A stretch of 64,000 nucleotides of DNA from Afipia sp. OHSU_II-C1 (GTDB lineage Bacteria; Pseudomonadota; Alphaproteobacteria; Rhizobiales; Xanthobacteraceae): the NCBI RefSeq assembly GCF_000497575.1, contig NZ_APJI01000001.1:186001-250000 (forward strand), given 5' to 3'. Under the pieces are notes generated by a model. That model saw only the letters and a list, made by a program, of their open reading frames with translations, had not been told where the DNA came from and ran no database searches. Below are positions 1 through 64,000 of this stretch, in pieces. A program made the position numbers and the translations under genes. The first letter of the stretch is position 1. Every line of letters begins with the position of its first letter.

Positions 1-25
1 CGACTTTGCATTGAAATGTCCCGCG

Positions 26-1723
26 TTACGCGCCTGAAACTTTGACAGCCGTGTTCGGCTCGACCTTCACAGTGCCACGCTTGCCGACATGCGCCGACAC
101 CACGTCCCAGATCGGCGGACCCTGCGTGCCTTCGTTGACGCTGGCCCAGCCCGCGACGCTGTAGCTCTTCGCCGCCTCGATCGGCTTGCCGGATCTCAGA
201 TGGGTGAGATCGGAAATGCGCGAGCCCATCGGCTTCGACACATCAATCGAATATCCCATGCCGCCGATGCGCACCATGTCGCCGCCGCCCTGGAAGTACG
301 GATCGGGGTGGAAGATGTTGTCGGCGACGTCTTCGAGGATTTCCTTGAGCTGCGCGCCGGTCATCTGGTTACGATAGCAGTTCGGGTAGGTGATCGCGGT
401 GGCGTTGGTGACATCTTCCCATGTGATCGGGCTGTCCGGCAGCAGCGTGCCGCCCCAGCGGAATCCCGGCGACAGCGCAATCTCGGCATCGCGCTCCGAC
501 AGCATCGCGTCGCAGATCAGATCGTCGAACGTGCCGTTGAAATTGCCGCGGCGATACAGCAGCGAATCCGTCTTGCCGATCACGCGCGCCAGATCCTTGG
601 CGAACGGCGCCCTGACCTTCTCCACAAGCGCGGTCATGGCGCTGTCCGGTTTGATCGCATCGGTGAACACCGGCATGAGCTTGAAGCGGACGCCCGCAAC
701 CTTCTTGTCCTTCACGTCAATGTCCAGACGCGAGACAAACTTGCCATGTGAGCCGGTGGCGACCAGCACGGTATCGCCGACGCGCACCAAGCCCGGCATC
801 GCATCATGCGTATGCGCGGTCAGGATCACGTCCAGACCCTTCACGCGGCCAGCGAGCTTGCGGTCGACGTCGAAGCCATCGTGCGACAGCAGCACGACGA
901 TCTGCGCACCCTCGGCGCGCGCTTCATCGACCTGCTTCTGCATGTCTTCTTCGCGGATGCCGAATTCCCATTTCGGGAACATCCAGCGCGGATTGGCGAC
1001 GGCGGTGCGAGGCAATGCCTGTCCGATCACGGCGATCTTCGCGCCGCCCTTCTCGAACATCTTGCGCGCTTCGAACACCGGCTCCTGCCATTCGTTGTCG
1101 CGGATGTTCTGCGCAAGGAATGCGAACGGCGCCTTGTCGGCGATTTCCTTGACGCGGTCCGCGCCATAGGTGAACTCCCAGTGGCCGACCATGGCATCGA
1201 CCTTGAGCGCCGACATGACATCGACCATGTCCTGCGCTTTGGTCTGCAACGAGGTCCAGCTTCCCTGCCAGGTGTCGCCGCCGTCGAGCAGCAGCACCTT
1301 GTCCTCGCCGCGTTCCGCACGCACCGCGTTGATCAGGGTCGCGACGCGGTCCATGCCGCCCATGCGGCCGTAGTTGCGCGCGAGCGATACGAAATCATCC
1401 GCCGTTAGCGCGTAGGCGTCGGCTGATCCTGCGGCGACGTTGAAATACTTCCGGAACGCGTCGTCGGTGAGATGCGGCGGCAGACCCTTGTCCGCGCCGA
1501 CGCCGAGATTGACCGACGGCTCGCGGAAATACAGCGGCATCAACTGCGCATGATTGTCCGCCACATAGAGGATCGTCACCGTGCCGAGCGGATCAAACTT
1601 GAGAATGTCCGCCTGCGTCAGCTTCTGCTGCGCGGCCACGCGCCCGAGCGGCCCCAGTCCGCTGCCGATCGTCAGCGCAGACGCAGCCGCGCTCGCCTGC
1701 AGGAATTCCCGCCTCGATATCAT
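26..1723 (-). CDS. soxB: SoxB, thiosulfohydrolase
   Basis: Periplasmic dimanganese enzyme of the Sox thiosulfate-oxidation cycle that hydrolyses sulfate from the sulfonated cysteine of SoxY. The 565-residue protein starts with a twin-arginine leader (SRREFLQ, residues 3-9). Metallophosphatase motifs follow: VADNHAQ (54-60), DGGDTW (147-152), GHWEF (180-184), LSHDG (279-283) and LTAHTHD (300-306). A 5'-nucleotidase-type C-terminal domain completes it. Length matches the family, so the gene is complete although its stop lies only 25 bases from the window edge. It is third in a leftward soxY-soxZ-soxB unit, 84 bases after soxZ with a GC hairpin between. soxCD, which often follow soxB, would lie outside the window if present. 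Confidence 0.96.
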   Translation of the reverse strand: MISRREFLQASAAASALTIGSGLGPLGRVAAQQKLTQADILKFDPLGTVTILYVADNHAQLMPLYFREPSVNLGVGADKGLPPHLTDDAFRKYFNVAAGSADAYALTADDFVSLARNYGRMGGMDRVATLINAVRAERGEDKVLLLDGGDTWQGSWTSLQTKAQDMVDVMSALKVDAMVGHWEFTYGADRVKEIADKAPFAFLAQNIRDNEWQEPVFEARKMFEKGGAKIAVIGQALPRTAVANPRWMFPKWEFGIREEDMQKQVDEARAEGAQIVVLLSHDGFDVDRKLAGRVKGLDVILTAHTHDAMPGLVRVGDTVLVATGSHGKFVSRLDIDVKDKKVAGVRFKLMPVFTDAIKPDSAMTALVEKVRAPFAKDLARVIGKTDSLLYRRGNFNGTFDDLICDAMLSERDAEIALSPGFRWGGTLLPDSPITWEDVTNATAITYPNCYRNQMTGAQLKEILEDVADNIFHPDPYFQGGGDMVRIGGMGYSIDVSKPMGSRISDLTHLRSGKPIEAAKSYSVAGWASVNEGTQGPPIWDVVSAHVGKRGTVKVEPNTAVKVSGA

Positions 1724-1777
1724 CGCATCACCCTTGTCCCCTCAAGTCGAGGGAAACGATTTTCAGAAAGCCTGTGC

Positions 1778-1803
1778 TCGCGCGGGACTGAAAACCCGCG
1801 CGA
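1778..1803. promoter_or_regulatory. intercistronic hairpin between soxZ and soxB
   Basis: Perfect 9-base inverted repeat (TCGCGCGGG / CCCGCGCGA) with an 8-base loop in the 84-base soxZ-soxB gap. There is no run of T after it on the minus strand. It is therefore more likely an mRNA processing or stability element setting SoxYZ:SoxB ratios than a Rho-independent terminator; that role is inferred. Confidence 0.5.
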
Positions 1804-1807
1804 AAGA

Positions 1808-2137
1808 TCAGCCGACCGTCAGCTTGTTCTTGGCGGTGTATTCCGAACCGTCGTCATCCTTCCAGGTGAAGGTGAACTCGCCGGTCTCGGACGCCTTGTA
1901 GAAGAACGACTGGTACGGATTGGCCGAGATCGCCGGATTCCAGTCCGCCTCAAACACCGGCTTGCCGTTGAAGGTCGCGGTAAACTTGTTGATGATCTTG
2001 CGCGGCACGACCTTGCCGGACGAATCCTTGCGCTGGCCGGATTCCATTTCGTGCGAAATGAGGGTCTTGATCTCGATCAGTTCGCCCGCCTTCGCAGTGG
2101 CAGGAACGCGAACGCGCGGTGTGGGTGCATTGGCCAT
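1808..2137 (-). CDS. soxZ: SoxZ, sulfur-carrier partner of SoxY
   Basis: 109-residue immunoglobulin-like protein that pairs with SoxY to form the periplasmic SoxYZ carrier on which sulfur intermediates are oxidised. The family hallmarks are present: LIEIKTLISHEMESG (about 20-34) and the beta-rich C-terminal half with FTWKDDDGSEY. It has no signal peptide, as expected, because SoxZ is exported with Tat-dependent SoxY. It lies 45 bases downstream of soxY and upstream of soxB on the same strand, so the three are almost surely cotranscribed. Full length for the family. Confidence 0.96.
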   Translation of the reverse strand: MANAPTPRVRVPATAKAGELIEIKTLISHEMESGQRKDSSGKVVPRKIINKFTATFNGKPVFEADWNPAISANPYQSFFYKASETGEFTFTWKDDDGSEYTAKNKLTVG

Positions 2138-2182
2138 TGGAAAATTCCTCGCCTGAATCTTTTCTTGTTGAGCGATGTCCGA

Positions 2183-2641
2183 TCAGCCGCCGCAGCCGCC
2201 GATGGTGACCTTCACGTTGGCTTTCGTCATGTAAAGGCTGCCGTTCGACATCTCTGCAACGCAAACGATGTTCTGCGTCTGCGCGAGGCGCATGCGGGTC
2301 GAGGCGGAAGCCTTGCCGCAAGCCGGAGTGAACTTGTAAGTGACGACACCCGGCAGCGGATTACCGTCGGCGAACACATGCACCGCCTTGACGTAATCCT
2401 GTTCGGTCATCGGGCTTTCGACCTCGACGTTGACCGGTACCACGAGGCCGTTCTCGGCGATCTCGGGCACGTCGAGCTTGATCTTGCCGCTGTCGAGCTT
2501 CTTGTCGCCGTACAGTTTCTTGATTTCGGCGGCGACGGCCGCTTCATCCGCGAACACCATTTTCGGCGCGAGCACGGCGGTCAAACCCGCAATCGCTGCA
2601 AGCGTCAGCGCGTCACGGCGCGTTGGTTCAGTGAACTTCAT
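2183..2641 (-). CDS. soxY: SoxY, sulfur-binding carrier protein
   Basis: 152-residue covalent sulfur carrier. It ends in the diagnostic swinging-arm motif GGCGG, whose cysteine carries the sulfane and sulfonate intermediates. The N-terminus holds a twin-arginine signal (PTRRDALTL followed by a hydrophobic stretch, cleavage likely around residue 33), so the SoxYZ complex is exported folded. It is the first gene of the leftward soxYZB unit, and its promoter lies in the 258-base region shared with soxA. An intact C-terminal cysteine argues for a working Sox carrier rather than one of the SoxY-like paralogues that lack it. Confidence 0.97.
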   Translation of the reverse strand: MKFTEPTRRDALTLAAIAGLTAVLAPKMVFADEAAVAAEIKKLYGDKKLDSGKIKLDVPEIAENGLVVPVNVEVESPMTEQDYVKAVHVFADGNPLPGVVTYKFTPACGKASASTRMRLAQTQNIVCVAEMSNGSLYMTKANVKVTIGGCGG

Positions 2642-2736
2642 CTATGATTCCTCCTGCGGGAGTCTTTTGCTTCCCTTGACGATAGTATCGCTTGACGATG
2701 CCAAGCCTGATCTATCATGATCCGGGACACATCATT

Positions 2737-2756
2737 ATATTCTTTTTCGTGAATGT
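2737..2756. promoter_or_regulatory. candidate operator for SoxR-type ArsR repressor (ATTC-N8-GAAT)
   Basis: In the divergent soxY/soxA promoter region, ATATTC (2737-2742) and GAATGT (2751-2756) form an inverted repeat with an 8-base spacer, i.e. ATTC-N8-GAAT. This spacing matches sites reported for persulfide-sensing ArsR repressors of the SqrR/BigR kind. An ArsR-family SoxR is encoded at 8540-8923. Its position between both sox units would let one repressor silence both directions. Binding itself is inferred. Confidence 0.5.
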
Positions 2757-2899
2757 AAAGATGTTCTAGTCTGGGTCTGTGAGTCCGCCTATTTCTACAC
2801 GCCTTGTAAGGCGCTGCAAAATGAAGCGAACTTCGACACGAGGCTAAACCGGAAGCCGAAAGGGCCGCACAGACGGTCTGACGGAGGGGAGGACCAGGA

Positions 2900-3724
2900 A
2901 TGAGACGGACCACGATTCGGTCGGCAATCGCTTTTGCCATTTTGATGTGCGCGTCGAGCGCCCCTGCTCTGGCGCAGGACGCCAGCGAAAAGGAAATCGA
3001 GCGTTACCGCGCGATGATTTCCGATCCGATGTCCAATCCCGGCTATCTCGCGGTCGACCGCGGCGAAGTGCTCTGGAAGCAGAAGCGCGGAACCAAGGAC
3101 GTCTCGCTCGAAACCTGCGATCTCGGTCAGGGCCCGGGCAAGCTGGAAGGCGCATTCGCCAAGCTGCCGCGTTACTTTAAGGACTCCGACAAGGTGATGG
3201 ACCTCGAGCAGCGCCTGCTCTGGTGCATGACCAACATTCAGGGCCTCGACACCAAGGATGTGATCGCGCGCCGCTTCTCCGGTCCCGGCAAGGCCTCCGA
3301 CATGGAAGACCTTGTCGCCTACATCGCCAACAAGTCGAACGGCATGAAGATCGACATTCCTCTCAGCCATCCGAAAGAGCAGGAAATGGCGGCGGTCGGC
3401 GAAGCGCTGTTCTATCGTCGCGGCGGCGTGAACGATTTCTCCTGCTCGACCTGCCATGCCGAAGAAGGCAAGCGCATCCGCCTGCAGGGCCTGCCGGATC
3501 TGTCGAAGCCCGGCAAGCAGCCGCAGGAAACCATGGCCGGCTGGCCGACCTATCGCGTGTCGCAGGGTGCGCTCCGCACCATGCAGCACCGGTTGTGGGA
3601 CTGTTATCGGCAGCAGCGCTGGCCGGTTCCTGAATACGCATCCGACGCGCTCACCGCGCTGACCGTGTTCCTGCAGAAGCAGGCGGCGGGCGCGGAAATC
3701 AACGTCCCGTCGATCAAGCGTTGA
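2900..3724 (+). CDS. soxA: SoxA, c-type cytochrome subunit of SoxAX (monohaem form)
   Basis: 274-residue catalytic subunit of SoxAX, which couples thiosulfate oxidatively to the SoxY cysteine. A Sec signal ends near ALAQ (residue 26). One haem-binding motif, CSTCH (182-186), is present, and Cys235 in [10 protein letters not shown] fits the cysteine haem ligand that becomes persulfidated in the family. The position of the first haem of diheme SoxA is held by single cysteines (C73, C109) that could form a disulfide, so this is the monohaem type. A good ribosome site (GGAGGGGAGGACC) lies just before the ATG. The stop is followed within 15 bases by soxX, giving a soxA-soxX operon divergent from soxYZB. 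Confidence 0.95.
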
Positions 3725-3738
3725 GAGAGGAGCGCATC

Positions 3739-4371
3739 ATGACGAAGACAATGAATATCGCTGCGCTGGCTTTTGCCGCAGGCATCATCACGCTGCCCTT
3801 CTCCGCCGCCGCGCAGACCGCACCGAAGACCATCGACCCGGCTATTGTCGACGCCTACGTGAAGGCGACCTTCGGCAAGGCGCCGCCGGAATGGCAGGAG
3901 CGCATCGTTCCCGACGAGACGCTGAAGACCTGCAACGCCTTCCACAACAACGTGCCGTCGAAGGAAGCCGACGCGATTACCAAGCGCGAGCTGGCGAAGG
4001 TGGTCTATCCCGCCGACGGAAAATTCCTCGGTGACTGGAAGGAAGGCCGCAAGGTCGCCAACAACGGCCGCGGCGGACAGTTCTCCGATCCGCCGGACAC
4101 CGTTGCGGGCGGCAACTGCTATGCCTGCCACCAGCTGGAGAAATCGGAGGTGTCCTTCGGCACACTCGGCCCGAGCCTCACCAACTACGGCAAGGACCGC
4201 AAATACGCGCCCGACGAGATCAAGAACGCCTTCACCAAGATCTACGATTCGCAGGCCGTGTTCGCATGCTCCAACATGCCGCGCTTCGGCGCGAACAAGG
4301 TGCTGAGCGAAAAACAGATCCAGGACCTCGTCGCGCTGCTGTTCGATCCGGAATCGCCGGTCAACAAGTAA
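3739..4371 (+). CDS. soxX: SoxX, c-type cytochrome subunit of SoxAX
   Basis: 210-residue electron-accepting haem subunit of SoxAX. It has a Sec signal peptide (cleavage near AAAQ) and one CXXCH motif, CYACH (127-131). A CSNMPRFG segment probably supplies the distal methionine. About 80 residues precede the haem domain, typical of the longer SoxX variants. The ATG at 3739 is preferred over an upstream TTG that overlaps the soxA stop, because a GAGAGAGGAG ribosome site sits just before it. It follows soxA directly and precedes the GlcG/HbpS-like gene, all on one strand. Confidence 0.94.
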   Translation: MTKTMNIAALAFAAGIITLPFSAAAQTAPKTIDPAIVDAYVKATFGKAPPEWQERIVPDETLKTCNAFHNNVPSKEADAITKRELAKVVYPADGKFLGDWKEGRKVANNGRGGQFSDPPDTVAGGNCYACHQLEKSEVSFGTLGPSLTNYGKDRKYAPDEIKNAFTKIYDSQAVFACSNMPRFGANKVLSEKQIQDLVALLFDPESPVNK

Positions 4372-4395
4372 GCGGCACGCGAAACGGAGAACGAG

Positions 4396-4893
4396 ATGAA
4401 GATGCGATATCTGCTGGCGATGGCGGCTGTCTGCGCCCTCGCCTCGGCTCCGGTGCGCGCACAGGATGCGACTGTCGCCACCAAGTCGCTCACCCCCGAG
4501 ATCGCGCTGGACGCAGCCAAGGCCGCGCTCGCCGAGTGCCGCAAACGTGGCTATCAGGTCGCGGTCGCGGTGGTCGACCGTTCAGGCACGCCGCAGGTGA
4601 TGCTGCGTGATCGCTTCGCGGGTGCGCACACGCCACCCACGGCGACCGGCAAGGCGTGGACCGCGGTCAGCTTCAAGAGCAACACCACCGATCTTGTCGC
4701 CGCCACTCAGGCGCCTGCGATGCAGGGCCTGCGTCAGCTTCCCAATGTGGTGCTGATCGGCGGCGGTGTGGTGATCGAGGCCGGCGGCTCAATGCTGGGC
4801 GGCATCGGCGTGTCCGGCGCGCCGGGCGGCGATGCGGACGAGGCCTGCGCCAAGGCCGGCATCGCCGCGATCAGCGACAAGCTGGACTTCTAA
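4396..4893 (+). CDS. exported GlcG/HbpS-family haem-binding-like protein
   Basis: 165-residue protein of the GlcG/HbpS (PF03928) family with a Sec signal (about 1-22, ending VRAQ). Typical segments are LAECRKRGYQVAVAVVDRSG, GKAWTAVSF and the glycine-rich GGSMLGGIGVSGAPGG. HbpS of Streptomyces binds haem outside the cell; the role of most members is unknown. It lies 24 bases after soxX and appears to be the last gene of the soxA-soxX unit, suggesting a periplasmic haem- or redox-related helper for SoxAX. That function is inferred from position only. It has few cysteines (one near residue 49, one near 153), and no CXXCH motif. Confidence 0.85.
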   Translation: MKMRYLLAMAAVCALASAPVRAQDATVATKSLTPEIALDAAKAALAECRKRGYQVAVAVVDRSGTPQVMLRDRFAGAHTPPTATGKAWTAVSFKSNTTDLVAATQAPAMQGLRQLPNVVLIGGGVVIEAGGSMLGGIGVSGAPGGDADEACAKAGIAAISDKLDF

Positions 4894-4919
4894 AGCCGCG
4901 CGCCTCTTCTCCTGTCGAT

Positions 4920-5516
4920 TCAGGCGGGCGCCTTGAGCTTCTTCAGCCGGAACGACAGCCCGATGAAAATCACCCCGGTGAGCACCGAGAACCAGGCGAT
5001 CGTCCAGACCAGCGCCAGTGCGCCGGCACCGGGCCGGGCCAGAAGGAGAACGCCGAAGCCGATCGAAAGCAGGCCGCCGAGAATCAGCCACCATTCGCCT
5101 TCGATTTCCTTGCGCAATTGAATCGCGCCCCAGATCTCCAGCACGCCGATAACGATCGACCAGACTGCGATGAACGTCAGCAGTATCAGGGCAGTCGTGC
5201 CGGGCCAGAAGAACGCGAGCAAGCCCGCGATAATGCCGGCGATGCCGACGAGAGCGAGCCACCAGCGCGGTGCTATGGCGCCGCCTCTGCCTGATATTGC
5301 GCCCCACAAAGAAAACACTCCGTCGGCGAGCGCGAATGCGCCCCACATCAGCGTGAGAGTCAGCAGCGTCAGGCCCGGCCAGATAAACGCCAATATTCCG
5401 AAGAGAATGGCCGCGATGCCGCGCAACAGCACCAGCCACCAGTTTTGAGCGAGAGCTTCACGAAGCGCAAATGACCGGGGTAAGGTCGCCCGCGGTTGAA
5501 CCGACGTGTCCGACAT
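4920..5516 (-). CDS. HdeD/DUF308-family membrane protein
   Basis: 198-residue inner-membrane protein with six predicted membrane helices in pairs separated by short polar turns (for example WWLVLLRGIAAILFGILAF and the repeated W.LVL.GI..I..G...F.WPG pattern). This is the HdeD/DUF308 repeat; HdeD is linked to acid resistance in Escherichia coli, but the biochemical role is not known. The ATG at 5516 is chosen because GGAGAG precedes it and because the extra 91 codons upstream do not look like protein. It is convergent with the sox helper gene and seems to stand alone. Confidence 0.8.
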   Translation of the reverse strand: MSDTSVQPRATLPRSFALREALAQNWWLVLLRGIAAILFGILAFIWPGLTLLTLTLMWGAFALADGVFSLWGAISGRGGAIAPRWWLALVGIAGIIAGLLAFFWPGTTALILLTFIAVWSIVIGVLEIWGAIQLRKEIEGEWWLILGGLLSIGFGVLLLARPGAGALALVWTIAWFSVLTGVIFIGLSFRLKKLKAPA

Positions 5517-5826
5517 TGATCTCTCCGTTCTTTGACGTTGCACAATCGTCCCGTTGTTTTCCAACCGTCTCCGGGAGCGACCGATGGCACCGGCATGTTC
5601 GAACGCAGGAGCCGCCTTCAGCGCATCCTCGTGACGCCGGTCAGAATTCGCTTGTTGCAGGCCGGTGTCAACTTTTGAAACCTGCATGCGTGCGAAGTCC
5701 CTGTGCTCAGGTGCCATGACGCCTTGGTTAAAGAGATCTTCCGGAAGACGAAACAATACGCACGGACCGGCGAGCGCAGGATAAAGCAAGCATGCGCAGC
5801 CCGGATGCAGCGACTTCTAATCCCGG

Positions 5827-5960
5827 CATTCCGGGGCGCGCGTTTCCTGGCCCGTCATTCCGGGATGCGCCGCTTGGCGCAGGCCCGGAATCCATGATTG
5901 CGACTATCTTCTGAGTGGCTATGGATTCCGGGTTCGCGCGAAACCGCGCGCCCCGGAATG
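5827..5960. repeat. nested inverted repeat (dispersed palindromic element)
   Basis: Outer arms at 5827-5846 and 5940-5960 are reverse complements except for one inserted C (core ATTCCGGGGCGCGCG / CGCGCGCCCCGGAAT). Inner arms at 5884-5895 (CCCGGAATCCAT) and 5921-5932 (ATGGATTCCGGG) are perfect. The whole would fold into a long branched hairpin. Such 'ATTCCGGG...CCCGGAAT' elements are common between genes in Bradyrhizobium and relatives. Confidence 0.75.
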
Positions 5961-6581
5961 ACGAGTGGGGAAATCCGACCTCGAAACATTTCGTGATGGG
6001 GATACGCGTCCCGTGCTCTGAAGCGCGCTTAAGTTCGCCATGTCCTGTTCGTGAGGGGCGCTTCTCGAGGGCGCTTTGAAGCGGAGCAGGATGCGGTGCC
6101 TGCGCACGTGTCTCGCACACACGCGCCCGGGAGGCTGGGGTCACCGTCCGGGCCAACTATGTGGCTCTGCCGTTCGCCGGCTGGACGCGGAGCGGACGAA
6201 GGCGGCGAAAGCCGTCCGGATCAGGGGTCGAGTACCTCCCCCGTCCGCACCCGGAAGTACGGTCCCCTCGCCCAAAATCGCCGCAATGGAGCGCCGCAAG
6301 GCGATGCGCTTTCGGAATCCCATCGCCTCGCAAGCGATGCCGGAAGCGAAACGAACACAAGGTGCGCCTCGCGGCGCTCCATGCCCCTCAAAGTTTGGGG
6401 CGCGAACGAGGCAGGCCTCGCGCGCGCTGTGAGGGGCAAAACTAAAAGCTCACCTCGCGCGATGCGCGAGAACGATGGCGCACGCCTTTCGTTGGCGCGA
6501 ATGGGGCGAACCCCACACGCGCATGCTGTTTGAAAATTGAATCGGAATGCGATGTGACGTACGCAAGTGCAACACCCACGA

Positions 6582-6672
6582 TTGTCATCACCGGGCTTGA
6601 CCCGGTGATCCACGCCTTGCTTGCGAACCTCGAGATAGTCGTGGATGGCTGGGTCAAGCCCGGCCATGACGA
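6582..6672. repeat. inverted repeat with CCGGGCTTGACCCGG core
   Basis: Two arms of about 32 bases (6582-6613 and 6640-6672) are near-perfect reverse complements around a 26-base loop. Each contains the word GGGCTTGACCC or its complement, and the left arm is itself a small palindrome. This is the widespread intergenic repeat type seen in Rhizobiales genomes. It sits just downstream of the soxW stop and could end or stabilise soxVW mRNA. Confidence 0.75.
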
Positions 6673-6722
6673 ATTGAGATGGTGCGGGATGTCCGCTGAA
6701 CATCGAGTGCGATCGAAAAAAG

Positions 6723-7310
6723 TCACGCCTGCCGCTTGAGCCACTCCGGGAACGGCGCAGATTCGTAACCCTTCTCGCGCACATAGCGGAACATGGCGAG
6801 AAACTCCGCCGGCTCCAGCAGGCCCGGCATGCGCGCGACTTCCCGCGCCTGGCCGCTCCGTGCGGCAAGCTCGTCAGCCTTCTCGGGGAAGAACTGGATC
6901 GTGGGGGTGAAGCGGATGCCGTAGGCTTCGCCGAACGCCTTCTCGCTGCGCTTGCGCCCATCGAAGTCAGTCACTTCGCGCGCGCCGATATGATTGAGAT
7001 GAAGGATTTCGAAATTGTCGCGGATGTAACCCTCGATCTTCGGGTCCATCATATGCACCTCATGCATCCGCTTGCAGGCCGGGCAGCCCTTGAGGCCCCA
7101 CATGATCGCAAAGCGTTTGCCCTTCGCCGTCGCGCCGGTGAGATCTTCGGACACGTCGAGGAAGCTCTCAAGATACCAGTCCATATGATAGATGCCGTCG
7201 TCACCGAGCGTCGCTTTCGCCAACGATGGCGATGCGCGCAGGCTCAGAGCTCCCATGCCGAGCGCGGCGATGGCGTGCCGCCGGGTCAGATGGCTTTTGT
7301 TGTTGGGCAA
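6723..7310 (-). CDS. soxW: SoxW, periplasmic thioredoxin-like protein
   Basis: 195-residue thioredoxin-fold protein with active-site motif CPAC (76-79) inside WGLKGCPACKRMHE and the cis-proline region RFTPTIQFF. An N-terminal twin-arginine-like leader (LTRRHAIAAL) predicts export. In Paracoccus-type sox clusters SoxW receives electrons from the membrane protein SoxV and keeps periplasmic thiols reduced. The start is taken at a TTG (7310) because a strong GGAGGGAGG lies 6 bases upstream; another TTG at 7334 would add eight residues. The gene follows soxV (ccdA) directly on the same strand, with the ribosome site close to the soxV stop. Confidence 0.85.
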   Translation of the reverse strand: MPNNKSHLTRRHAIAALGMGALSLRASPSLAKATLGDDGIYHMDWYLESFLDVSEDLTGATAKGKRFAIMWGLKGCPACKRMHEVHMMDPKIEGYIRDNFEILHLNHIGAREVTDFDGRKRSEKAFGEAYGIRFTPTIQFFPEKADELAARSGQAREVARMPGLLEPAEFLAMFRYVREKGYESAPFPEWLKRQA

Positions 7311-7330
7311 GTGCGCCTCCCTCCGTCGCG

Positions 7331-8074
7331 TCAACCGAATGAACTGAATGCAGGAAATGTCTCCAGCAGCCAGCCCGCGATGCGCGGCATGCCGCCAGTC
7401 AAAAACAGCACACCGGTCAGCACAAGAGCGCCGCCGATCACCTTTTCGATAGTGCTCATGTGGCCGCGCAGCCGCGCCATCATCTGCACGAACGGACCGG
7501 AGAACAGCGAGGCCAGCATGAACGGAATGCCGATCCCGAGCGCATAGGCCCCAAGCAGCAGCGCGCCGCGCGCCGCCGATCCCTCGATCCCCGCAACCAT
7601 CAAGATCGCAGCCAGCACCGGTCCGACACAGGGCGTCCAGCCGAATGCAAACGCAAGGCCGACGATATAGGCACCCAAAAATCCCGCGGGTTTCGAGACG
7701 TTCTGAAATCGCGCTTCGCGAAACAGGAGTCCGATCCGAAAGACCCCGAGAAAATGCAGACCGAGAATGATGATGATCACACCTGCAACAATGGCGAGGG
7801 TATCGAAATACGTGGTGACAGCCTTGCCGATCACCGACGCCGATGCGCCGAGCGCGACGAACACCGTGGCAAAGCCGAGCACGAAGGCGAACGACAGCGC
7901 AACCACGCGCCAGTCCGGCCGCCAGCCGCGCGCCTTGTGCTTGTGTGTCAGCTCATCAAGGCTGATCCCCGCCAGAAAACACAGATACGGCGGCACCAAC
8001 GGCAAAACGCAGGGAGAGAGGAACGACAGCACCCCCGCCCCCAGCGCCCCAGCAAAAGAAATGGAAGAAACCAC
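7331..8074 (-). CDS. soxV: SoxV/CcdA-family thiol electron transporter
   Basis: 247-residue membrane protein of the CcdA/DsbD-beta family with six membrane helices. The redox cysteines are in the two family motifs LSFLSPCVLPLVPPYL (helix 1) and FGWTPCVGPVL (helix 4). It moves electrons from cytoplasmic thioredoxin to a periplasmic acceptor, here most likely SoxW encoded immediately downstream. A cytochrome-c-maturation CcdA role is the alternative, but the sox neighbourhood favours SoxV. The frame starts with GTG at 8074, 50 bases from the divergent soxS, so both share a short control region. Confidence 0.88.
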   Translation of the reverse strand: MVSSISFAGALGAGVLSFLSPCVLPLVPPYLCFLAGISLDELTHKHKARGWRPDWRVVALSFAFVLGFATVFVALGASASVIGKAVTTYFDTLAIVAGVIIIILGLHFLGVFRIGLLFREARFQNVSKPAGFLGAYIVGLAFAFGWTPCVGPVLAAILMVAGIEGSAARGALLLGAYALGIGIPFMLASLFSGPFVQMMARLRGHMSTIEKVIGGALVLTGVLFLTGGMPRIAGWLLETFPAFSSFG

Positions 8075-8093
8075 GGATTTCCCGGCTCTGGTA

Positions 8094-8121
8094 GATACAT
8101 GCGAATTCGTGTATATGTATC
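8094..8121. promoter_or_regulatory. inverted repeat between soxV and soxS, candidate SoxR operator
   Basis: GATACAT (8094-8100) and ATGTATC (8115-8121) form a perfect inverted repeat with a 14-base spacer that contains GAATTC. It fills most of the 50-base gap between the divergent soxV and soxS starts. In other Sox-positive bacteria SoxR binds the soxS-soxV intergenic region; that it binds here is inferred. The arms do not match the ATTC-N8-GAAT site at 2737. Confidence 0.45.
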
Positions 8122-8123
8122 AC

Positions 8124-8522
8124 ATGTTTGCAGGATTGCGCGCAAGAACCTCCGGTATGGCAGCTATCGCGTTCGCGGCGGGCGCACTCTGGCCCGCTTT
8201 GGCAGGCGCGGCCGAGCTTGTGATGTTCGAGCAGGCCGGCTGCGTCTACTGTCAGCGATGGGAGCGCGACGTTGGCGCGCTGTACGACCGGACCGACGAG
8301 GCCAAGGCGCTGCCGCTGCGGCGGGTCGATATCCAGAGCCAGAAAATGAGCGGCGTTACCCTCGCCTCGCCGGTTCGCTTCACGCCGACTTTCGTGGTGG
8401 TGGACAACGGCCGCGAGATCGGCCGCATCACCGGCTACAGCAACGACAATGCGTTCTGGGGATTGCTCGACGCGCTTGCGGCGAAGCTGCAGACCACGGC
8501 GCGCGAACCGAACCGAATCTGA
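8124..8522 (+). CDS. soxS: SoxS-like periplasmic thioredoxin-fold protein
   Basis: 132-residue thioredoxin-like protein with active-site motif CVYC (40-43) and a cis-proline loop RFTPTFVVV. A hydrophobic leader (about 10-29) ending ALAGAAE predicts export. SoxS in Paracoccus reactivates the Sox carrier protein by reducing wrongly modified SoxYZ. The ATG at 8124 is preferred: an upstream ATG at 8115 lies inside the candidate operator, and one at 8157 would remove the basic N-terminus of the leader. It is divergent from soxV and precedes soxR by 17 bases on the same strand. Confidence 0.8.
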   Translation: MFAGLRARTSGMAAIAFAAGALWPALAGAAELVMFEQAGCVYCQRWERDVGALYDRTDEAKALPLRRVDIQSQKMSGVTLASPVRFTPTFVVVDNGREIGRITGYSNDNAFWGLLDALAAKLQTTAREPNRI

Positions 8523-8539
8523 TCCACCGTTTGAAAGCC

Positions 8540-8923
8540 ATGCCTATGACATCGATCCTTTCATCCGAACTGGAAACCGAACTTCGCGACGGCGCGGAAT
8601 ATTCGCCCGAGCTTGACCAGCTGATGCGCAAGGCGCGCAAGGCGAGCAACTTCCTCAAGGCGCTCTCGCACGAAAATCGCCTGCTGCTGCTGTGCCTGCT
8701 CGCCGAACGCGAACGCTCGGTCACCGAACTTGAGAACATTCTCTCGCTGCGCCAGTCCGCGGTGTCGCAACAGCTCGCGCGCCTGCGTTACGACGGCATG
8801 GTCGATACCCGCCGCGACGGCAAGACGATCTACTACAGCCTCGCCAACGAAGATGTCCGCCGGGTGATTTCGGTGGTCTACGATATTTTCTGCGCGCCGG
8901 TAGAGGCCGCGGACAAGAAATAA
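8540..8923 (+). CDS. soxR: SoxR, ArsR-family repressor with two redox cysteines
   Basis: 127-residue winged-helix regulator of the ArsR/SmtB family (DNA-reading helix around LRQSAVSQQLARLRYDGMV, 70-88). No metal-binding ELCVCDL motif is visible. Instead Cys52 (LLLLCLLAE) and Cys118 (VVYDIFCAP) stand at the two positions used by persulfide-sensing SqrR/BigR/SoxR proteins, which form a polysulfide bridge and leave DNA when sulfane sulfur is present. It follows soxS directly. The expected targets are the divergent sox promoters at about 2.7 and 8.1 kb. ATG 8540 or 8546 could be the start. Confidence 0.88.
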   Translation: MPMTSILSSELETELRDGAEYSPELDQLMRKARKASNFLKALSHENRLLLLCLLAERERSVTELENILSLRQSAVSQQLARLRYDGMVDTRRDGKTIYYSLANEDVRRVISVVYDIFCAPVEAADKK

Positions 8924-8994
8924 ACCTGCCGCAACGGCAGGCGGATGCGACGCAGCCCGCAAGGCTTTACGCCGCACCGGTCCGGGAGAACGCC

Positions 8995-10104
8995 ATGCAG
9001 AATATGTCTGCCTGGATGCAAGCAATCGTCGGTTTCGCCATCGGCGTGATCGCGGGCTTTGCCGTGCGCCATGCGCGGCTGTGCACCTTCGGCGCGATTG
9101 AAGACGCGCTGATGGGCGGCGACAGCCGGCGGCTGCGCGTGTTCGGGCTGGCGCTCGGCATTGCCATTCTCGGAACACAGGCGCTTGTTATCGGCGGCAT
9201 TCTCGATCCCGCACTCGTGACATACACGCCCGCAGCCTTGCCGCTGGTGTCGATCCTGATCGGCGGCGTGATGTTCGGCGTCGGCATGGCGATGGTCGGC
9301 ACCTGCGGCTTCGGCTCGCTGGTGCGGCTCGGCACCGGTGACCTGCGCAGCCTTGTGGTCGTTCTCGTATTGGGCGGCGCGGCTTACGCAACGCTGCGCG
9401 GAATATTCGCAACATTTCGGATCGAGTTTCTGGAATCACTGTCGCTACCCATGCCCGACGGCACGCGCGCCGACATCGCATCGCTGTCGTCGCAATTTCT
9501 CGGTATCGATACGCGAGCCATCCTCGCGGTATTGGCGGGAACGGCATTGTGCTGGCTCGCGCTGCGCGATCCCCGGCTTCGCCGCGCGCCGCGACTCCTG
9601 TCCGCAGGAGTCGTGCTCGGCATTCTGATTATCGCCGGCTGGATCGTGACCACGTGCGTGGTGGATGATTTCGCAGGCCCGGCGCGGCCGCAAAGCCTGA
9701 CGTTCGTCTCAACCATCGGCAAGGCGCTCTATGCCGGCCTGCAAAACGTCACGAATTTCGCCGACTTCGGTGTCGGCAGTGTGTTCGGGGTCGTCGCCGG
9801 ATCTTGGTTCGCCGCATGGCGTTCAGCCGAACTGCGCTGGGAGGCGTTCGACGACGATCACGAGATGCGGCGCCACCTCGGCGGCGGCTTGCTGATGGGC
9901 GCCGGCGGTATTCTTGCCGGCGGCTGCACCATTGGTCAGGGATTGACTGCGGGATCGATGCTGGCTCTGTCCGCGCCGCTCGCAATCGGCGGCATGGTCA
10001 TCGGTGCGCGGCTTGGCATCGCCATTCTGGTCGATGGCTCCCCGCGCGACATGCTTCAGCGGCGCTGGGCGAATTTCCTCGGCAAAGGCGGTCCTGCTGA
10101 ATAG
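8995..10104 (+). CDS. YeeE/YedE-family sulfur-compound transporter
   Basis: 369-residue polytopic membrane protein of the YeeE/YedE (PF04143) family, about nine or ten helices. Family cysteines lie in HARLCTFGAIEDAL (near residue 27), VGTCGFGSLVRLGTGDLRSL and LAGGCTIGQGLTAGS. Characterised relatives such as TsuA/YeeE take up thiosulfate, and PmpAB move sulfur compounds. Seventy-one bases downstream of soxR, it probably imports or exports a sulfur intermediate for the Sox system. A second family member is encoded at 10676-11725 on the opposite strand. Substrate and direction cannot be read from sequence. Confidence 0.85.
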   Translation: MQNMSAWMQAIVGFAIGVIAGFAVRHARLCTFGAIEDALMGGDSRRLRVFGLALGIAILGTQALVIGGILDPALVTYTPAALPLVSILIGGVMFGVGMAMVGTCGFGSLVRLGTGDLRSLVVVLVLGGAAYATLRGIFATFRIEFLESLSLPMPDGTRADIASLSSQFLGIDTRAILAVLAGTALCWLALRDPRLRRAPRLLSAGVVLGILIIAGWIVTTCVVDDFAGPARPQSLTFVSTIGKALYAGLQNVTNFADFGVGSVFGVVAGSWFAAWRSAELRWEAFDDDHEMRRHLGGGLLMGAGGILAGGCTIGQGLTAGSMLALSAPLAIGGMVIGARLGIAILVDGSPRDMLQRRWANFLGKGGPAE

Positions 10105-10116
10105 CTTGCAGGAGGA

Positions 10117-10581
10117 TTAGGGGCGAATAACGGTGTAGCCGCCTTCGCTCAGGGTCAGCAGGTGCCCGACGCCGACCTTCACTTCGATGGCATGCGGATT
10201 GATCTTCGGACGCTGGCCCGTTTCATGTTCGATGGTGTCGAGCGTATTGCCGCACACATCGAAGCGGACACCCTGGGTGACGAGGCTATCCACCAGTTGG
10301 CGGTTTTCGCTTTCGGCGCGAAGCAGATCAATGCCGGGACCGAACGCCACGACCTCGATGGCGATCTTGTCCTGTCCGTAAGCCTTCTGAAGATTGCTCG
10401 CCACACTCAATACCAGACGCTGCTTCTTCTGATCGGAATCGGAAATTTGCAGCGCGATGAAGTGTTCCGCGAAGGGCTTGTCCTCGGGAGGTTTCGCCTT
10501 CGTCTGCGCCAGCGCAGGATGCGAAATGGCCGACGTCAGCGCGAGGCTGGCAACGGCGAAAAAAAGTTCACGGCGATTCAT
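10117..10581 (-). CDS. exported DsrE/DsrF-like protein
   Basis: 154-residue protein with a signal peptide (MNRRELFFAVASLALTSA, ending HPALAQ) and a DsrE-like domain (PF02635): alternating beta/alpha with VVAFGPGIDLL and a single conserved cysteine in VRFDVCGNTLD. Cytoplasmic DsrE proteins carry persulfide sulfur; secreted members occur near sulfur-oxidation genes, with the cysteine the likely sulfur-accepting residue. ATG 10581 is chosen, since the frame upstream only shadows other sequence. It is 94 bases downstream of a YeeE/YedE gene on the same strand, suggesting a transporter-carrier pair. Confidence 0.82.
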   Translation of the reverse strand: MNRRELFFAVASLALTSAISHPALAQTKAKPPEDKPFAEHFIALQISDSDQKKQRLVLSVASNLQKAYGQDKIAIEVVAFGPGIDLLRAESENRQLVDSLVTQGVRFDVCGNTLDTIEHETGQRPKINPHAIEVKVGVGHLLTLSEGGYTVIRP

Positions 10582-10675
10582 GGTAGCCTGCCTCTTACAA
10601 CAACGCGCCGGAGGATGCCGGAGCGCACTCAAGAGAACAAGCCACTTGCCGTGAACGTTCTGGTGAACGCTATCG

Positions 10676-11725
10676 TTAGCGCGTTGCGAGAGCGGGAACG
10701 AAAGCCGCGCCGCGGATGCCGAGCGCTGCACCGGACAGGATGCCCGCGACGGCAATGAACGACGGCATACCGAGCGTGGAGAGACCGGTCAGGCCCTGCC
10801 CGATCGAGCAGCCGTAAGCCATCGCACCGCCGATTCCCATCAGAGCTGCGCCGGAGATCGAGCGCACCATGTGGTTCGGCGAGGTGTAGCCTTCCAGCTT
10901 GAAACGTCCGGTCGCAATTGCCGTCACGAGGCTGCCGCTGAGAACACCGACAACAAGCGCGATACCGAAGCTCAGCGAAAGGCCTGTCGAGAGCATCGTG
11001 TACTGCAGGGTGTCCGCAATCGGAGAGACGAAGGTCAGTGACGTCACAGGAATCGGGTTGAAGTCATCGGCGCCGAGCCAGCCGGTTGCAAGCCAGCCGG
11101 CCGTGACCAGAAGGCCCATCGCAAGACCGGCTGCAATCTGGCCATAAGCATTACGAAACTGACGATCCGAAAACGCGAAAATCAGCAGCGAACCGCTCGC
11201 GATCAGCGTCAGCGCGATACGGGCGACAGACTCATCAAAGCCCATGGTGGCGAGCAGCGCGGGCGCGGAAACAGTGGTCGGCGTGATTTGCGTCGCCTGA
11301 AGGAATGCAAGGCGCGCAGGCGCGATCAGGCCCTTCAGCGTCATCTGCGCGGTGACACCGATAATGGCGATCACGACCAGCGAGCGGAGGTTGCCCTTGC
11401 CAAGCAGAACCAGCGCGCGCGAGGCGCAGCCGTTGGAGAGAACCATGCCGAAGCCGAACAGGAGCCCGCCGGCGAAAATGAGCGGCGCGGAGAACGAAGG
11501 CTGCAGGTAAAGCGACTTGGCGATATCGACGAGGCCAGCACCCGCGACAAACTGCGTACCGATGATCGCAACGGCCAGGGCGACGGCATAGCTGCGGACC
11601 TTGCGGCCGTCATTGGCGGTCCACCAGTCGCGCAGGCTACTCATCAGGCAGAAGCCGCTGAGGAGACCGACAACGCCAAAGGCGAGACCAATCGCGAAAC
11701 CAGCGGAGACCGGGATACCGGGCAT
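10676..11725 (-). CDS. YeeE/YedE-family sulfur-compound transporter (second copy)
   Basis: 349-residue membrane protein of PF04143 with about ten helices. Cysteine-bearing family motifs are LLSGFCLMSSLRDWW near the N-terminus, LSNGCASRALVLLGKGNLRSL in the middle and AMAYGCSIGQGLTGLST near the end. The last two match the GxC..G.GL... motifs of the thiosulfate importer family. Compared with the copy at 8995 the sequence is clearly diverged, so this is an old duplication rather than a recent repeat. It precedes the DsrE-like gene on the same strand and likely forms a sulfur-handling pair with it. Confidence 0.85.
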   Translation of the reverse strand: MPGIPVSAGFAIGLAFGVVGLLSGFCLMSSLRDWWTANDGRKVRSYAVALAVAIIGTQFVAGAGLVDIAKSLYLQPSFSAPLIFAGGLLFGFGMVLSNGCASRALVLLGKGNLRSLVVIAIIGVTAQMTLKGLIAPARLAFLQATQITPTTVSAPALLATMGFDESVARIALTLIASGSLLIFAFSDRQFRNAYGQIAAGLAMGLLVTAGWLATGWLGADDFNPIPVTSLTFVSPIADTLQYTMLSTGLSLSFGIALVVGVLSGSLVTAIATGRFKLEGYTSPNHMVRSISGAALMGIGGAMAYGCSIGQGLTGLSTLGMPSFIAVAGILSGAALGIRGAAFVPALATR

Positions 11726-12010
11726 GACGGAGTGTCCTCAGCTACATTCAGTAAGATTTGGAGAACAATTATCTATTCGCCCGCCCGAAAACGGTCCATA
11801 TCGCTGAAAAACTAACGATATTCTTGCCCTCACGGCTCAAAATGGAGAGAATCCTTCCCCTCCCAAGGGCGGCAGGCGGATATTCTTCTCCCGCCGTTCA
11901 GCAAAAAATCAGGCTGGCGATGGCTCTCTCTATATTGCTGCCCCATAGGCGATCTATTCTGGCTAAAAGAGACGAACGTTCCCTTCCCTCCGCCAATCCC
12001 CAGAGACGGC

Positions 12011-14845
12011 ATGAACCCAGTTAAAGCTCTTACGACCCACGGCCAGGCCATCTGGCTCGATTTCCTCGCACGCGGATTCATCGCCAATGGCGAACTCAAG
12101 GCGCTGGTCGACAGCGACGGAGTGCGCGGCGTCACGTCCAATCCCTCGATCTTCGAGAAGGCGATCGGCGGCAGCAATGAATATGACGACGCCGTTTCTG
12201 CGCTGCTGAGCGAGCGCGACCGTTCGGCGAGTGATCTCTATGAAACGCTCGCGGTGGAAGACATCCAGCGCGCGGCGGATGCGCTGCATTCGGTCTATGA
12301 CGATCTGAAAGGCGCGGACGGCTATGTCAGTCTCGAAGTCTCGCCCTATCTGGCGCGCGACACCGAAGGCACCATCGCCGAGGCGCAGCGGCTCTGGGCC
12401 AGCGTCGGGCGCAGTAACCTGATGGTGAAAGTCCCCGGCACCCCCGAGGGCGTTCCAGCGATTCGCGCCCTGATTTCGCAGGGCATCAGCATCAATGTCA
12501 CGCTGCTGTTCTCGCAGAAGATGTATGCGGAAGTTCTCGAAGCCTATATCGCCGGGCTGGAGGACTTTGTCGCCGGTGGCGGCGATCCGAAGCGCATCGC
12601 CAGCGTGGCGAGTTTCTTCGTCAGCCGCATCGACACCTCGGTCGATACTCAACTCGACGGCAAGATCGCTGCCGCAAGTGGTGAGGAAAAGACGCAGCTC
12701 GAAGCACTCAAGGGCAAGGTGGCCATCGCCAATGCCAAGCTGGCCTATCAACACTATCTAAGAGTGATCGGAAGCGAGCGCTGGAAAAAGCTCGCGGCGA
12801 AGGGAGCACAGGTTCAGCGTCTGCTGTGGGCATCGACCGGTACCAAGAACAAGGCTTACAGCGACGTGCTCTATGTTGAGGAGTTGATCGGTCGCGACAC
12901 GGTCAACACCGTTCCTCCTGCAACGCTCGATGCTTTCCGCGATCACGGCAAACCGCGCGACAGTCTTGAACAGAATATCCCGGACGCCGAGCGCGTTCTC
13001 GCGGATCTCGCAAAGGCGGGCATTTCACTCGATGCAATCACCGATGCGCTCGTCGACGATGGGGTCAAGCTGTTCGCCGAAGCTTTCGACAAGTTGCTTG
13101 GGGCAGTCGCGCAAAAGCGCGCCGCCATTCTCGGCTCACGCATCGACGCGCAAACAATCAAGCTGCCTGTGGAGATTGAGAAGGACGCCAAGACTCTCCT
13201 GGAGCAGTGGCGTGCCAGCGGCACCATTCGTGCGTTGTGGCAGCGCGATCCCAAGGTATGGACCGGCGGCGGCGAGGCCAAATGGCTTGGCTGGCTCGAT
13301 GTCGTCGCGCGCGAGCAGAACGAGATCGAGCGCTACGTGGCTTTCTCGGGATGGGTGAAGAGCAAGAATTTCACCGACGTCATCGTGCTCGGAATGGGCG
13401 GTTCAAGTCTCGGACCGGAAGTGCTCGCCGAAACCTATGGCCAGATCGGCGGTTTCCCGAAACTGCGCATTCTGGACTCGACGGACCCGGCACAGGTTCG
13501 ACGGACTGAAGCCACGATCAATCTCGACAAGACACTGTTTATCGTCTCGAGCAAATCCGGCGGCACCACAGAACCGAACGCGCTGATGGAGTATTTCTTC
13601 GTGCGCGCCGGGGCAAAGGCTGCCGAGCGCTTTGTCGCGGTCACCGATCCCGGCTCGTCGCTTGAAAAAGTAGCGACCGCGCGCGGTTTCGCGCAAATCT
13701 TTCACGGCGAGCCGACCATCGGCGGCCGCTACTCGGTGCTCTCACCGTTCGGACTTGTTCCGGCGGCTGCGGCAGGAATCGATATCGCGGAGTTTCTCGG
13801 CCTTGCTGCTGCAATGGTCCGTTCCTGCGGCCCCGACGTGCCGCCTGCGGAAAATCCTGGCGTTCAGTTCGGAGTGGCGCTCGCCGCTGCCGCCAGGCAT
13901 GGCCGCGACAAGCTCACCCTGACCGGATCGACGCGCATCGCCAGCTTTGGCGCATGGGCCGAGCAGCTGATCGCCGAATCCACCGGCAAGAACGGCAAGG
14001 CGCTGATCCCGCTTGAAGGCGAACCGCTCGGCAAGCCGGAGATCTATGGCAACGACCGCGTGTTCATCGATCTTCGCCTGAAGGATGACAGCGACACTGC
14101 GCGCGAAGCGGCTCTTGCTGCGCTGGAGGCTGCGGGCCATCCCGTCATCCGCATTGTTGTGACGAGTCCGGCGCATATCGGGCAGGAGTTCTTCCGCTTC
14201 GAGATCGCAACGGCTGTTGCCGGTGCAGTGATAGGCGTCAATCCGTTCGATCAGCCGGATGTCGAAGCCGCGAAGATCAAGACGCGCGAATTGACGTCTG
14301 CATTTGAAAAATCCGGCGCATTGCCAGACGAAGTTGCCGTTGCCGCCGACGGGTCGATTGCCATCTATACCGATGCAGTAAATGCTGATGCCTTGCGAAA
14401 GTCCGGGGCCGATGGCGATCTGGCATCATGGCTCAAGGCTCACCTCGCGCGCATCAAGGCGGGTGATTATGTCGCCGCTCTCGCCTATCTCGACCGCAAC
14501 GACGCCAACATCGCTGCGATACAGAATATCCGCATGACAATCCGCGACAGTAAACAGGCCGCGACATGTGTCGGTTTCGGGCCGCGCTTTCTGCATTCCA
14601 CCGGACAGGCCTACAAAGGCGGGCCGAACAACGGCGTGTTCCTGCAGATCACTTCGGATAACTCGGACGATCTGGACGTACCCGGCCAGAAAACCAGCTT
14701 CGGCGTGATTGAGGCCGCGCAGGCGCGCGGCGATTTCGATGTGCTGGCGGAACGCGGACGGCGCGCGCTGCGGCTTCACATCACCGGAGACGTCACGAAG
14801 GGACTGGCGGCCATCGATGCGGCGGTTCAACGCGCCTTGAAATAA
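12011..14845 (+). CDS. tal-pgi: bifunctional transaldolase / glucose-6-phosphate isomerase
   Basis: 944-residue fusion. Residues 1 to about 365 are a transaldolase (TSNPSIFEKAIGGS, LMVKVPGTPEGVPAI with the Schiff-base lysine, SRIDTSVD, WASTGTKN). Residues about 385-944 are a phosphoglucose isomerase (GMGGSSLGPEV, SSKSGGTTEPNALMEYFF, KGGPNNGVFLQI). The pair links the pentose-phosphate pathway to hexose phosphates. The fusion is known in alphaproteobacteria and some actinobacteria, so length and order are normal. It stands alone, with a 285-base upstream region holding no clear gene and a convergent beta-hydroxyacid dehydrogenase after it. Confidence 0.95.
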   Translation: MNPVKALTTHGQAIWLDFLARGFIANGELKALVDSDGVRGVTSNPSIFEKAIGGSNEYDDAVSALLSERDRSASDLYETLAVEDIQRAADALHSVYDDLKGADGYVSLEVSPYLARDTEGTIAEAQRLWASVGRSNLMVKVPGTPEGVPAIRALISQGISINVTLLFSQKMYAEVLEAYIAGLEDFVAGGGDPKRIASVASFFVSRIDTSVDTQLDGKIAAASGEEKTQLEALKGKVAIANAKLAYQHYLRVIGSERWKKLAAKGAQVQRLLWASTGTKNKAYSDVLYVEELIGRDTVNTVPPATLDAFRDHGKPRDSLEQNIPDAERVLADLAKAGISLDAITDALVDDGVKLFAEAFDKLLGAVAQKRAAILGSRIDAQTIKLPVEIEKDAKTLLEQWRASGTIRALWQRDPKVWTGGGEAKWLGWLDVVAREQNEIERYVAFSGWVKSKNFTDVIVLGMGGSSLGPEVLAETYGQIGGFPKLRILDSTDPAQVRRTEATINLDKTLFIVSSKSGGTTEPNALMEYFFVRAGAKAAERFVAVTDPGSSLEKVATARGFAQIFHGEPTIGGRYSVLSPFGLVPAAAAGIDIAEFLGLAAAMVRSCGPDVPPAENPGVQFGVALAAAARHGRDKLTLTGSTRIASFGAWAEQLIAESTGKNGKALIPLEGEPLGKPEIYGNDRVFIDLRLKDDSDTAREAALAALEAAGHPVIRIVVTSPAHIGQEFFRFEIATAVAGAVIGVNPFDQPDVEAAKIKTRELTSAFEKSGALPDEVAVAADGSIAIYTDAVNADALRKSGADGDLASWLKAHLARIKAGDYVAALAYLDRNDANIAAIQNIRMTIRDSKQAATCVGFGPRFLHSTGQAYKGGPNNGVFLQITSDNSDDLDVPGQKTSFGVIEAAQARGDFDVLAERGRRALRLHITGDVTKGLAAIDAAVQRALK

Positions 14846-14851
14846 GCATCT

Positions 14852-14880
14852 GTGCGTCAGGGGTCCTGAATCGCTGACGC
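14852..14880. terminator. hairpin between convergent tal-pgi and beta-hydroxyacid dehydrogenase
   Basis: TGCGTCAG (14852-14859) and CTGACGCA (14873-14880) form a perfect 8-base stem around a 13-base loop that includes the stop of the leftward gene. There is no U-tract on either strand. It may act as a weak bidirectional end signal; confidence is limited. Confidence 0.35.
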
Positions 14881-15753
14881 AATGAATCGATAGATGTCGG
14901 TGTGGTCGGCATTCTTGTCGAGCGCCGACTTGGCGTTCTCCCAAAATGCGGCGATGGTTTCCGCATTCGAGTTATCCAGCCCGACAAGCTTCGACAGATC
15001 GGCGGCAATGCGCAGGTCCTTGGCCATCAAGGCCAGGGAGAAGCCTGACGCGAAGGTCTCCGAGATCACGAACTGCTTCATCTTGACATCGGTGGAGTTG
15101 TTCCTGCCGGTCGAAGCATTCAGCACGTCGATGACCGTATCCGGTTCGAGACCGAAACGGCGGCCGACCAGCAATGCCTCACAGGCCGCGACAAGCCCGG
15201 CGGCTGAAACATAGTTGTTCAAAGCTTTCATCGCATGACCGGAGCCGAGAGGTCCCGTCGCGAAGACTGATTTAGCCATGGCCTGCAAGACTGGCTTCGC
15301 ACGCTCGACAAGCGCTGCATCGCCTCCGGCCATAATGGACAGCGTACCGTCGACGGCACGCTTGACGCCGCCGGACACCGGCGCATCGATCAGCGCAATC
15401 CCGCGCGTCGCAAGGTCCTTGCCGAGCGACTGGGTATCGACCGGCACCGACGAACTCATGTCGATCACAAGCGCGTTTTTCGCCAGAACATCGGCGACGC
15501 CCTGCGCGCCAAGCACGGCGTCGCGCACAATCTTGCTGTCCGGCAGCATGGTGATCAGGAGCGACGCATCCTTTGCCGCTTCACGTCCGCTGGCGAAGGC
15601 TTCTCCACCCGCGGCGGCAAGCGCATCGCGCGCAGGCGTTGAAGGGTCGGCACCGCGAACCTTGAAGCCGGCTACGATGCAGCGCTTCGCCATGGGCAGA
15701 CCCATCTGGCCGAGGCCGATAAACACAACAGTGCCGGATGTCGCCATGCTCAT
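14857..15753 (-). CDS. beta-hydroxyacid (3-hydroxyisobutyrate-type) dehydrogenase
   Basis: 298-residue NAD(P)-dependent oxidoreductase of the 6-phosphogluconate/3-hydroxyisobutyrate dehydrogenase superfamily. A Rossmann motif GLGQMGLPMAKRC opens the protein. Substrate-site motif DAPVSGGVKRAVDGTL and the catalytic lysine in GHAMKALNNY follow, with a helical C-terminal domain (KDLRIAADL). The exact substrate cannot be told; 3-hydroxyisobutyrate, tartronate semialdehyde and 2-(hydroxymethyl)glutarate enzymes all share these motifs. It follows an aldehyde dehydrogenase by 72 bases on the same strand, which suggests a short alcohol/aldehyde or valine-type catabolic unit. Confidence 0.85.
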   Translation of the reverse strand: MSMATSGTVVFIGLGQMGLPMAKRCIVAGFKVRGADPSTPARDALAAAGGEAFASGREAAKDASLLITMLPDSKIVRDAVLGAQGVADVLAKNALVIDMSSSVPVDTQSLGKDLATRGIALIDAPVSGGVKRAVDGTLSIMAGGDAALVERAKPVLQAMAKSVFATGPLGSGHAMKALNNYVSAAGLVAACEALLVGRRFGLEPDTVIDVLNASTGRNNSTDVKMKQFVISETFASGFSLALMAKDLRIAADLSKLVGLDNSNAETIAAFWENAKSALDKNADHTDIYRFIASAIQDP

Positions 15754-15780
15754 CGATCCATGCTGGCCTTGGAATAAACA

Positions 15781-15807
15781 TGCCGGCGCGAGAGACCCGC
15801 GCCGGCA
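15781..15807. promoter_or_regulatory. intercistronic hairpin in aldehyde dehydrogenase operon
   Basis: Perfect 10-base stem (TGCCGGCGCG / CGCGCCGGCA) with a 7-base loop in the 72-base gap between the aldehyde dehydrogenase and the downstream dehydrogenase. There is no U-tract on the minus strand. It is probably an mRNA stabiliser that raises the first gene's expression, or a partial terminator. Confidence 0.55.
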
Positions 15808-15825
15808 CAGTCGTAAGGAACGATC

Positions 15826-17256
15826 TCAAGCCGCGTTGAAACCGGCGATCGCCTTCGCTTCGAGATATTCCTCGAGACCGAACTTGCCCCACTCGCGGCC
15901 GTTGCCCGACTGCTTGTAGCCGCCAAATGGCGCGGTGCGCTCATTCGGCACGCCGTTCAGATTGACGTTGCCCGCACGGAGCTGGCGGCCAACCTTGCGT
16001 GCGCGCTCAACGGTGCCAGCGGAGACATAGCCCGCAAGACCGTACGGCGTGTCGTTTCCGATCTTCACGGCTTCCGCCTCGTCCTTGGCGCCCATGATCA
16101 CGAGAACCGGTCCGAAGATTTCTTCGTTGGCAATCGTCATGTCACTGGTGACATCCGAGAAGATTGTCGGACGGACATAGAAGCCCTTGTTGACGCCTTC
16201 CGGCAGACCAGGACCACCGGCGACCAGCGTGGCGCCTTCGTCGATGCCCTTCTGGATCAGGCCCTGAATCTTGTCCCACTGGATGCGGTTGACGACAGGA
16301 CCGATCGTGGTGCCCTCGGCGCGCGGATCGCCCGCCTTGGTCTTGTCCGCCACAGCCTTGGCGATCGCCGCGATCTCCTTGATCTTCGCTTGCGGCACGA
16401 TCATGCGCGAAGGCGCGTTGCAGGACTGGCCGGAGTTGTTGAACATGTGCGCTACGCCGCCGGTCACAGCCTTGGTGAAGTCCGCGTCGTCGAGAATGAT
16501 GTTCGGCGACTTTCCGCCCAGTTCCTGGCTGACGCGCTTCACGGTGTTGGCGGCACGCTTCGCAACGTCGATTCCGGCACGGGTCGAACCGGTGAACGAA
16601 ATCATGTCGATTCCCGGATGTTCACTCATGGCGACGCCGACATCGGGGCCGAGACCATTGACCAGGTTGAACACCCCCTTCGGCACGCCTGCTTCATGGA
16701 GGATTTCCGCGAAGATCAGCGCCGACGACGGCGTGTATTCCGACGGCTTCAGGATCATGGTGCAGCCAGCCGCGATCGCGGGCGCGACCTTGCAGGCGAT
16801 CTGGTTGAGCGGCCAGTTCCATGGCGTGATCATGCCGACGACGCCGACCGGCTCTCGAACGACGACGGCGGAGCCGATCGGCTCTTCGAACTGGTAGTTC
16901 TTGAGAACCTCGAGCGTGGAGGCAAGATGACCGAGGCCAGCGCCGGCCTGCATCTTCTCGGCCATCGGCAGCGGCGCACCCATCTCGTCAGACACGGCAG
17001 CGCCGATATCCTTCATGCGGGTCTTGTAGACTGCGATGATCTTTTCGAGCAGCGCGACGCGCTCCTCGCGAGTGGTCTGCGAGAAGGTTTCGAATGCGCG
17101 GCGCGCTGCAGCAACCGCCTTGTCGACGTCGGCTTTCGATCCAACCGCAATCTCATACATCGCTTCTTCCGTCGCCGGATTGACGACAGGAATAGACTTT
17201 TTGACGACGGGATCGACCCAGCTTCCGTCGATATAGAACTGCATACGATTGGTCAT
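15826..17256 (-). CDS. NAD(P)-dependent aldehyde dehydrogenase
   Basis: 476-residue aldehyde dehydrogenase. Visible family motifs are ITPWNWPLNQIACKVAPA (cofactor entry), FTGSTRAGIDV, the general base in ELGGKSPNIIL, the catalytic cysteine in NNSGQSCNAPSRM, and EIFGPVLVIM. Close relatives are broad-range enzymes often named 'aldehyde dehydrogenase family protein', so the substrate is open. It is the first gene of a leftward pair with the beta-hydroxyacid dehydrogenase. A LysR regulator is transcribed away from it across a 311-base gap and probably controls it. Confidence 0.9.
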   Translation of the reverse strand: MTNRMQFYIDGSWVDPVVKKSIPVVNPATEEAMYEIAVGSKADVDKAVAAARRAFETFSQTTREERVALLEKIIAVYKTRMKDIGAAVSDEMGAPLPMAEKMQAGAGLGHLASTLEVLKNYQFEEPIGSAVVVREPVGVVGMITPWNWPLNQIACKVAPAIAAGCTMILKPSEYTPSSALIFAEILHEAGVPKGVFNLVNGLGPDVGVAMSEHPGIDMISFTGSTRAGIDVAKRAANTVKRVSQELGGKSPNIILDDADFTKAVTGGVAHMFNNSGQSCNAPSRMIVPQAKIKEIAAIAKAVADKTKAGDPRAEGTTIGPVVNRIQWDKIQGLIQKGIDEGATLVAGGPGLPEGVNKGFYVRPTIFSDVTSDMTIANEEIFGPVLVIMGAKDEAEAVKIGNDTPYGLAGYVSAGTVERARKVGRQLRAGNVNLNGVPNERTAPFGGYKQSGNGREWGKFGLEEYLEAKAIAGFNAA

Positions 17257-17567
17257 GACGTTTCCCTTGACTGCCGCGTTCTTGCGTAAAGATGGATGGA
17301 ATCGATCATACGATCGGTGAATTCATCTACCGGCCCTCGCCGGTATCCCTCAATCGTATCGTTGTTGTGGCGAGAGCGAAAGACCATCCTTGGCCGTTTA
17401 CCGCCGCCCGCGAATGCAACGCATGCGAGGCATGCGTTCGCTCTCCCGGTTTGACAGCCTTGCGAGAGCCCTGCCCACCAAAGAGGGTTTGGTTTTTACG
17501 CCGTTTTTCATCCTTTTGACAATTGCTTGAGTTTATCCATTAATATCGGATTTTCTGATGCGAGAAA
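17257..17567. promoter_or_regulatory. divergent control region between aldehyde dehydrogenase and LysR gene
   Basis: This 311-base gap holds no gene. The last 60 bases before the LysR start are AT-rich (TTTTGACAATTGCTTGAGTT...), consistent with promoter elements and a LysR-type T-N11-A site, but no perfect operator could be singled out. The rest is ordinary GC-rich sequence. Confidence 0.4.
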
Positions 17568-18476
17568 ATGGCCATGGACACCGAACTGGCCCGGACTTTC
17601 CTCACCATCGTCGAAACCGGCAACTTCATCAGCGCCGCCGACCGGCTCCATGTCAGCCAGTCAACCGTCAGCACGCGCATCCATACGCTGGAAGAGCTTC
17701 TCGGCTGCGTTCTGTTTGTCCGCAACAAGGCCGGAACAACGCTGACGCCTGCCGGCCGTCAGTTTCAGCGGCACGCGACGGCACTGGTGCGAACGGTCGC
17801 CCAGGCACGTCATGATATCGGTATTCCTGACGGCTTCGGCGGAACACTCGTGATCGGCGGGCGGATCGGCTTGTGGGAAGAATTCCTGCTGGACTGGCTG
17901 CCGCTGATGCAAAAAGCAGCGCCTGCAATCTCCATCAGGGCCGAAAGCGGGCTCGAGCCGGAAATCATGCAAGGCCTCATCGAGGGCCGGATCGATATCG
18001 GCGTGATGTATACCCCGCAAAGCCGCCCCGGCCTGAAGGTCGAGCAACTGTTCGACGAGTGTCTTGTGATGGTATCGACGAGTGCGAAGAACGCGCCTGA
18101 ACCACAAGCAGGATACATCTATGTCGACTGGGGTCCCGAATTCTACGCAAAGCACAGCGCATGCTTCCCGGGTTTCGGGGGGCCCGCGCTGACGGCCAAC
18201 ATCGGCTGGCTTGGATTGCAGCATCTCATGAAGAACGGTGGGTCCGGCTATTTTCCGATGCGGATCGTACGTCCGCATCTGGCATCGAAACGATTGCACA
18301 TCGTGGCTGGCGCGCCCGAATTCTCCATGCCTGCCTATGCCGTTTATCCGATCGACAGCGGGCGCGACATCATCGCCGGCGCAATTGAGATCATGCACCG
18401 GCTGGCTGGCTCGGCGGCGAAAGGCAAGACTGCCACAAAGCCAGCCAAACGTGCCGCGCGTGCATCATCGCGCTGA
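17568..18476 (+). CDS. LysR-family transcriptional regulator
   Basis: 302-residue LysR-type regulator. The N-terminal winged helix (residues about 3-62: FLTIVETGNFISAADRLHVSQSTVSTRIHTLE) reads DNA. Residues about 90-290 form the periplasmic-binding-protein-like effector domain, followed by a basic tail (KTATKPAKRAARASSR). Such proteins usually activate the gene divergent to them, here the aldehyde dehydrogenase unit starting at 17256. Start at 17568, or at the in-frame ATG six bases later. The effector is unknown. Confidence 0.9.
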   Translation: MAMDTELARTFLTIVETGNFISAADRLHVSQSTVSTRIHTLEELLGCVLFVRNKAGTTLTPAGRQFQRHATALVRTVAQARHDIGIPDGFGGTLVIGGRIGLWEEFLLDWLPLMQKAAPAISIRAESGLEPEIMQGLIEGRIDIGVMYTPQSRPGLKVEQLFDECLVMVSTSAKNAPEPQAGYIYVDWGPEFYAKHSACFPGFGGPALTANIGWLGLQHLMKNGGSGYFPMRIVRPHLASKRLHIVAGAPEFSMPAYAVYPIDSGRDIIAGAIEIMHRLAGSAAKGKTATKPAKRAARASSR

Positions 18477-18601
18477 CCTTTGGTATTCAATGCAAGCCGA
18501 TATATCTGTTTTTTCGATATGATCGGCCAGGATTTCTCGCTTGTCAGCAAGTGTGCCGCAACGAGGATAGCAGCTGTCTTACGACAAGCGATGGAGGAAC
18601 G

Positions 18602-18763
18602 ATGTATCAGACATCATCGGGCCAGGAGACTGAGCTCGCCGGCAAGATCCGGAAATGCATGGCCTCGCCATGCTGGTCACGTGATGCCGACACGGATCAG
18701 TCTTCGAGAGAAACTTTCAATAAGCCGGCACACGCGCCATCAGCACCAGACAAAACAATATGA
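18602..18763 (+). CDS. small ORF overlapping the start of the PAS-protein gene
   Basis: 53-codon frame preceded by a GGAGGA ribosome site four bases upstream of its ATG. Its TGA overlaps the ATG of the PAS gene in an ATGA junction, the usual sign of translational coupling. The product is polar with two cysteines (near residues 19 and 24), ends in PSAPDKTI, and matches no family I recognise. It may be a real small protein or only a leader peptide that delivers ribosomes to the PAS gene. Confidence 0.4.
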   Translation: MYQTSSGQETELAGKIRKCMASPCWSRDADTDQSSRETFNKPAHAPSAPDKTI

Positions 18764-19203
18764 TTGCCGTTCCATCCGGTCTTGCCGACGCGTTACTGAC
18801 ATCCGCATCGGATGCCATCATCGCGACCGATCGTAACGGCACAGTCACGTTCTGGAATCCAGGCGCTGAGCGGATTTTCGGTTTCTCATCCGATGAAGCG
18901 ATGGGACAGCCGCTCGATTTCATCATTCCCGAGAATCTCAGGGCGCGACACTGGGCTGGATACCGGCACACGATGGCGACGGGCGAGAGCCGCTATGGCG
19001 CAGGGGATCTGCTCTCGGTTCCAGCGCTTACCAAGAGCGGCCAACGCATCTCTGTCGAATTTACAATCGTCATGCTGCGCGATGCGCACGGCCTGCCCGA
19101 CGGAACGGTCGCGGTTCTTCGCGATGTCACCCGGACCTTCACAGAGAAGCTCGCTTTGCGACGCGAGATTGCGGAGCTTCAGCGAGCGCCCCGGAGCGGG
19201 TGA
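18760..19203 (+). CDS. single-domain PAS protein
   Basis: 147-residue protein that is nearly all one PAS domain: LLTSASDAIIATDRNGTVTFWNPGAERIFGFSSDEAMGQ at about 12-50, and the PAC-like end VEFTIVMLRDAHGLPDGTVAVLRDVTRTF. It has no kinase, cyclase or DNA-binding domain, so it may act by binding a partner or ligand. Stand-alone PAS proteins of this kind often sit beside acyl-CoA dehydrogenase genes in Bradyrhizobium relatives; here they start 241 bases downstream. It overlaps a small upstream ORF by four bases. Confidence 0.75.
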   Translation: MIAVPSGLADALLTSASDAIIATDRNGTVTFWNPGAERIFGFSSDEAMGQPLDFIIPENLRARHWAGYRHTMATGESRYGAGDLLSVPALTKSGQRISVEFTIVMLRDAHGLPDGTVAVLRDVTRTFTEKLALRREIAELQRAPRSG

Positions 19204-19444
19204 CCGGCCTCTGCTGCACTGTTTCTGAAAACCTGATCTGATTTGACACCGTTCGGAGCGAAAGGATACCGTTCCGGACGATGTCATTTCATCGCCAACA
19301 GCCGCTGGCTGGCATCCCAATCCGACGCTAGTTGCGTTGCAATAACAACGTCCCGGCCCAATGGCTGGGCAAATAAATGTGCAGGACGATGCTTGCTGAC
19401 AATCAACGGCACCGGTTTTCAGAGCTGGTAAAAGGTATCTTAGC

Positions 19445-20503
19445 GTGACCGAAAACATTGTTGCGGAAACCGCCGAACGGATCTTTTCCGACCTCGCCGA
19501 CGCCCAGAAAATCAACAACGCCATAAACGACAGCTGGAAAACACCGCTCTGGGTTGCACTCACCGACGCGGGACTGCCGCTGTCGTGGGTACCGGAAGAC
19601 TGCGATGGTTCGGGTGCGAGCCTCGCCGATGGATTCAGTGTTGCGGGTTCGGCAGGCCGGTTTGCGGTTTCAATTCCGCTGGTCGAAACAATGCTCGCAG
19701 GTTGGCTGCTGGCTCAGGCCGGACTTCCCTCACCCGCCGGTAAAATGACCGTTGCCCCGGCGCGGCCGCAGGATCGCATCACAATCAACCCGGACGGCTC
19801 GCTCAGCGGACGGGTCCGCGCCGTGCCGTTCGCCTCCGAAGCGGCGCATATCGCGGTGACCGCGCAAGGCGCGAAGGGCTATTACATTGCAACGGTTGAA
19901 ACCTCTGCCTGCCGGATCGAAGCTGGTGAGAGCCTCGGCAGCGACGCGTCGAACACCGTAACGTTCGATCACGTCAAACCGCTTTCGACAAGGCCCGCTC
20001 CGTCCGGTACGACGCCTGCGTCCTTGATGCTGATGGGCGCGACCGTGCGCAGCCTGCAAATCGCCGGTGCGCTGGAAACCATGCTCGACATCACGGTTCG
20101 CTATTCGAATGAGCGTATTGCATTCGAAAAGCAGATCTCGAAATTCCAGGCGGTGCAGCACAATCTCGCCCGACTTGCGGGCGAAGTCGCGGCCGCCGTC
20201 GCAGCGGCTGGATCGGCGGCCGACACCATTGCGAACAGTTCCTCCTTCGACGATGCCGTATTCCTCGAGGTCGCGTCTGCCAAGGTTCGCTGCGCGGAAG
20301 CCGCAGAGAAAGGCACAGCGATCGCGCATCAGGTGCACGGCGCTATCGGCTTCTCGATGGAGCATATCCTGCATCGCTACACGCTGCGTGCGCTGGGATG
20401 GCGCGACGATTTCGGCCACGAAAGTTACTGGGCAACTGAGCTCGGCAAGTTTGTCGCCGCGCGTGGCGCGGACGAATTGTGGCCGCTGGTCGCATCGCGC
20501 TGA
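19445..20503 (+). CDS. acyl-CoA dehydrogenase, small subunit type
   Basis: 352-residue flavoprotein of the acyl-CoA dehydrogenase superfamily, starting with GTG. The N-terminal helical part is shortened. The C-terminal half has RYSNERIAFEKQISKFQAVQHNLA and QVHGAIGFSMEHILHRY, the usual FAD-binding and substrate-side segments. It lies 18 bases before a longer acyl-CoA dehydrogenase, and such short/long pairs often form alpha2beta2 enzymes acting on unusual acyl-CoA esters (steroid side chains, pimeloyl-CoA). Substrate unknown. First gene of a three-gene unit ending in an enoyl-CoA hydratase. Confidence 0.88.
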   Translation: MTENIVAETAERIFSDLADAQKINNAINDSWKTPLWVALTDAGLPLSWVPEDCDGSGASLADGFSVAGSAGRFAVSIPLVETMLAGWLLAQAGLPSPAGKMTVAPARPQDRITINPDGSLSGRVRAVPFASEAAHIAVTAQGAKGYYIATVETSACRIEAGESLGSDASNTVTFDHVKPLSTRPAPSGTTPASLMLMGATVRSLQIAGALETMLDITVRYSNERIAFEKQISKFQAVQHNLARLAGEVAAAVAAAGSAADTIANSSSFDDAVFLEVASAKVRCAEAAEKGTAIAHQVHGAIGFSMEHILHRYTLRALGWRDDFGHESYWATELGKFVAARGADELWPLVASR

Positions 20504-20521
20504 CAAGGGAAAACAAGGCAC

Positions 20522-21682
20522 ATGACCGCAGCGCTTCGTTTTGATCAAATTCGTCTGCCGGAAGAATGCGAAACACTCCGGCATGAGGTGCGCGCCTTTC
20601 TCGCCGAGGAAATCGCCGCTGGCACCTTCAATCCGCATGAGCCGCAACGCGAAGACACAGACGTACCAGAATTCAGTCGCCGGGTCGGTGAGCGCGGCTG
20701 GATCGGCATGACCTGGCCGAAAAAATATGGCGGCCACGAACGCACGTTCCTTGAGCGTTACGTCGTTACCGAAGAAATGCGTATTGCCAACGCGCCAACC
20801 CGCCGCTTCTTCGTAGCCGACCGCCAGAGCGGTCCGGTGTTGCTCAAATACGCCAACGAGCGAATCAAGATGGACATCGTGCCGCGCATCTGCCGCGGCG
20901 AAGTCTGTTTCGCCATCGGCATGAGCGAGCCCAACTCCGGCTCCGATCTGTTCGCGGCAAAGACGAAAGCCACCAAGACCGACGGCGGCTGGCTGATCAA
21001 CGGGACGAAAATCTGGACCACTTCGGCGCACATGGCCGATTATATGCTGGCGATCTTTCGTACCTCGCCTCCCACGAAGGAGAACCGCCGCCACGGCCTG
21101 ACGCAGTTCCTTGTCGATATGAAGACGCCCGGCATCACGGTCAATCCAATCGCACAGATCAGCGGGCTGAAGGAATTCAATGAGGTTGTATTTCAGGACG
21201 CCTTCATGCCGGACGATCACGTCCTCGGTGAAATCGATGGCGCATGGAAACAGGCAACCAGCGAGCTGGCGTATGAGCGCAGCGGGCCTGAACGGTTTCT
21301 TGAGACATATTATGTTCTGACCGAACTGGTGCGTGCGTTGGGGCCGAACCCCGACACGCGCGGTGCAGAAGGCATCGGCCGGCTTGTCGCGCAGCTTCAC
21401 ACCATGCGCCGCATGTCGGTCTCTGTTGCAGGTATGCTGCAGGCTGGGAAGGAACCGGTGGTCGAAGCGTCGATTGTCAAGGATATCGGCACGATCTGGG
21501 AGCAGCAGCTTCCGCATCGCGTGCGTGACCTGGCTGCCTTCATCGATACCGATGCGTCAAACCATCGGACCCTTGAAGATCAATTGGCCTTCGCCACCAA
21601 GATCGCTCCGAAATTGACCATCCAGGGCGGAACGACGGAAGTACTGCGCGGCATCATCGCGCGTGGACTTGGGTTGCGCTGA
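20522..21682 (+). CDS. acyl-CoA dehydrogenase, large subunit type
   Basis: 386-residue acyl-CoA dehydrogenase with the three usual regions: an N-terminal helical domain (WIGMTWPKKYGGHERTFLERYVV), a middle beta domain (AIGMSEPNSGSDLFAAKTKA and NGTKIWTTSAH), and a C-terminal four-helix domain ending GGTTEVLRGIIARGLGLR. It oxidises an acyl-CoA to the 2-enoyl-CoA and passes electrons to ETF. It is translated just after the small-type partner and 29 bases before the enoyl-CoA hydratase, so the three genes make two successive beta-oxidation steps. Confidence 0.92.
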   Translation: MTAALRFDQIRLPEECETLRHEVRAFLAEEIAAGTFNPHEPQREDTDVPEFSRRVGERGWIGMTWPKKYGGHERTFLERYVVTEEMRIANAPTRRFFVADRQSGPVLLKYANERIKMDIVPRICRGEVCFAIGMSEPNSGSDLFAAKTKATKTDGGWLINGTKIWTTSAHMADYMLAIFRTSPPTKENRRHGLTQFLVDMKTPGITVNPIAQISGLKEFNEVVFQDAFMPDDHVLGEIDGAWKQATSELAYERSGPERFLETYYVLTELVRALGPNPDTRGAEGIGRLVAQLHTMRRMSVSVAGMLQAGKEPVVEASIVKDIGTIWEQQLPHRVRDLAAFIDTDASNHRTLEDQLAFATKIAPKLTIQGGTTEVLRGIIARGLGLR

Positions 21683-21711
21683 ATCAGCAACGAATGAAAG
21701 AGGACTTTTCA

Positions 21712-22497
21712 ATGAGCGGCTTTACCGACATCGGCGTGGAAAAACACGGACACGTTACGCTGATCGAGATTCGCCGGCCGCCGCTGAATTTCTTCGATTT
21801 GTCCCTGATACGCCAGATCGCCGATGCTATGGGGGAGATAGACAAGGATATGGACAGCCGCGCTGTTGTGCTTGCCTCGCAAGGCAAAGCTTTCTGCGCC
21901 GGCGCAAACTTCAACCGGCCAGCCGGATTTGACGGCGATGCCGCTTCAGGCGACGGGACGACCGGCGACCTTTATCTCGAGGCCGTTCGCATCTTCAGCA
22001 ACAAGAAGCCGATCGTCGCCGCCGTCCAGGGCGCGGCTATCGGCGGCGGCTTGGGACTTGCCGTCTCGGCCGACTTCCGCGTCACCTGCCCCGAGGCACG
22101 TTTCGCTGCGAATTTCACCAAGCTTGGATTTCACCCCGGCTTCGGGCTGACTGTGACGCTGCCTGAGGTGATCGGGAAGAACAATGCGGCACTGATGTTC
22201 TATACCAGCCGCCGCGTGACCGGCGAAGAAGCGTTCAATATGGGACTCGCCAACGTACTGGTGCCGCAGGATCAGGTGCGTGCCGAAGCTTTCAAGCTCG
22301 CCAACGAGATCGCCGAGAACTCGCCGCTGGGATTGATGTCGACCCGCGCGACGATGCGCGCGGGGCTTGCGGACCGCGTCAAGGCACAGACCGACCACGA
22401 ACTCGCCGAACAGACATGGCTGCGCGAAACCGAAGATTTCCAGGAAGGCATCAAGGCGACTGCCGAGCGGCGCGCGGGCAACTTCAAGGGGCGATAG
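21712..22497 (+). CDS. enoyl-CoA hydratase/isomerase family protein
   Basis: 261-residue crotonase-fold protein. Oxyanion-hole motifs are ASQGKAFCAGANF and AAVQGAAIGGGLGLAV. The region corresponding to the catalytic glutamates (TKLGFHPGFGLTVTLPEVIG) lacks the first classical Glu, so the exact reaction (hydratase, isomerase or other) is uncertain. ATG 21712 is chosen because AAAGAGGA lies 8 bases upstream; a second ATG is at 21694. Last gene of the acyl-CoA dehydrogenase unit; its stop abuts the stop of the convergent porin gene. Confidence 0.9.
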   Translation: MSGFTDIGVEKHGHVTLIEIRRPPLNFFDLSLIRQIADAMGEIDKDMDSRAVVLASQGKAFCAGANFNRPAGFDGDAASGDGTTGDLYLEAVRIFSNKKPIVAAVQGAAIGGGLGLAVSADFRVTCPEARFAANFTKLGFHPGFGLTVTLPEVIGKNNAALMFYTSRRVTGEEAFNMGLANVLVPQDQVRAEAFKLANEIAENSPLGLMSTRATMRAGLADRVKAQTDHELAEQTWLRETEDFQEGIKATAERRAGNFKGR

Positions 22498-23859
22498 CTA
22501 ATAGTTGAAGGTGCTGCGCAGACCAAACACCGCGGCATCCTTGATGCGCTTTGTCTGTGTCGGGTCGTTGGGATCGACCACGCCTCCTCCTGGATGCAGG
22601 ACGTACTGAAAAACCGGCTGGACCGTCCAGCCGGTTTGAATTTCCGCGACGTACGTCATCTCGAACACCGCTTCGAAATCACGAATCGGAAATGGCGCCC
22701 CGATGAATACCTGCACATCGCGATCAGCCGCACGCGCTGCATCGGAAATGCGGGCGTAAGTCATGCCGACGCCGAATTTGTCGTTGGGGCGCGCATCGCT
22801 AAAGCCAGTGAACTGGAATCCGCCATCGACGTAAAAATTGATCAGATTGCGGTCTGACGGGCTCATCGCCGTCCGGAGGAAAAAGCCGACTCCCTTGTCC
22901 GATCCCGGCGCTGCGCGCGAGAGCATTTGCTCGTAGACACCGAAAACTCCATGATTGCCGCGACGCTTCAGCGGAACACCCGAGCCCAGAGGGTCGGCTT
23001 GCAGAAAGCCGCCCATCGCGTATCGCATGTCGCCAAACTCGCCGAGGTGCTTCCAGGCACCGCCGGTCAGCGTGCCCGGCAGGCTATTTTCGCCAAGTTG
23101 AAACCCGTATTTGAGCTGTCCGATCATCCATGCCGGATCGGTGACGCGAAACAAAAGTCCGTGCGGATTTGCGATCTGTGGATCAACCAGCCTGTCGGGC
23201 GGCGCCGCATCGCCGTCGAAGATCGCCGCATAGGCCGTGATATTATCTGCCAGTTGGGCCTTGATGCGAACCCCCGGCACAGCCAGCGGGGGCGACGGCC
23301 CACCGCTTAGCAGATTGATGCCGGTGATCCCAGGCCACCCCAGCGCCGAGTTGGTGAAAATATCGTCGTACTTGCTGTCGATGAATTCGATATCGGATGC
23401 CTGCTGTCCGACACGAACCTGCACAGCACCGTTAAACAGTGACTGCTCGATCCATAACTCATACAGCCTCGTTGCGCGGAGTGCCTCGACGCCGCTGACC
23501 AGCATCAAGTTTCCGATATAGTCGCGCGACAGACCCTGACCATGAATCTGAAAGATGTTGGCGTGGAACTTGGCGCCGGTCCAGCCGACAGCTTTTTCGA
23601 GATCGATATCCGTGCCGAAATCGAAACGACCTGTATAAATCGAACCGCGCCGCATACCGCCGGATGCATTGCCGAACACCTCCGATATATAGGTCGCATT
23701 GAACTGGATTCCCCAGTCAGCCAGAATCTGGCGCGGGCTTTTCGCGACAGGCTCGTCTGGCGCTGCTTTCGGATCGGCCGCAGCAGCGCCTTGCAGCAAT
23801 AACCCAAATATAATGCTGGCGGTTGCAATCGTCCGCAGCAGTGCGCAGGGGTACCGCAC
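22498..23859 (-). CDS. OprB-family carbohydrate-selective porin
   Basis: 453-residue outer-membrane porin of the OprB family (PF04966). A signal peptide ends near QGAAAA (about 28). The protein has the repeated amphipathic beta-strands of a 16-stranded barrel and family segments such as RLYELWIEQSLFNGAVQVRVGQQASDIEF. The C-terminus GLRSTFNY ends in an aromatic residue, the usual barrel-assembly signal. It probably lets sugars or other small polar compounds cross the outer membrane. Monocistronic, tail to tail with the enoyl-CoA hydratase gene; the CorA-like gene ends 12 bases upstream of its start. Confidence 0.9.
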   Translation of the reverse strand: MRYPCALLRTIATASIIFGLLLQGAAAADPKAAPDEPVAKSPRQILADWGIQFNATYISEVFGNASGGMRRGSIYTGRFDFGTDIDLEKAVGWTGAKFHANIFQIHGQGLSRDYIGNLMLVSGVEALRATRLYELWIEQSLFNGAVQVRVGQQASDIEFIDSKYDDIFTNSALGWPGITGINLLSGGPSPPLAVPGVRIKAQLADNITAYAAIFDGDAAPPDRLVDPQIANPHGLLFRVTDPAWMIGQLKYGFQLGENSLPGTLTGGAWKHLGEFGDMRYAMGGFLQADPLGSGVPLKRRGNHGVFGVYEQMLSRAAPGSDKGVGFFLRTAMSPSDRNLINFYVDGGFQFTGFSDARPNDKFGVGMTYARISDAARAADRDVQVFIGAPFPIRDFEAVFEMTYVAEIQTGWTVQPVFQYVLHPGGGVVDPNDPTQTKRIKDAAVFGLRSTFNY

Positions 23860-23870
23860 GGCGTTTCCAG

Positions 23871-24887
23871 TTATCTCAGAATACCAAGGCGCTTCATGAT
23901 GAAGTATGCGAGCGCGGACGAAGAAATAATCAGGACACTGGCGGTTAAAAAACCGGTCTCAACGTCGGTTAATGGCAGTCCCTTGGTGTTCATCCCGAAA
24001 ATGCCGGTGACCAGCGTCGGCGGCAGCAGCAGCGCTGTCAACACGGACAACAGGTGAATGCTTTTATTGGTCTGTTCCTCGATCTTGAGATGCAGTTCTT
24101 CCTGAAGAAGCCTGCTCCGCTCGCGCATTTCCACGACCACGTGGTCGAGCGCATCCAGCCGCTGCGCCAGCTTGCCGGCGCGCAGCCGCAATGCCGGTTT
24201 GAGTGCATCCGGCCCTTGCAGATCGAGACGTCGGAATATCAGGAGCAAGCCCGACAATTGACGATGCAGACGGACACAGGTTCGGCGCAAGCGACCCAAA
24301 TCCCTGCGAAGGTCGGCCGTATCGTCGGAGAGTATCTTCTCCTCAATGCTGTCGAGGCTCGCGGCAACTCGTTCTGCAACACGCTCCATTGTCTCGGCTA
24401 CATGTTCGACAATGGTTTCAAGCAGAGCAGCCGCGCTACCAATACGTTGCTGACCGCTTTCGAGGACCCGCCGTGTCGCATCGACGGCGCACAGTGCATG
24501 GTGACGACCGCTCAGCAGCAGCCGTTCCGTCATGACAAAATGAAGGTATCCGGTTTCCTCGGTGACGCGGTCGATGGCACGCACGAGATCGGAAAAGACA
24601 CCGTAGATGCTGTCGTCAGCAGCATGGATCTGCTGAAAATTATCCCGCGACAGTAGCAGCGCCTTGCCGGCTTCGGGAACATCGAGATCAGCCGACGCCA
24701 GCCAGTGATGAGCACGCACATCGCCGAGATTGAAATGCAACCAGAGCAGCCCGTCACCGCGCAGATCGATTGGTTCGTCGACGTTCAGCGCTTCGGAATT
24801 TCCATCGGCATGAATCCGGAACGCCCACACCAGGCCTGGAATCTGTGCCGCATGCGGCGAATGCCCGACCGCGACACTCTCAGTCAT
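23871..24887 (-). CDS. CorA/ZntB-family divalent metal transporter
   Basis: 338-residue CorA-superfamily channel. A large cytoplasmic alpha/beta and helical domain (VERVAASLDSIEEKILSDDTADLRRDL) is followed by two C-terminal membrane helices. The selectivity loop reads FGMNTKGLP, keeping the GMN triplet but followed by TKGLP as in ZntB-like zinc transporters rather than the MPE of CorA. Zinc or magnesium transport is therefore likely. ATG at 24887 is preferred to a TTG ten codons upstream. No clear functional link with neighbours. Confidence 0.85.
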   Translation of the reverse strand: MTESVAVGHSPHAAQIPGLVWAFRIHADGNSEALNVDEPIDLRGDGLLWLHFNLGDVRAHHWLASADLDVPEAGKALLLSRDNFQQIHAADDSIYGVFSDLVRAIDRVTEETGYLHFVMTERLLLSGRHHALCAVDATRRVLESGQQRIGSAAALLETIVEHVAETMERVAERVAASLDSIEEKILSDDTADLRRDLGRLRRTCVRLHRQLSGLLLIFRRLDLQGPDALKPALRLRAGKLAQRLDALDHVVVEMRERSRLLQEELHLKIEEQTNKSIHLLSVLTALLLPPTLVTGIFGMNTKGLPLTDVETGFLTASVLIISSSALAYFIMKRLGILR

Positions 24888-25015
24888 CAACGCTTCTGCT
24901 TGCACAATGCGCCCCAACGCCCAAAACTTACGACGCCCCAGATGGTTGAAATTGAACCACCCGAATACCGATCCGATATGACGACAGGTTTGTTACAGGC
25001 GCATGTCAGCGCCGG

Positions 25016-25789
25016 TCATTCCGCCGCCTCGGCCAGATCGTCCGCTTCCTTGTTGTAGTCGTGTACGACACGCCCATAGGGCAGCGTCAGATCGGCCAGA
25101 AAGTGGTGTGCCCCGATCACGCGTCTGACCGGAAAATCGGCGACCGGTGCGTTGACATGCGGAATGAGATGCAGCCGTCCGGGCCCGATCCAGGAGCCCT
25201 TGACGTGGATGTCAGTCAGGTTGATCGCAACGAGCTGGCAGACTTCGGCGCGGCCATCGACACCGGGGATCAGCTTCAGATTGATCTGGGTCTTGGACAG
25301 CGCGGCGCGCGTGATCTCGCCGTTCCCCGCCATCGCCTCATGCTTGTACCCCATGGTGCCCATCGCCACCTGCTGACCGGAATACTCCAACGTACCGGTC
25401 AGCGTATCCTTCACGACCTCGAGCTTCGGATGCGCATATTTCTTCGGGAATCCCCAGATCTCGCGCCCCGCTGCAATCGGCGGATCGTCATCGAGATACA
25501 TCTGCGAGACGAAGTTGACCTCTTCGCCGTTCAGACGCGCGGGAATGACCAGGCCAGACTCGGTGTAGCTGCCGAAGCCGGACGAGTCCGGCATCTTGAT
25601 CCACTCATAGTGCACGATCGGACTGTCGATCGGCTCTAACGGTTCGGGAAGTCCGGCCCGGATCAGACCAGGATCGGTCTCATAGGTGATGACCAGAAAT
25701 TCGCGGTCGACAAAGCGATATGGGCCGGCCGGATAACTCGGACCGGCGGCAGGCATCGAAGGCAATCTGAGAATCTCCGCTCTGCGCAT
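25016..25789 (-). CDS. adc: acetoacetate decarboxylase
   Basis: 257-residue enzyme of the acetoacetate decarboxylase family (PF06314). The Schiff-base lysine region is intact as EIWGFPKKYAHP, with the two adjacent lysines typical of the active site, and the conserved NFVSQMYLDD and PVRRVIGAHHFLADL segments are present. It converts acetoacetate to acetone and CO2. Just upstream on the same strand is a 12-codon remnant resembling the end of a 3-hydroxybutyrate dehydrogenase, so the gene was probably once the second member of a ketone-body unit. The patatin-like gene is divergent. Confidence 0.92.
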   Translation of the reverse strand: MRRAEILRLPSMPAAGPSYPAGPYRFVDREFLVITYETDPGLIRAGLPEPLEPIDSPIVHYEWIKMPDSSGFGSYTESGLVIPARLNGEEVNFVSQMYLDDDPPIAAGREIWGFPKKYAHPKLEVVKDTLTGTLEYSGQQVAMGTMGYKHEAMAGNGEITRAALSKTQINLKLIPGVDGRAEVCQLVAINLTDIHVKGSWIGPGRLHLIPHVNAPVADFPVRRVIGAHHFLADLTLPYGRVVHDYNKEADDLAEAAE

Positions 25790-25806
25790 GGAAGCGTTCC
25801 TTTTCA

Positions 25807-25845
25807 GTGCGCGGTCCAGCCGCCGTCAACAGCTAACGTCGGTCC
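25807..25845 (-). pseudogene. 3' remnant of a short-chain dehydrogenase (3-hydroxybutyrate dehydrogenase-like)
   Basis: On the minus strand, directly upstream of adc, one frame reads TLAVDGGWTAH followed by a stop. That is the C-terminal signature of D-3-hydroxybutyrate dehydrogenases of the short-chain family (usually ...TLxVDGGWTAH/Q). The residues before it do not continue the family. The rest of the gene seems deleted. The match is short and could be chance, though it includes an in-frame stop at the right place and sits next to the metabolically related adc. Confidence 0.5.
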
Positions 25846-26012
25846 TTGACATGATCGTGAGGAAATTCCTTCAGTCTGGTGACACCCCGCGTCTGCACGC
25901 CCATCCGCGGACAGCGGATTCCGCGATCAAAAGGACCACCTGTCACGACAGCGTCACCGCTCGTCTGAAATCTCCGTACCGGACTTCGAGACACGCATGG
26001 ACAGGGAAAATC

Positions 26013-27173
26013 ATGGACGCGCGAACACCAAAATCCGAAATTTCGGGATCGAAGAACTGGCGGCCCGATCGCTGCGATCGTGTGGCGCTCGTTCTTCAGG
26101 GTGGCGGCGCGCTCGGCGCTTATCAGGCCGGCGTGTATCAGGCCCTGCACGAAAGTGGCATGGAGCCAGACTGGGTTTGCGGCGTGTCGATCGGCGCGAT
26201 CAATTCCGCCATTATTGCAGGTAACCCACCGGAGCGACGTCTCGAACGGCTGCGGATGTTTTGGGATCGCATCACCAGCCGCAAGGTCTGGCACTACACG
26301 CCGGACGGAGACATCTATCGCAAGGCCCGCAACCTGACGAGCTCGTTCCTGACGACGACCATGGGCCAGCCGGGCTTCTTCAAGCCGCACGACGTCAATC
26401 CATGGTTCAGCCCGACCGGGGCCAGGACAGCAACCAGCTATTATGACACTGCGCCGCTGCGGGCATCGCTGCTCGAACTCGTCGATTTCGACTTGATCAA
26501 TTCACGCAAGATGCATTTCGCAGTCGGTGCGGTGAACGTCCTGACCGGAAATTTCTTGTACTTCGACAACAAGAAGGAAGTCATCGAACCTGAACACGTG
26601 ATGGCCAGCGGCGCGTTGCCGCCTGCCCTGCCCATGGTGAAGATCGGCACCGATCACTTCTGGGATGGCGGCATCGTTTCAAATACGCCGCTGCAGCATC
26701 TGCTCGATCAGGAAGACAAGATGAACTCCCTGGTGTTCCAGGTTGACCTGTTCAATGCCCGTGGAGCCCTGCCGCGCGATATTCAGGAGGTCATGGCTAG
26801 GCACAAGGACATCATGTACTCGTCCCGCACGCGCTATAATACCGACGTCTACAAGCGCATGAACAATCTGAAGACCGACTTCTACAAGGCGCTGCTGAAG
26901 GTCCCCGAAGACAAGCTGACCGATCACGAGCGCGCACTGCGCGACCGCTTCGCGGACCTGCCCGAAATCACCATCCTGCAGATGATCTATCAGCAGAAGG
27001 CCTATGAGGGCGATTCCAAAGACCACGAATTCTCGGCCACCTCGATGCGCGAGCACTGGCTGAGCGGTCTGGAGGATACGCGCCGCACACTGAAGCGGCG
27101 CGAATGGCTGGCGATGCCGGAGGCCGGCATGGGCCTTGTCGTTCATGACGTGCACCGCGAGAAGGATTACTGA
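26013..27173 (+). CDS. patatin-like phospholipase/hydrolase with DUF3734 tail
   Basis: 386-residue protein. The patatin domain shows the oxyanion loop QGGGALGAYQAG (about 24-35), the nucleophile elbow CGVSIGAIN (GXSXG), and the catalytic aspartate in WDGGIVSNTPL. After about residue 260 it carries the helical C-terminal extension (DUF3734-like) common in alphaproteobacterial patatins found beside ketone-body or polyhydroxybutyrate genes. ATG 26013 follows an AGGG ribosome site; the longer upstream frame has no domain. Likely an acyl-ester hydrolase acting on lipids or storage polymer; substrate inferred only. Confidence 0.88.
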   Translation: MDARTPKSEISGSKNWRPDRCDRVALVLQGGGALGAYQAGVYQALHESGMEPDWVCGVSIGAINSAIIAGNPPERRLERLRMFWDRITSRKVWHYTPDGDIYRKARNLTSSFLTTTMGQPGFFKPHDVNPWFSPTGARTATSYYDTAPLRASLLELVDFDLINSRKMHFAVGAVNVLTGNFLYFDNKKEVIEPEHVMASGALPPALPMVKIGTDHFWDGGIVSNTPLQHLLDQEDKMNSLVFQVDLFNARGALPRDIQEVMARHKDIMYSSRTRYNTDVYKRMNNLKTDFYKALLKVPEDKLTDHERALRDRFADLPEITILQMIYQQKAYEGDSKDHEFSATSMREHWLSGLEDTRRTLKRREWLAMPEAGMGLVVHDVHREKDY

Positions 27174-27202
27174 GCCTCCGCGCTCGCATCGCCGGACGGA
27201 AA

Positions 27203-27232
27203 AAAAAGCCCGCGCTCTTGCGCGGGCTTTTT
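27203..27232. terminator. bidirectional Rho-independent terminator
   Basis: AAAAAGCCCGCGC, loop TCTT, GCGCGGGCTTTTT: an 8-base GC stem extended by A/T pairs, with a T-run in both directions. It lies between the convergent patatin-like and PiT genes and should end both transcripts. Confidence 0.92.
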
Positions 27233-27258
27233 ATGTTGCCGCCGTTGCGGCAAGCTAA

Positions 27259-28887
27259 TCAGAACAGGTGCGAGAACAGCACATAGAGACCAGCCGACAG
27301 GCAGATCGCCGCCGGCAGCGTCAGCACCCAGGCCATAAGCAGGTTGCGGATAGTGGCCATCTGCAAGCCCGAGCCGTTGGCCGCCATTGTTCCGGCGACG
27401 CCAGACGACAGCACGTGTGTCGTCGAGACGGGAAGGCCGAAAATGTCCGCCGCGCCGATCGTCCCCGCAGCAACGAGTTCAGCAGATGCACCCTGCGCGT
27501 AGGTCAGGTGCGTCTTGCCGATCTTCTCGCCGACGGTGATGACGATACGCTTCCAGCCGATCATGGTGCCGAGACCCAGCGCGATCGCGACCGCGATTTT
27601 CACCCAGGTCGGGATGAACTTCGTGGCGCTGTCGAGCGAGCCTTTATAGGCATTGAGGGTTGCGACCTCTTCCTTGTTGAGATCGTTTTCCTTGTCCTTC
27701 ATCAGGAAGCGGATCGCCTCCGAAGTCAGGTACATGTCGTTGCGGGTGTTACCCACCGCCTCGGCAGGAACCTTGTTCAGCGTGCCGTACTTCTGCACCT
27801 GATCGCCGACGTCCTTCACGAGAACCGCCAGCGACGGATAGGTGCCTTCGTTGATCTTGTGCAGCGAAACATACTGAGTCACTACCGGGCGGGGATCGCC
27901 GATGATGCTATGACCGGCGCCCTTCGCAGCGATCACCTTTGACGCGGCTTCTGACGTCTGCTGAAACTTGATGACCTGCGATTCCGGCAAGGCGCGGTTC
28001 AGCGCGTAAGCGGTCGGCACAGTGCCGATCAGGATCAGCATGATCAGTCCCATGCCCTTCTGACCGTCGTTTGAGCCGTGCGCGAAGCTGACGCCGGTGC
28101 AGGTCGCGATGAGGATACCGCGAATCCACAGCGGCGGTGGCTTGTTGCCTTCCGGAGCAGCGTAAAGCGCCGGATTGCGAATAACGAACTTCAACACCAG
28201 CAACAGAAGTGCCGCCATGCAGAAGCCGAACAACGGCGAGAGCAACAGCGCGTAACCGATTTCCGTGGCCTTGGTCCAGTCGACACCCGAGGTACCATCG
28301 CGTCCACGCATGACCGCATTGGCGATACCAACACCGATGATCGAGCCGATCAGGGTGTGGGAGCTGGAAGCCGGAAGACCGAAGTACCAGGTGCCGAGAT
28401 TCCAGACGATGGCCGCGATCAAGAGCGCGAACACCATGGCGAAACCGGCGCTGCTTCCGACCTGAAGAATGAGCTCAACCGGCAGCAGCGAGACGATGCC
28501 GAAAGCAACCGCTCCGCTCGACAGCAAAACGCCGAGAAAGTTGAAGAAGCCCGACCACATCACGGCAAATTCCGCCGGCAGCGAATGGGTGTAGATCACC
28601 GTTGCGACGGCGTTGGCGGTGTCGTGGAAGCCGTTGACGAATTCGAAGCCGAGCGCAATCAGCAGCGCAACAAATAGCAGAATGTAGGGAAGATAGGTCG
28701 TGACCTTGGTGCCGGTGGCGTCGATATCGACGTAAATGCTGTAGGCAACGAATATTGCACCCGCCGCGAGGATGCCAAAAAACAGGATCATTGTGAGTGG
28801 ATTGAAGCCCTTGTCGAGATTGGGCCTGGAGGCCGGCTCGATGGGTTGCCCGTCGGCGATCCCGGAACTTAATGTAATGTCGCTCAT
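27259..28887 (-). CDS. pit: PiT-family inorganic phosphate transporter
   Basis: 542-residue phosphate permease of the PiT (PF01384) family, about ten membrane helices in two homologous halves. Signature repeats are VNGFHDTANAVATVIYT in the first half and IFGLPVSTTHVLSSGVAGTM in the second, with AHGSNDGQKGMGL between. A long hydrophilic insert of about 130 residues lies in the middle, as in other large bacterial PiT proteins. ATG 28887 is preceded by AAGGGG; the 21 codons upstream are probably leader. Low-affinity, proton-coupled phosphate (or metal-phosphate) uptake is expected. Confidence 0.9.
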   Translation of the reverse strand: MSDITLSSGIADGQPIEPASRPNLDKGFNPLTMILFFGILAAGAIFVAYSIYVDIDATGTKVTTYLPYILLFVALLIALGFEFVNGFHDTANAVATVIYTHSLPAEFAVMWSGFFNFLGVLLSSGAVAFGIVSLLPVELILQVGSSAGFAMVFALLIAAIVWNLGTWYFGLPASSSHTLIGSIIGVGIANAVMRGRDGTSGVDWTKATEIGYALLLSPLFGFCMAALLLLVLKFVIRNPALYAAPEGNKPPPLWIRGILIATCTGVSFAHGSNDGQKGMGLIMLILIGTVPTAYALNRALPESQVIKFQQTSEAASKVIAAKGAGHSIIGDPRPVVTQYVSLHKINEGTYPSLAVLVKDVGDQVQKYGTLNKVPAEAVGNTRNDMYLTSEAIRFLMKDKENDLNKEEVATLNAYKGSLDSATKFIPTWVKIAVAIALGLGTMIGWKRIVITVGEKIGKTHLTYAQGASAELVAAGTIGAADIFGLPVSTTHVLSSGVAGTMAANGSGLQMATIRNLLMAWVLTLPAAICLSAGLYVLFSHLF

Positions 28888-29058
28888 CTCATACCCCTTA
28901 TGAAACTCAGGGGTTCTTTTTGACCGGTTAGCTTGAAGGTTGGATGACACCTTTCATATCGGCACAGCGACGAGCGCAGATTTTCCGCAAATCGGCACAT
29001 CTCCCTTGAATTTGCCAATGGCGTGCGACGAGACTTAGAGATCTTCCAGAAATAGTGG

Positions 29059-30438
29059 CTACCGCAGCGTAGCCGGTTCATTTTGCTTGTCCGCCAGTTC
29101 AAGCACCCAGGCCAGGCTTACGCCCAAACCCAGACCGAGCAGTACGCTGACGAATAGAACCCCGATGGGAAATATACGGCCTGACTCCGGAGATGCTGTT
29201 GCACGGCTCAATATCCGGGGGCTGGTGTTGTCCGGTCGCACCTGCTGAGATCTGGCCAGGATAGCCTGATACGCCGCACGGTTTGCTTCGACATCGCGCT
29301 CCAGCTCCTTGAGGCGTGCGCTCGCGTCGTGCGTTTTGCTCAGGTTTTGTTTTGACGCTTCGAGACGGTTCTTGAGTTGCGTCACCGTCGCGCGGGCACG
29401 TTCCAGATCGGCTGTGACGGACTGAGCCACGTCCTGAATTTCGCCTTCCAATAACCGCCTGGCTTCGGCTGCCTGCAGCCTCGCGATCACGCGGTCGGGA
29501 TGGCGTGGCCCGAGCGTTTCGGACAGATCAATTTCCAGTCGTCTTGCCGCGACATAACGGCTTCTGAACGTCCCGATTGCCCCTCCCCTGATCGCATCCG
29601 GTATTCCGCCGCCATCCAGGATTTTCCGGGCACGCTGGAGCTGATTCACCGTCGAACGCAGACCGTTAACCTTGGCCTCAGCGGCAGCCACCTGCTCTGC
29701 AATCTGGCTCACCTGTTTCTCGGCGCCGGATTGCCCCGCAGCCACCATCGCCTGGCTATCATTGCGATATCTCTCATACCGCTGCTCGGCGTCTCGCAAG
29801 CGCGTCTGAAGTGTCTCCAGCCGTGCGCCGAGAGGCGCGACGTTGCCCGGCGTCGTTTCCACACCAACACGCCCCTGTGCCACATAGCTGTCCATCACTG
29901 CGTTGGCGATGCGCACTGAGGTTTCGCGATCCGGCGTAACGACCATGACGGTCACTGCATTCGAGTCTGGATTGCGGGCGGTGCTAACCGCACGATTCAA
30001 CTGTCGCAATGCCATGGAATGCGGCTCAGCGGCGGGAACAACTCCAACACCGGCAAGAAGCGCGAAGAGAATCCCCTTCGACCTGCCGCCAAAAAGCGGA
30101 TCGGTATCGAGCTTCTCTTTTGCGACAACCCTGTCGAGGACGCTGCGCGACGTCAGTGCGCTGATCTGGCTGTCCATGCCAACCCTGACAATGTCTGGGC
30201 TGACCGGCTGGCCGGCTGCAGCTTGCGCAGGCAGGTCGAGCAGAAGTTGCCCGGACGCAACATATTTGGGAGCCGATAGCAGTATCCAGGCAAGGCTGAT
30301 CGCGGCACAAATGGCGGCTACCGCGCCGATAAACGCCGCCCTCCGGCGCAGCATCGTTGCGAAGCCGTGCACATCCAGGGCGGGGACCTGAATCCGGGAC
30401 AGGTACGCATCGCGCCTGTCGTTTTCAGAAATCGCCAT
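29059..30438 (-). CDS. Wzz/GumC-family exopolysaccharide chain-length/export protein
   Basis: 459-residue inner-membrane protein. A first membrane helix near 34-54 (AFIGAVAAICAAISLAWILL) is followed by the periplasmic Wzz domain. A long coiled-coil region (about 190-390, rich in A, E, R, L heptads) comes next, then a second membrane helix near 420-445. This is the polysaccharide co-polymerase layout. No tyrosine-kinase domain (Walker motifs or tyrosine tail) follows, unlike full-length BY-kinases, so it would need a separate kinase. No polysaccharide genes lie nearby, making it an orphan here. Confidence 0.82.
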   Translation of the reverse strand: MAISENDRRDAYLSRIQVPALDVHGFATMLRRRAAFIGAVAAICAAISLAWILLSAPKYVASGQLLLDLPAQAAAGQPVSPDIVRVGMDSQISALTSRSVLDRVVAKEKLDTDPLFGGRSKGILFALLAGVGVVPAAEPHSMALRQLNRAVSTARNPDSNAVTVMVVTPDRETSVRIANAVMDSYVAQGRVGVETTPGNVAPLGARLETLQTRLRDAEQRYERYRNDSQAMVAAGQSGAEKQVSQIAEQVAAAEAKVNGLRSTVNQLQRARKILDGGGIPDAIRGGAIGTFRSRYVAARRLEIDLSETLGPRHPDRVIARLQAAEARRLLEGEIQDVAQSVTADLERARATVTQLKNRLEASKQNLSKTHDASARLKELERDVEANRAAYQAILARSQQVRPDNTSPRILSRATASPESGRIFPIGVLFVSVLLGLGLGVSLAWVLELADKQNEPATLR

Positions 30439-30538
30439 ACAATGTCCCTACGCTACGCGTCTTGGGACGGGATAATCCGATAAATCAGCAGTCTTGGCGA
30501 GACCAATGCCCGTCTAAACGGCGCAAAAATGCCCCTCG

Positions 30539-31312
30539 TCAGCGCTCGACGAATGCCTTTTCGACGACAAATTCGCCGGGTTCGCCGTGATTGCCTTCGG
30601 CGAATCCCTTGGCGAGCAGTAACGTCCGCGTGTCCTGAAGCAGCGCTGGGCTGCCGCAGATCATGACACGGTCGTGTGCGGCCTCCAGCGGAGCGAGCCC
30701 GGCATCGCTGAACAACTTGCCCGACGTCATCAGATCGGTGATCCGGCCGCGATTGCGAAACGGATCGCGCGTCACCGTGGGATAGTAGATCAATTGGTTG
30801 CGAACCAGCTCGCCAATCAGATCGTCCTTGGGCAGCCGTTCGGTGATCATCTCGCCATATGCAAGCTCGGCGACACGGCGGCAGCCGTGCAGCAGCACCA
30901 CCTTTTCGAAGCGATCGTAGGTTTCCGGGTCCTTGATGACGCTAAGGAACGGCGCAAGCCCCGTCCCGGTGCCAACCAGATAGAGATTCCGGCCACTCTT
31001 GAGATTGTCGATCACCAGCGTACCGGTGGCCTTGCGCCCAACAATAATCTGATCGCCTTCCTTCAGATGCTGAAGCCGCGAGGTCAGCGGACCGTCCGGC
31101 ACCTTGATAGAAAAAAACTCCAGCCGGTCCTCGTAATTGGCGCTCGCAACGCTATAGGCGCGCAGCAGCGGCTTCTCACCGACCTTCAGGCCGATCATTG
31201 TGAATTCGCCGTTGCGGAATCGGAATGATGGATCGCGCGTCGTCGTGAAACTGAACAGCGTGTCGGTCCAGTGATGAACGCTGAGGACGCTTTCCTGATT
31301 GAAATTGCTCAT
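30539..31312 (-). CDS. fpr: ferredoxin-NADP(+) reductase
   Basis: 257-residue flavoprotein of the bacterial FPR type. The FAD-binding motif is RAYSVASANYEDRLEFFSIKV and the NADP site is YLVGTGTGLAPFLSVI. The C-terminus ends VVEKAFVER, the extension typical of subclass I bacterial/rhizobial enzymes. It exchanges electrons between NADPH and ferredoxin or flavodoxin, often in oxidative stress. It is transcribed away from the enamidase gene across a 172-base gap holding a candidate operator, so it might also feed electrons to the ferredoxin-type 6-hydroxynicotinate reductase; that link is a hypothesis. Confidence 0.93.
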   Translation of the reverse strand: MSNFNQESVLSVHHWTDTLFSFTTTRDPSFRFRNGEFTMIGLKVGEKPLLRAYSVASANYEDRLEFFSIKVPDGPLTSRLQHLKEGDQIIVGRKATGTLVIDNLKSGRNLYLVGTGTGLAPFLSVIKDPETYDRFEKVVLLHGCRRVAELAYGEMITERLPKDDLIGELVRNQLIYYPTVTRDPFRNRGRITDLMTSGKLFSDAGLAPLEAAHDRVMICGSPALLQDTRTLLLAKGFAEGNHGEPGEFVVEKAFVER

Positions 31313-31381
31313 CTCGCTTGATCCGGTGTACGGGGCAACGACGGGGAAAAATCAGAAACGCGGAGACAGATTGCCTCGCCA

Positions 31382-31403
31382 ATTCATTTGTGTACTAATG
31401 AAT
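31382..31403. promoter_or_regulatory. inverted repeat upstream of enamidase, candidate operator
   Basis: ATTCATT (31382-31388) and AATGAAT (31397-31403) are perfect complements around an 8-base spacer. Inside it, 31387-31398 (TTTGTGTACTAA) matches 10 of 12 bases of the palindrome in front of nicA (TTTGTATACAAA at 41803-41814). The site lies 80 bases before the enamidase ATG in the gap shared with fpr. GntR of the FadR type (consensus TnGTnnnACnA) or the local MarR could bind; which one is not shown. Confidence 0.5.
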
Positions 31404-31484
31404 AATCCAGCTTGATACCGCCGTCAAGCCGCGCTCAAGTTGGAGCCGACCCGCTGAAAAAGCATTGCACGGAAGGAAAAATCC

Positions 31485-32684
31485 ATGGCCAACGATGCGC
31501 CCCAGGACACCACCGGCCCGATCAAACTGGTGATCAGGAATATCGGTCTGATCCTGAGCGGAGCCATGGAGCAGCCGATCCTGGACGCCGACACCATCGT
31601 CGCGGAGAACGGCAAGATTACCGCGATCGGGCGGGCCAAGGACATCGACGCCGAGGGCGCGACCACTGTCATCGACGCCAACGGAACGACGGTCACCCCC
31701 GGCCTGATCGACAGCCACGTCCACCCTGTCGCCGGCGACTGGACCCCGCGGCAGAACCAGATCGGCTGGATCGACAGCTTTCTGAACGGCGGCGTCACCA
31801 CCATGATCTCGGCCGGCGAGGTGCACATGCCCGGCCGTCCGCGCGACGTGGTTGGCGTCAAGGCGATGGCGATCTTCGCTCAGCGTGCGTTCGACAATCT
31901 GCGCCCCGGCGGCGTCAAGGTTCATGCCGGGGCACCGGTGATCGAACCCGGGATGACAGAAGAGGATTTCAAGGAATTGGCGGCAGCCGGCGTCAGGCTG
32001 CTCGGAGAAGTCGGTCTCGGCGGCGTCAAGGATGGCCCGACCGCGCGCAAGATGGTGGCATGGGCACGCAAATACGGGATCCAAAGCACGATCCACACCG
32101 GCGGCCCGTCGATTCCCGGATCCGGCCTGATTGACGCAGACGTGGTGCTTGAAGCCGACACCGACGTTGTCGGCCACATCAACGGCGGCCATACAGCCCT
32201 CCCCGACAGCCAGATCCGATGCATCTGCGAAGGCTGCAAGCGGGGCCTTGAACTGGTTCATAATGGCAACGAACGCTCAGCCCTTTACACCCTGCGCATA
32301 GCCCGCGAGATGAAGGAGCTGAACCGTGTCATTCTCGGCACGGACGCTCCCGCAGGTTCAGGCGTGCAGCCACTCGGCATTCTGCGCATGGTATCGCTGC
32401 TGTCGTCACTTGGCGATGTACCGGCGGAAATCGCATTCTGTTTTGCCACCGGCAACACCGCGCGGATGCGCGCGCTCGACTGCGGCATGATTGAAGTTGG
32501 GCGCGCCGCAGACTTCGTTATCATGGACAAGGCCCAGCATTCCGCCGGCAAGAACATTCTGGACAGCGTTCAGCTTGGCGATCTGCCCGGCATCGGCATG
32601 ACGATCATCGATGGCATTGTCCGCACGCATCGCAGCCGCAACACACCGCCTGCAACAAAAGTGCCGGAGATCGTCGCGCACTAG
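31485..32684 (+). CDS. ena: enamidase (6-oxo-1,4,5,6-tetrahydronicotinate amidohydrolase)
   Basis: 399-residue amidohydrolase-superfamily enzyme. Metal-site residues are visible as H78 and H80 (IDSHVHP), E175 (GEVGLGG), H204 (STIHTGG), H231 (GHINGGH) and D287 (GTDAPAG). Segments such as GGVTTMISAGEVHMPGRPRD, HTGGPSIPGSG and the SRNTPPA tail closely resemble the Fe/Zn enamidase of Eubacterium barkeri, which opens 1,4,5,6-tetrahydro-6-oxonicotinate to 2-formylglutarate and ammonia. A good ribosome site (AAGGAAAAATCC) precedes the ATG. The gene encoding the preceding step, 6-hydroxynicotinate reductase, is 9 kb away, with the MarR and LIV genes between on the opposite strand. Substrate is inferred from similarity and context. 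Confidence 0.82.
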   Translation: MANDAPQDTTGPIKLVIRNIGLILSGAMEQPILDADTIVAENGKITAIGRAKDIDAEGATTVIDANGTTVTPGLIDSHVHPVAGDWTPRQNQIGWIDSFLNGGVTTMISAGEVHMPGRPRDVVGVKAMAIFAQRAFDNLRPGGVKVHAGAPVIEPGMTEEDFKELAAAGVRLLGEVGLGGVKDGPTARKMVAWARKYGIQSTIHTGGPSIPGSGLIDADVVLEADTDVVGHINGGHTALPDSQIRCICEGCKRGLELVHNGNERSALYTLRIAREMKELNRVILGTDAPAGSGVQPLGILRMVSLLSSLGDVPAEIAFCFATGNTARMRALDCGMIEVGRAADFVIMDKAQHSAGKNILDSVQLGDLPGIGMTIIDGIVRTHRSRNTPPATKVPEIVAH

Positions 32685-32695
32685 TCAGCGGGACA

Positions 32696-33178
32696 TCATC
32701 GCAGCTTGTTCAGAAGCGCAACGAAGATTTCACGCTCCTTCGCATCGAGCGGCGCAAGGGTTTCCTTTGAGATCGCCAGTGCATTTGGAGCGGCTTTGTC
32801 TGCCAACGCCTGTCCCGCCCGCGTCAGGCTGACGAGAAGCCGGCGGCCATCCTGCGGGTCCGAGCTGGTTTCTGTTAGCCCACGGGCAGTCAGTCGATCG
32901 ATCACGCCCTTGATAGTGGCAACGTCCATCGCGGTGAGGCGTCCAAGCTGGTTCTGTGAACATGGGCCGGTTTCGGTCAGCTTCGCCAAAGCCGCCCATT
33001 GCGTCGGCGTAAGGTTGATGCCGATTTCCCTTGCGAAGATCGCCGCGTGACGCTGCCAGACCTGACGCAAGACGAAGCCGATCTGATCCTCAAGCACATA
33101 GGGCTGCTTCTTCGGACTTCTCCTCGGAGGAGCACCCTTGGTCGGCGCGGCAATCTTGTTCTGAGCGGCCTTGGCCAT
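32696..33178 (-). CDS. MarR-family transcriptional regulator
   Basis: 160-residue winged-helix protein of the MarR family: an N-terminal basic arm (AAPTKGAPPRRSPKK), then QWAALAKLTETGPCSQNQLGRLTAMDVATIKGVIDRLTARGL as the DNA-binding part, and a dimer helix at both ends. It is the last gene of the leftward reductase/LIV transporter series, 48 bases after livF, and faces the enamidase stop. In Pseudomonas and Bordetella, MarR proteins NicR and BpsR respond to 6-hydroxynicotinate, so a similar effector is a reasonable guess here. Confidence 0.85.
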   Translation of the reverse strand: MAKAAQNKIAAPTKGAPPRRSPKKQPYVLEDQIGFVLRQVWQRHAAIFAREIGINLTPTQWAALAKLTETGPCSQNQLGRLTAMDVATIKGVIDRLTARGLTETSSDPQDGRRLLVSLTRAGQALADKAAPNALAISKETLAPLDAKEREIFVALLNKLR

Positions 33179-33226
33179 TCCGTTCCCCTCATCCTGTCTT
33201 CATCCGGCAGATACTGATCGCAAGAA

Positions 33227-33931
33227 TCACACCGCCAGATGGGCGTCACGTATGTCTGGACGCGCCTCAAGTTCGCTCATGGTGCCGCTGAAGCAAATTC
33301 GCCCGCGCTCGATGATATAGGCGCGGTCGGAAATCAGGTTGGCGAAATGAAGATTCTGTTCGGACACAACGATGCTGACGCCCTCTTTCTTCATCGCAAG
33401 AATGGCGCCTACCATCTGCTCGACGATCTTCGGCGACAATCCTTCCGAGGGCTCGTCAAGCAGGACCAGGGATGGATTTCCCATCAAAGTCCGGGCAATG
33501 GTCAGCATCTGCTGTTCGCCGCCGCTCATGCGTCCACCCATCCGGCCGCGCATCTCGCCGAGATTCGGAAACAGCGTGAACAGCTTTTCGCGGGTCCACT
33601 GCGGAGCATTCTGGCGCGGCGGTTGACGGCCAACCTCCAGATTCTCTTCCACCGTGAGATCGGTGAATATACGGCGCTCCTCCGGCACATAACCGAGCCC
33701 CCCACGCACAATGGCATGGGTCGGTTGAGCCGAAACATCCTTTCCCTCGAACACGATCTGACCTTCACGCTGTTCGACTAAGCCGACGATCGACCGGAAC
33801 GTAGTCGACTTCCCCGCTCCGTTGCGGCCCAGAAGCGCCACGACCTCTCCATCGCCGACCTCAAGGGCGACATCGAACAGGATGTGAGCCGGGCCGTAGT
33901 AGCTGTTGAGTCTCTGAACCGAGAGCTTCAT
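33227..33931 (-). CDS. livF: branched-chain-type ABC transporter ATP-binding protein (LivF-like)
   Basis: 234-residue ABC ATPase with Walker A GRNGAGKSTT, signature MSGGEQQML and Walker B LVLLDEPSEGL. LivF-type traits are YVPEERRIFTDLTVEENL and the short C-terminus. With LivG it powers the fused permease at 34716-36602. Its ATG overlaps the livG stop (ATGA), so the two are made together. Substrate of this LIV/HAAT system is set by the binding protein at 36660; given the gene context it may be a pyridine carboxylate rather than an amino acid. Confidence 0.9.
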   Translation of the reverse strand: MKLSVQRLNSYYGPAHILFDVALEVGDGEVVALLGRNGAGKSTTFRSIVGLVEQREGQIVFEGKDVSAQPTHAIVRGGLGYVPEERRIFTDLTVEENLEVGRQPPRQNAPQWTREKLFTLFPNLGEMRGRMGGRMSGGEQQMLTIARTLMGNPSLVLLDEPSEGLSPKIVEQMVGAILAMKKEGVSIVVSEQNLHFANLISDRAYIIERGRICFSGTMSELEARPDIRDAHLAV

Positions 33932-34719
33932 GCGGGCGTTCCCTCCCGGTGACGCGCATCGTAAACCAGCCCCTCGCCGAGATAGATCGCTCGGACTTGG
34001 GGATTTCGCCGAACTTCCTCTGGCGTCCCCTCCGCGATCAGTGAGCCCCGATTGAGTACAAGGATGCGATCGGCGTGCTCGAACACCACATCCATGTCGT
34101 GCTCGGTGAACAGAACACCGATCGATTTCTCGCGGGCGATGCGCGCGGTCAACCGCATCAGTTCGACGCGCTCGCGTGGCGCCATGCCGGCCGTCGGTTC
34201 ATCCATCAAAAGGAGTTTGGGCTGATTGGCGAGTGCGATCGCGAGTTCGAGGCGCTTGAGGTCGCCATAGGCAAGTTCGCCGCACGGGCGCTCTGCGTAG
34301 CCGCTCATGCCAACAAGGTCGAGCAGCCGGTTTGCTTCGGCGCACTCAAAGCCTGGCGTGGAACGCCACATGTTGAAGAGCTGCGCGTTGTAAGAGATCA
34401 GCGGAACCTGGACGTTCTCGCGCACCGTCATGGTGGGGAACGTAGCGGTGATCTGGAATGTGCGGCCGACGCCAAGCCGCCAGATCGCACGCGGCTTCTT
34501 TCCAGTCGTGTCATTACCCAACAGATTGATCCGGCCACTGTCCGGAACATTCTGGCCATTGAGCATGTCAAAGCATGTGCTTTTGCCGGCTCCGTTGGGT
34601 CCGATCAGCGCAAGAATTTCGCCGGCCGCAAGGGAAAACGACACGCCGCGCACCGCATGAACGCCGCCATACGATTTGGTCAAGCCTTCGACTGACAGAA
34701 GTTTAGGTGCAGCACTCAT
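33928..34719 (-). CDS. livG: branched-chain-type ABC transporter ATP-binding protein (LivG-like)
   Basis: 263-residue ABC ATPase with Walker A GPNGAGKST, the long LivG insertion (FPTMTVRENVQVPLISYNAQLFNMWRS region), a degenerate signature CGELAYGDLKRLELA and Walker B LLLMDEPTAGM. ATG 34719 overlaps the stop of the fused permease in an ATGA junction, which fixes the start; the 50 codons upstream are inside the permease gene. Acts as the second ATPase with LivF. Confidence 0.9.
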   Translation of the reverse strand: MSAAPKLLSVEGLTKSYGGVHAVRGVSFSLAAGEILALIGPNGAGKSTCFDMLNGQNVPDSGRINLLGNDTTGKKPRAIWRLGVGRTFQITATFPTMTVRENVQVPLISYNAQLFNMWRSTPGFECAEANRLLDLVGMSGYAERPCGELAYGDLKRLELAIALANQPKLLLMDEPTAGMAPRERVELMRLTARIAREKSIGVLFTEHDMDVVFEHADRILVLNRGSLIAEGTPEEVRRNPQVRAIYLGEGLVYDARHREGTPA

Positions 34720-36602
34720 TCGGCGCTCTCGATTCTTGACGCCAGAATGGCAGGTTTCGATGCACGTGAGTGACGCCGCGCTCGAACTGTTTCCAGCATA
34801 CCGACGATACCCTTCGGAAACGCGACCACGATCAGCACAATGACCGCGCCAAGCACGAGCTTGGACCAATCCGTCTGACTGACCAGCCAGATGTTCAGTG
34901 CCTTGAAGACAATCGCACCCACCACTGCACCGGAGACCGTCTCGACACCGCCCAGGAGCACCATCACCAATGCATCGACCGACAGCGAGATGCCAAGGCT
35001 GTCGGGAAATACGCTACCCTTGAGGTATGCAAACAATGCACCTCCGATACCGGCGACGGTGCCTGCAATCACAAACGCAGTCCATTGAATACGCTTGCCG
35101 TCGATGCCGATGGCTTCGCTGCGCAAAGCGGAATCGCGGGTCGCACGCAACGCATAACCGAACGGCGAAAACACGATGATGCGAAGCAGCACCACCGCAA
35201 ATGTCGCGATGCCGAGCGACAGCCAGTAAAAATGAACCGGCCCCGCCGCCCATGCATCAGGCCAGACGCCCAGAATTCCGTTATCTCCGCCTGTCACCCC
35301 AACCCACTGGAACGCGATCGACCAGACGATCTGGGCGAAGGCCAGCGTCAGCATCGCGAAATAGACGCCTGAAAGCTGAACTGCGAAAAATCCGAAAATG
35401 GCGGCTCCGATCAGTCCAAACAGAGGCCCCAGCAGCAGACACACGATCATCGGCAGGCCCACAGCCTTGGCGAAGAAGGCAATACCATAGGCTCCGAGAC
35501 CGAAATACGCCGCATGCCCGAACGATGCGAGTCCGCCGACCGACATCAGGAAGTGCAGGCTCGCCGCGAAGATCACGTAGATCGCTATCTCCGCACCGAC
35601 CGTAAGGGCGTAGTTGCCGCCGAACACCGGAAGCGCCGCCGCAACAATCAGTACGGCCAGCACCGCGAGACGTTCGTTCATGGTCAGCGGCCGCCATGGC
35701 CGAACGGTGAGGCCCGGCGTCTTCCGCGCGACTGCTTCGGGTTTGCCAAATAGACCCCAGGGCCGAACGATCAGGACCGCCGCCATCACGAGGAATACGA
35801 GAATAATCGAGATCTTCGGGAATATCAGAATGCCGAACGCATTGAGCTCGGAAACCAGCACGGCCGCGACGAATGCACCGGTGATGCTGCCGAGGCCACC
35901 AATCACGACCACGACGAAAACATCCACGATGATCCGCAGATCCATCGCATGATGAACGGCGTCGCGCGGAATTTGCAGCGCGCCGCCAAGCGCGGCCAGG
36001 AACACACCAAGCGCAAAGACGCTGGTGAACAACCACTTCTGATTGACGCCCAGCGCGGCCACCATGTCGCGATCCTGCGTCGCCGCGCGGACCAGAACGC
36101 CCCAGCGCGTGCGGCGGAACAGCAGCCACAGTGCACCCAGAACGGCGGGGCCGAGCCCGATCAGGAACAGATCATAGGAAGGGATATTCTGCCCGAAGAA
36201 GTCGACAGCGCCCCGGAAGCCGGGAGCGCGGCGGCCCACAAGGTCATCCGGGCCCCAGATCAGAACCACGATATCCTGGACCATCAATGTCAGGCCAAAG
36301 GTGGCAAGAAGCTGAAAGAGTTCCGGCGACTTATAGATCCGCCGCAGCAACACCATTTCGACCAGCACGCCTAGGACCGCAACGACCAGCGCCGCAACGA
36401 CAATGCCACCCCAGAATCCGAGCGCGCCGGACAGCCGCTCTGTCAGGGTAAACGCGACATACGCGCCCAACATGTAGAATGCGCCGTGCGCAAAATTAAC
36501 TATCCGGGTGACGCCGAAAATAATCGACAGTCCCGAGGCAACCAGAAACAGCGACGCCGCGCTCGCAAGGCCGGTCAGGAATTGAACAAAGTAGAAGCTC
36601 AT
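34716..36602 (-). CDS. fused LivH-LivM permease
   Basis: 628-residue inner-membrane protein that joins the two permeases of a LIV-type transporter. Residues 1 to about 290 are LivH-like (IIFGVTRIVNFAHGAFYMLGAYVAF and GGLGSITGAFVAAVLVSEL). A short polar linker near 290-310 leads to a LivM-like half (about 320-600; FGHAAYFGLGAYGIAFFAKA, GGDNGILG and GIGGALFAYLKG). LivH and LivM are usually separate; fusions are known but less common. It lies between the binding protein and livG. A strong hairpin separates it from the binding-protein gene. Confidence 0.9.
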   Translation of the reverse strand: MSFYFVQFLTGLASAASLFLVASGLSIIFGVTRIVNFAHGAFYMLGAYVAFTLTERLSGALGFWGGIVVAALVVAVLGVLVEMVLLRRIYKSPELFQLLATFGLTLMVQDIVVLIWGPDDLVGRRAPGFRGAVDFFGQNIPSYDLFLIGLGPAVLGALWLLFRRTRWGVLVRAATQDRDMVAALGVNQKWLFTSVFALGVFLAALGGALQIPRDAVHHAMDLRIIVDVFVVVVIGGLGSITGAFVAAVLVSELNAFGILIFPKISIILVFLVMAAVLIVRPWGLFGKPEAVARKTPGLTVRPWRPLTMNERLAVLAVLIVAAALPVFGGNYALTVGAEIAIYVIFAASLHFLMSVGGLASFGHAAYFGLGAYGIAFFAKAVGLPMIVCLLLGPLFGLIGAAIFGFFAVQLSGVYFAMLTLAFAQIVWSIAFQWVGVTGGDNGILGVWPDAWAAGPVHFYWLSLGIATFAVVLLRIIVFSPFGYALRATRDSALRSEAIGIDGKRIQWTAFVIAGTVAGIGGALFAYLKGSVFPDSLGISLSVDALVMVLLGGVETVSGAVVGAIVFKALNIWLVSQTDWSKLVLGAVIVLIVVAFPKGIVGMLETVRARRHSRASKPAILASRIESAE

Positions 36603-36625
36603 ATGCGATCCACGGCTGGAAAATG

Positions 36626-36650
36626 CCGCGGGCGCATCGCGCGCCCGCGG
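36626..36650. promoter_or_regulatory. intercistronic hairpin after the LIV binding-protein gene
   Basis: Perfect 10-base GC stem (CCGCGGGCGC / GCGCCCGCGG) with a 5-base loop in the 57-base gap between the binding-protein stop and the permease ATG. It has no U-tract. Such hairpins commonly stabilise the binding-protein mRNA so that it exceeds the membrane components. Confidence 0.6.
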
Positions 36651-36659
36651 TCGCTAAAC

Positions 36660-37892
36660 TCAGTCTTTCGGACGTAACTTCTCGACTTCTGCATCGCTCG
36701 GCAGGAAATCCTCGCCCTTGCGATAAGCGCTATCCACCATCACGCCCTTGCCGTCCTTGAGCGCTGTCTTGCCGACATAGGCGCCGAGGGTGGATTGATG
36801 ATCGATCTTGCGGAAGGTGATCTGACCGAACGGAGACGGCATCGACAATCCTTCCGCCGCAGCGATCATCTTCTCAGGATCGGTCGAATTCGCCTTGATA
36901 AGAATTGCCGCCGCAGCCTTGATCGTCTGATAACCGACGATGGAGCCAAGTCTCGGATAATCGTTGAACTTACCCTGATACGCCTTCAGGAAGGCATCGT
37001 GCTCCGGCGTCTTGATGCTGTACCAGGGATAGCCGGTGACAATCCAACCTGACGGTGTTTCTTCCTTCAGCGGGTCGAGATATTCCGGCTCACCGGTAAG
37101 GAAACTCACCACCGCCCGGTCCTTGAACAGACCGCGCGTGTTGCCCTCGCGGACGAATTTGACGAGATCCGCGCCGAAAGTCACATTGAGGATGGCTTCA
37201 GGATTGGAATTCGCAAGCGCCTGAACGATCGGACCTGCATCGATCTTGCCCTGCGGCGGCCACTGTTCATCTACCCACTGAATGTCGGGCCGTTTCTCGG
37301 ACAGCAGCTTCTTGAAGACCGCAACCGCCGACTGACCATACTCGTAGTTGGGTGCGATGGTCGCCCAGCGCTTGGCGGGCAACTTTGCCGCTTCCTCCAC
37401 CAGCATCGCAGCCTGCATGTAGTTCGATGGGCGCAGGCGGAATGTGTAACGATTTCCCTTCGACCAGGTGATCGCGTCGGTCAGAGGTTCCGCCGCAAGG
37501 AAGAACACCTTTTTCTGCTTGGCGAAATCGCTCACCGCGAGACCAATGTTGGACAGGAACGTGCCAGTCAGCATCACCACGTTCTCATTCGAAACCAGTT
37601 CGTTGGCGGCAGTCTGAGCATCGGCCGGTTTGCCGCTATCGTCCTTGGAGACGACAACGAGCTTCTTGCCGTTGATACCGCCCGCGGCGTTGATTTCCTC
37701 GACAGCGAGCTGCCAGCCCTTGCGATAGGGCTCGGTGAAAGCAGGTAGCAGCGAGTAACTGTTGATTTCGCCGATCTTGATTTCGCCGCTCTGCGCCATG
37801 GCAGCTGTCGCCAGTGCCGAGCCAGCCAAACCGAGACTCGCGGCAAGCCCGAACCCGGACAGACTGCCGAAAAGACGTTTTCTTCGTTGCAT
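36660..37892 (-). CDS. LIV-type ABC transporter substrate-binding protein
   Basis: 410-residue periplasmic binding protein of the leucine/aromatic-compound type (Peripla_BP_6). A basic N-terminus (MQRRKR) and hydrophobic leader ending AAMAQ give export. The mature part has INAAGGINGKKLVVVSKDDSG and ATIAPNYEYGQSAVAVFKKLL. ATG 37892 is chosen because GGAGG lies five bases upstream. It follows two PF06684 genes and precedes its own permease and ATPases. The ligand is unknown; relatives bind aromatic acids, and gene context suggests nicotinate, 6-hydroxynicotinate or a similar acid. Confidence 0.88.
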   Translation of the reverse strand: MQRRKRLFGSLSGFGLAASLGLAGSALATAAMAQSGEIKIGEINSYSLLPAFTEPYRKGWQLAVEEINAAGGINGKKLVVVSKDDSGKPADAQTAANELVSNENVVMLTGTFLSNIGLAVSDFAKQKKVFFLAAEPLTDAITWSKGNRYTFRLRPSNYMQAAMLVEEAAKLPAKRWATIAPNYEYGQSAVAVFKKLLSEKRPDIQWVDEQWPPQGKIDAGPIVQALANSNPEAILNVTFGADLVKFVREGNTRGLFKDRAVVSFLTGEPEYLDPLKEETPSGWIVTGYPWYSIKTPEHDAFLKAYQGKFNDYPRLGSIVGYQTIKAAAAILIKANSTDPEKMIAAAEGLSMPSPFGQITFRKIDHQSTLGAYVGKTALKDGKGVMVDSAYRKGEDFLPSDAEVEKLRPKD

Positions 37893-37998
37893 CCCAACCT
37901 CCATTGTTGCCAGGACCCGCGTCCCGTTCACTTCCCGTCCGCTCCTTATCCCGGTGGAGCGGTTCGGCCTTTCTTTCGCATCAAGCGCAAACAGACCG

Positions 37999-38583
37999 CT
38001 AGCGCAATCCGTCCTCGCCCTTGACCTCTCCAATGGTCAGACCGCCGACTCGTGGCAACGGCCGCCCACTGTCGGTCACGGCAACTGCCACCATGATTTC
38101 GTTCGCCCGGGGTGCATCATTGATCTGCACTTCCATCCCGTCGAAATGACTCCGCACGAACGCCGCATCCTTGTGGCCAAGGGGAATGTCGAGCACTGTT
38201 CCCAATCCGCCGCGCTTTTTGGAGGATGGAATCAGCGCAGCCCCCTTGCCTAATACCTTGCGCACCGGCGCTCCCATCTTCGGATGCAAAATCGCTGCCG
38301 CGTGCTCCAGTTCGCCATTCTCGCCGACGGCCGCCGCCTTGCCGTAGCTTTGCGCTTTGCCACCTTCGATACCGAGCGCTGCAACCGCCTTTAAGGCGAG
38401 CAGTTCGCCAAGTTCCTCGCCAATTGAGATCAATGGCGACAGGTCATCGACAAACCTGCCAGCAAACGGATTGTCGATGACTGCGACAGCGGCAGCGCGA
38501 CGGGTCGGCGGCGAGACATCGCGCCCGCCCTCCATCAGCGTCTCCTCGACCACCGTGACGATCTTGCGAATGACGGCGCTCAT
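37999..38583 (-). CDS. PF06684 (DUF1185, 'amino acid synthesis') family protein, copy 2
   Basis: 194-residue protein of PF06684, a family whose first crystal structure was described as a chorismate-mutase-like fold and whose reaction is not known. Conserved stretches are NPFAGRFVDDL, GELEHAAAILHPKMG, SSKKRGGLGTVLDIPLGHK, VRSHFDGMEV and the C-terminal VGGLTIGEVKGEDGLR. It is about the same length as, and clearly similar to, the next gene upstream (38580-39164), with which it overlaps by an ATGA junction. The tight coupling suggests the two form a hetero-oligomer. Found here in a pyridine-degradation context. Confidence 0.85.
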   Translation of the reverse strand: MSAVIRKIVTVVEETLMEGGRDVSPPTRRAAAVAVIDNPFAGRFVDDLSPLISIGEELGELLALKAVAALGIEGGKAQSYGKAAAVGENGELEHAAAILHPKMGAPVRKVLGKGAALIPSSKKRGGLGTVLDIPLGHKDAAFVRSHFDGMEVQINDAPRANEIMVAVAVTDSGRPLPRVGGLTIGEVKGEDGLR

Positions 38584-39164
38584 CGTAGCCCATCCTCTCC
38601 CTTGATCTCATTTGCCTTGAGACCGCCGACCCTGGCGTGAATGCGCGAGCCCGTGGTCATGACAAGCGCGAGAAGTAATTCGCCCGCGCGGGGCGCGTCC
38701 GGAATGCCGACCTCCATGGCGTCGAAATGCGAGCGTACATAAGACGCGCTGATATGCGTCACCGGAACATCGAGCCGCGCACCCGGACCGCCAACCTTCT
38801 TGGCAGACGGTACAATGGCCTTGGCCTCGCCAAGAATCTCGCGCATCGCGTAGCCGCCGGGCACATGCCACAATGCGCCATGCTCGAGTTCACCCAACGC
38901 ACCAACAACCGCACCTTTGCCATAGCCTTGTATCGCGTTCGGGTCTCCGCCAAGCGCCTTGAGCAAGGAACTCGCCATTGCAACACCGAGCGGCGTCAAA
39001 TCATCCATGAATCCTGCGATATCCTCGACATAACGTCCGGCGAACGGATTGCGGATCACACACAGGATAGCCCCACGGCGTAACGGCTGCGCCGCCGGCT
39101 TCCCGCCTTCGTGGAAAATCTCCTCAATCACGGTGGCGCGCTTACGGATCACGACCTCAGACAT
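38580..39164 (-). CDS. PF06684 (DUF1185, 'amino acid synthesis') family protein, copy 1
   Basis: 194-residue paralogue of the following gene, with the same landmarks: NPFAGRYVEDIAGFMDDL, GELEHGALWHVPGGYAM, SAKKVGGPGARLDVPVTH, VRSHFDAMEVGIPDAPRAGE and RVGGLKANEIKGEDGLR. Several charged and histidine positions (GELEHG, SHFD) are kept in both copies and may be catalytic. It overlaps the end of the upstream UPF0280 gene by eight bases, so the order reductase, UPF0280, PF06684, PF06684 is one tightly packed unit. Function unknown; a hydrolase or isomerase step on an N-heterocycle-derived intermediate is one possibility. Confidence 0.85.
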   Translation of the reverse strand: MSEVVIRKRATVIEEIFHEGGKPAAQPLRRGAILCVIRNPFAGRYVEDIAGFMDDLTPLGVAMASSLLKALGGDPNAIQGYGKGAVVGALGELEHGALWHVPGGYAMREILGEAKAIVPSAKKVGGPGARLDVPVTHISASYVRSHFDAMEVGIPDAPRAGELLLALVMTTGSRIHARVGGLKANEIKGEDGLR

Positions 39165-40077
39165 ACGGCAAACTTTCAGTTCCGGTTCGGGCGGCTACAT
39201 ACGGCGGAGGTCGCCGCGCAACACCATCAATATTCTTCAGTGCAACAACGCGTGTTTCGCCTTGCAGATGCAACGCCGCGCCATCGATCAATCCGGCTTC
39301 CAAGAGTAAAAAGGCGGTATCGGCCCCAAAATCCAACGCTGCCGCAATGTCGTTCAATGAAAGTTCATCGACCTCGCGAGTGACCAAACGAGCACCGAGA
39401 TCGCTATCGGGCTGAATTTCGTTTGCCGGACACCGGACGATGGCGGGATGTTCCGGCAAATCAACCGCATTGGCTATAATGGTTGCCGCAGCATCGGCCT
39501 GCGCGGCTGTTTGCGCCAGAACCGTCACTGCGTCGGCTATCCCGAGCGAAAAGCTGCGGCCACGCCATCCACTGGTCGCGATGCCGCGCATCTTATCATC
39601 CGCTGCAATCCGAGTTTTCCCGATCAAATTTGGTTTGTCAGGGCGGTCAACGAGGCCAATCGTGAAATGCTGGCCATTGCCGAGATGCAGCGCAATGTCA
39701 CCGCCGTTGTTGACATAAGCACGATCGAGATCAGCGGCCTTCAACATCGCCCCGAGAATTTCCTCAGCGACGGCGCCGGCGACGGCGGCCATCGGCGTAA
39801 CAAAATGATCGGCCGCGAATGGAGCAACCGCATCATACATCCGGCGCGCGACATCTCCCCTCAGCAAACTGGCTGGAGGCTGTGCCTGCTTACGCAGTTC
39901 CGATAATTCGCCACAGAGTTCGTCAAGAAGACCGGTGAAACGGTCTAGGGCAGCCTGGTACGCGGCACTGACGTTCGCCGCAGTTCCACGCGCCTCCACA
40001 ATCAGATCGATCGGGCCGTCATGCAGGTGAATCCGCCTACGGTCCGCGAGCCATCCGATTTGTGGGAGGCGTTTCAT
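39157..40077 (-). CDS. UPF0280 protein, ApbE-like (candidate flavin transferase)
   Basis: 306-residue protein of the UPF0280 family, which shares the ApbE fold. ApbE-like elements visible are NNGGDI (123-128; ApbE has NxGGDI), MRGIATSG (163-170), ADAVTVLA (181-188) and QADAAAT (193-199; compare ADALATA of ApbE). ApbE attaches FMN to target proteins. There is no signal peptide, so it would act in the cytoplasm. Its ATG overlaps the stop of the 6-hydroxynicotinate reductase gene (ATGA), and the clostridial reductase is known to hold covalent flavin. A role in flavinylating the reductase is therefore plausible but not shown. Confidence 0.75.
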   Translation of the reverse strand: MKRLPQIGWLADRRRIHLHDGPIDLIVEARGTAANVSAAYQAALDRFTGLLDELCGELSELRKQAQPPASLLRGDVARRMYDAVAPFAADHFVTPMAAVAGAVAEEILGAMLKAADLDRAYVNNGGDIALHLGNGQHFTIGLVDRPDKPNLIGKTRIAADDKMRGIATSGWRGRSFSLGIADAVTVLAQTAAQADAAATIIANAVDLPEHPAIVRCPANEIQPDSDLGARLVTREVDELSLNDIAAALDFGADTAFLLLEAGLIDGAALHLQGETRVVALKNIDGVARRPPPYVAARTGTESLPYV

Positions 40078-41540
40078 TTGCGCGATCTCGGCTCGGAAAG
40101 TTGTTTCGGCAACTGGCGGACTTCCGTATTGTTCTTCAATGACGCCAATGGCCGCACATGATCCATGTGACCACCGAGTGCTGCGTAGTCCGACAATCGC
40201 AGGGTGAACTCGATCGGCGCGACCAGCGCGGGTGTCGGCACATAGCCGAAGGCTCCTTCCGGCATCAGCGTCACATCAACCATGAATGTGATGCCCCCAC
40301 CTGGCCAAACATAGACCGGCGCGCCGCCACAGGTCACCGACGTCAACGCGTCCTTGACCGACCGTGTCAGCCGGACCGGGTTGTCCGTCACACCCGCCCG
40401 GAGCGAGCCGCCAGCGCCGCCCATGAACAGCACGGTGCACAGCGCGGGCTCACAATTCTCCTGAATCCGCTCGACGGACAGCTTGAGATCGGCAGGCATT
40501 TCCTTCTCGACCGGCTTCAGCGCCTCATCGAGCTCGAAATACGCAGCATGCTCGCCGGTCGTACTCACCATCATTATCCGCAGACCGGGTCGTGCGGTCT
40601 TGGGATCAAACGGACCGAGTACCGACAAGGGATCGGAAATATTCGTACCGCCCCAGCCAATACCGGGTTCAGCGACCTGAAAATAGCGTCCGGGCGTCGA
40701 GCGCCGCCCCTTCAGTTTGATCCCGGTCTCGGGAATATCGAGCAACTTGCCAGCCTGATGTTCCGACAGCACGCCGGTGATGTGATCGTCCACCACGACA
40801 ACTTCATCGACCTTGCCGTGCCACTGCTTCGCGAACATCCCGATGGTCGCCGAACCGCAGCCAACCCTCATCCGCTCTTCCGGAACGCCATTGACGATTG
40901 GCGGGTAGCCGGCTTGCACCACTACAGTTGCACCACCGTCGATCGTCATCTCGACAGGCTTGCCGTTGGACAAATCCATCAGCGCGTCACAGGTAACCCG
41001 GCCTTCCTTCTTGGAACCGCCCGTCAGGTGGTGAACACCGCCGAGCGACAGCATCTGCGAACCGTACTCGCCGGTCGTGACATGCCCCACCGCCTCGCCC
41101 TGTACACGCACTGTCGCGGTTTCAGGGCCGAGATAACGGTCGGTGTCGATCTTCACCTTGACGCCGCAATAGCTGAAGATTCCCTCGGTCACCACCGTGA
41201 CCATATCGACGCCATCGACCTCGGAAGAAACAATAAACGGCGCGGGCTTGTAGTCCGGATAGGTTGTGCCAGCGCCGATCGCCGTCACAAAGACACCCGG
41301 CTCGTGAACGATCTTGCCATCCCAATCGCCACCGGCCTGAAACGGAACAAGCCGCCCGCCATGGGACACCGTGCGTTCCAGCACCACATGCGGATCGACA
41401 CGAACAAGTTCGCCATTGTTGTTGGCATACCGATCACACGCCCCTGCAGCGCCCGGCTTGATGTAGCACATCACCGGACATGCATCGCAGCGGATCTTGT
41501 CCGAACTGCCGGTAGTGACGGGGTTTGTTTCAGTCAGCAT
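40074..41540 (-). CDS. hnr: 6-hydroxynicotinate reductase
   Basis: 488-residue protein of the 6-hydroxynicotinate reductase family, which reduces 6-hydroxynicotinate to 1,4,5,6-tetrahydro-6-oxonicotinate with low-potential electrons. An N-terminal cluster of cysteines (C18, C21, C25, C35 in CDACPVMCYIKPGAAGAC) looks like a 4Fe-4S site. Further cysteines in FSYCGVKV, RVTCDAL, RVGCGSATIG, QENCEPALC and SVTCGGAPV could bind more clusters, as in the E. barkeri enzyme (one 2Fe-2S, two 4Fe-4S, covalent flavin). ATG 41540 is chosen because the 44 codons upstream fall in the promoter region. It starts a leftward operon through the LIV genes and is divergent from nicA. Confidence 0.8.
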   Translation of the reverse strand: MLTETNPVTTGSSDKIRCDACPVMCYIKPGAAGACDRYANNNGELVRVDPHVVLERTVSHGGRLVPFQAGGDWDGKIVHEPGVFVTAIGAGTTYPDYKPAPFIVSSEVDGVDMVTVVTEGIFSYCGVKVKIDTDRYLGPETATVRVQGEAVGHVTTGEYGSQMLSLGGVHHLTGGSKKEGRVTCDALMDLSNGKPVEMTIDGGATVVVQAGYPPIVNGVPEERMRVGCGSATIGMFAKQWHGKVDEVVVVDDHITGVLSEHQAGKLLDIPETGIKLKGRRSTPGRYFQVAEPGIGWGGTNISDPLSVLGPFDPKTARPGLRIMMVSTTGEHAAYFELDEALKPVEKEMPADLKLSVERIQENCEPALCTVLFMGGAGGSLRAGVTDNPVRLTRSVKDALTSVTCGGAPVYVWPGGGITFMVDVTLMPEGAFGYVPTPALVAPIEFTLRLSDYAALGGHMDHVRPLASLKNNTEVRQLPKQLSEPRSRK

Positions 41541-41628
41541 GACCAAACTCGAGTCCGAGCCAAACTGAACTGACGAGCGGCGCTGACGCCGCGAGGATAA
41601 AATTCCGTCCGTCCACATCCGGCATTTT

Positions 41629-41642
41629 GTTCGTATACGAAC
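41629..41642. promoter_or_regulatory. perfect palindrome GTTCGTATACGAAC, operator candidate
   Basis: A 14-base perfect palindrome 88 bases upstream of the reductase start. With the second palindrome at 41801 it shares the core TTyGTATACrAA, which fits the FadR-subfamily GntR consensus (TnGTnnnACnA, here with a two-base centre). Two such perfect palindromes in one 332-base divergent region are unlikely by chance. The FCD-type GntR at 47648-48385 is the best local candidate; the MarR at 32696 is the alternative. Confidence 0.7.
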
Positions 41643-41800
41643 GATGGTGCGCGCAGACCAGAAACCTGTCAAGCGCCGCCGCGTGCGAAATCCCGGACTG
41701 CCGAATAAAAACTCAATTGCCTACCGTTGGTGTTCACAAATCGTGCAATGCATCATACCCACGAGACAGCGGCATTTTCTGTTCCCTCACTTGGCTTGCA

Positions 41801-41816
41801 CGTTTGTATACAAACG
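41801..41816. promoter_or_regulatory. perfect palindrome CGTTTGTATACAAACG, operator candidate
   Basis: A 16-base perfect palindrome 56 bases upstream of the nicA start, 173 bases centre to centre from the related site at 41629. Its place near the nicA promoter suits repression of nicAB, while the other site suits the reductase operon. Apart from these two sites nothing else is visible in the 332-base gap (41541-41872). Confidence 0.72.
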
Positions 41817-41872
41817 GTATCGTTGTGGCACGCGTTGCCGGAGTTTGCAGCGCAACAGACCGGACCGTGACG

Positions 41873-42361
41873 ATGAGCATGATGCAAACAACGATCCGCC
41901 TGAACGTCAACGGGAGCGTTCGAGATATCGAGGCGGCGCCGGACACTGCCCTTCTCTACGTGCTGCGTAACGACCTCGAACTGAACGGACCGAAATTCGG
42001 CTGCGGGCTTGGGGAATGCGGCGCGTGTACGGTTATCATTGATGGGGTGGCGGCACGCTCTTGCGTCATTCCCGTCAGCGGATGTGCGCAGCGAGACATC
42101 CTCACACTCGAGGGTCTTGGTTCGCGAGATAATCCTGATCCGGTACAGAAGGCGTTTATCGAGGAACAGGCCGCGCAGTGCGGCTACTGTCTCAACGGCA
42201 TGATTATGGCGACGAAGGCTCTGCTTATGCAGAATCCGCATCCCTCCGAATCCGAAGTGCTGAATACATTGCAATACAACCTGTGCCGATGTGGTGCACA
42301 CATCGAAATCCTGCGCGCTGTGATGCGCGCAGCCGGTCGTGCTGTCGAGGAACAACAATAA
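41873..42361 (+). CDS. nicA: nicotinate hydroxylase 2Fe-2S subunit (NicA-like)
   Basis: 162-residue iron-sulfur subunit of a molybdenum hydroxylase. First 2Fe-2S site: C44, C49, C52 and C64 (GCGLGECGACTVIIDG). Second: C103, C106, C138 and C140 (QCGYCLNG and LCRCGAH). It passes electrons from the Mo site to the haems of its partner. Size and pairing match NicA (about 157 residues) of Pseudomonas putida. In-frame ATGs at 41873, 41879 and 41882 are all possible starts; no strong ribosome site is seen. The stop overlaps the partner's ATG (TAATG), so the subunits are translationally coupled. Confidence 0.9.
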   Translation: MSMMQTTIRLNVNGSVRDIEAAPDTALLYVLRNDLELNGPKFGCGLGECGACTVIIDGVAARSCVIPVSGCAQRDILTLEGLGSRDNPDPVQKAFIEEQAAQCGYCLNGMIMATKALLMQNPHPSESEVLNTLQYNLCRCGAHIEILRAVMRAAGRAVEEQQ

Positions 42362-45300
42362 TGGCGGTGGAATCCCCGATGGACCGTCACCCCTCACTCT
42401 CGGGAACGCTGTCCGTCGTGCGCCCGGCTTCTTCGGGCAGCAATGAAGCAGCTTTCGAGACTTTCATTAAGGTAACCGCAGAAGGGACTGTTACCGCATT
42501 CAATGGCCACGTCGACCTTGGGACCGGCATCCGTACCGCCCTCGGTCAAATCGTCGCGGAAGAGCTCGACGTCTCGTTCGCGCGCGTGGTCGTTATATTG
42601 GGTGATACGTCAGTTGTGCCTAACCAGGGCGCGACTATCGCGAGCGAGACCATCCAGATCACGGCCGTGCCGTTGCGCAAGGCTGCTGCGCAGGCCCGCC
42701 ACTTTCTGCTGGCGCGCGCCGCAGAGAAGCTCGATCTGCCGGTCCACGATTTGTCGGTGGAGGATGGTCTGATCCGCGGCCACGACAACCGCAGCATCAG
42801 TTACGGCGAACTTATCGCCGGCGAAAGCTTCCGACTCGAACTCGCCGACGACGTCCCGGTCAAATCAGTCGATGCCTACAAGATCGTCGGGCAGTCGACA
42901 CCGCGCGTCGACCTTCCTGCCAAAGCGACAGGTGAGCTGGTTTATGTACATGACGTGCGGGTCCCGGGCATGCTGCATGGCCGAGTGGTCCGCCCGCCGT
43001 ATGCCGGGGTCGATGCGGGAAATTTTGTCGGCACCAGCCTGATAGCCGTTGATGAATCGTCGGTTCGCGATATCCCGGGAATTGTATCGGTGGTGCAGAT
43101 CGGCGACTTCATCGGGATCGTCGCCGAGCGTGAAGAAAATGCGATCAAGGCAGCTACCCAGCTAAAAGTCACCTGGAAGCCGACGCCCACGCTGCCAAAT
43201 CTCCAAGATATTGAAACCACGCTCCGCGCCAATCCAAGCGCGCCGCGCACGTTAGTCGATAAGGGCGATGTCGATGCTGCCATCGCGTCCGCGGACAAGC
43301 CGCTCAAACGAACCTATGTTTGGCCGTATCAGATGCATGGTTCGATTGGACCATCCTGCTCGGTTGCCGACATACAGGACGGCGTCGTGCGGGTCTGGTC
43401 CGGCACGCAAAATCCGCACATTCTGCGCACCGACCTTGCACTGCTTCTTGCACTGCCGGAATCCCAAATTGATGTGATCCGCATGGAGGCTGCGGGTTGC
43501 TATGGCCGCAACTGCGCTGACGACGTGTCCGCCGATGCTGTACTGCTATCGCGTGCAGTGGGCCGCCCGGTTCGCGTGCAACTGACACGCGAGCAGGAAC
43601 ACGCGTGGGAGCCGAAAGGCACAGCGCAACTGATGGAGGTCAACGGCGGACTGCACGCCGACGGCAGTGTCGCCGCCTACGACTTCACAACGCGGTACCC
43701 TTCGAACGGCGCGCCGACCCTGGCGCTGCTACTGACCGGAACTGTTCCTCCGGTGCCGGCAGTGTTCGAGATGGGCGATCGGACCGCGATTCCGCCCTAT
43801 GACTACGACGCAATCCGCGTGGTCGCGCATGATATGCCGCCGATCGTGCGAGCATCCTGGTTTCGTGGCGTATCGGCGCTGCCGAATACATTCGCACACG
43901 AGTCCTACATCGATGAACTCGCGACCGAGGCCGGCGTCGATCCCATTGAATATCGATTGCGCTATCTGAAGGACCCCCGCGCCGTCGATCTTGTCAACGC
44001 TGTAGCTGAGCGCGCCGGGTGGACTCCCCGCACGGTCTGGCAAGAACCGAAAGCCGAAGGCGATGTTGTCCGCGGACGCGGCTTCGCTTACGCGCTTTAC
44101 GTCCACAGCAAATTCCCCGGCTATGGTGCGGCGTGGTCGGCCTGGATCGCGGACGTGGCGGTCAACAAGTCAACCGGTGACGTGAGTGTGACGCGCGTGG
44201 TTGCGGGGCAAGATTCCGGGCTGATGATCAACCCGGATGGCGTGCGCCACCAGATCCACGGCAACGTCATCCAGTCGACCAGCCGGGCGCTGATGGAGGA
44301 AGTTTCGTTTGATCGGACTGCGGTGGCCAGCCGGGAATGGGGCACCTACCCGATCATCAAGTTTCCAGATGTACCCAAGATCGATGTGCTGATGCTGCCA
44401 CGCCAAGATCAGCCGCCGCTTGGCGTCGGTGAATCCGCTTCTGTCCCCAGCGCGGCAGCCATAGCCAACGCCATCTTCGACGCAACCGGGGTGCGGTTTC
44501 GCGAGCCGCCGTTTACCCCGGAGCGCATCCTCGCCGGGCTGCGCGCCCAAGAGCCGATACCAGCCGCGTTGCCAAGACCAACGTCTAAACCGCAGGAACA
44601 GCCAACCCAAACTCACAGCGATCCGTTCCGCAAACGGCGTAATGTGGCTGCAGGCATCCTCGCAACATGTGCCGCGGTTCTCAGCGTCGCTGCAGCGGCG
44701 CTGCCGTGGCGATCAATTGCGCCAATTGCACCGCCGGATAAATCGACCTATTCGGCGGCGACCATTGCCCGGGGCCAGCAACTCGCCGCGCTCGGCAATT
44801 GCGCGGTGTGCCACACGGAGGCCAATGGTGTCGTCAATGCCGGTGGACGCGCGCTCGAAACACCATTCGGCATCATCTATAGCACCAACATCACTCCCGA
44901 CACCGAAACTGGAATCGGCGCATGGTCCTATCCAGCCTTCGAACGATCAATGCGCGAGGGCATTCACCGCGATGGCCGACAGCTCTATCCCGCGTTTCCC
45001 TATAATCACTTCGCCAGAGCAACCGATGCCGACTTGCAGGCGCTCTACGCCTACCTGATGGCACAGGCGCCGGTCCGGGCCGTCAATCGGGAAAGCACGC
45101 TGGCGTTTCCCTTCAATCTCCGCCCTCTGCTGGCAGGTTGGAATGCACTGTTTCATAAGCCGGACGTCTTCGCGCCCGACCCTACCCGCTCGCCTGTGTG
45201 GAATCGCGGAGCCTATCTGGTCGAAAGCCTGGGTCACTGCGGCGCTTGCCACACGCCGCGCAACGCCTTGGGCGCGGAGAGAAATGCCAAAGCCTACCTG

Positions 45301-45930
45301 GCCGGCGGGGTTGCGGAAGGCTGGGAAGCACCACCGCTAACCAACCTGTCTCATGCGCCGATTCCCTGGAGCGAAGACGAATTCTTCGCTTATCTGCGAA
45401 CAGGGATATCCCGTTTCCATGGTGTCGCCGCCGGACCGATGGCGCCCATCGTAAGAGATCTTGCGTCCGTGCCGGACACCGACATCCGCGCCATGGCGGT
45501 CTATCTCGCCTCCTTCAACAACACGACAATTTCTCCGTCGGCTCAGGATGCCTTGGCAAATCGGCTGGAAACGGCAACAAGCGTGAAAGCGGCTTCGGCG
45601 TCCGCGACAGGCTCACGAATCTATGACGGCGCCTGCGCTGTGTGCCATCAAGTTGGCGGCCCGGTTCTGTTCGGCAGCAGACCATCGCTGGCCCTGAACA
45701 CCAACCTGCACAGCGACGCGCCCGATAACCTCATTCAGATCATTCTCCATGGCATCGACCAGCCGGTATCCAGCGATCTCGGCTACATGCCGGCATTCAA
45801 AAACAGCCTCAATGACCAACAGGTGATGGAGCTGGTTTCATACCTCAGGCAACAGTTCGCCCCAGACAAGGCGCCCTGGACCGACGTGGCCACGGCGATT
45901 AGCCGGGTTCGCCGTGGAGGCAAACCATAA
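42361..45930 (+). CDS. nicB: nicotinate hydroxylase large subunit with three haem-c sites (NicB-like)
   Basis: 1189-residue protein, nearly the length of P. putida NicB. Residues 1 to about 745 form the Mo-cofactor domains (HVDLGTGIRTALGQIVAEELDV, AAGCYGRNCADDVSADAV, and the late GVGESASVPSAAAIANAI with the conserved catalytic glutamate). A membrane-spanning helix follows near 760-780. Then come three cytochrome c domains with CXXCH at 814 (CAVCH), 960 (CGACH) and 1092 (CAVCH). The enzyme hydroxylates nicotinate at C6 and hands electrons through the haems to the respiratory chain. No FAD subunit is needed or present. The related IorB isoquinoline enzyme lacks the haems, which favours the NicB reading. 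Confidence 0.88.
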   Translation: MAVESPMDRHPSLSGTLSVVRPASSGSNEAAFETFIKVTAEGTVTAFNGHVDLGTGIRTALGQIVAEELDVSFARVVVILGDTSVVPNQGATIASETIQITAVPLRKAAAQARHFLLARAAEKLDLPVHDLSVEDGLIRGHDNRSISYGELIAGESFRLELADDVPVKSVDAYKIVGQSTPRVDLPAKATGELVYVHDVRVPGMLHGRVVRPPYAGVDAGNFVGTSLIAVDESSVRDIPGIVSVVQIGDFIGIVAEREENAIKAATQLKVTWKPTPTLPNLQDIETTLRANPSAPRTLVDKGDVDAAIASADKPLKRTYVWPYQMHGSIGPSCSVADIQDGVVRVWSGTQNPHILRTDLALLLALPESQIDVIRMEAAGCYGRNCADDVSADAVLLSRAVGRPVRVQLTREQEHAWEPKGTAQLMEVNGGLHADGSVAAYDFTTRYPSNGAPTLALLLTGTVPPVPAVFEMGDRTAIPPYDYDAIRVVAHDMPPIVRASWFRGVSALPNTFAHESYIDELATEAGVDPIEYRLRYLKDPRAVDLVNAVAERAGWTPRTVWQEPKAEGDVVRGRGFAYALYVHSKFPGYGAAWSAWIADVAVNKSTGDVSVTRVVAGQDSGLMINPDGVRHQIHGNVIQSTSRALMEEVSFDRTAVASREWGTYPIIKFPDVPKIDVLMLPRQDQPPLGVGESASVPSAAAIANAIFDATGVRFREPPFTPERILAGLRAQEPIPAALPRPTSKPQEQPTQTHSDPFRKRRNVAAGILATCAAVLSVAAAALPWRSIAPIAPPDKSTYSAATIARGQQLAALGNCAVCHTEANGVVNAGGRALETPFGIIYSTNITPDTETGIGAWSYPAFERSMREGIHRDGRQLYPAFPYNHFARATDADLQALYAYLMAQAPVRAVNRESTLAFPFNLRPLLAGWNALFHKPDVFAPDPTRSPVWNRGAYLVESLGHCGACHTPRNALGAERNAKAYLAGGVAEGWEAPPLTNLSHAPIPWSEDEFFAYLRTGISRFHGVAAGPMAPIVRDLASVPDTDIRAMAVYLASFNNTTISPSAQDALANRLETATSVKAASASATGSRIYDGACAVCHQVGGPVLFGSRPSLALNTNLHSDAPDNLIQIILHGIDQPVSSDLGYMPAFKNSLNDQQVMELVSYLRQQFAPDKAPWTDVATAISRVRRGGKP

Positions 45931-45981
45931 AATAGCACCCAGTGGCTGGCTGCCCGCGAGGGAGCCGGATATGATCCCGGC

Positions 45982-47286
45982 ATGGCCATTACAGATATCG
46001 CTTCGCGAACCTACAATCACGGCTGGCGGCTCGACCCGATCGTCCGCAGTCTGCTCGATACCGACTTCTACAAGCTGCTGATGCTCCAGATGATCCGGGA
46101 ATTCTACCCGGACGAGCATGTGACGTTTTCGGTCATCAATCGCACCCACCACGTCCGGCTCGGTGAAGTGATCGACGAGGGCGAACTTCGCGCTCAACTG
46201 GATCACGCCCGCACGGTGCGCTTTACCAAGAAAGAGCTGATCTGGCTTGCAGGTAATACCTTCTACGGCAAGACGCAGATGTTCTCGCCGGGTTTCATCA
46301 GTTGGCTGGCGACATTCCAGCTGCCTGAATATGAACTCCATACGGTCGACGGCCAGTACGAACTGCACTTCCATGGACCGTGGACGCACACCACGATGTG
46401 GGAGATTCCCGCGCTCGCCATCATCAATGAATTACGCTCGCGGCAAGCCATGAAGGGCCAGGGGCGCTTCGTTCTCGATGTGCTTTACGCGCGCGCCAAG
46501 GCGAAACTCTGGACCAAGGTCGAGCGTCTGCGCAAACTGGATGGCCTGCGGCTGTCGGACTTCGGAACGCGGCGGCGGCATGGTTTCCTCTGGCAGCGCT
46601 GGTGCGTCGAAGCCGTCAAGGAAGGACTGGGACCAGCGTTCACCGGAACATCCAACGTGCTGCTGGCGATGGACAATGACCTCGAAGCCATCGGTACAAA
46701 TGCGCACGAACTGCCGATGGTCGCGGCGGCTCTAGCGAAAGATGACGACGAACTGCGCTGGGCGCCCTATCTGATCCTCGATCAATGGCGCCATACCTAC
46801 GACGGAAACCTTCTCATCGCCCTGCCCGATGCCTTTGGCACGAAAGCCTTTCTACGCGACGCTCCGGACTGGGTGGCAGACTGGACCGGCTTTCGTCCCG
46901 ACAGTGCCCCACCCATCGCAGCGGGCGAGGAGATCATCAAATGGTGGAAGGAAAAAGGGCGCGACCCGAAAGAGAAGCTTCTCATCTTCTCGGACGGGAT
47001 GGATGTCGGATCGATTGAGGAAACACATCGATACTTTGCCGGACGCGTCAGGACCAGTTTCGGGTGGGGCACAAATCTCACCAACGACTTTGTCGGTTGT
47101 GCGCCGGACGGCACCGCCGATCTCGATCCGATCTCACTTGTCTGCAAGGTGACAGCTGTTAACGGAAAGCCAGCGGTGAAGCTTTCGGATAACCCGGAAA
47201 AGGCGACCGGAAATCCATCCGAGATTGCCCGTTACTTGAGAGTTTTCGGAAACGCCGGCCGCGTCCGCAGCGCAGTTCACGTGTAA
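45982..47286 (+). CDS. pncB: nicotinate phosphoribosyltransferase
   Basis: 434-residue type-II phosphoribosyltransferase that makes nicotinate mononucleotide from nicotinate and PRPP for NAD salvage. Family segments include [27 protein letters not shown] at the N-terminus, [13 protein letters not shown] (the phosphorylated-histidine region), [14 protein letters not shown] and [20 protein letters not shown]. It follows nicB by 51 bases on the same strand with a GAGGGAGCCGG ribosome site, so salvage and breakdown of the same molecule may be cotranscribed. Confidence 0.93.
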
Positions 47287-47380
47287 CGGCGCGGTCAATT
47301 TCCATTTCGATATCTTCGCGTGTAGATTACGCGCAAGGCCGCGATCCAAATGACGTGGTCACCTGCCGGGGGATAGATTG

Positions 47381-47620
47381 ATGAAAATCACGGTCAATAT
47401 CGACTGCACGCCGCAGGAAGCCCGCGAATTCCTTGGACTTCCGAATATTCAGCCGATGCAGGAAAAAGCCATGAAGGAGGTCGAGGAAAAGCTGCTTGCC
47501 AGCGTTGGCAGCATGTCGCCCGACGCGATCCTTCGCAACTGGATGTCGTTCAATCCCGAACAGATCGGAGACATGTTCAAGATGTTCGGCGGACTGACGG
47601 GGGGCGGGACCAAAAAGTAG
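47381..47620 (+). CDS. conserved small hypothetical protein (DUF6489-like)
   Basis: 79-residue protein, MKITVNIDCTPQEAREFLGL at the start, with a mid-region of charged helix (EKAMKEVEEKLLASVG) and a glycine-rich end (FGGLTGGGTKK). It resembles small conserved alphaproteobacterial proteins of unknown function. ATG 47381 is preferred to an upstream TTG; GGGGGATAG precedes it. It lies 94 bases after pncB and is convergent with the gntR gene, so it may be independent of the nicotinate unit. Confidence 0.72.
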   Translation: MKITVNIDCTPQEAREFLGLPNIQPMQEKAMKEVEEKLLASVGSMSPDAILRNWMSFNPEQIGDMFKMFGGLTGGGTKK

Positions 47621-47647
47621 ACTGCCGCGACGCGCGGATTTCAAATT

Positions 47648-48385
47648 CTACAGCGATACCGCGTAAACTTCGTATTCCTCACGAACAGTCTCAATGTGAT
47701 CGCGCATCGCGTTCGCGGCCCCCGCCTTGTCGCCGCGTATGATAGCGACAACGACCCGGTCGTGCTCGACATAGGATTTCGCAAGGCGGCCAAGATTACG
47801 GAACTGCGCCCGCCTGAACGGCTGAACCCGAACACGCGTCGCCAAGGTCATCTCGGCGACATACCCATTCTGGGAGCCAGCATAGATTGCATTGTGAAAT
47901 GCCTCGTTCGCTTCATGGAACAACTGCGGATTCCCATCGTAACTCAAAAGCCGCAGCCGCTCATGCAGCGCTTCCAGTTCATTACGCTGCGTAATCGGCA
48001 TCCGCTCGGCGGCAAGCCCGGCGCACAATGCTTCTAGTTCAGCCATCGCCTCGAACATGCTGTTGAGCTGTTCGATGGTCGGTCTCGCCACCACCGCACC
48101 GCGGTGAGCGCGTGAATTGACAAGACCGCTGGCCACCAACTGCCGCAGTGCCTCGCGAACAGGTGTCCGCGAAACATTGAAACGTCTCGCGATCTCGGAT
48201 TCGTCGAGCGCGGATCCAGGCTCCAGCGCACCCCGCACGATATCGTCGGCCAGTTGCAACCGCAACTCCTCGGCAAGAGTGCGCTTTCCTGCGGTTGCCG
48301 CTCCGCGTGTAAAAGGCGAGTTCGGCTCGCCAACTCCCGGCGCGTCACCACTCGAACCTTGCGGCATTTCCGCCTCAAAGATCAT
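47648..48385 (-). CDS. GntR-family (FCD) transcriptional regulator
   Basis: 245-residue regulator. After a 30-residue polar arm comes the GntR winged helix (LRLQLADDIVRGALEPGSALDESEIARRFNVSRTPVREALRQLVASGLV). The FCD effector domain follows, with metal-site type residues in FHEANEAFHNAIY, VEHDRVVVAI and MRDHIETV. FCD proteins usually bind carboxylic acids and read TnGTnnnACnA sites. It is the last gene of the leftward amidase/ABC operon; its ATG overlaps the AtzH-like stop (ATGA). The palindromes at 41629 and 41801 and a weaker site at 55810 fit this family, so it may control both units. Confidence 0.9.
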   Translation of the reverse strand: MIFEAEMPQGSSGDAPGVGEPNSPFTRGAATAGKRTLAEELRLQLADDIVRGALEPGSALDESEIARRFNVSRTPVREALRQLVASGLVNSRAHRGAVVARPTIEQLNSMFEAMAELEALCAGLAAERMPITQRNELEALHERLRLLSYDGNPQLFHEANEAFHNAIYAGSQNGYVAEMTLATRVRVQPFRRAQFRNLGRLAKSYVEHDRVVVAIIRGDKAGAANAMRDHIETVREEYEVYAVSL

Positions 48386-48783
48386 GACTTCTCATCCGGC
48401 GCATCGATCACACTCACATGGGCGGCGACAATCCGCCAGCCTTCTGCGAAACGCACCCATGTCTGCATCTGCCTCCCGACCTTGCCCGGTGCAGACGTGC
48501 GATGGAATAGCGTTGAAGCGACCGCAGTGTCGCGGCCATAGGTTGTGATGACGGTTTTTGACAGCTCGCGCATCAGCCCCGCCGGGTTTCGCGCCGCGCG
48601 AAACGCCGCAATCGCCGCAGAACCATAAAGGTTCTCACCGATACCGTAACGAATGGTACTGGTGTCCTTCCGGAACAAAGAATCGAGCATTGCGACATCG
48701 TTGGAGGTCAGCGCTTTCTCGTAACGTGCGAAAGCTTCTGTCACTTCGGCGACGACATCTGGCAAATTGACCTCAGTCGCCAT
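48382..48783 (-). CDS. AtzH/HpxZ-like NTF2-fold protein
   Basis: 133-residue protein of the AtzH-like/DUF3225 family (NTF2 fold). Segments FARYEKALTSNDVAMLDSLFRKD and RYGIGENLYGSAAIAAFRAAR are typical. Members accompany AtzE-type amidases in s-triazine and purine (hpx) catabolism; AtzH-like proteins have been suggested to help the amidase or handle an unstable product. Its ATG is two bases from the end of the amidase gene, and its stop overlaps the gntR start, placing it firmly in the amidase unit. Confidence 0.82.
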   Translation of the reverse strand: MATEVNLPDVVAEVTEAFARYEKALTSNDVAMLDSLFRKDTSTIRYGIGENLYGSAAIAAFRAARNPAGLMRELSKTVITTYGRDTAVASTLFHRTSAPGKVGRQMQTWVRFAEGWRIVAAHVSVIDAPDEKS

Positions 48784-48785
48784 CC

Positions 48786-50201
48786 TCAAAATTCCCCGGG
48801 GCGTGACGTCTGCACGACACCAGCCTGCTCCAGAGCATAGGCCACGCGCAGGGCGACATCCTCTCGCCACGGGGCAGCAATGATCTGAACGCCGATCGGC
48901 ATCGGCTCAAGCGGAAGCGGTACCGCTACCACCGGCAGACCGATAAACGAAATAGGTTGTGTGTGAATTCCGATATTCGGCCGAGCCAGCATCTCGACTC
49001 CATCCAGGACGAAGGTTGTCTGACCGATCTTGGGCGCGACGCAAGGTGTCGACGGCGCCAGAATCACATCGACAGTCTTGAATAGTTCCATGACTTTCGC
49101 CCGGTACCAACGGCGAAATTTCTGTGCCCGGTCCACGTATACCGACGGTATCATTGCCCCGGCGAGGAGCCGGTCTCTCACCGCAGGATCGAAATCCTGC
49201 GGGCGGCTCCTCAGCCGGTCAAGATGCAACGATGCGCCCTCACTCGTCGTAATGACGTAGGCTGCAGCGCGTGCTCGCGCGGCTTCCGGAATTTCAATTT
49301 CCCCTGTAACGGACAAGGCCTTTGCGACCCGCGCCATTGCCTCCCGTGCCTCGGGCGTAAGGGACGTTTTGAAATAACCTCCCGCAACGGCAACGCGAAA
49401 ATCGCCGATCCCCTGCGATAGCAGCGGCGTCACAGGTTCTACCGGGCGTTCCACGCACGCCGCGTCGTCGGGATCCGGCCCCTGCATCACATCGTAAGCA
49501 AGCGCCAGATCCCGGGTTGTTCGCGCAAATGGCCCCAGATGATCGAAGCTTGCAACAAACGGAAACGACCGCGCACGCGACAGCCTGCCGTAGGTCGGTT
49601 TCAGGCCGAAGATACCGCAGAATGACGAGGGCACGCGAATTGATCCATTGGTATCGGAGCCAAGCGCCAGCGGCACAAGTCCGCCCCCAACGGCGCTACC
49701 AGAGCCACCTGACGAGCCCCCAGATATCCGCGCCAGATCATGCGGATTCCGTGAAGGACCATCGTGGACATTCTCTCCGGTGAAGTCGTAGGCGTACTCG
49801 CCCATATTTAGTGCGCCAACCAGAACCGCGCCTGCGGCCTCCAGGCGCTCGATCAATGCCGCATCGCGGCTCGAGGGGGCACGATCACGATTGATCTTCG
49901 ATCCAGCGCGAGTCGGAAGACCTTCAATATCGAAAAGATTCTTCACCGCAAACGGTACGCCCGCAAGCGGTCCAACCTGGCCTCCATCTGCAATCGCTTG
50001 GTCGATCTTGCTCGCCGTGGCACGCGCGCGGGCGGCAACCACATCGGTGAACGAATTCAGCTTCGCGTCACGCGCCGCAATGCGTGACAGCGCCCCATTG
50101 ATGACTTCTATCGCCGATATTCTACGGGAGGAAACGGCCTCGGCAATCTCCGATGCCGATGCCCAGTCCATGTCAGCGATCAAAGCAGCGTCAGGCTTCA
50201 T
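48786..50201 (-). CDS. AtzE-like amidase-signature amidohydrolase
   Basis: 471-residue amidase-signature enzyme. The Ser-cisSer-Lys triad is visible as K87 (AVKNLFDIEG), S163/S164 (ISGGSSGGSGSA) and nucleophile S187 (GSDTNGSIRVPSSFCGI). Family length and the GatC-like partner encoded upstream match AtzE, the 1-carboxybiuret hydrolase of cyanurate degradation, and related HpxW-neighbouring amidases. Residues of the substrate pocket cannot be judged here, so the true amide is unknown. It overlaps the partner gene by 11 bases at the ATG chosen (50201); another ATG at 50225 is possible. Confidence 0.88.
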   Translation of the reverse strand: MKPDAALIADMDWASASEIAEAVSSRRISAIEVINGALSRIAARDAKLNSFTDVVAARARATASKIDQAIADGGQVGPLAGVPFAVKNLFDIEGLPTRAGSKINRDRAPSSRDAALIERLEAAGAVLVGALNMGEYAYDFTGENVHDGPSRNPHDLARISGGSSGGSGSAVGGGLVPLALGSDTNGSIRVPSSFCGIFGLKPTYGRLSRARSFPFVASFDHLGPFARTTRDLALAYDVMQGPDPDDAACVERPVEPVTPLLSQGIGDFRVAVAGGYFKTSLTPEAREAMARVAKALSVTGEIEIPEAARARAAAYVITTSEGASLHLDRLRSRPQDFDPAVRDRLLAGAMIPSVYVDRAQKFRRWYRAKVMELFKTVDVILAPSTPCVAPKIGQTTFVLDGVEMLARPNIGIHTQPISFIGLPVVAVPLPLEPMPIGVQIIAAPWREDVALRVAYALEQAGVVQTSRPGEF

Positions 50202-50376
50202 AAATGCTCGCTGGCTCGATTTCATCGGGCAGCGGAAACTCCTGAACTATGTGCGCCATCTTCAGCGAGACATCCAGGTTCGCGCGGACAACAGGTTTCC
50301 ATGCAGCGTCGATCGGCAAACCAAGGAGCGTTGCAGCGGCATCCATGTAGGCATCCAATAAATCACTCGGTGACAT
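50191..50376 (-). CDS. AtzG-like (DUF4089) amidase partner
   Basis: 61-residue protein of the AtzG/DUF4089 family, shorter cousin of GatC. AtzG is needed to keep AtzE soluble and complete its site. Recognisable parts are LLDAYMDAAATLLGLPI near the start and VQEFPLPDEIEPASIYEA at the end. The start is uncertain: ATG 50376 is listed, while TTG 50397 would add seven residues and overlap the ABC ATPase stop. It overlaps the amidase start, as expected for translationally coupled subunits. Confidence 0.82.
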   Translation of the reverse strand: MSPSDLLDAYMDAAATLLGLPIDAAWKPVVRANLDVSLKMAHIVQEFPLPDEIEPASIYEA

Positions 50377-50393
50377 GCATGTTTCCGCGATTT

Positions 50394-52109
50394 TCAATGT
50401 ACAGGAAGAGGCGGATGCGGGATTGCCGACAACAGCTCGCGTGTATAGACGTCCTGCGGTGCGTCGAGCACCGTATCGGTCGCGCCCTGCTCGACAATTC
50501 GTCCGCTTCGCATCACGATGACGCGATCACACAAGAGCCGGACCACGTTTAAATCGTGAGACACGAACAGATAACTCATGCCCATCGACTGCTTGAGATC
50601 CTGCAGCAGGTTCAACACCACCGCCTGCACCGATACATCGAGCGCCGCTGTGGGTTCATCCAGAATAATGAGGTCCGGCTTCAGTGCAATGGCCCGCGCA
50701 ATTCCGACACGCGCCTTCTGGCCACCAGACATCTGGTGTGGAAACCGATCCAGAAGCGACAGCGGTAAGCCCACCTGGCGTGCCAATTCCTCGCAGCGCG
50801 CGCGTAAAGCGGCTGCGCCCTTGATGTCCCCCAGTTGCATGATTGGATCGGCAATGGCCCGCGCTGCCGTGAACCGCGGATTGAGGCTGTCGGTTGGGTC
50901 CTGAAACACCATCTGAATCCGCTTACGTAGCGGCAGTCGCGCAAAGGCGTTAGGGAGAATTCCACCGATGTCTTCACCATCGAACACAATTCGTCCTGAT
51001 GTCTGCCCAAGCAACCGCATCACCATCATCGACGTGGTGGATTTCCCGCAACCGGATTCCCCAACAAGACCGACGCTTTCACCGCGACTGACCGAAAAGC
51101 TGATGCCATCCACGGCCCGGAACTGCTCCGGTTCGACCGGCGGTTTGCGGCCAAACAGTGAAGACAATGTCTTCGACACACCCTGACGCGGATACTCCTT
51201 GACGAGTTTCTCAACAACCAGCAGCGGCGTTGTGTCTGCCTCCCCCGCAGACGCAGCATCTGCCGTCGCCGGCAAAGCCGCCCTTTCTTCGTCGGAAAGC
51301 AAATCCCGCAAAGAAACACCCAGCCTTGGCGTCGCTCGCATCAGTTTACGTGTATAGGGATGCTCCGGATTGGCGAAAATGTCCTTCGACAACGCGGTCT
51401 CGACCACGTTGCCCCTTTCCATCACCACCACGCGGTCGCAATAGGCCGCCGCAAGCCCCAGATCGTGCGTGATCAGAATGGTGGACATGCCCCGGCTCTT
51501 CGTCAATTCCACGATCAGGTCCATCACCGCCTTCTGGGTGGTAACATCAAGGCCTGTGGTCGGCTCGTCAGCGATCAGAAGCTGAGGATTGCATGCCAAT
51601 GCAAGTGCGATGACGACGCGCTGACACATGCCGCCAGACAGCTCAAATGGATAGGCATGATAGCGCTCTCGGGGGCGTGCGATTTTCACCTGCTCCAGTG
51701 CCTCAATCGCCTTCTCTCCGCGGTCATTGGACGTCGACTGCACATGCTGACGCAGCACGTCTTCGATCTGATCGCCGACCTTCCGGATCGGATTGAGTGC
51801 AGCACGCGGATTCTGGAAAATCATCGACATTTCGCGACCACGCAGATCGCGCATTTCCGTCTCGGATGCGTTCTTGACGTCGATTCCGGAAAACATGATG
51901 GAGCCGTCCGCAATCTTTCCCGCGCGATCAAGAATGCGCATCACGGCGTAGGACGTCACCGACTTTCCCGAGCCGGACTCACCGACGATACCCAACGTCT
52001 CGCCCTTGGCGACGGTGACATTGACCTGCTGGATGGCACGGACAATTCCGCGTCGGGTCGCGAACTCCACGGTGAGATTGTTGACGTCGAGCAACGGCAT
52101 CGCGGTCAT
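50394..52109 (-). CDS. dipeptide-type ABC transporter, double ATP-binding protein
   Basis: 571-residue protein carrying two ABC ATPase domains of the Dpp/Opp kind in one chain. First: Walker A GESGSGKSVT, signature LSGGMCQRV and Walker B LLIADEPTTGLDV. Second (from about 295): Walker A GESGCGKSTT, signature MSGGQKARVG and Walker B LIILDEPTAALDV. Each half ends with the peptide-transporter C-terminal extension. It drives the permease pair encoded just upstream. In many such clusters it imports small peptides, opines or amides; here it likely brings in the amidase substrate. Confidence 0.92.
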   Translation of the reverse strand: MTAMPLLDVNNLTVEFATRRGIVRAIQQVNVTVAKGETLGIVGESGSGKSVTSYAVMRILDRAGKIADGSIMFSGIDVKNASETEMRDLRGREMSMIFQNPRAALNPIRKVGDQIEDVLRQHVQSTSNDRGEKAIEALEQVKIARPRERYHAYPFELSGGMCQRVVIALALACNPQLLIADEPTTGLDVTTQKAVMDLIVELTKSRGMSTILITHDLGLAAAYCDRVVVMERGNVVETALSKDIFANPEHPYTRKLMRATPRLGVSLRDLLSDEERAALPATADAASAGEADTTPLLVVEKLVKEYPRQGVSKTLSSLFGRKPPVEPEQFRAVDGISFSVSRGESVGLVGESGCGKSTTSMMVMRLLGQTSGRIVFDGEDIGGILPNAFARLPLRKRIQMVFQDPTDSLNPRFTAARAIADPIMQLGDIKGAAALRARCEELARQVGLPLSLLDRFPHQMSGGQKARVGIARAIALKPDLIILDEPTAALDVSVQAVVLNLLQDLKQSMGMSYLFVSHDLNVVRLLCDRVIVMRSGRIVEQGATDTVLDAPQDVYTRELLSAIPHPPLPVH

Positions 52110-52112
52110 CCG

Positions 52113-53012
52113 TCATGTCCTCCGCTGCGGATCGACGATGTCGCGGAGCCCGTCGCCGAGCAGATTGAAGCAAAACACCGCGATCATCAACGCCAGCCCG
52201 GGGAAGAAGGCGATCCACCATTCTCCCGAGACCATGAAGGTCGCCCCTTCCGCGACCATAATTCCCCACTCCGCCGTCGGCGGACGGACACCAAGACCAA
52301 TGAACGAAAGGCCCGCCGCATTAAGGATCGCGTAGCCCATGGTCAGCGACATCTGCACGATCATGATCGGCATGATGTTGGGCAGGATATGCCCCAACAG
52401 AATGCGGTACTCGCTGTTGCCCGACAATCTGGCGGCCTGCACGAAACCGGCATCGCGCCGAACATTAGCCTCAGCACGCGCCACACGAACATAGAGCGGG
52501 AAATTCACGATGGCGGTGGCAATAATGATATTTTGTACAGTGTTGCCGAGCGCGGCGACGATACCCATCGCCAGCACGAACAACGGAAACGCCATAATCG
52601 TGTCCGCGATGCGTCCGACAATGCGGTCGGTCCAGCCGCCGAAGTAACCCGCAGCAATGCCGGCAATGCCACCCATAAAGAACACCAGCACGACCGAGGC
52701 GGCTGCAATGAAGAAGTCGAGCCGGGTCGCAACAATTACCCGGCTCAGGATGTCGCGCCCAAGTTGGTCGGTGCCGAACCAGTGTGCCGCCGAGGGCGGT
52801 TTCAACGCCTGGGCCGTATTGCTGGCCAGCGGATCGTAAGGCACGATCGAGGGACCGAACACCGCCGCAAAGACAATCAGAACAAGAAGTCCGAAGGCGA
52901 ACGCCGTGACGAGGTTCTCACCCAGAATGTATCGCGCGTGCTGGAGCGTTGCCTTAAAACCTGAGGCCTGCGCTGTTGATGCAATTTCGGCAACGGGTGC
53001 GACAGTGCTCAT
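52113..53012 (-). CDS. dipeptide-type ABC transporter permease (DppC-like)
   Basis: 299-residue inner-membrane protein with six helices. The DppC N-terminal extension (HWFGTDQLGRDILSRVIVATR) and the EAA loop (AARLSGNSEYRILLGHILPNIMPIMIV) are present. ATG 53012 is set by the ATGA overlap with the upstream permease stop; the longer frame is a shadow of that gene. It pairs with the DppB-like protein. Confidence 0.9.
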   Translation of the reverse strand: MSTVAPVAEIASTAQASGFKATLQHARYILGENLVTAFAFGLLVLIVFAAVFGPSIVPYDPLASNTAQALKPPSAAHWFGTDQLGRDILSRVIVATRLDFFIAAASVVLVFFMGGIAGIAAGYFGGWTDRIVGRIADTIMAFPLFVLAMGIVAALGNTVQNIIIATAIVNFPLYVRVARAEANVRRDAGFVQAARLSGNSEYRILLGHILPNIMPIMIVQMSLTMGYAILNAAGLSFIGLGVRPPTAEWGIMVAEGATFMVSGEWWIAFFPGLALMIAVFCFNLLGDGLRDIVDPQRRT

Positions 53013-54022
53013 CCTTCCAACCTCACACGCGGATCGATGACGCCATAGAGAATGTCGATAACCAGATTGAGCAGGACGTACATCACCGCCATCGTCAGCA
53101 CGAATCCCTGCACCGGCGCGAAATCGGACGAGATCAGCGCTTCGACGGCATAGGAGCCGATGCCAGGCCACGCGAACACTTTCTCAACCAGCACATTCGC
53201 GCCGAGCAGAAACGAGAAAACCATGCTCAGCGTTGTAATGACCGGCAACATCGCGTTGCGGAACGCATAGGTGACGATGACCTTGGACGGCGACAATCCG
53301 CTTGCACGTGCGGTACGGACAAAGTCAGAAGCCAGAACCGCCAGCATCGAGGCGCGGGTCATACGCGCAATCGGCGCCAGCGAGAAAATCGCAAGCGTTG
53401 CCGCCGGCAGGATCAACTGGCTCAGCGCCGAACGGAACGTCTCAATGTTTTGCGCGAGCAAGCTGTCGATCAGGTAAAATCCGGTGACGGCAGGCGGAGC
53501 GCTTGCGAACACGTCCAGACGCCCGAGCGGCGCCGGCGACCAGCCAAGCTTGAAATAGAAGACGTAGACCAACACCAGCCCGGTAAAGAACACCGGCAGC
53601 GATACACCGGCGGTTGTCAGAACACGACAAAGATGGTCGATCCAGGAGCCTGGCCGCGTCGCAGCCAGAATACCCAGCGGAATCGCGATCGAAACAGCAA
53701 TCAAAAGCCCGGTCAGCGTCAATTCGGCGGATGCCGGCAATCGATTGCGGATTTCCGTCGCAACCGGCTGACCGGTCGTCAGCGAATTACCGAAGTCACC
53801 CTTCGACAAATCGACGGTGTAGCGCACGAACTGCTCGATCAGCGGCTTGTCGAGGCCCAGCTTTTTACGAATCTGCTCGATGGCTTCTTTGGTTGCAGCA
53901 GGTCCCGCGAAGTAAGCCGCCGGATCTCCCGGCAATGCGCGAGTCAGAAGAAACGTGACAATCACGACCCCGATGAGGCTCGGGATCGCAAATGCCAGCC
54001 TTTTTCCAATCATACCGAGCAT
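53009..54022 (-). CDS. dipeptide-type ABC transporter permease (DppB-like)
   Basis: 337-residue inner-membrane permease of the DppB kind, with about six helices. Family signatures are TFLLTRALPGDPAAYFAGP at the N-terminus and the EAA loop (ARASGLSPSKVIVTYAFRNAMLPVITTL). ATG 54022 is preferred because a G-rich ribosome site (GGGGTGGGGG) lies just before it; a GTG at 54034 would add four residues. It is second in the operon after the binding protein. Confidence 0.9.
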   Translation of the reverse strand: MLGMIGKRLAFAIPSLIGVVIVTFLLTRALPGDPAAYFAGPAATKEAIEQIRKKLGLDKPLIEQFVRYTVDLSKGDFGNSLTTGQPVATEIRNRLPASAELTLTGLLIAVSIAIPLGILAATRPGSWIDHLCRVLTTAGVSLPVFFTGLVLVYVFYFKLGWSPAPLGRLDVFASAPPAVTGFYLIDSLLAQNIETFRSALSQLILPAATLAIFSLAPIARMTRASMLAVLASDFVRTARASGLSPSKVIVTYAFRNAMLPVITTLSMVFSFLLGANVLVEKVFAWPGIGSYAVEALISSDFAPVQGFVLTMAVMYVLLNLVIDILYGVIDPRVRLEG

Positions 54023-54043
54023 GGAAGCCCCCACCCCTGACCG

Positions 54044-55657
54044 TTACGCTTTTACAAGTGCGCGATAATCGAGACGGCGGTGGAACCAATACTGATAACC
54101 AGAGATATTCTTCTGCATCGCGACATTGACGTAGGGCTGATACAGCGGAATGCGCGGAATGTCCGCGTAGGCGAGATCGACGAAGCCCCTTACGTCCTTG
54201 TCGTAGGTGGGCGTGTCGCCGATCGCGGCGGCATCGACTGCGCCATTGATGTACTTGTCCATCTCCGGCGACTTGTAACTCATCGTATTGAAGATCGAAT
54301 TCTTCCCGCTGTAGCACCAGATGAAGAAGTACTCGGGATAATCGAGCCAGCCGGAAAACACATTGGTGTAGAGCGGTAGCACCTTCTTGTTCAGTTCGGT
54401 GCGCCAGTTGGCGCCCGGAATCTTGTTGATGGTGGTCTTGATGCCGATCTGGCCGAGACTTTCCTGAACCAGAATGCAAAGCGGCTCGTTAACACCGGCA
54501 AAACCAAGATCGAACGACAGCGTGGTCTCAAAGCCATTCGGGTAACCAGCCTCCGCGAGGAGAGCTTTAGCCTTTGCGATGTCGGTGTTGAACTTGTGCG
54601 GCTGCGGCCATGCCACCTCGGTGCCGCCGGAGCCACCGAACATCGGCTTGGCGAGACCAAACAGCACTGCATCCATGATTTTCTGGTAAGGCAGCGCATA
54701 AGCGACGGCCTGACGCACTTTCGGATTGTCGAATGGCGGCTGCGTGACGTTCATGCCGATGTACTGGACGCCATTGGAGTATGGCGTCGAAACAATGTTG
54801 AGCTTGCCGGAATCTTTCAGTTCAACAAAATCCTTGTTGGGCAGATCGTACGAGATATCGGCATCGCCGCGCTCCAGCAGTGCGCGTCTGTTGCCGGCCT
54901 GCGGAACCATGCGCCAGATAACGCGCTTGATCTTCGGCATCGGGCCGCCGACCCAGTTTTCATTGCGCTCCATCACCACTTCGGTGCCGGCGGTCCAGCT
55001 TTTTACCTGATAAGCGCCGGAGCCCGCGGTATTCTGCTTGGTGTATTCGAGACCCCAAGGATCTTTCTCCGTCGCGCTTTTCTTCACCAACTCCGAATTC
55101 ACGATGCAGGGGACGATCACAGCGAGATCGGGGATTGTCAGGCGATCCTTCTTGGCGAAATCCACGCGTACCGTGTTGTCGTCGACGATGACGAATTGCT
55201 CAGGCTTGGTGAGCGAGCCCGCGCTCATCTGGAAAGTCGGGAAACCGCCAACGCTAACGGCACGGTCGAGCGACCATTTCACATCCTTCGCCGTCACCGG
55301 CGTGCCGTCGTGAAACGTCGCCTTTTTCTTCAGTTTGAATGTAACCGACATGTCGCCGACATTCATGTCCTCGGCCAGTTCAGGCTTGAACTTGTCCCGG
55401 TCATAGTACGGAACGCCGTTGGCGCCGGTTTTCATTTCGTGGCTGATGAGGCGGTCGTAGCAATTCCAGGACACTTCGTATCCAGGCACGTTCGTGCCGA
55501 CACCGTGGATATCCAGATTGTTGGGCCCGCTTTCGGAAACGATCAGCAGCGTTTCAGATCGTGCGTCCGCCTTGGCAGCGGACCAGATCGCCGGCCCCGG
55601 TATCGCCGCACCTGCCGCCGCTCCAGTGACCGTCTTCAGAAAATCGCGACGCTTCAT
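54044..55657 (-). CDS. dipeptide-type ABC transporter substrate-binding protein (SBP_bac_5)
   Basis: 537-residue periplasmic binding protein of the peptide/opine family. It has a twin-arginine-type leader (MKRRDFLKTVTGAAAG) and the family segments FKLKKKATFHDGTPVTAKDVKWSLDRAV and VRQAVAYALPYQKIMDAVL. ATG 55657 follows GGAGAAC. It is first in the leftward transport/amidase operon and so decides the imported compound, which I cannot name from sequence. Members bind peptides, opines, nickel or glutathione. Confidence 0.92.
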   Translation of the reverse strand: MKRRDFLKTVTGAAAGAAIPGPAIWSAAKADARSETLLIVSESGPNNLDIHGVGTNVPGYEVSWNCYDRLISHEMKTGANGVPYYDRDKFKPELAEDMNVGDMSVTFKLKKKATFHDGTPVTAKDVKWSLDRAVSVGGFPTFQMSAGSLTKPEQFVIVDDNTVRVDFAKKDRLTIPDLAVIVPCIVNSELVKKSATEKDPWGLEYTKQNTAGSGAYQVKSWTAGTEVVMERNENWVGGPMPKIKRVIWRMVPQAGNRRALLERGDADISYDLPNKDFVELKDSGKLNIVSTPYSNGVQYIGMNVTQPPFDNPKVRQAVAYALPYQKIMDAVLFGLAKPMFGGSGGTEVAWPQPHKFNTDIAKAKALLAEAGYPNGFETTLSFDLGFAGVNEPLCILVQESLGQIGIKTTINKIPGANWRTELNKKVLPLYTNVFSGWLDYPEYFFIWCYSGKNSIFNTMSYKSPEMDKYINGAVDAAAIGDTPTYDKDVRGFVDLAYADIPRIPLYQPYVNVAMQKNISGYQYWFHRRLDYRALVKA

Positions 55658-55809
55658 GATGTTCTCCAACGCGTTGAGACTTCGCTGGAGACGACTTCGC
55701 AAGCTTCATGCCAGATCTTAAGAAGGTCTTAAAACACCGCTAAACTATTGAATCCGCGCTGGATTATAGGAAGAGCGGAGGAAGCCGCGCCAATTGCGCT
55801 GCAAGGCAA

Positions 55810-55837
55810 TTGCATACAAAGATGATGATATGCATAT
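55810..55837. promoter_or_regulatory. operator-like palindromes upstream of the ABC/amidase operon
   Basis: TTGCATACAA (55810-55819) differs by one base from the TTGTATACAA core of the palindrome before nicA. ATATGCATAT (55828-55837) is a perfect palindrome just beyond. They lie 153-180 bases upstream of the binding-protein start, in an AT-rich stretch. The 248-base gap 55703-55951 holds no gene. Regulation by the operon's own GntR protein is plausible. Confidence 0.35.
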
Positions 55838-55951
55838 TTTTTATGCTCGCATTTGGCAGTGCACAGATTTTATCCAGCTACGAATGCACGATCCATCACC
55901 GTCCAAACTGGGCGATTCCATTCAGCGGCCCTGACTCGAAAAGGCACCTGC

Positions 55952-56443
55952 TTAGCTGCGCAGATAGGTCAGGCGCCACCGGACGAGATCGTCCGCGCCA
56001 GGACCCGGTTGCGGCTGCAAGTCGTTCAGTTGAACGGTTTCGCCTGTGTCCTGATCAACCATCGCAAGCTTCACGGCCCCGCCGGTCTTTCGATTGGTAA
56101 ACTTGAGCGGCGGCCCGACCCTCCCGGAGACACCCCACTTGTCCCCCACCTGAACCAGCGCCTGCGTCAGCAGGATCGTGTCCCTGCCCTTTCGAGTCAG
56201 AATGTATTCGTAGCGCTCGGGGTTCACCTGATAGCGGCGGCGCTCAATCAACGCGTTTTCTTCGAGGTGCTTGAGCCGGTCGGACAGCGTTGCGTTGGTC
56301 ACTCCGGTCGAGCGGCGCAAATCCTCATACTTGCTCAGACCGAATGAGAGGTCGCGCAAAATCAGCACGGCCCATCGATCGCCGATCGCCGCCAATACGC
56401 CGGCGATCGAGCACACCATTCCCTCAAAGCCCTTTGACTTCAT
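55952..56443 (-). CDS. HxlR-family transcriptional regulator
   Basis: 163-residue winged-helix protein of the HxlR family: CSIAGVLAAIGDRWAVLILRDLSFGLSKYEDLRRSTGVTNATLSDRLKHLEENALIERR is the family DNA-binding domain. An additional 60-residue C-terminal domain follows (LKFTNRKTGGAVKLAMVDQDTG). Cysteine 11 precedes the helix-turn-helix, the position sensed by redox-active HxlR proteins such as HypR and YodB. It is divergent from the hypothetical gene and molybdenum hydroxylase set, with an inverted repeat between them. Confidence 0.88.
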   Translation of the reverse strand: MKSKGFEGMVCSIAGVLAAIGDRWAVLILRDLSFGLSKYEDLRRSTGVTNATLSDRLKHLEENALIERRRYQVNPERYEYILTRKGRDTILLTQALVQVGDKWGVSGRVGPPLKFTNRKTGGAVKLAMVDQDTGETVQLNDLQPQPGPGADDLVRWRLTYLRS

Positions 56444-56460
56444 AAAAGTACTTGCCTCCT

Positions 56461-56485
56461 AGTAACTCTTATCATTAGAGTAACT
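56461..56485. promoter_or_regulatory. imperfect inverted repeat, candidate HxlR operator
   Basis: AGTAACTCT (56461-56469) and AGAGTAACT (56477-56485) pair with one mismatch around a 7-base spacer, starting 18 bases from the HxlR ATG. Short GTAAC/AGTAACT motifs of this kind are typical for HxlR proteins. It would overlap the promoter of the regulator and the divergent operon. Confidence 0.5.
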
Positions 56486-56567
56486 GACCGTCCAGTCTTC
56501 TCGGGATCGGACTGAGACGGCGCGAAAACAACGACATCACAAAAACAGCGGTTTAGGGACGGCAACC

Positions 56568-57287
56568 ATGAGCAAGCTTCGCGACCTTGTGATCGATGCA
56601 CACGGAGGTATCGATCGTTGGAATAAAGTGAAGGCCATCGACGGCGATATGTCCATCACTGGCTTGCTCTGGGCAAGAAAGGGCTGGCCGGATGTCCTCA
56701 AGGACGTCCATGTCACCATCGATACCAAGTCGCAATCGACCAGCTATCGCCCGTTCACAGACCCGAACAAACGCAGCATCTATCGGCCAGATCATACAGC
56801 CGTTGAGACCCTCGACGGGCAAGTGCTGGAGGAACGACACGATCCACGCTCGGCGTTCGAAGGCCACAAGCCGGAAACACCCTGGGACGCCCTCCATCTC
56901 GCGTACTTCAGCGGCTACGCAATGTGGAATTATCTCTGCACGCCTTTCATGTTCGCATTACCGGGGTTCAAAACCGAAGAAATCGATCCTTGGAATGAAA
57001 ATGGCGAAGTTCGCCGCAGACTCAAAGTGACTTTCCCCCATACCGTTGCCACCCACTGCTCCGAACAGATCTTTCATATCAATGGCGACGGCCTGGTCTG
57101 CCGGCTGGACTACGGAGCAGAGGTCACAAGCAACATTCCCACGGCTCACTATGTCGAGGACTACAAGACGTTCGACGGCATCAAGATCGCGACCAAGCGG
57201 CGCGCGCTGCGCCGCAACCCGGATGGCACTGCGGTCCCTTCACCTGTCGGCGTCGCTATCGATATAGCGAACATCAGCTTCTCCTGA
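56568..57287 (+). CDS. conserved hypothetical protein (no recognised domain)
   Basis: 239-residue protein without signal peptide or membrane helix. It begins [21 protein letters not shown] and has an alternating beta pattern ([37 protein letters not shown]) that suggests a beta-barrel or half-barrel binding fold like LolA/LppX. I have no name for it. It starts the rightward unit that continues with the molybdenum hydroxylase subunits 64 bases on, and is divergent from HxlR, so a role in binding or sensing the hydroxylase substrate is possible. Confidence 0.7.
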
Positions 57288-57351
57288 GGCAGCGGCGGTA
57301 TCCGCCCAATCAAACAGCCGTCGAACGGCTACGCGTATTTCGGAGGAACAA

Positions 57352-57849
57352 GTGCTAGAAGCCAACGAAAAACAACACACGGTGACGTTAACCGTCAACG
57401 GCATACGCCAGACCGCCTCGGTGGAGGCGCGCAAGCTGCTGGTCCATCTGCTGCGGGACGATCTGAATCTAACCGGCACACATGTCGGCTGCGATACCTC
57501 GCAATGCGGCGCATGCACCGTCGATATCGATGGACAAGCGGTCAAATCCTGCACCGTTCTCGCTGTGATGGCCGATGGGTCGTCCATCACGACGATCGAG
57601 GGCCTAGCACCGGCCGGCGGCGCACTGCATCCCATTCAAGCAGCGTTTCACGAACATCACGCCCTGCAATGCGGTTTCTGCACGCCGGGAATGATCATGA
57701 GCGTCCGCCAGTTGCTCAAGCAACACCCGAATCCCACGGAAGACGAAATCCGCCACAACCTCACCGGTAACATTTGCCGCTGCACCGGCTACCACAACAT
57801 CGTGCGGGCAGTTGAATCGCTTGCAGCGGGAGCACATCATCATGACTGA
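57352..57849 (+). CDS. molybdenum hydroxylase 2Fe-2S subunit (CoxS-type)
   Basis: 165-residue iron-sulfur subunit of a xanthine-oxidase-family enzyme. First 2Fe-2S site at C47, C52, C55 and C67 ([16 protein letters not shown]). The second is in [13 protein letters not shown] and [13 protein letters not shown]. The frame starts with GTG preceded by CGGAGG at proper distance. It overlaps the large-subunit start by eight bases. Passes electrons from the Mo centre to the FAD subunit encoded two genes on. Substrate unknown. Confidence 0.92.
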
Positions 57850-60214
57850 AGCAGCCGCCATCAAGTACATGGGTCAGCCGCTTCGGCGACGCGAAGACTT
57901 CAAGTTCATTACCGGTAAGGGGCGCTATACGGACGACATGAAGTCGCCGGGCATGCTCCACATGGCGATTCTCCGCTCACCGCATGCCCATGCCATCATC
58001 AAGCATGTTGATCTGTCTACGGCTCAGAGCGCGCCAGGTGTTCATCTTGTTTTGTGCGGTGCCGACCTCGTCGGAAAAATGGGCTCGATAGAACCCAACT
58101 GGGTCATTCCGGGGACCAAAGTGCCAGATCGTCCGGTTGTTGCGGTGGATCGTGTCCGTTTCGTCGGTGAATGCGTTGCGGTCGTCGTCGCCGAAACGCA
58201 GGCCCTGGCTCACGACGCTGTCGGATTGATCGAAGTTGAATACGAGACGCTCCCTGCCGTCATCGATGAAGAGGCCGCGATCCGCGAGGGTGCGCCGCAG
58301 CTTCATGACAACGTACCGAAGAACATTACGACGCTCTACAAGATTGGCGGTGGTGACTACAAGAAGGCCGCCAGCGAAGCGGACCACGTAATCAAGCTTC
58401 GTGTGATCAACAACCGCCTGATACCCACCTGCATGGAGACGCGCTCGATCCTTGCGGAGCCGAACGTCGATGGAACACTGACCGTTAACATCCAGAGTCA
58501 GGTCCCTCACATGCACAGGCGCTGGATCGCCGATACTGTCCGCATTCCTGAGCACCAGCTCCGGATCGTCGCGCCCGACATCGGCGGCGGGTTCGGCGCA
58601 AAGATGCATCTTTATCCCGAGGAACTGCTCTGCCCTTATCTTGCGCGCCAGCTCCGCGTGCCTGTGAAATGGTGGGAGTCCCGCTCGGAGAGCCATCAAT
58701 CCACCAACCACGGGCGTGCACATACCGAGACCATCGAGGTTGCATTCCGCAACGATGGAAAGATTCTCGGACTGAGAGTTGAAACGCTGGGCAACGTCGG
58801 CGCCTACCTGTCGAACATGGCGTCCGGCGGCCCGACCGTGAATACGGTCAACTTCGGCACGGGCACGTACAAGATCGACAACTACGAGGCATTCTCCCGG
58901 GTCGTTGTCACCAATACCGTTCCGGTCGATGCCTACCGCGGCTATGGCCGCCCCGAAGGCGGATACATCGCGGAGCGCGCCATCGACGCAGTCGCACGTC
59001 ATCTGAAGCTCGATCAGGTCGAAGTGCGCAAACGGAATTTCATTCAGCGCGCCGACTTCCCTCATCGGCCTTATAACGGACCGGCTGTGATCTACGACAG
59101 CGGCAACTACCAAGGCTTGCTGGCAAAAGCTCTGGAGGCATTCAAATACGACGAGCGGATCGCCGAACGCGATCAGTTGCGCAGTGAAGGCCGTTATCGC
59201 GGCATCGGCGTCGCCGCTTACACTCATATGTGCGGCATGGCCCCATCGCGCCGCCTGTCACTGATGGGATTCAATCGCGGAGGCTGGGAAAGCGCCCGTG
59301 TAAGCATCGACTCGAGCGGGCGCGCTACGATCTTCTCCGGCTCCATGAGCCAGGGCCATGGCCACAACACGTCACTTGCCCAGATCGCGGCAGACGTTCT
59401 TCAGATTCCGATCGAAAGCATCGACATTGTGCAGGGCGATACGCGGCAGGTTCAGGCCGGCCACGGCACTTTCAATTCCCGCTCCATGGCAGTCGGCGGA
59501 TCGAGCGTTCACGTCACATCACAACGGATCGTCGCCAAAGCCAAGAAGATCGCAGCAAGCATGCTAGAGGTGGATGAAAAGGACGTTTCGTACCGGGCCG
59601 GGGAATTCAGCGTGCCGGGTACAGATATCGCACCACTCAGCTTCGGCAAGATCGCCCGCATGGCCTATGTCGGCCACAAGTTGCCTGACGGCATGGAGCC
59701 GGGTCTTGACGAAACGACGTTTTACGATCCGGCTGGCATGGGGTCGCCTTCTGGAATCCATATGGCATATATCGAAGTCGATCCTGAAACCGGCATGGTC
59801 GATATCCTCGATTATGTCGCGGTGGACGATGTCGGTACGATCATCAATCCCCTGCTCGCAGCTGGACAAATTCACGGTGGCGTTGTGCAGGGCATCGCTC
59901 AGGCTCTGTACGAAGAGGTCAGTTACGATCCTGATACCGGGCAATTAATGACCGGTTCATTGCTCGATTATGCAGTTCCGCGCGCGGAACATGTTCCAAG
60001 TATCCGGACGTCCTTCCAGGAAACGCCGTCTCCCACCAATCCGATCGGTGTCAAAGGCGTCGGCGAAAGCGGATCCATTGCGGCACCACCATGCATGGTG
60101 CACGCAGTGCTCGACGCACTGTCGCCGTTCGAAATCCTACATCTGGATATGCCGATGACGCCGCCGCGTATCTGGTCCGCAGTTCAACGCGCACGCGCAG
60201 GAGTAAGCCAATGA
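57842..60214 (+). CDS. molybdenum hydroxylase large subunit (CoxL-like, not CO dehydrogenase form I)
   Basis: 790-residue Mo-cofactor subunit. Visible landmarks are [22 protein letters not shown] at the N-terminus, [11 protein letters not shown], the active-site loop [31 protein letters not shown], and the catalytic glutamate in [13 protein letters not shown]. The loop reads AYRGYGR, not the AYXCSFR of true CO dehydrogenase, so it is a hydroxylase of another small or aromatic molecule despite the usual 'CoxL' label. ATG 57842 is in the CoxS gene's tail; the stop overlaps the FAD subunit's ATG (ATGA). Confidence 0.9.
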
Positions 60215-61068
60215 TCCCGGCCTCATTCGACTACGTTCGAGCGACTTCGCTTCGCGAAGCAGTTGACCTGCTGCAGCAAGACCCTGACAGCACCAAGCTC
60301 GTGGCTGGCGGCCATACACTGATCCCGACGCTGAAACTGCGCCTTGCATCACCTGCGTTGCTGGTCGATATCCGCAACCTCAAGGAATTGAAGGGGATAG
60401 AGATCGGAGACTGGGTCAGGATCGGAGCGCTGACCACACATGCTGAACTCCTCGCGTCCAATGAGCTGTACGACGTGCTGCCTATCTTCCGACAAGCCGC
60501 TGATATCATCGCCGATCCGCAAGTGCGCAATCGCGGAACCATCGGCGGATCGTTGGCGAATGCCGACCCGGCGGCCGACTGGCCGGCCGTTGTCACCGCT
60601 CTGAAGGCGGAATTGGAGATCATGGGTCCCAGCGGCTCCCGGCGCATCGGCGCGAGGGATTTCTTCCTCGACATCTTCACGACTGCTCTGGAAGTCGACG
60701 AAGTCCTGGTAGCGATCCATATCTCCCGTCCCGACGCCGGGACCCGGTTCAGGTATCGCAAAATCCGGCACCCTGCGAGCGGCTATGCCGTTGTCGGCGT
60801 AGCCGTCGGTGTATCTCTGGCGGATGGTGTCGTCTCGGAGGCTTCCATCGGTGTCACAGGTGCTGCCGGTCACGCTTTTGCGGCCGAAGCCGCGACTGGC
60901 TACCTGATCGGCAAGGCCCTCCTCCGCGAGACCATCGAAATGACGGCGCGGCTTGCAAGCGAGCAAGCACCATGTCTGTCCGATCATTATGCGTCAGCGG
61001 AATATCGCCAGCACCTCGTCAAAACAGAGGTTGCAAGAGCACTGACATCTCTGATCGCGGTGCCATGA
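60211..61068 (+). CDS. molybdenum hydroxylase FAD subunit (CoxM-type)
   Basis: 285-residue FAD-binding subunit. FAD motifs are AGGHTLIPTLKLRL (about 32-45) and TIGGSLANADPAADWP (about 110-125), followed by the CO-dehydrogenase flavoprotein C-terminal domain (FRYRKIRHPASGYAVVGVAV). ATG 60211 overlaps the large-subunit stop. It transfers electrons from the iron-sulfur subunit to an outside acceptor, in contrast to NicB, which uses haems instead. Completes the S-L-M order of the enzyme. Confidence 0.92.
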   Translation: MIPASFDYVRATSLREAVDLLQQDPDSTKLVAGGHTLIPTLKLRLASPALLVDIRNLKELKGIEIGDWVRIGALTTHAELLASNELYDVLPIFRQAADIIADPQVRNRGTIGGSLANADPAADWPAVVTALKAELEIMGPSGSRRIGARDFFLDIFTTALEVDEVLVAIHISRPDAGTRFRYRKIRHPASGYAVVGVAVGVSLADGVVSEASIGVTGAAGHAFAAEAATGYLIGKALLRETIEMTARLASEQAPCLSDHYASAEYRQHLVKTEVARALTSLIAVP

Positions 61069-61101
61069 TCGCAGATCCAGGCGCTCAACCAGGTTGCAGT
61101 C

Positions 61102-61668
61102 TTATTTGCTCTTCCGTCTCGATGAGGATGCACGAGCCTTTGCACCTGCTTTGCCCCCGCCAATATCGGGGCGAATGGCGACCGCACCAAATCTCTTCCG
61201 GTTGAACGGCACGGCGCCGGAACCGGCAACAATCTCGATATCTTCAAGGCTGAGCGGTTTGCCCTGCGCAGTCAACAATTCGGGGTACTGGATTTCCTGC
61301 CCATTAGAACGGTCATGGAAAACGACCTGCGGCCCCGCAGGCTCAGCCAGCCAGTCATCCCCCCATTTTTTGAGCGCCAGATAGGTCGGAAAGAAATCCC
61401 GGCCCTTCTCCGTCAAGACATATTCATATCGGCCGGCGTGTTCAGGCAGAGGAACACGGGTCATGATCCCGGCATCCACGAGTTTCTTCAGGCGGGTACT
61501 GAGAATGTTTGGTGCTATGCCGACATAGTACTGGAATTCATCGAAACGCTTGACGCCATAATAGGCCTCGCGCAGCAGCAGGATCGACCACCTGTCTCCC
61601 AATGCTTCCATGGCGCGCGCCACCGAACATTCCCTGTTGGCAATTCGGCTTCGCTTCACATCAGCCAT
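61102..61668 (-). CDS. HxlR-family transcriptional regulator (second)
   Basis: 188-residue winged-helix regulator of the HxlR family (CSVARAMEALGDRWSILLLREAYYGVKRFDEFQYYVGIAPNILSTRLKKLVDAGIM). A conserved Cys14 lies before the helix-turn-helix, and a basic, serine-rich tail (KARASSSRRKSK) ends the protein. It is only moderately similar to the HxlR at 55952. Convergent with the FAD subunit gene, it may control either the hydroxylase unit or the binding protein/CoA-transferase unit to its right. Confidence 0.87.
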   Translation of the reverse strand: MADVKRSRIANRECSVARAMEALGDRWSILLLREAYYGVKRFDEFQYYVGIAPNILSTRLKKLVDAGIMTRVPLPEHAGRYEYVLTEKGRDFFPTYLALKKWGDDWLAEPAGPQVVFHDRSNGQEIQYPELLTAQGKPLSLEDIEIVAGSGAVPFNRKRFGAVAIRPDIGGGKAGAKARASSSRRKSK

Positions 61669-61789
61669 TTGCTGTCTTCCAATTCTCGAATCTTGCTCCT
61701 CACAATATGGAGCCCGCTATTCGCCTGTCCAGCGCCCTCCTGCCCGCTTTTAGTAGGGTTTGAACCCTGTGGTCCCAGCCATTGTCCGG

Positions 61790-63007
61790 TCAAGGGCCGG
61801 AAGCAGCATCTATAATCGTGCCGAACGGCTGCCAGCGCTCGCCCACCAGACGTCGAAGCTGCATGGATTTTATGGGGGCCAGATCATCCGGACTGGTGTT
61901 GACTCTGATCCCCGGCATCAGCATGTCGATCTCAAAATTCCGGATATTTGAAGCCTGACGCATAACATTGTCACGGGTGAGATCATCGCCCGCCTGTTTC
62001 AAGACCTGCACCATCGTCTGCGCCATGACATAACCTTGGGTGTTGCCTGTCGCGGTCACATCTGCCCCCGGATAGTATTTTTCCAGAAAGGCGAGATAGG
62101 CCTTGACGCCCGGATCTCCGGCCATCGCCGGATCCGTAGCGTCCTTGAGGAACCCGCCACTGACAATGCCTTGTGACACATCAAATCCCGCAGGTTTGAT
62201 GACGCTGCCGATCGAAGCTGAAGGGATGTTGAGAATATGGACCGGCTTCCATCCCAGTTCCGCAATCTTCCGGATCGCTTGGGCTGCGAATTTCGGGCCG
62301 GTAAAGTTCATGAAGATATCGGCGCCACTGGCCTTTAGCGCGACGACCTGGGAATCGACCGTCGGGACCGAAACTTCATAGCTCGTCTCCGCCACGATCA
62401 TCGAGGCTTTCGCGCCTAGACCCTGCTTCAGTCCGTTCAGGATGTCCTTGCCGTAATCGTCATTCTGGTAGAGGACCGCGATCTTTCCACCCGGGTGATT
62501 GGCCGCAACATATTGACCGTAAACCCTGCCCTCCGTCAGAAACGACGGCTGGAATCCGGTTGTCCATGGAAAGTTTTTTGGATCGTTCCATTTCGATCCG
62601 CCACCGCCGACAAAGAGATGGGGCACTTTCTTCGCATTGACATATTTATGGATGGCCGTGTTGGTCGGAACGCCGAACATGCTGAACAGCAGCAGAACCT
62701 CATCATTCTCGACCAGCCTGCGGGTTTGCTCCACCGTCTTGGGCGGGCTGTAAGCATCGTCATAACTAATAAATCTGATCTTGCGGCCGTTCACACCGCC
62801 CTCGGCATTCACCTTCTCGAAATATGCCGCCTCAGCCTTGCCCAGTAGACTCCAGGCAGAACCCTGCCCGCTGTAGGGCATGGTATTGCCAATCTTGATC
62901 TCGCTGTCAGTCGCGCCTGTATCATATTTCTTCTCGGCCGCGCTGGCGGTGCCCCAGGCCAATACTGCGGCCGCTGCAACATATGCCATGACTGTCATCA
63001 TGCGCAT
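61790..63007 (-). CDS. LIV-type ABC transporter substrate-binding protein (orphan)
   Basis: 405-residue periplasmic binding protein (Peripla_BP_6). The leader is MRMMTVMAYVAAAAVLAWGTASAAE. The mature sequence has TMPYSGQGSAWSLLGKAEAAYFEKVNAEGGVNGRKI and HPGGKIAVLYQNDDYGKDILNGLK. ATG 63007 is preceded by GGAGG with an eight-base spacer. No permease or ATPase gene is beside it within the window, so it may use the transporter of another system. Ligand unknown; relatives are often tied to aromatic-acid breakdown. Confidence 0.87.
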   Translation of the reverse strand: MRMMTVMAYVAAAAVLAWGTASAAEKKYDTGATDSEIKIGNTMPYSGQGSAWSLLGKAEAAYFEKVNAEGGVNGRKIRFISYDDAYSPPKTVEQTRRLVENDEVLLLFSMFGVPTNTAIHKYVNAKKVPHLFVGGGGSKWNDPKNFPWTTGFQPSFLTEGRVYGQYVAANHPGGKIAVLYQNDDYGKDILNGLKQGLGAKASMIVAETSYEVSVPTVDSQVVALKASGADIFMNFTGPKFAAQAIRKIAELGWKPVHILNIPSASIGSVIKPAGFDVSQGIVSGGFLKDATDPAMAGDPGVKAYLAFLEKYYPGADVTATGNTQGYVMAQTMVQVLKQAGDDLTRDNVMRQASNIRNFEIDMLMPGIRVNTSPDDLAPIKSMQLRRLVGERWQPFGTIIDAASGP

Positions 63008-63023
63008 TTCGACGTCCTCCAGA

Positions 63024-63058
63024 CACAATTGTGCGCTTCAGCCGCGCGGACGCGCGGC
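63024..63058. promoter_or_regulatory. palindrome and GC hairpin upstream of the binding-protein gene
   Basis: CACAATTGTG (63024-63033) is a perfect 10-base palindrome 17 bases before the binding-protein ATG. GCCGCGCG / CGCGCGGC (63041-63058) is a perfect 8-base hairpin with a 2-base loop just after the CoA-transferase gene. The first may be an operator or leader element, the second an end-of-message or processing hairpin. Confidence 0.35.
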
Positions 63059-63095
63059 CGACGATCGAGTTTCAAGACATTAATGATCAGGCCGC

Positions 63096-64000
63096 CTAGC
63101 CGGATTCCCCGGCTTTCACAGACGGCTCCGGCTGCGACGCCCGAGGGTGTGAAACAAGCACACCCGTCTCAGCCAGACGCTTCAACTCGGCTTCGGGAAC
63201 TCCGAGCTCACTGAACACCGCGTAGTTATGCTCACCCTGAAAAGCAGGTGCTCCAATTGGCGTCAGCTCGTCGCCGGAGAAATGCCACGGCCGACCGGGT
63301 AAACGGTATTCGCCACCGCTGCGGTCCGGCACATGTTGAACAGCCCCCCAGTATTCACTCCACTCCGATTTGATGAGATCCTTGGTCGAGCGAATTTCTC
63401 CCATCGCGATTTTGGCTTCGTCAAACTGGGCATCAAGTGTCGCCATATCGGGAAAAGTCAGCATCCACGACTGAATGATCTGATGCAGCGCGCCGAAATT
63501 CAGGCGGCGAGCTGCCGCCGACGAGAAGCGAGGATCATCCATCAGATCAACACGGCGCATGGCACGCAGCCACGACGGAAACGTGCGGCTGCCGACAATG
63601 CTCGTTGCTACCGTGAAATGCTCACCGTTCGGACCCGTGAAGAACGAACAGTCAGTAGCACCCAGAATCGCCGGCTCCGCTCCGATGTCGTCATCCGACA
63701 TATCAAGATGGGCTCGTTCATTAATCGCTAGCAGCGTCGCCGCCATAGCGACATCGATGTACTGACCTCGCCCGGTCTTCTGGCGGCTGTTGAGCGCGGC
63801 AAGAATCGCAATCACCGCCTGCAAACCAGTGTAAACGTCAGCATGCGACAGGCTGTCGGTCCGCGGTTCGGCGAGCGCTTCGCCGTAGTGGCGGACGCTG
63901 TTGTGGGTGAACCCTGCCTCGGCCTGCACTGTCGGTGCGTAAGCCATGCGGCTGCGCCACGGGCCGCTCTGGCCGTATCCCGTGATGGACGCGTAAATCA
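63096..64000 (-). CDS. CaiB/BaiF-type (class III) CoA transferase, 5' end outside window
   Basis: C-terminal 300 or so residues of a family III CoA transferase. The visible part begins with the family block SITGYGQSGPW (coded by 63965-64000 and continuing to MAYAPTVQAEAGFT), followed by LSHADVYTGLQAVIAILAALNSRQKTGRGQYIDVAMAATLLAIN. The catalytic aspartate region lies beyond the right edge and cannot be seen. The reading frame is open to the last base, so the gene continues past 64000. It moves CoA between acyl groups; with the LIV binding protein downstream it suggests activation of an imported carboxylic acid. Confidence 0.9.
   Translation of the reverse strand, partial: IYASITGYGQSGPWRSRMAYAPTVQAEAGFTHNSVRHYGEALAEPRTDSLSHADVYTGLQAVIAILAALNSRQKTGRGQYIDVAMAATLLAINERAHLDMSDDDIGAEPAILGATDCSFFTGPNGEHFTVATSIVGSRTFPSWLRAMRRVDLMDDPRFSSAAARRLNFGALHQIIQSWMLTFPDMATLDAQFDEAKIAMGEIRSTKDLIKSEWSEYWGAVQHVPDRSGGEYRLPGRPWHFSGDELTPIGAPAFQGEHNYAVFSELGVPEAELKRLAETGVLVSHPRASQPEPSVKAGESG

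Follow-up and report, generated by a model that had tools for sequence, protein, structure and literature searches.

Which route of nicotinate breakdown is encoded where a nicotinate dehydrogenase (nicA-nicB, with three CxxCH motifs), a 6-hydroxynicotinate reductase (hnr) and an enamidase (ena) all lie within positions 31485-45930 of one stretch of an Afipia-like genome? The stretch analyzed here, called the window, comprises 64,000 nucleotides of Afipia sp. OHSU_II-C1, for which kinship suggests an aerobic lifestyle. The reductive route through 1,4,5,6-tetrahydro-6-oxonicotinate (THON) is the best reading of the cluster, but it is already known. Orthologous clusters of strain SG-6C, Azorhizobium, Bradyrhizobium and Rhodopseudomonas are in print, and a figure legend of the same paper draws nicotinate degradation in SG-6C via THON (PMC3511419). 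The window cluster is one further member of this published group. The preliminary description of the window had placed the genes for NicA, NicB, Hnr and an enamidase together, which homology, domains, motifs and coordinates confirm. The THON route that it read from them is well supported and coincides with the reading given in PMC3511419 for the orthologous cluster.

The same cluster also encodes an ABC importer, a MarR regulator, two AA_synth proteins and UPF0280. These, and two palindromes, were absent from the preliminary description. The features are as follows.

30539..31312, minus strand: ferredoxin--NADP+ reductase (FNR), candidate electron supply for Hnr (PRK10926)
31485..32684, plus strand: ena, enamidase (2vun match, E 1.3e-111)
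32696..33178, minus strand: MarR-family regulator, candidate cluster regulator (PF01047)
33227-33931, minus strand: ABC importer LivF (tblastn to annotated liv/ABC genes)
33928-34869, minus strand: ABC importer LivG ORF (tblastn to annotated liv/ABC genes)
34716-36602, minus strand: ABC importer, fused LivHM (tblastn to annotated liv/ABC genes)
36660..38033, minus strand: importer substrate-binding protein ORF, start codon uncertain (66% to the annotated ABC substrate-binding protein in locus L196)
37999..38583, minus strand: AA_synth type 2, PF06684 (Pfam match, type-2 clade)
38580..39164, minus strand: AA_synth type 1, PF06684 (Pfam match, clade placement)
39157..40077, minus strand: UPF0280 / COG2122 protein, proposed Hnr maturation factor (NF003322, 409 bits against a cut-off of 290)
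40074..41540, minus strand: hnr, 6-hydroxynicotinate reductase (plasmid homologue annotation, conservation)
41629..41642, no strand: palindrome GTTCGTATACGAAC, candidate operator upstream of hnr (motif scan)
41801..41816, no strand: palindrome CGTTTGTATACAAACG, candidate operator upstream of nicA (motif scan)
41879..42361, plus strand: nicA, [2Fe-2S] subunit of nicotinate dehydrogenase (domain matches)
42361..45930, plus strand: nicB, molybdopterin subunit with a fused cytochrome c part (MoCoBD domains, three CxxCH)
45982..47286, plus strand: pncB, nicotinate phosphoribosyltransferase, salvage, beside the cluster (NF003704, 508 bits, above cut-off)

Judged from its domains and motifs, the cluster holds a nicotinate hydroxylase; NicB carries the haem motifs CAVCH, CGACH and CAVCH in addition to its MoCoBD domains. 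A scan of named genomes yielded at least 594 Hnr loci, of which the best 80 were taken as the nearest loci. Cytochrome-type NicB (at least 45% identity) is present in 47 of these 80, in the genera Afipia, Bradyrhizobium, Bosea, Xanthobacter, Rhodopseudomonas, Rhodoplanes, Rhizobium and Agrobacterium, but in only one of 60 Hnr loci drawn class-wide. In many of the class-wide loci, the place beside hnr is taken by a distantly related MoCoBD protein together with a NicA-like subunit. Hnr itself was found in 68 of 385 alphaproteobacterial genomes in a first draw and in 18 of 249 in a second. The combination of a haem-containing hydroxylase with Hnr had been called uncommon, which is true of the class at large but not of the nearest loci, nor of Hnr by itself. 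The companion statement called the reductase typical of anaerobes; the 68 alphaproteobacterial genomes show that Hnr is not confined to them.

At E 0.001, Hnr has no match to a family of Pfam or NCBIfam; it has no credible PDB match either, and no Hnr structure was found among the PDB entries searched. The assignment of its activity therefore rests on published homology: the SG-6C homologue has 42% identity to E. barkeri Hnr (PMC3511419). At 66-75% identity, 26 plasmid records align to the window protein, of which 17 are annotated there as 6-hydroxynicotinate reductase, 3 as hypothetical protein and 6 not at all. A relaxed Pfam search (E up to 10) of 34 Hnr sequences gave a GCV_T_C stretch in all 34 members (best 4e-05), too short for use, and six more families matched by one member each. 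Window Hnr is 60-84% identical to 33 other aligned sequences, and eight cysteines (18, 21, 25, 35, 125, 184, 228, 363) are nearly invariant. The E. barkeri enzyme reportedly contains one [2Fe-2S] cluster, two [4Fe-4S] clusters and a covalent flavin; the eight cysteines do not obviously suffice for all of these iron-sulfur clusters plus flavin.

The enamidase is better anchored in structure. Residues 14-396 of Ena match the solved enamidase 2vun (PDB name ENAMIDASE; phmmer), presumably the E. barkeri protein. H78, H80, E175, H204, H231 and D287, which we take to be metal or catalytic ligands, all align with identical residues in 2vun. Loss of catalytic residues, which had been named as evidence that would speak against the route, is thus not seen in Ena.

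These genes very probably serve nicotinate catabolism by the reductive route of Azorhizobium and E. barkeri, and we propose the following mechanism. The ABC importer would take up nicotinate or 6-hydroxynicotinate. NicAB would convert nicotinate to 6-hydroxynicotinate and pass electrons to the respiratory chain via its cytochrome part, Hnr would reduce 6-hydroxynicotinate to THON, and Ena would convert THON to 2-formylglutarate and ammonia, with onward metabolism via glutarate. Low-potential electrons for Hnr might run from NADPH through the neighboring FNR to ferredoxin. This FNR matches NCBIfam PRK10926 with E 3.4e-44, yet under the curated cut-off. Of the 40 loci L152, L154, L156, L157 and L159-L194, 10 have an FNR near hnr, as do two of five plasmid loci (L196, L199); among the class-wide loci it is just 3 of 60.

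The importer genes match the annotated livH, livM, livG and livF of L199 and the ABC genes of L196 (tblastn). Because the LivG ORF overlaps the next ORF, its true start is probably further in. The AA_synth proteins, two in the window and one in most of the Bradyrhizobium loci fetched, probably act downstream of ring opening, with type 2 paired with Ena. In the type-2 clade, 24 of 27 labeled rows belong to loci whose genome also has Ena, and this association of one AA_synth clade with Ena may be new. As a strict partner of Hnr, AA_synth was rejected: it occurs in 59 of the 68 Hnr genomes but also in 22 Hnr-free genomes.

Homologues of the MarR gene are annotated nicR in L195 and L197, and the two palindromes in the hnr-nicA intergenic region are perfect. 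These are probably the sites through which the MarR protein regulates hnr and nicAB. With up to 2 mismatches allowed, 48 of 77 named loci, most of them close relatives, carry a site of this type within 400 bp upstream of hnr. When 3 mismatches are allowed, the window holds 2 sites against 3.4 expected, which is not above chance, and the ena promoter has none. No sigma-70 promoter was found by a scan of the hnr-nicA interval.

The UPF0280 gene overlaps hnr by 4 bp. In both draws UPF0280 occurs in exactly the genomes that have Hnr (68 of 385, matched by script; 18 of 249, matched by eye). The two genes lie no more than 150 bp apart on the same strand in 57 of 60 class-wide loci and 76 of the 80 nearest; loci L157 and L180 have no UPF0280 within the stretch examined. 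This strict pairing in the sampled genomes may be new. The homologues in L196 and L198 are annotated as UPF0280 family protein, and the name UPF0280 was not found in the literature searched. By position, it is probably one of the two uncharacterized proteins of the published cluster. We suggest that UPF0280 is a dedicated partner of Hnr, most likely a maturation factor acting in cofactor insertion or covalent flavin attachment. A profile search with UPF0280 hits a protein of solved structure, 2o34 (E 1.4e-12), presumably a COG2122 protein of Desulfovibrio.

What the maturation step might be can be read in two ways. UPF0280 may perhaps be a cytosolic ApbE relative with an altered active site that attaches the covalent flavin reported for E. 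barkeri Hnr, a reading that we hold tentatively. Besides its strict co-occurrence with and adjacency to hnr, UPF0280 aligns with the ApbE profile over residues 111-202 (probability 88, E 3.3e-6), and nothing else in the window genome matches the ApbE family PF02424 at E 0.001. UPF0280 itself scores 23.9 bits for PF02424, under the cut-off of 25.6. Of the sequence blocks of ApbE flavin transferases (PMC12052999), it keeps GGD/GGE, ATSG and ADxxAT but lacks H..(D/N)P.TG, where the general-base histidine falls in a gap of the profile alignment; the target motif D-x-x-[ST]-G-A-[ST] is likewise absent from Hnr (0 of 77 rows). It is just as possible, and equally short of probable, that UPF0280 acts on Hnr in an iron-sulfur or persulfide step, the role suggested for COG2122 together with DUF39 when homocysteine is made. 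The match to 2o34 and the eight cysteines of Hnr would fit such a step. In Desulfovibrio, COG2122 is reported to be required for homocysteine formation, with a persulfide role proposed, and its fitness tracks that of DUF39 (r = 0.98, 170 experiments; PMC5764234). However, the Pfam search of the 34 Hnr sequences gave no link to DUF39, and general iron-sulfur assembly would require no dedicated partner.

The next step, ring opening, appears not to be the work of Ena everywhere. An Ena orthologue (69-100% identity) is present in 30 of the 68 Hnr genomes and missing from 38. Hydantoinase-type HyuB, at a cut-off of 60% identity chosen after the rows were inspected, is present in 39, which are all 38 genomes without Ena plus the window genome, where a HyuB of 65% identity on a second contig accompanies Ena. 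Among 13 further Hnr genomes, 7 have Ena, 8 HyuB, 2 both and none neither; the pooled 81 thus have Ena in 37, HyuB in 47, both in 3 and neither in none, with HyuB but no Ena orthologue in 44. Strict mutual exclusion of the two does not hold, as the three genomes with both demonstrate, and a weaker HyuB (44-45%) occurs in three Ena genomes. A comparison confined to HyuB found no such protein in 80 Hnr-free genomes, many of which are small (20 of 80 are of 3 Mb or more). The HyuAB copies of the window genome have Hydantoinase_A and Hydantoinase_B domains (PF01968, PF05378, PF02538), and HyuB of the hnr locus L199 matches 6yra, a Hydantoinase, with E 4.9e-77.

This distribution suggests that where an Hnr genome lacks Ena, ring opening probably falls to HyuAB. 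The apparent interchange of two unrelated ring-opening enzymes may be new. In the literature searched, no paper mentions hydantoinase, nicotinate and 6-hydroxynicotin- all together. A less probable explanation is that Hnr in many genomes reduces another pyridine or lactam and that the Ena type alone serves nicotinate, as the 38 genomes without Ena and the absence of a NicB-type first enzyme from 59 of 60 class-wide loci could indicate. Against this, the 33 other aligned Hnr sequences stay within the identity range given above, and HyuAB loci can carry annotated nicA and nicB (L197, L199). It is highly improbable that the cluster supplies an oxidative route of the NicC type or serves NAD salvage alone, as the adjacency of pncB to nicB might suggest, for the Hnr and Ena frames are open and strongly conserved and no NicC-like gene occurs among the searched subset of window genes. 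pncB adjoins nicB in some of the related Afipia/Bradyrhizobium loci. It is no pathway step, although the preliminary description extended the cluster to its end at 47286.

The cluster makes two gaps testable: the function of UPF0280, whose role in homocysteine synthesis is also unsettled, and ring opening in Hnr genomes without enamidase. A purified Hnr/UPF0280 pair would offer a simple assay for a family that spans methanogens to soil bacteria. We would venture a broader proposal, with the odds rather against it as a whole: UPF0280/COG2122 might be a new cytosolic class of cofactor-installing enzymes, histidine-less relatives of ApbE, loading Hnr here, with covalent flavin or through an Fe-S or persulfide step, and DUF39 in methanogens and Desulfovibrio, and an ATP-dependent HyuAB lactamase might have replaced enamidase in about half of the sampled proteobacterial pathways.

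Several known systems resemble parts of this cluster. NicAB of Pseudomonas putida likewise consists of a [2Fe-2S] NicA and a NicB with molybdopterin and three haem sites; there it is followed by NicC, whereas Hnr and Ena follow in the window. E. barkeri uses a four-subunit dehydrogenase in place of the cytochrome-type NicAB. HyuB of L199 is homologous to the hydantoinase/oxoprolinase family (6yra, Hydantoinase; 7hk5, N-methylhydantoinase), and its proposed substrate would be THON. The nicotinate fermentation cluster of Eubacterium barkeri has Hnr and enamidase in common with the window (PMC3511419, PMC9304392), but, unlike there, the later steps reported for Azorhizobium (PMC3511419) run via glutarate. 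Close counterparts are the nicotinate clusters of Bradyrhizobiaceae SG-6C, Azorhizobium caulinodans, Bradyrhizobium japonicum USDA110 and Rhodopseudomonas palustris HaA2, as drawn in Fig. 4 of PMC3511419, to which the window cluster is orthologous.

The ena, hnr and nicAB genes that the preliminary description assigned to a reductive nicotinate cluster are genuine and located as it stated:

31485-32684, + strand: ena, enamidase (Ena), matching the solved enamidase 2vun over almost its full length (E 1.3e-111)
40074-41540, - strand: hnr, 6-hydroxynicotinate reductase (Hnr), so annotated in 17 of 26 plasmid homologues
41879-42361, + strand: nicA, overlapping nicB by 1 base
42361-45930, + strand: nicB, with molybdopterin-binding domains and three CxxCH sites

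Ena keeps the putative ligand residues of 2vun, which we take to be those for metal binding and catalysis. Hnr itself fell outside every Pfam and NCBIfam model (E 0.001) and had no credible match in the PDB. Two AA_synth (PF06684) genes, a UPF0280 gene and an ABC importer are situated among ena, hnr and nicAB; ena is flanked by a ferredoxin-NADP reductase (FNR) gene and a MarR gene, pncB lies 3' of nicB, and hnr, UPF0280 and the first and second AA_synth genes overlap consecutively by 4-8 bases. Adjoining the cluster, 47648-55702 (- strand) encodes a GntR-like regulator, an AtzH-like protein (PF11533), an AtzE-family amidohydrolase and a dipeptide-type ABC transporter, a predicted second nitrogen-compound cluster. 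Elsewhere in the window, 57812-61068 (+ strand) encodes a molybdenum hydroxylase large subunit (MoCoBD) and a FAD subunit whose nearest model, glyceraldehyde dehydrogenase beta, scores under that model's cut-off, and at 25016-27173 an acetoacetate decarboxylase (PF06314) adjoins a patatin-like protein with DUF3734.

PMC3511419 describes the same nicotinate degradation cluster as conserved in SG-6C, Azorhizobium, B. japonicum and R. palustris HaA2, draws the SG-6C breakdown via 1,4,5,6-tetrahydro-6-oxonicotinate (THON) in a figure legend, words its reductive step as suggested by the genes, and gives 42% identity between the SG-6C and E. barkeri Hnr; the E. barkeri/Azorhizobium route is also described in PMC9304392. 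Because cluster and route are published, the reductive assignment is probably right and is not new. The cluster is real and was read correctly in the main; the system was already known.

Hnr matches (E 1e-10 or better) occur in 68 of 385 class genomes, and 18 of 249 genomes in a phylum-wide draw have Hnr; five are common to both draws, leaving 81 distinct Hnr genomes. A scan of named genomes gave at least 594 relatives, and among the best 80 of these the closest are labelled Afipia (97% and 94%), which makes Afipia or a near relative the most likely source of the window. NicB (at least 45% identity) is found at 47 of these best 80 of at least 594 loci and at only one (L039) of 60 class-wide loci, which were fetched from the 67 Hnr genomes other than the window's, seven with hnr near a contig end being omitted. 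Therefore the NicAB-Hnr pairing, described beforehand as uncommon, is unusual across the class and ordinary among the window's relatives. At many class-wide loci the neighbours of hnr are a NicA-like subunit and a distantly related MoCoBD protein. Plasmid-borne hnr clusters occur in 26 of 72,556 plasmid records (Sulfitobacter, Rhizobium, one Comamonadaceae and others), of which five loci (L195, L196, L197, L198, L199) were fetched. Eight of the best 80 of at least 594 named loci (L164, L165, L170, L173, L174, L178, L179, L192) come from metagenome bins labelled Acidobacteria, Sulfotelmatobacter or Terriglobia/Terriglobales, with hnr 75-78% identical to the window's, reflecting either transfer or mis-binned contigs.

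The distribution of UPF0280 (NF003322) follows that of Hnr exactly. It is found in 68 of the 385 class genomes, a list identical to Hnr's by script comparison, and in the same 18 of 249 phylum-draw genomes by eye, hence in 81 of 81 distinct Hnr genomes; neither draw (385 and 249) contains a genome with only one of the two. UPF0280 sits on the strand of hnr, at most 150 bp downstream of it, at 57 of 60 class loci and at 76 of the best 80 of at least 594 named loci. It is farther away at L055, L098, L156 and L161, the genes of L055 and L098 being split by frame breaks; hnr of L098 (genome G028) is broken into two overlapping frames, either a pseudogene or a sequencing error. The L097 stretch ends inside hnr and that genome's UPF0280 is on another contig, while at L157 and L180 UPF0280 was not found within the stretch covered. 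This pattern shows partnership, not mechanism, because shared operon descent can produce it too.

Ena orthologues (69-100% identity) occur in 30 of the 68 class-draw Hnr genomes, a count that leaves out G064, G104 and G289, which have only a 38-42% relative. Four plasmid loci (L195, L197, L198, L199) have hnr, no ena nearby, and HyuA/HyuB-type (hydantoinase/oxoprolinase) genes; the fifth, L196, has ena. With the L199 protein as query and a 60% identity cut-off set after the rows were seen, HyuB is present in 39 of the 68, namely every one of the 38 that lack Ena plus the window's own genome, where HyuAB is on a different contig adjoining other transporter genes; three Ena genomes (G065, G231, G368) have a 44-45% relative. 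At this cut-off HyuB is absent from all 80 Hnr-free control genomes, only 20 of them at least 3 Mb, with weaker matches in two (45% and 51%); this control, which covers HyuB, is an imperfect one. Among 13 further Hnr genomes, seven have Ena (66-89%), eight HyuB, two both and none neither, which brings the 81 to 34 with Ena only, 44 with HyuB only, three with both and none with neither. HyuA (at least 54%) is near hnr at 19 of 31 Ena-free fetched loci and, where the genome has Ena, at 0 of 29 (one of these, L075, has a 37% relative). In the PDB, HyuB comes closest to 6yra, named 'Hydantoinase', which we take to be caprolactamase, an ATP-dependent lactam hydrolase, and THON is a lactam. We infer that HyuAB would open THON where Ena is missing. 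Neither the strict Hnr-UPF0280 link nor the two alternative ring openers turned up in the literature searched, which included PMC3511419, PMC9304392, PMC5764234 and PMC12052999, and both deserve follow-up.

AA_synth is present in 59 of the 68 Hnr genomes. A tree of rows from 66 loci and the window resolves two clades, each with 100/100 support in a bootstrap not fully settled. Type 2 comes mostly from loci with Ena (24 of 27 labelled rows). Type 1 is mixed, with 19 rows from Ena loci and 22 from others, the others being genomes in which no Ena orthologue is known and plasmid loci that lack ena. Among solved structures, 2qtp and 3byq, both uncharacterised, come nearest to the type-2 protein; going by fold class, we would guess at RidA-like enamine hydrolysis or a 2-formylglutarate step.

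The interval between hnr and nicA holds a pair of perfect palindromes of a single type, GTTYGTATACRAAC, which are candidate control sites. They are the only such sites in the window at up to 3 mismatches; since 3.4 are expected by chance, their number alone means nothing, and it is their exactness and location that count. Allowing up to 2 mismatches, such a palindrome is present in the 400-bp region preceding hnr at 48 of 77 named loci from the best 80 of at least 594 (all 37 of L115-L151, two further close kin and 9 of the other 38), and near ena at 23 of 43; the window's ena is without a site. FNR is near hnr at 10 of 40 loci (L152, L154, L156, L157, L159-L194), in shuffled arrangements, and at only 3 of 60 class-wide loci (L039, L057, L059); it may pass NADPH electrons via ferredoxin to Hnr.

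UPF0280 is a distant relative of ApbE: profile comparison with four ApbE proteins (three belonging to the window's genus, the fourth to its order) aligned residues 111-202 (probability 88, E 3.3e-6). The GGD/GGE, ATSG and ADxxAT blocks of ApbE align, whereas the stretch with the general-base histidine, whose role is given in PMC12052999, is missing. The ApbE target motif occurs in none of 77 Hnr rows (two alignments, both including the window sequence), and a PF02424 search (E 0.001) of the window's genome gave nothing besides UPF0280. The E. barkeri Hnr is reported by Alhapel in 2006 to carry a flavin in covalent linkage as well as several Fe-S clusters. Given the ApbE kinship, the co-occurrence, these cofactors and the data of PMC5764234 on COG2122 (the UPF0280 family), we lean towards a role of UPF0280 in Hnr maturation, evenly split between flavin and Fe-S/persulfide chemistry. 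PMC5764234 cites both a proposed persulfide role and a view against a shared flavin-binding region, and reports that Desulfovibrio homocysteine synthesis needs COG2122, as it needs DUF39.
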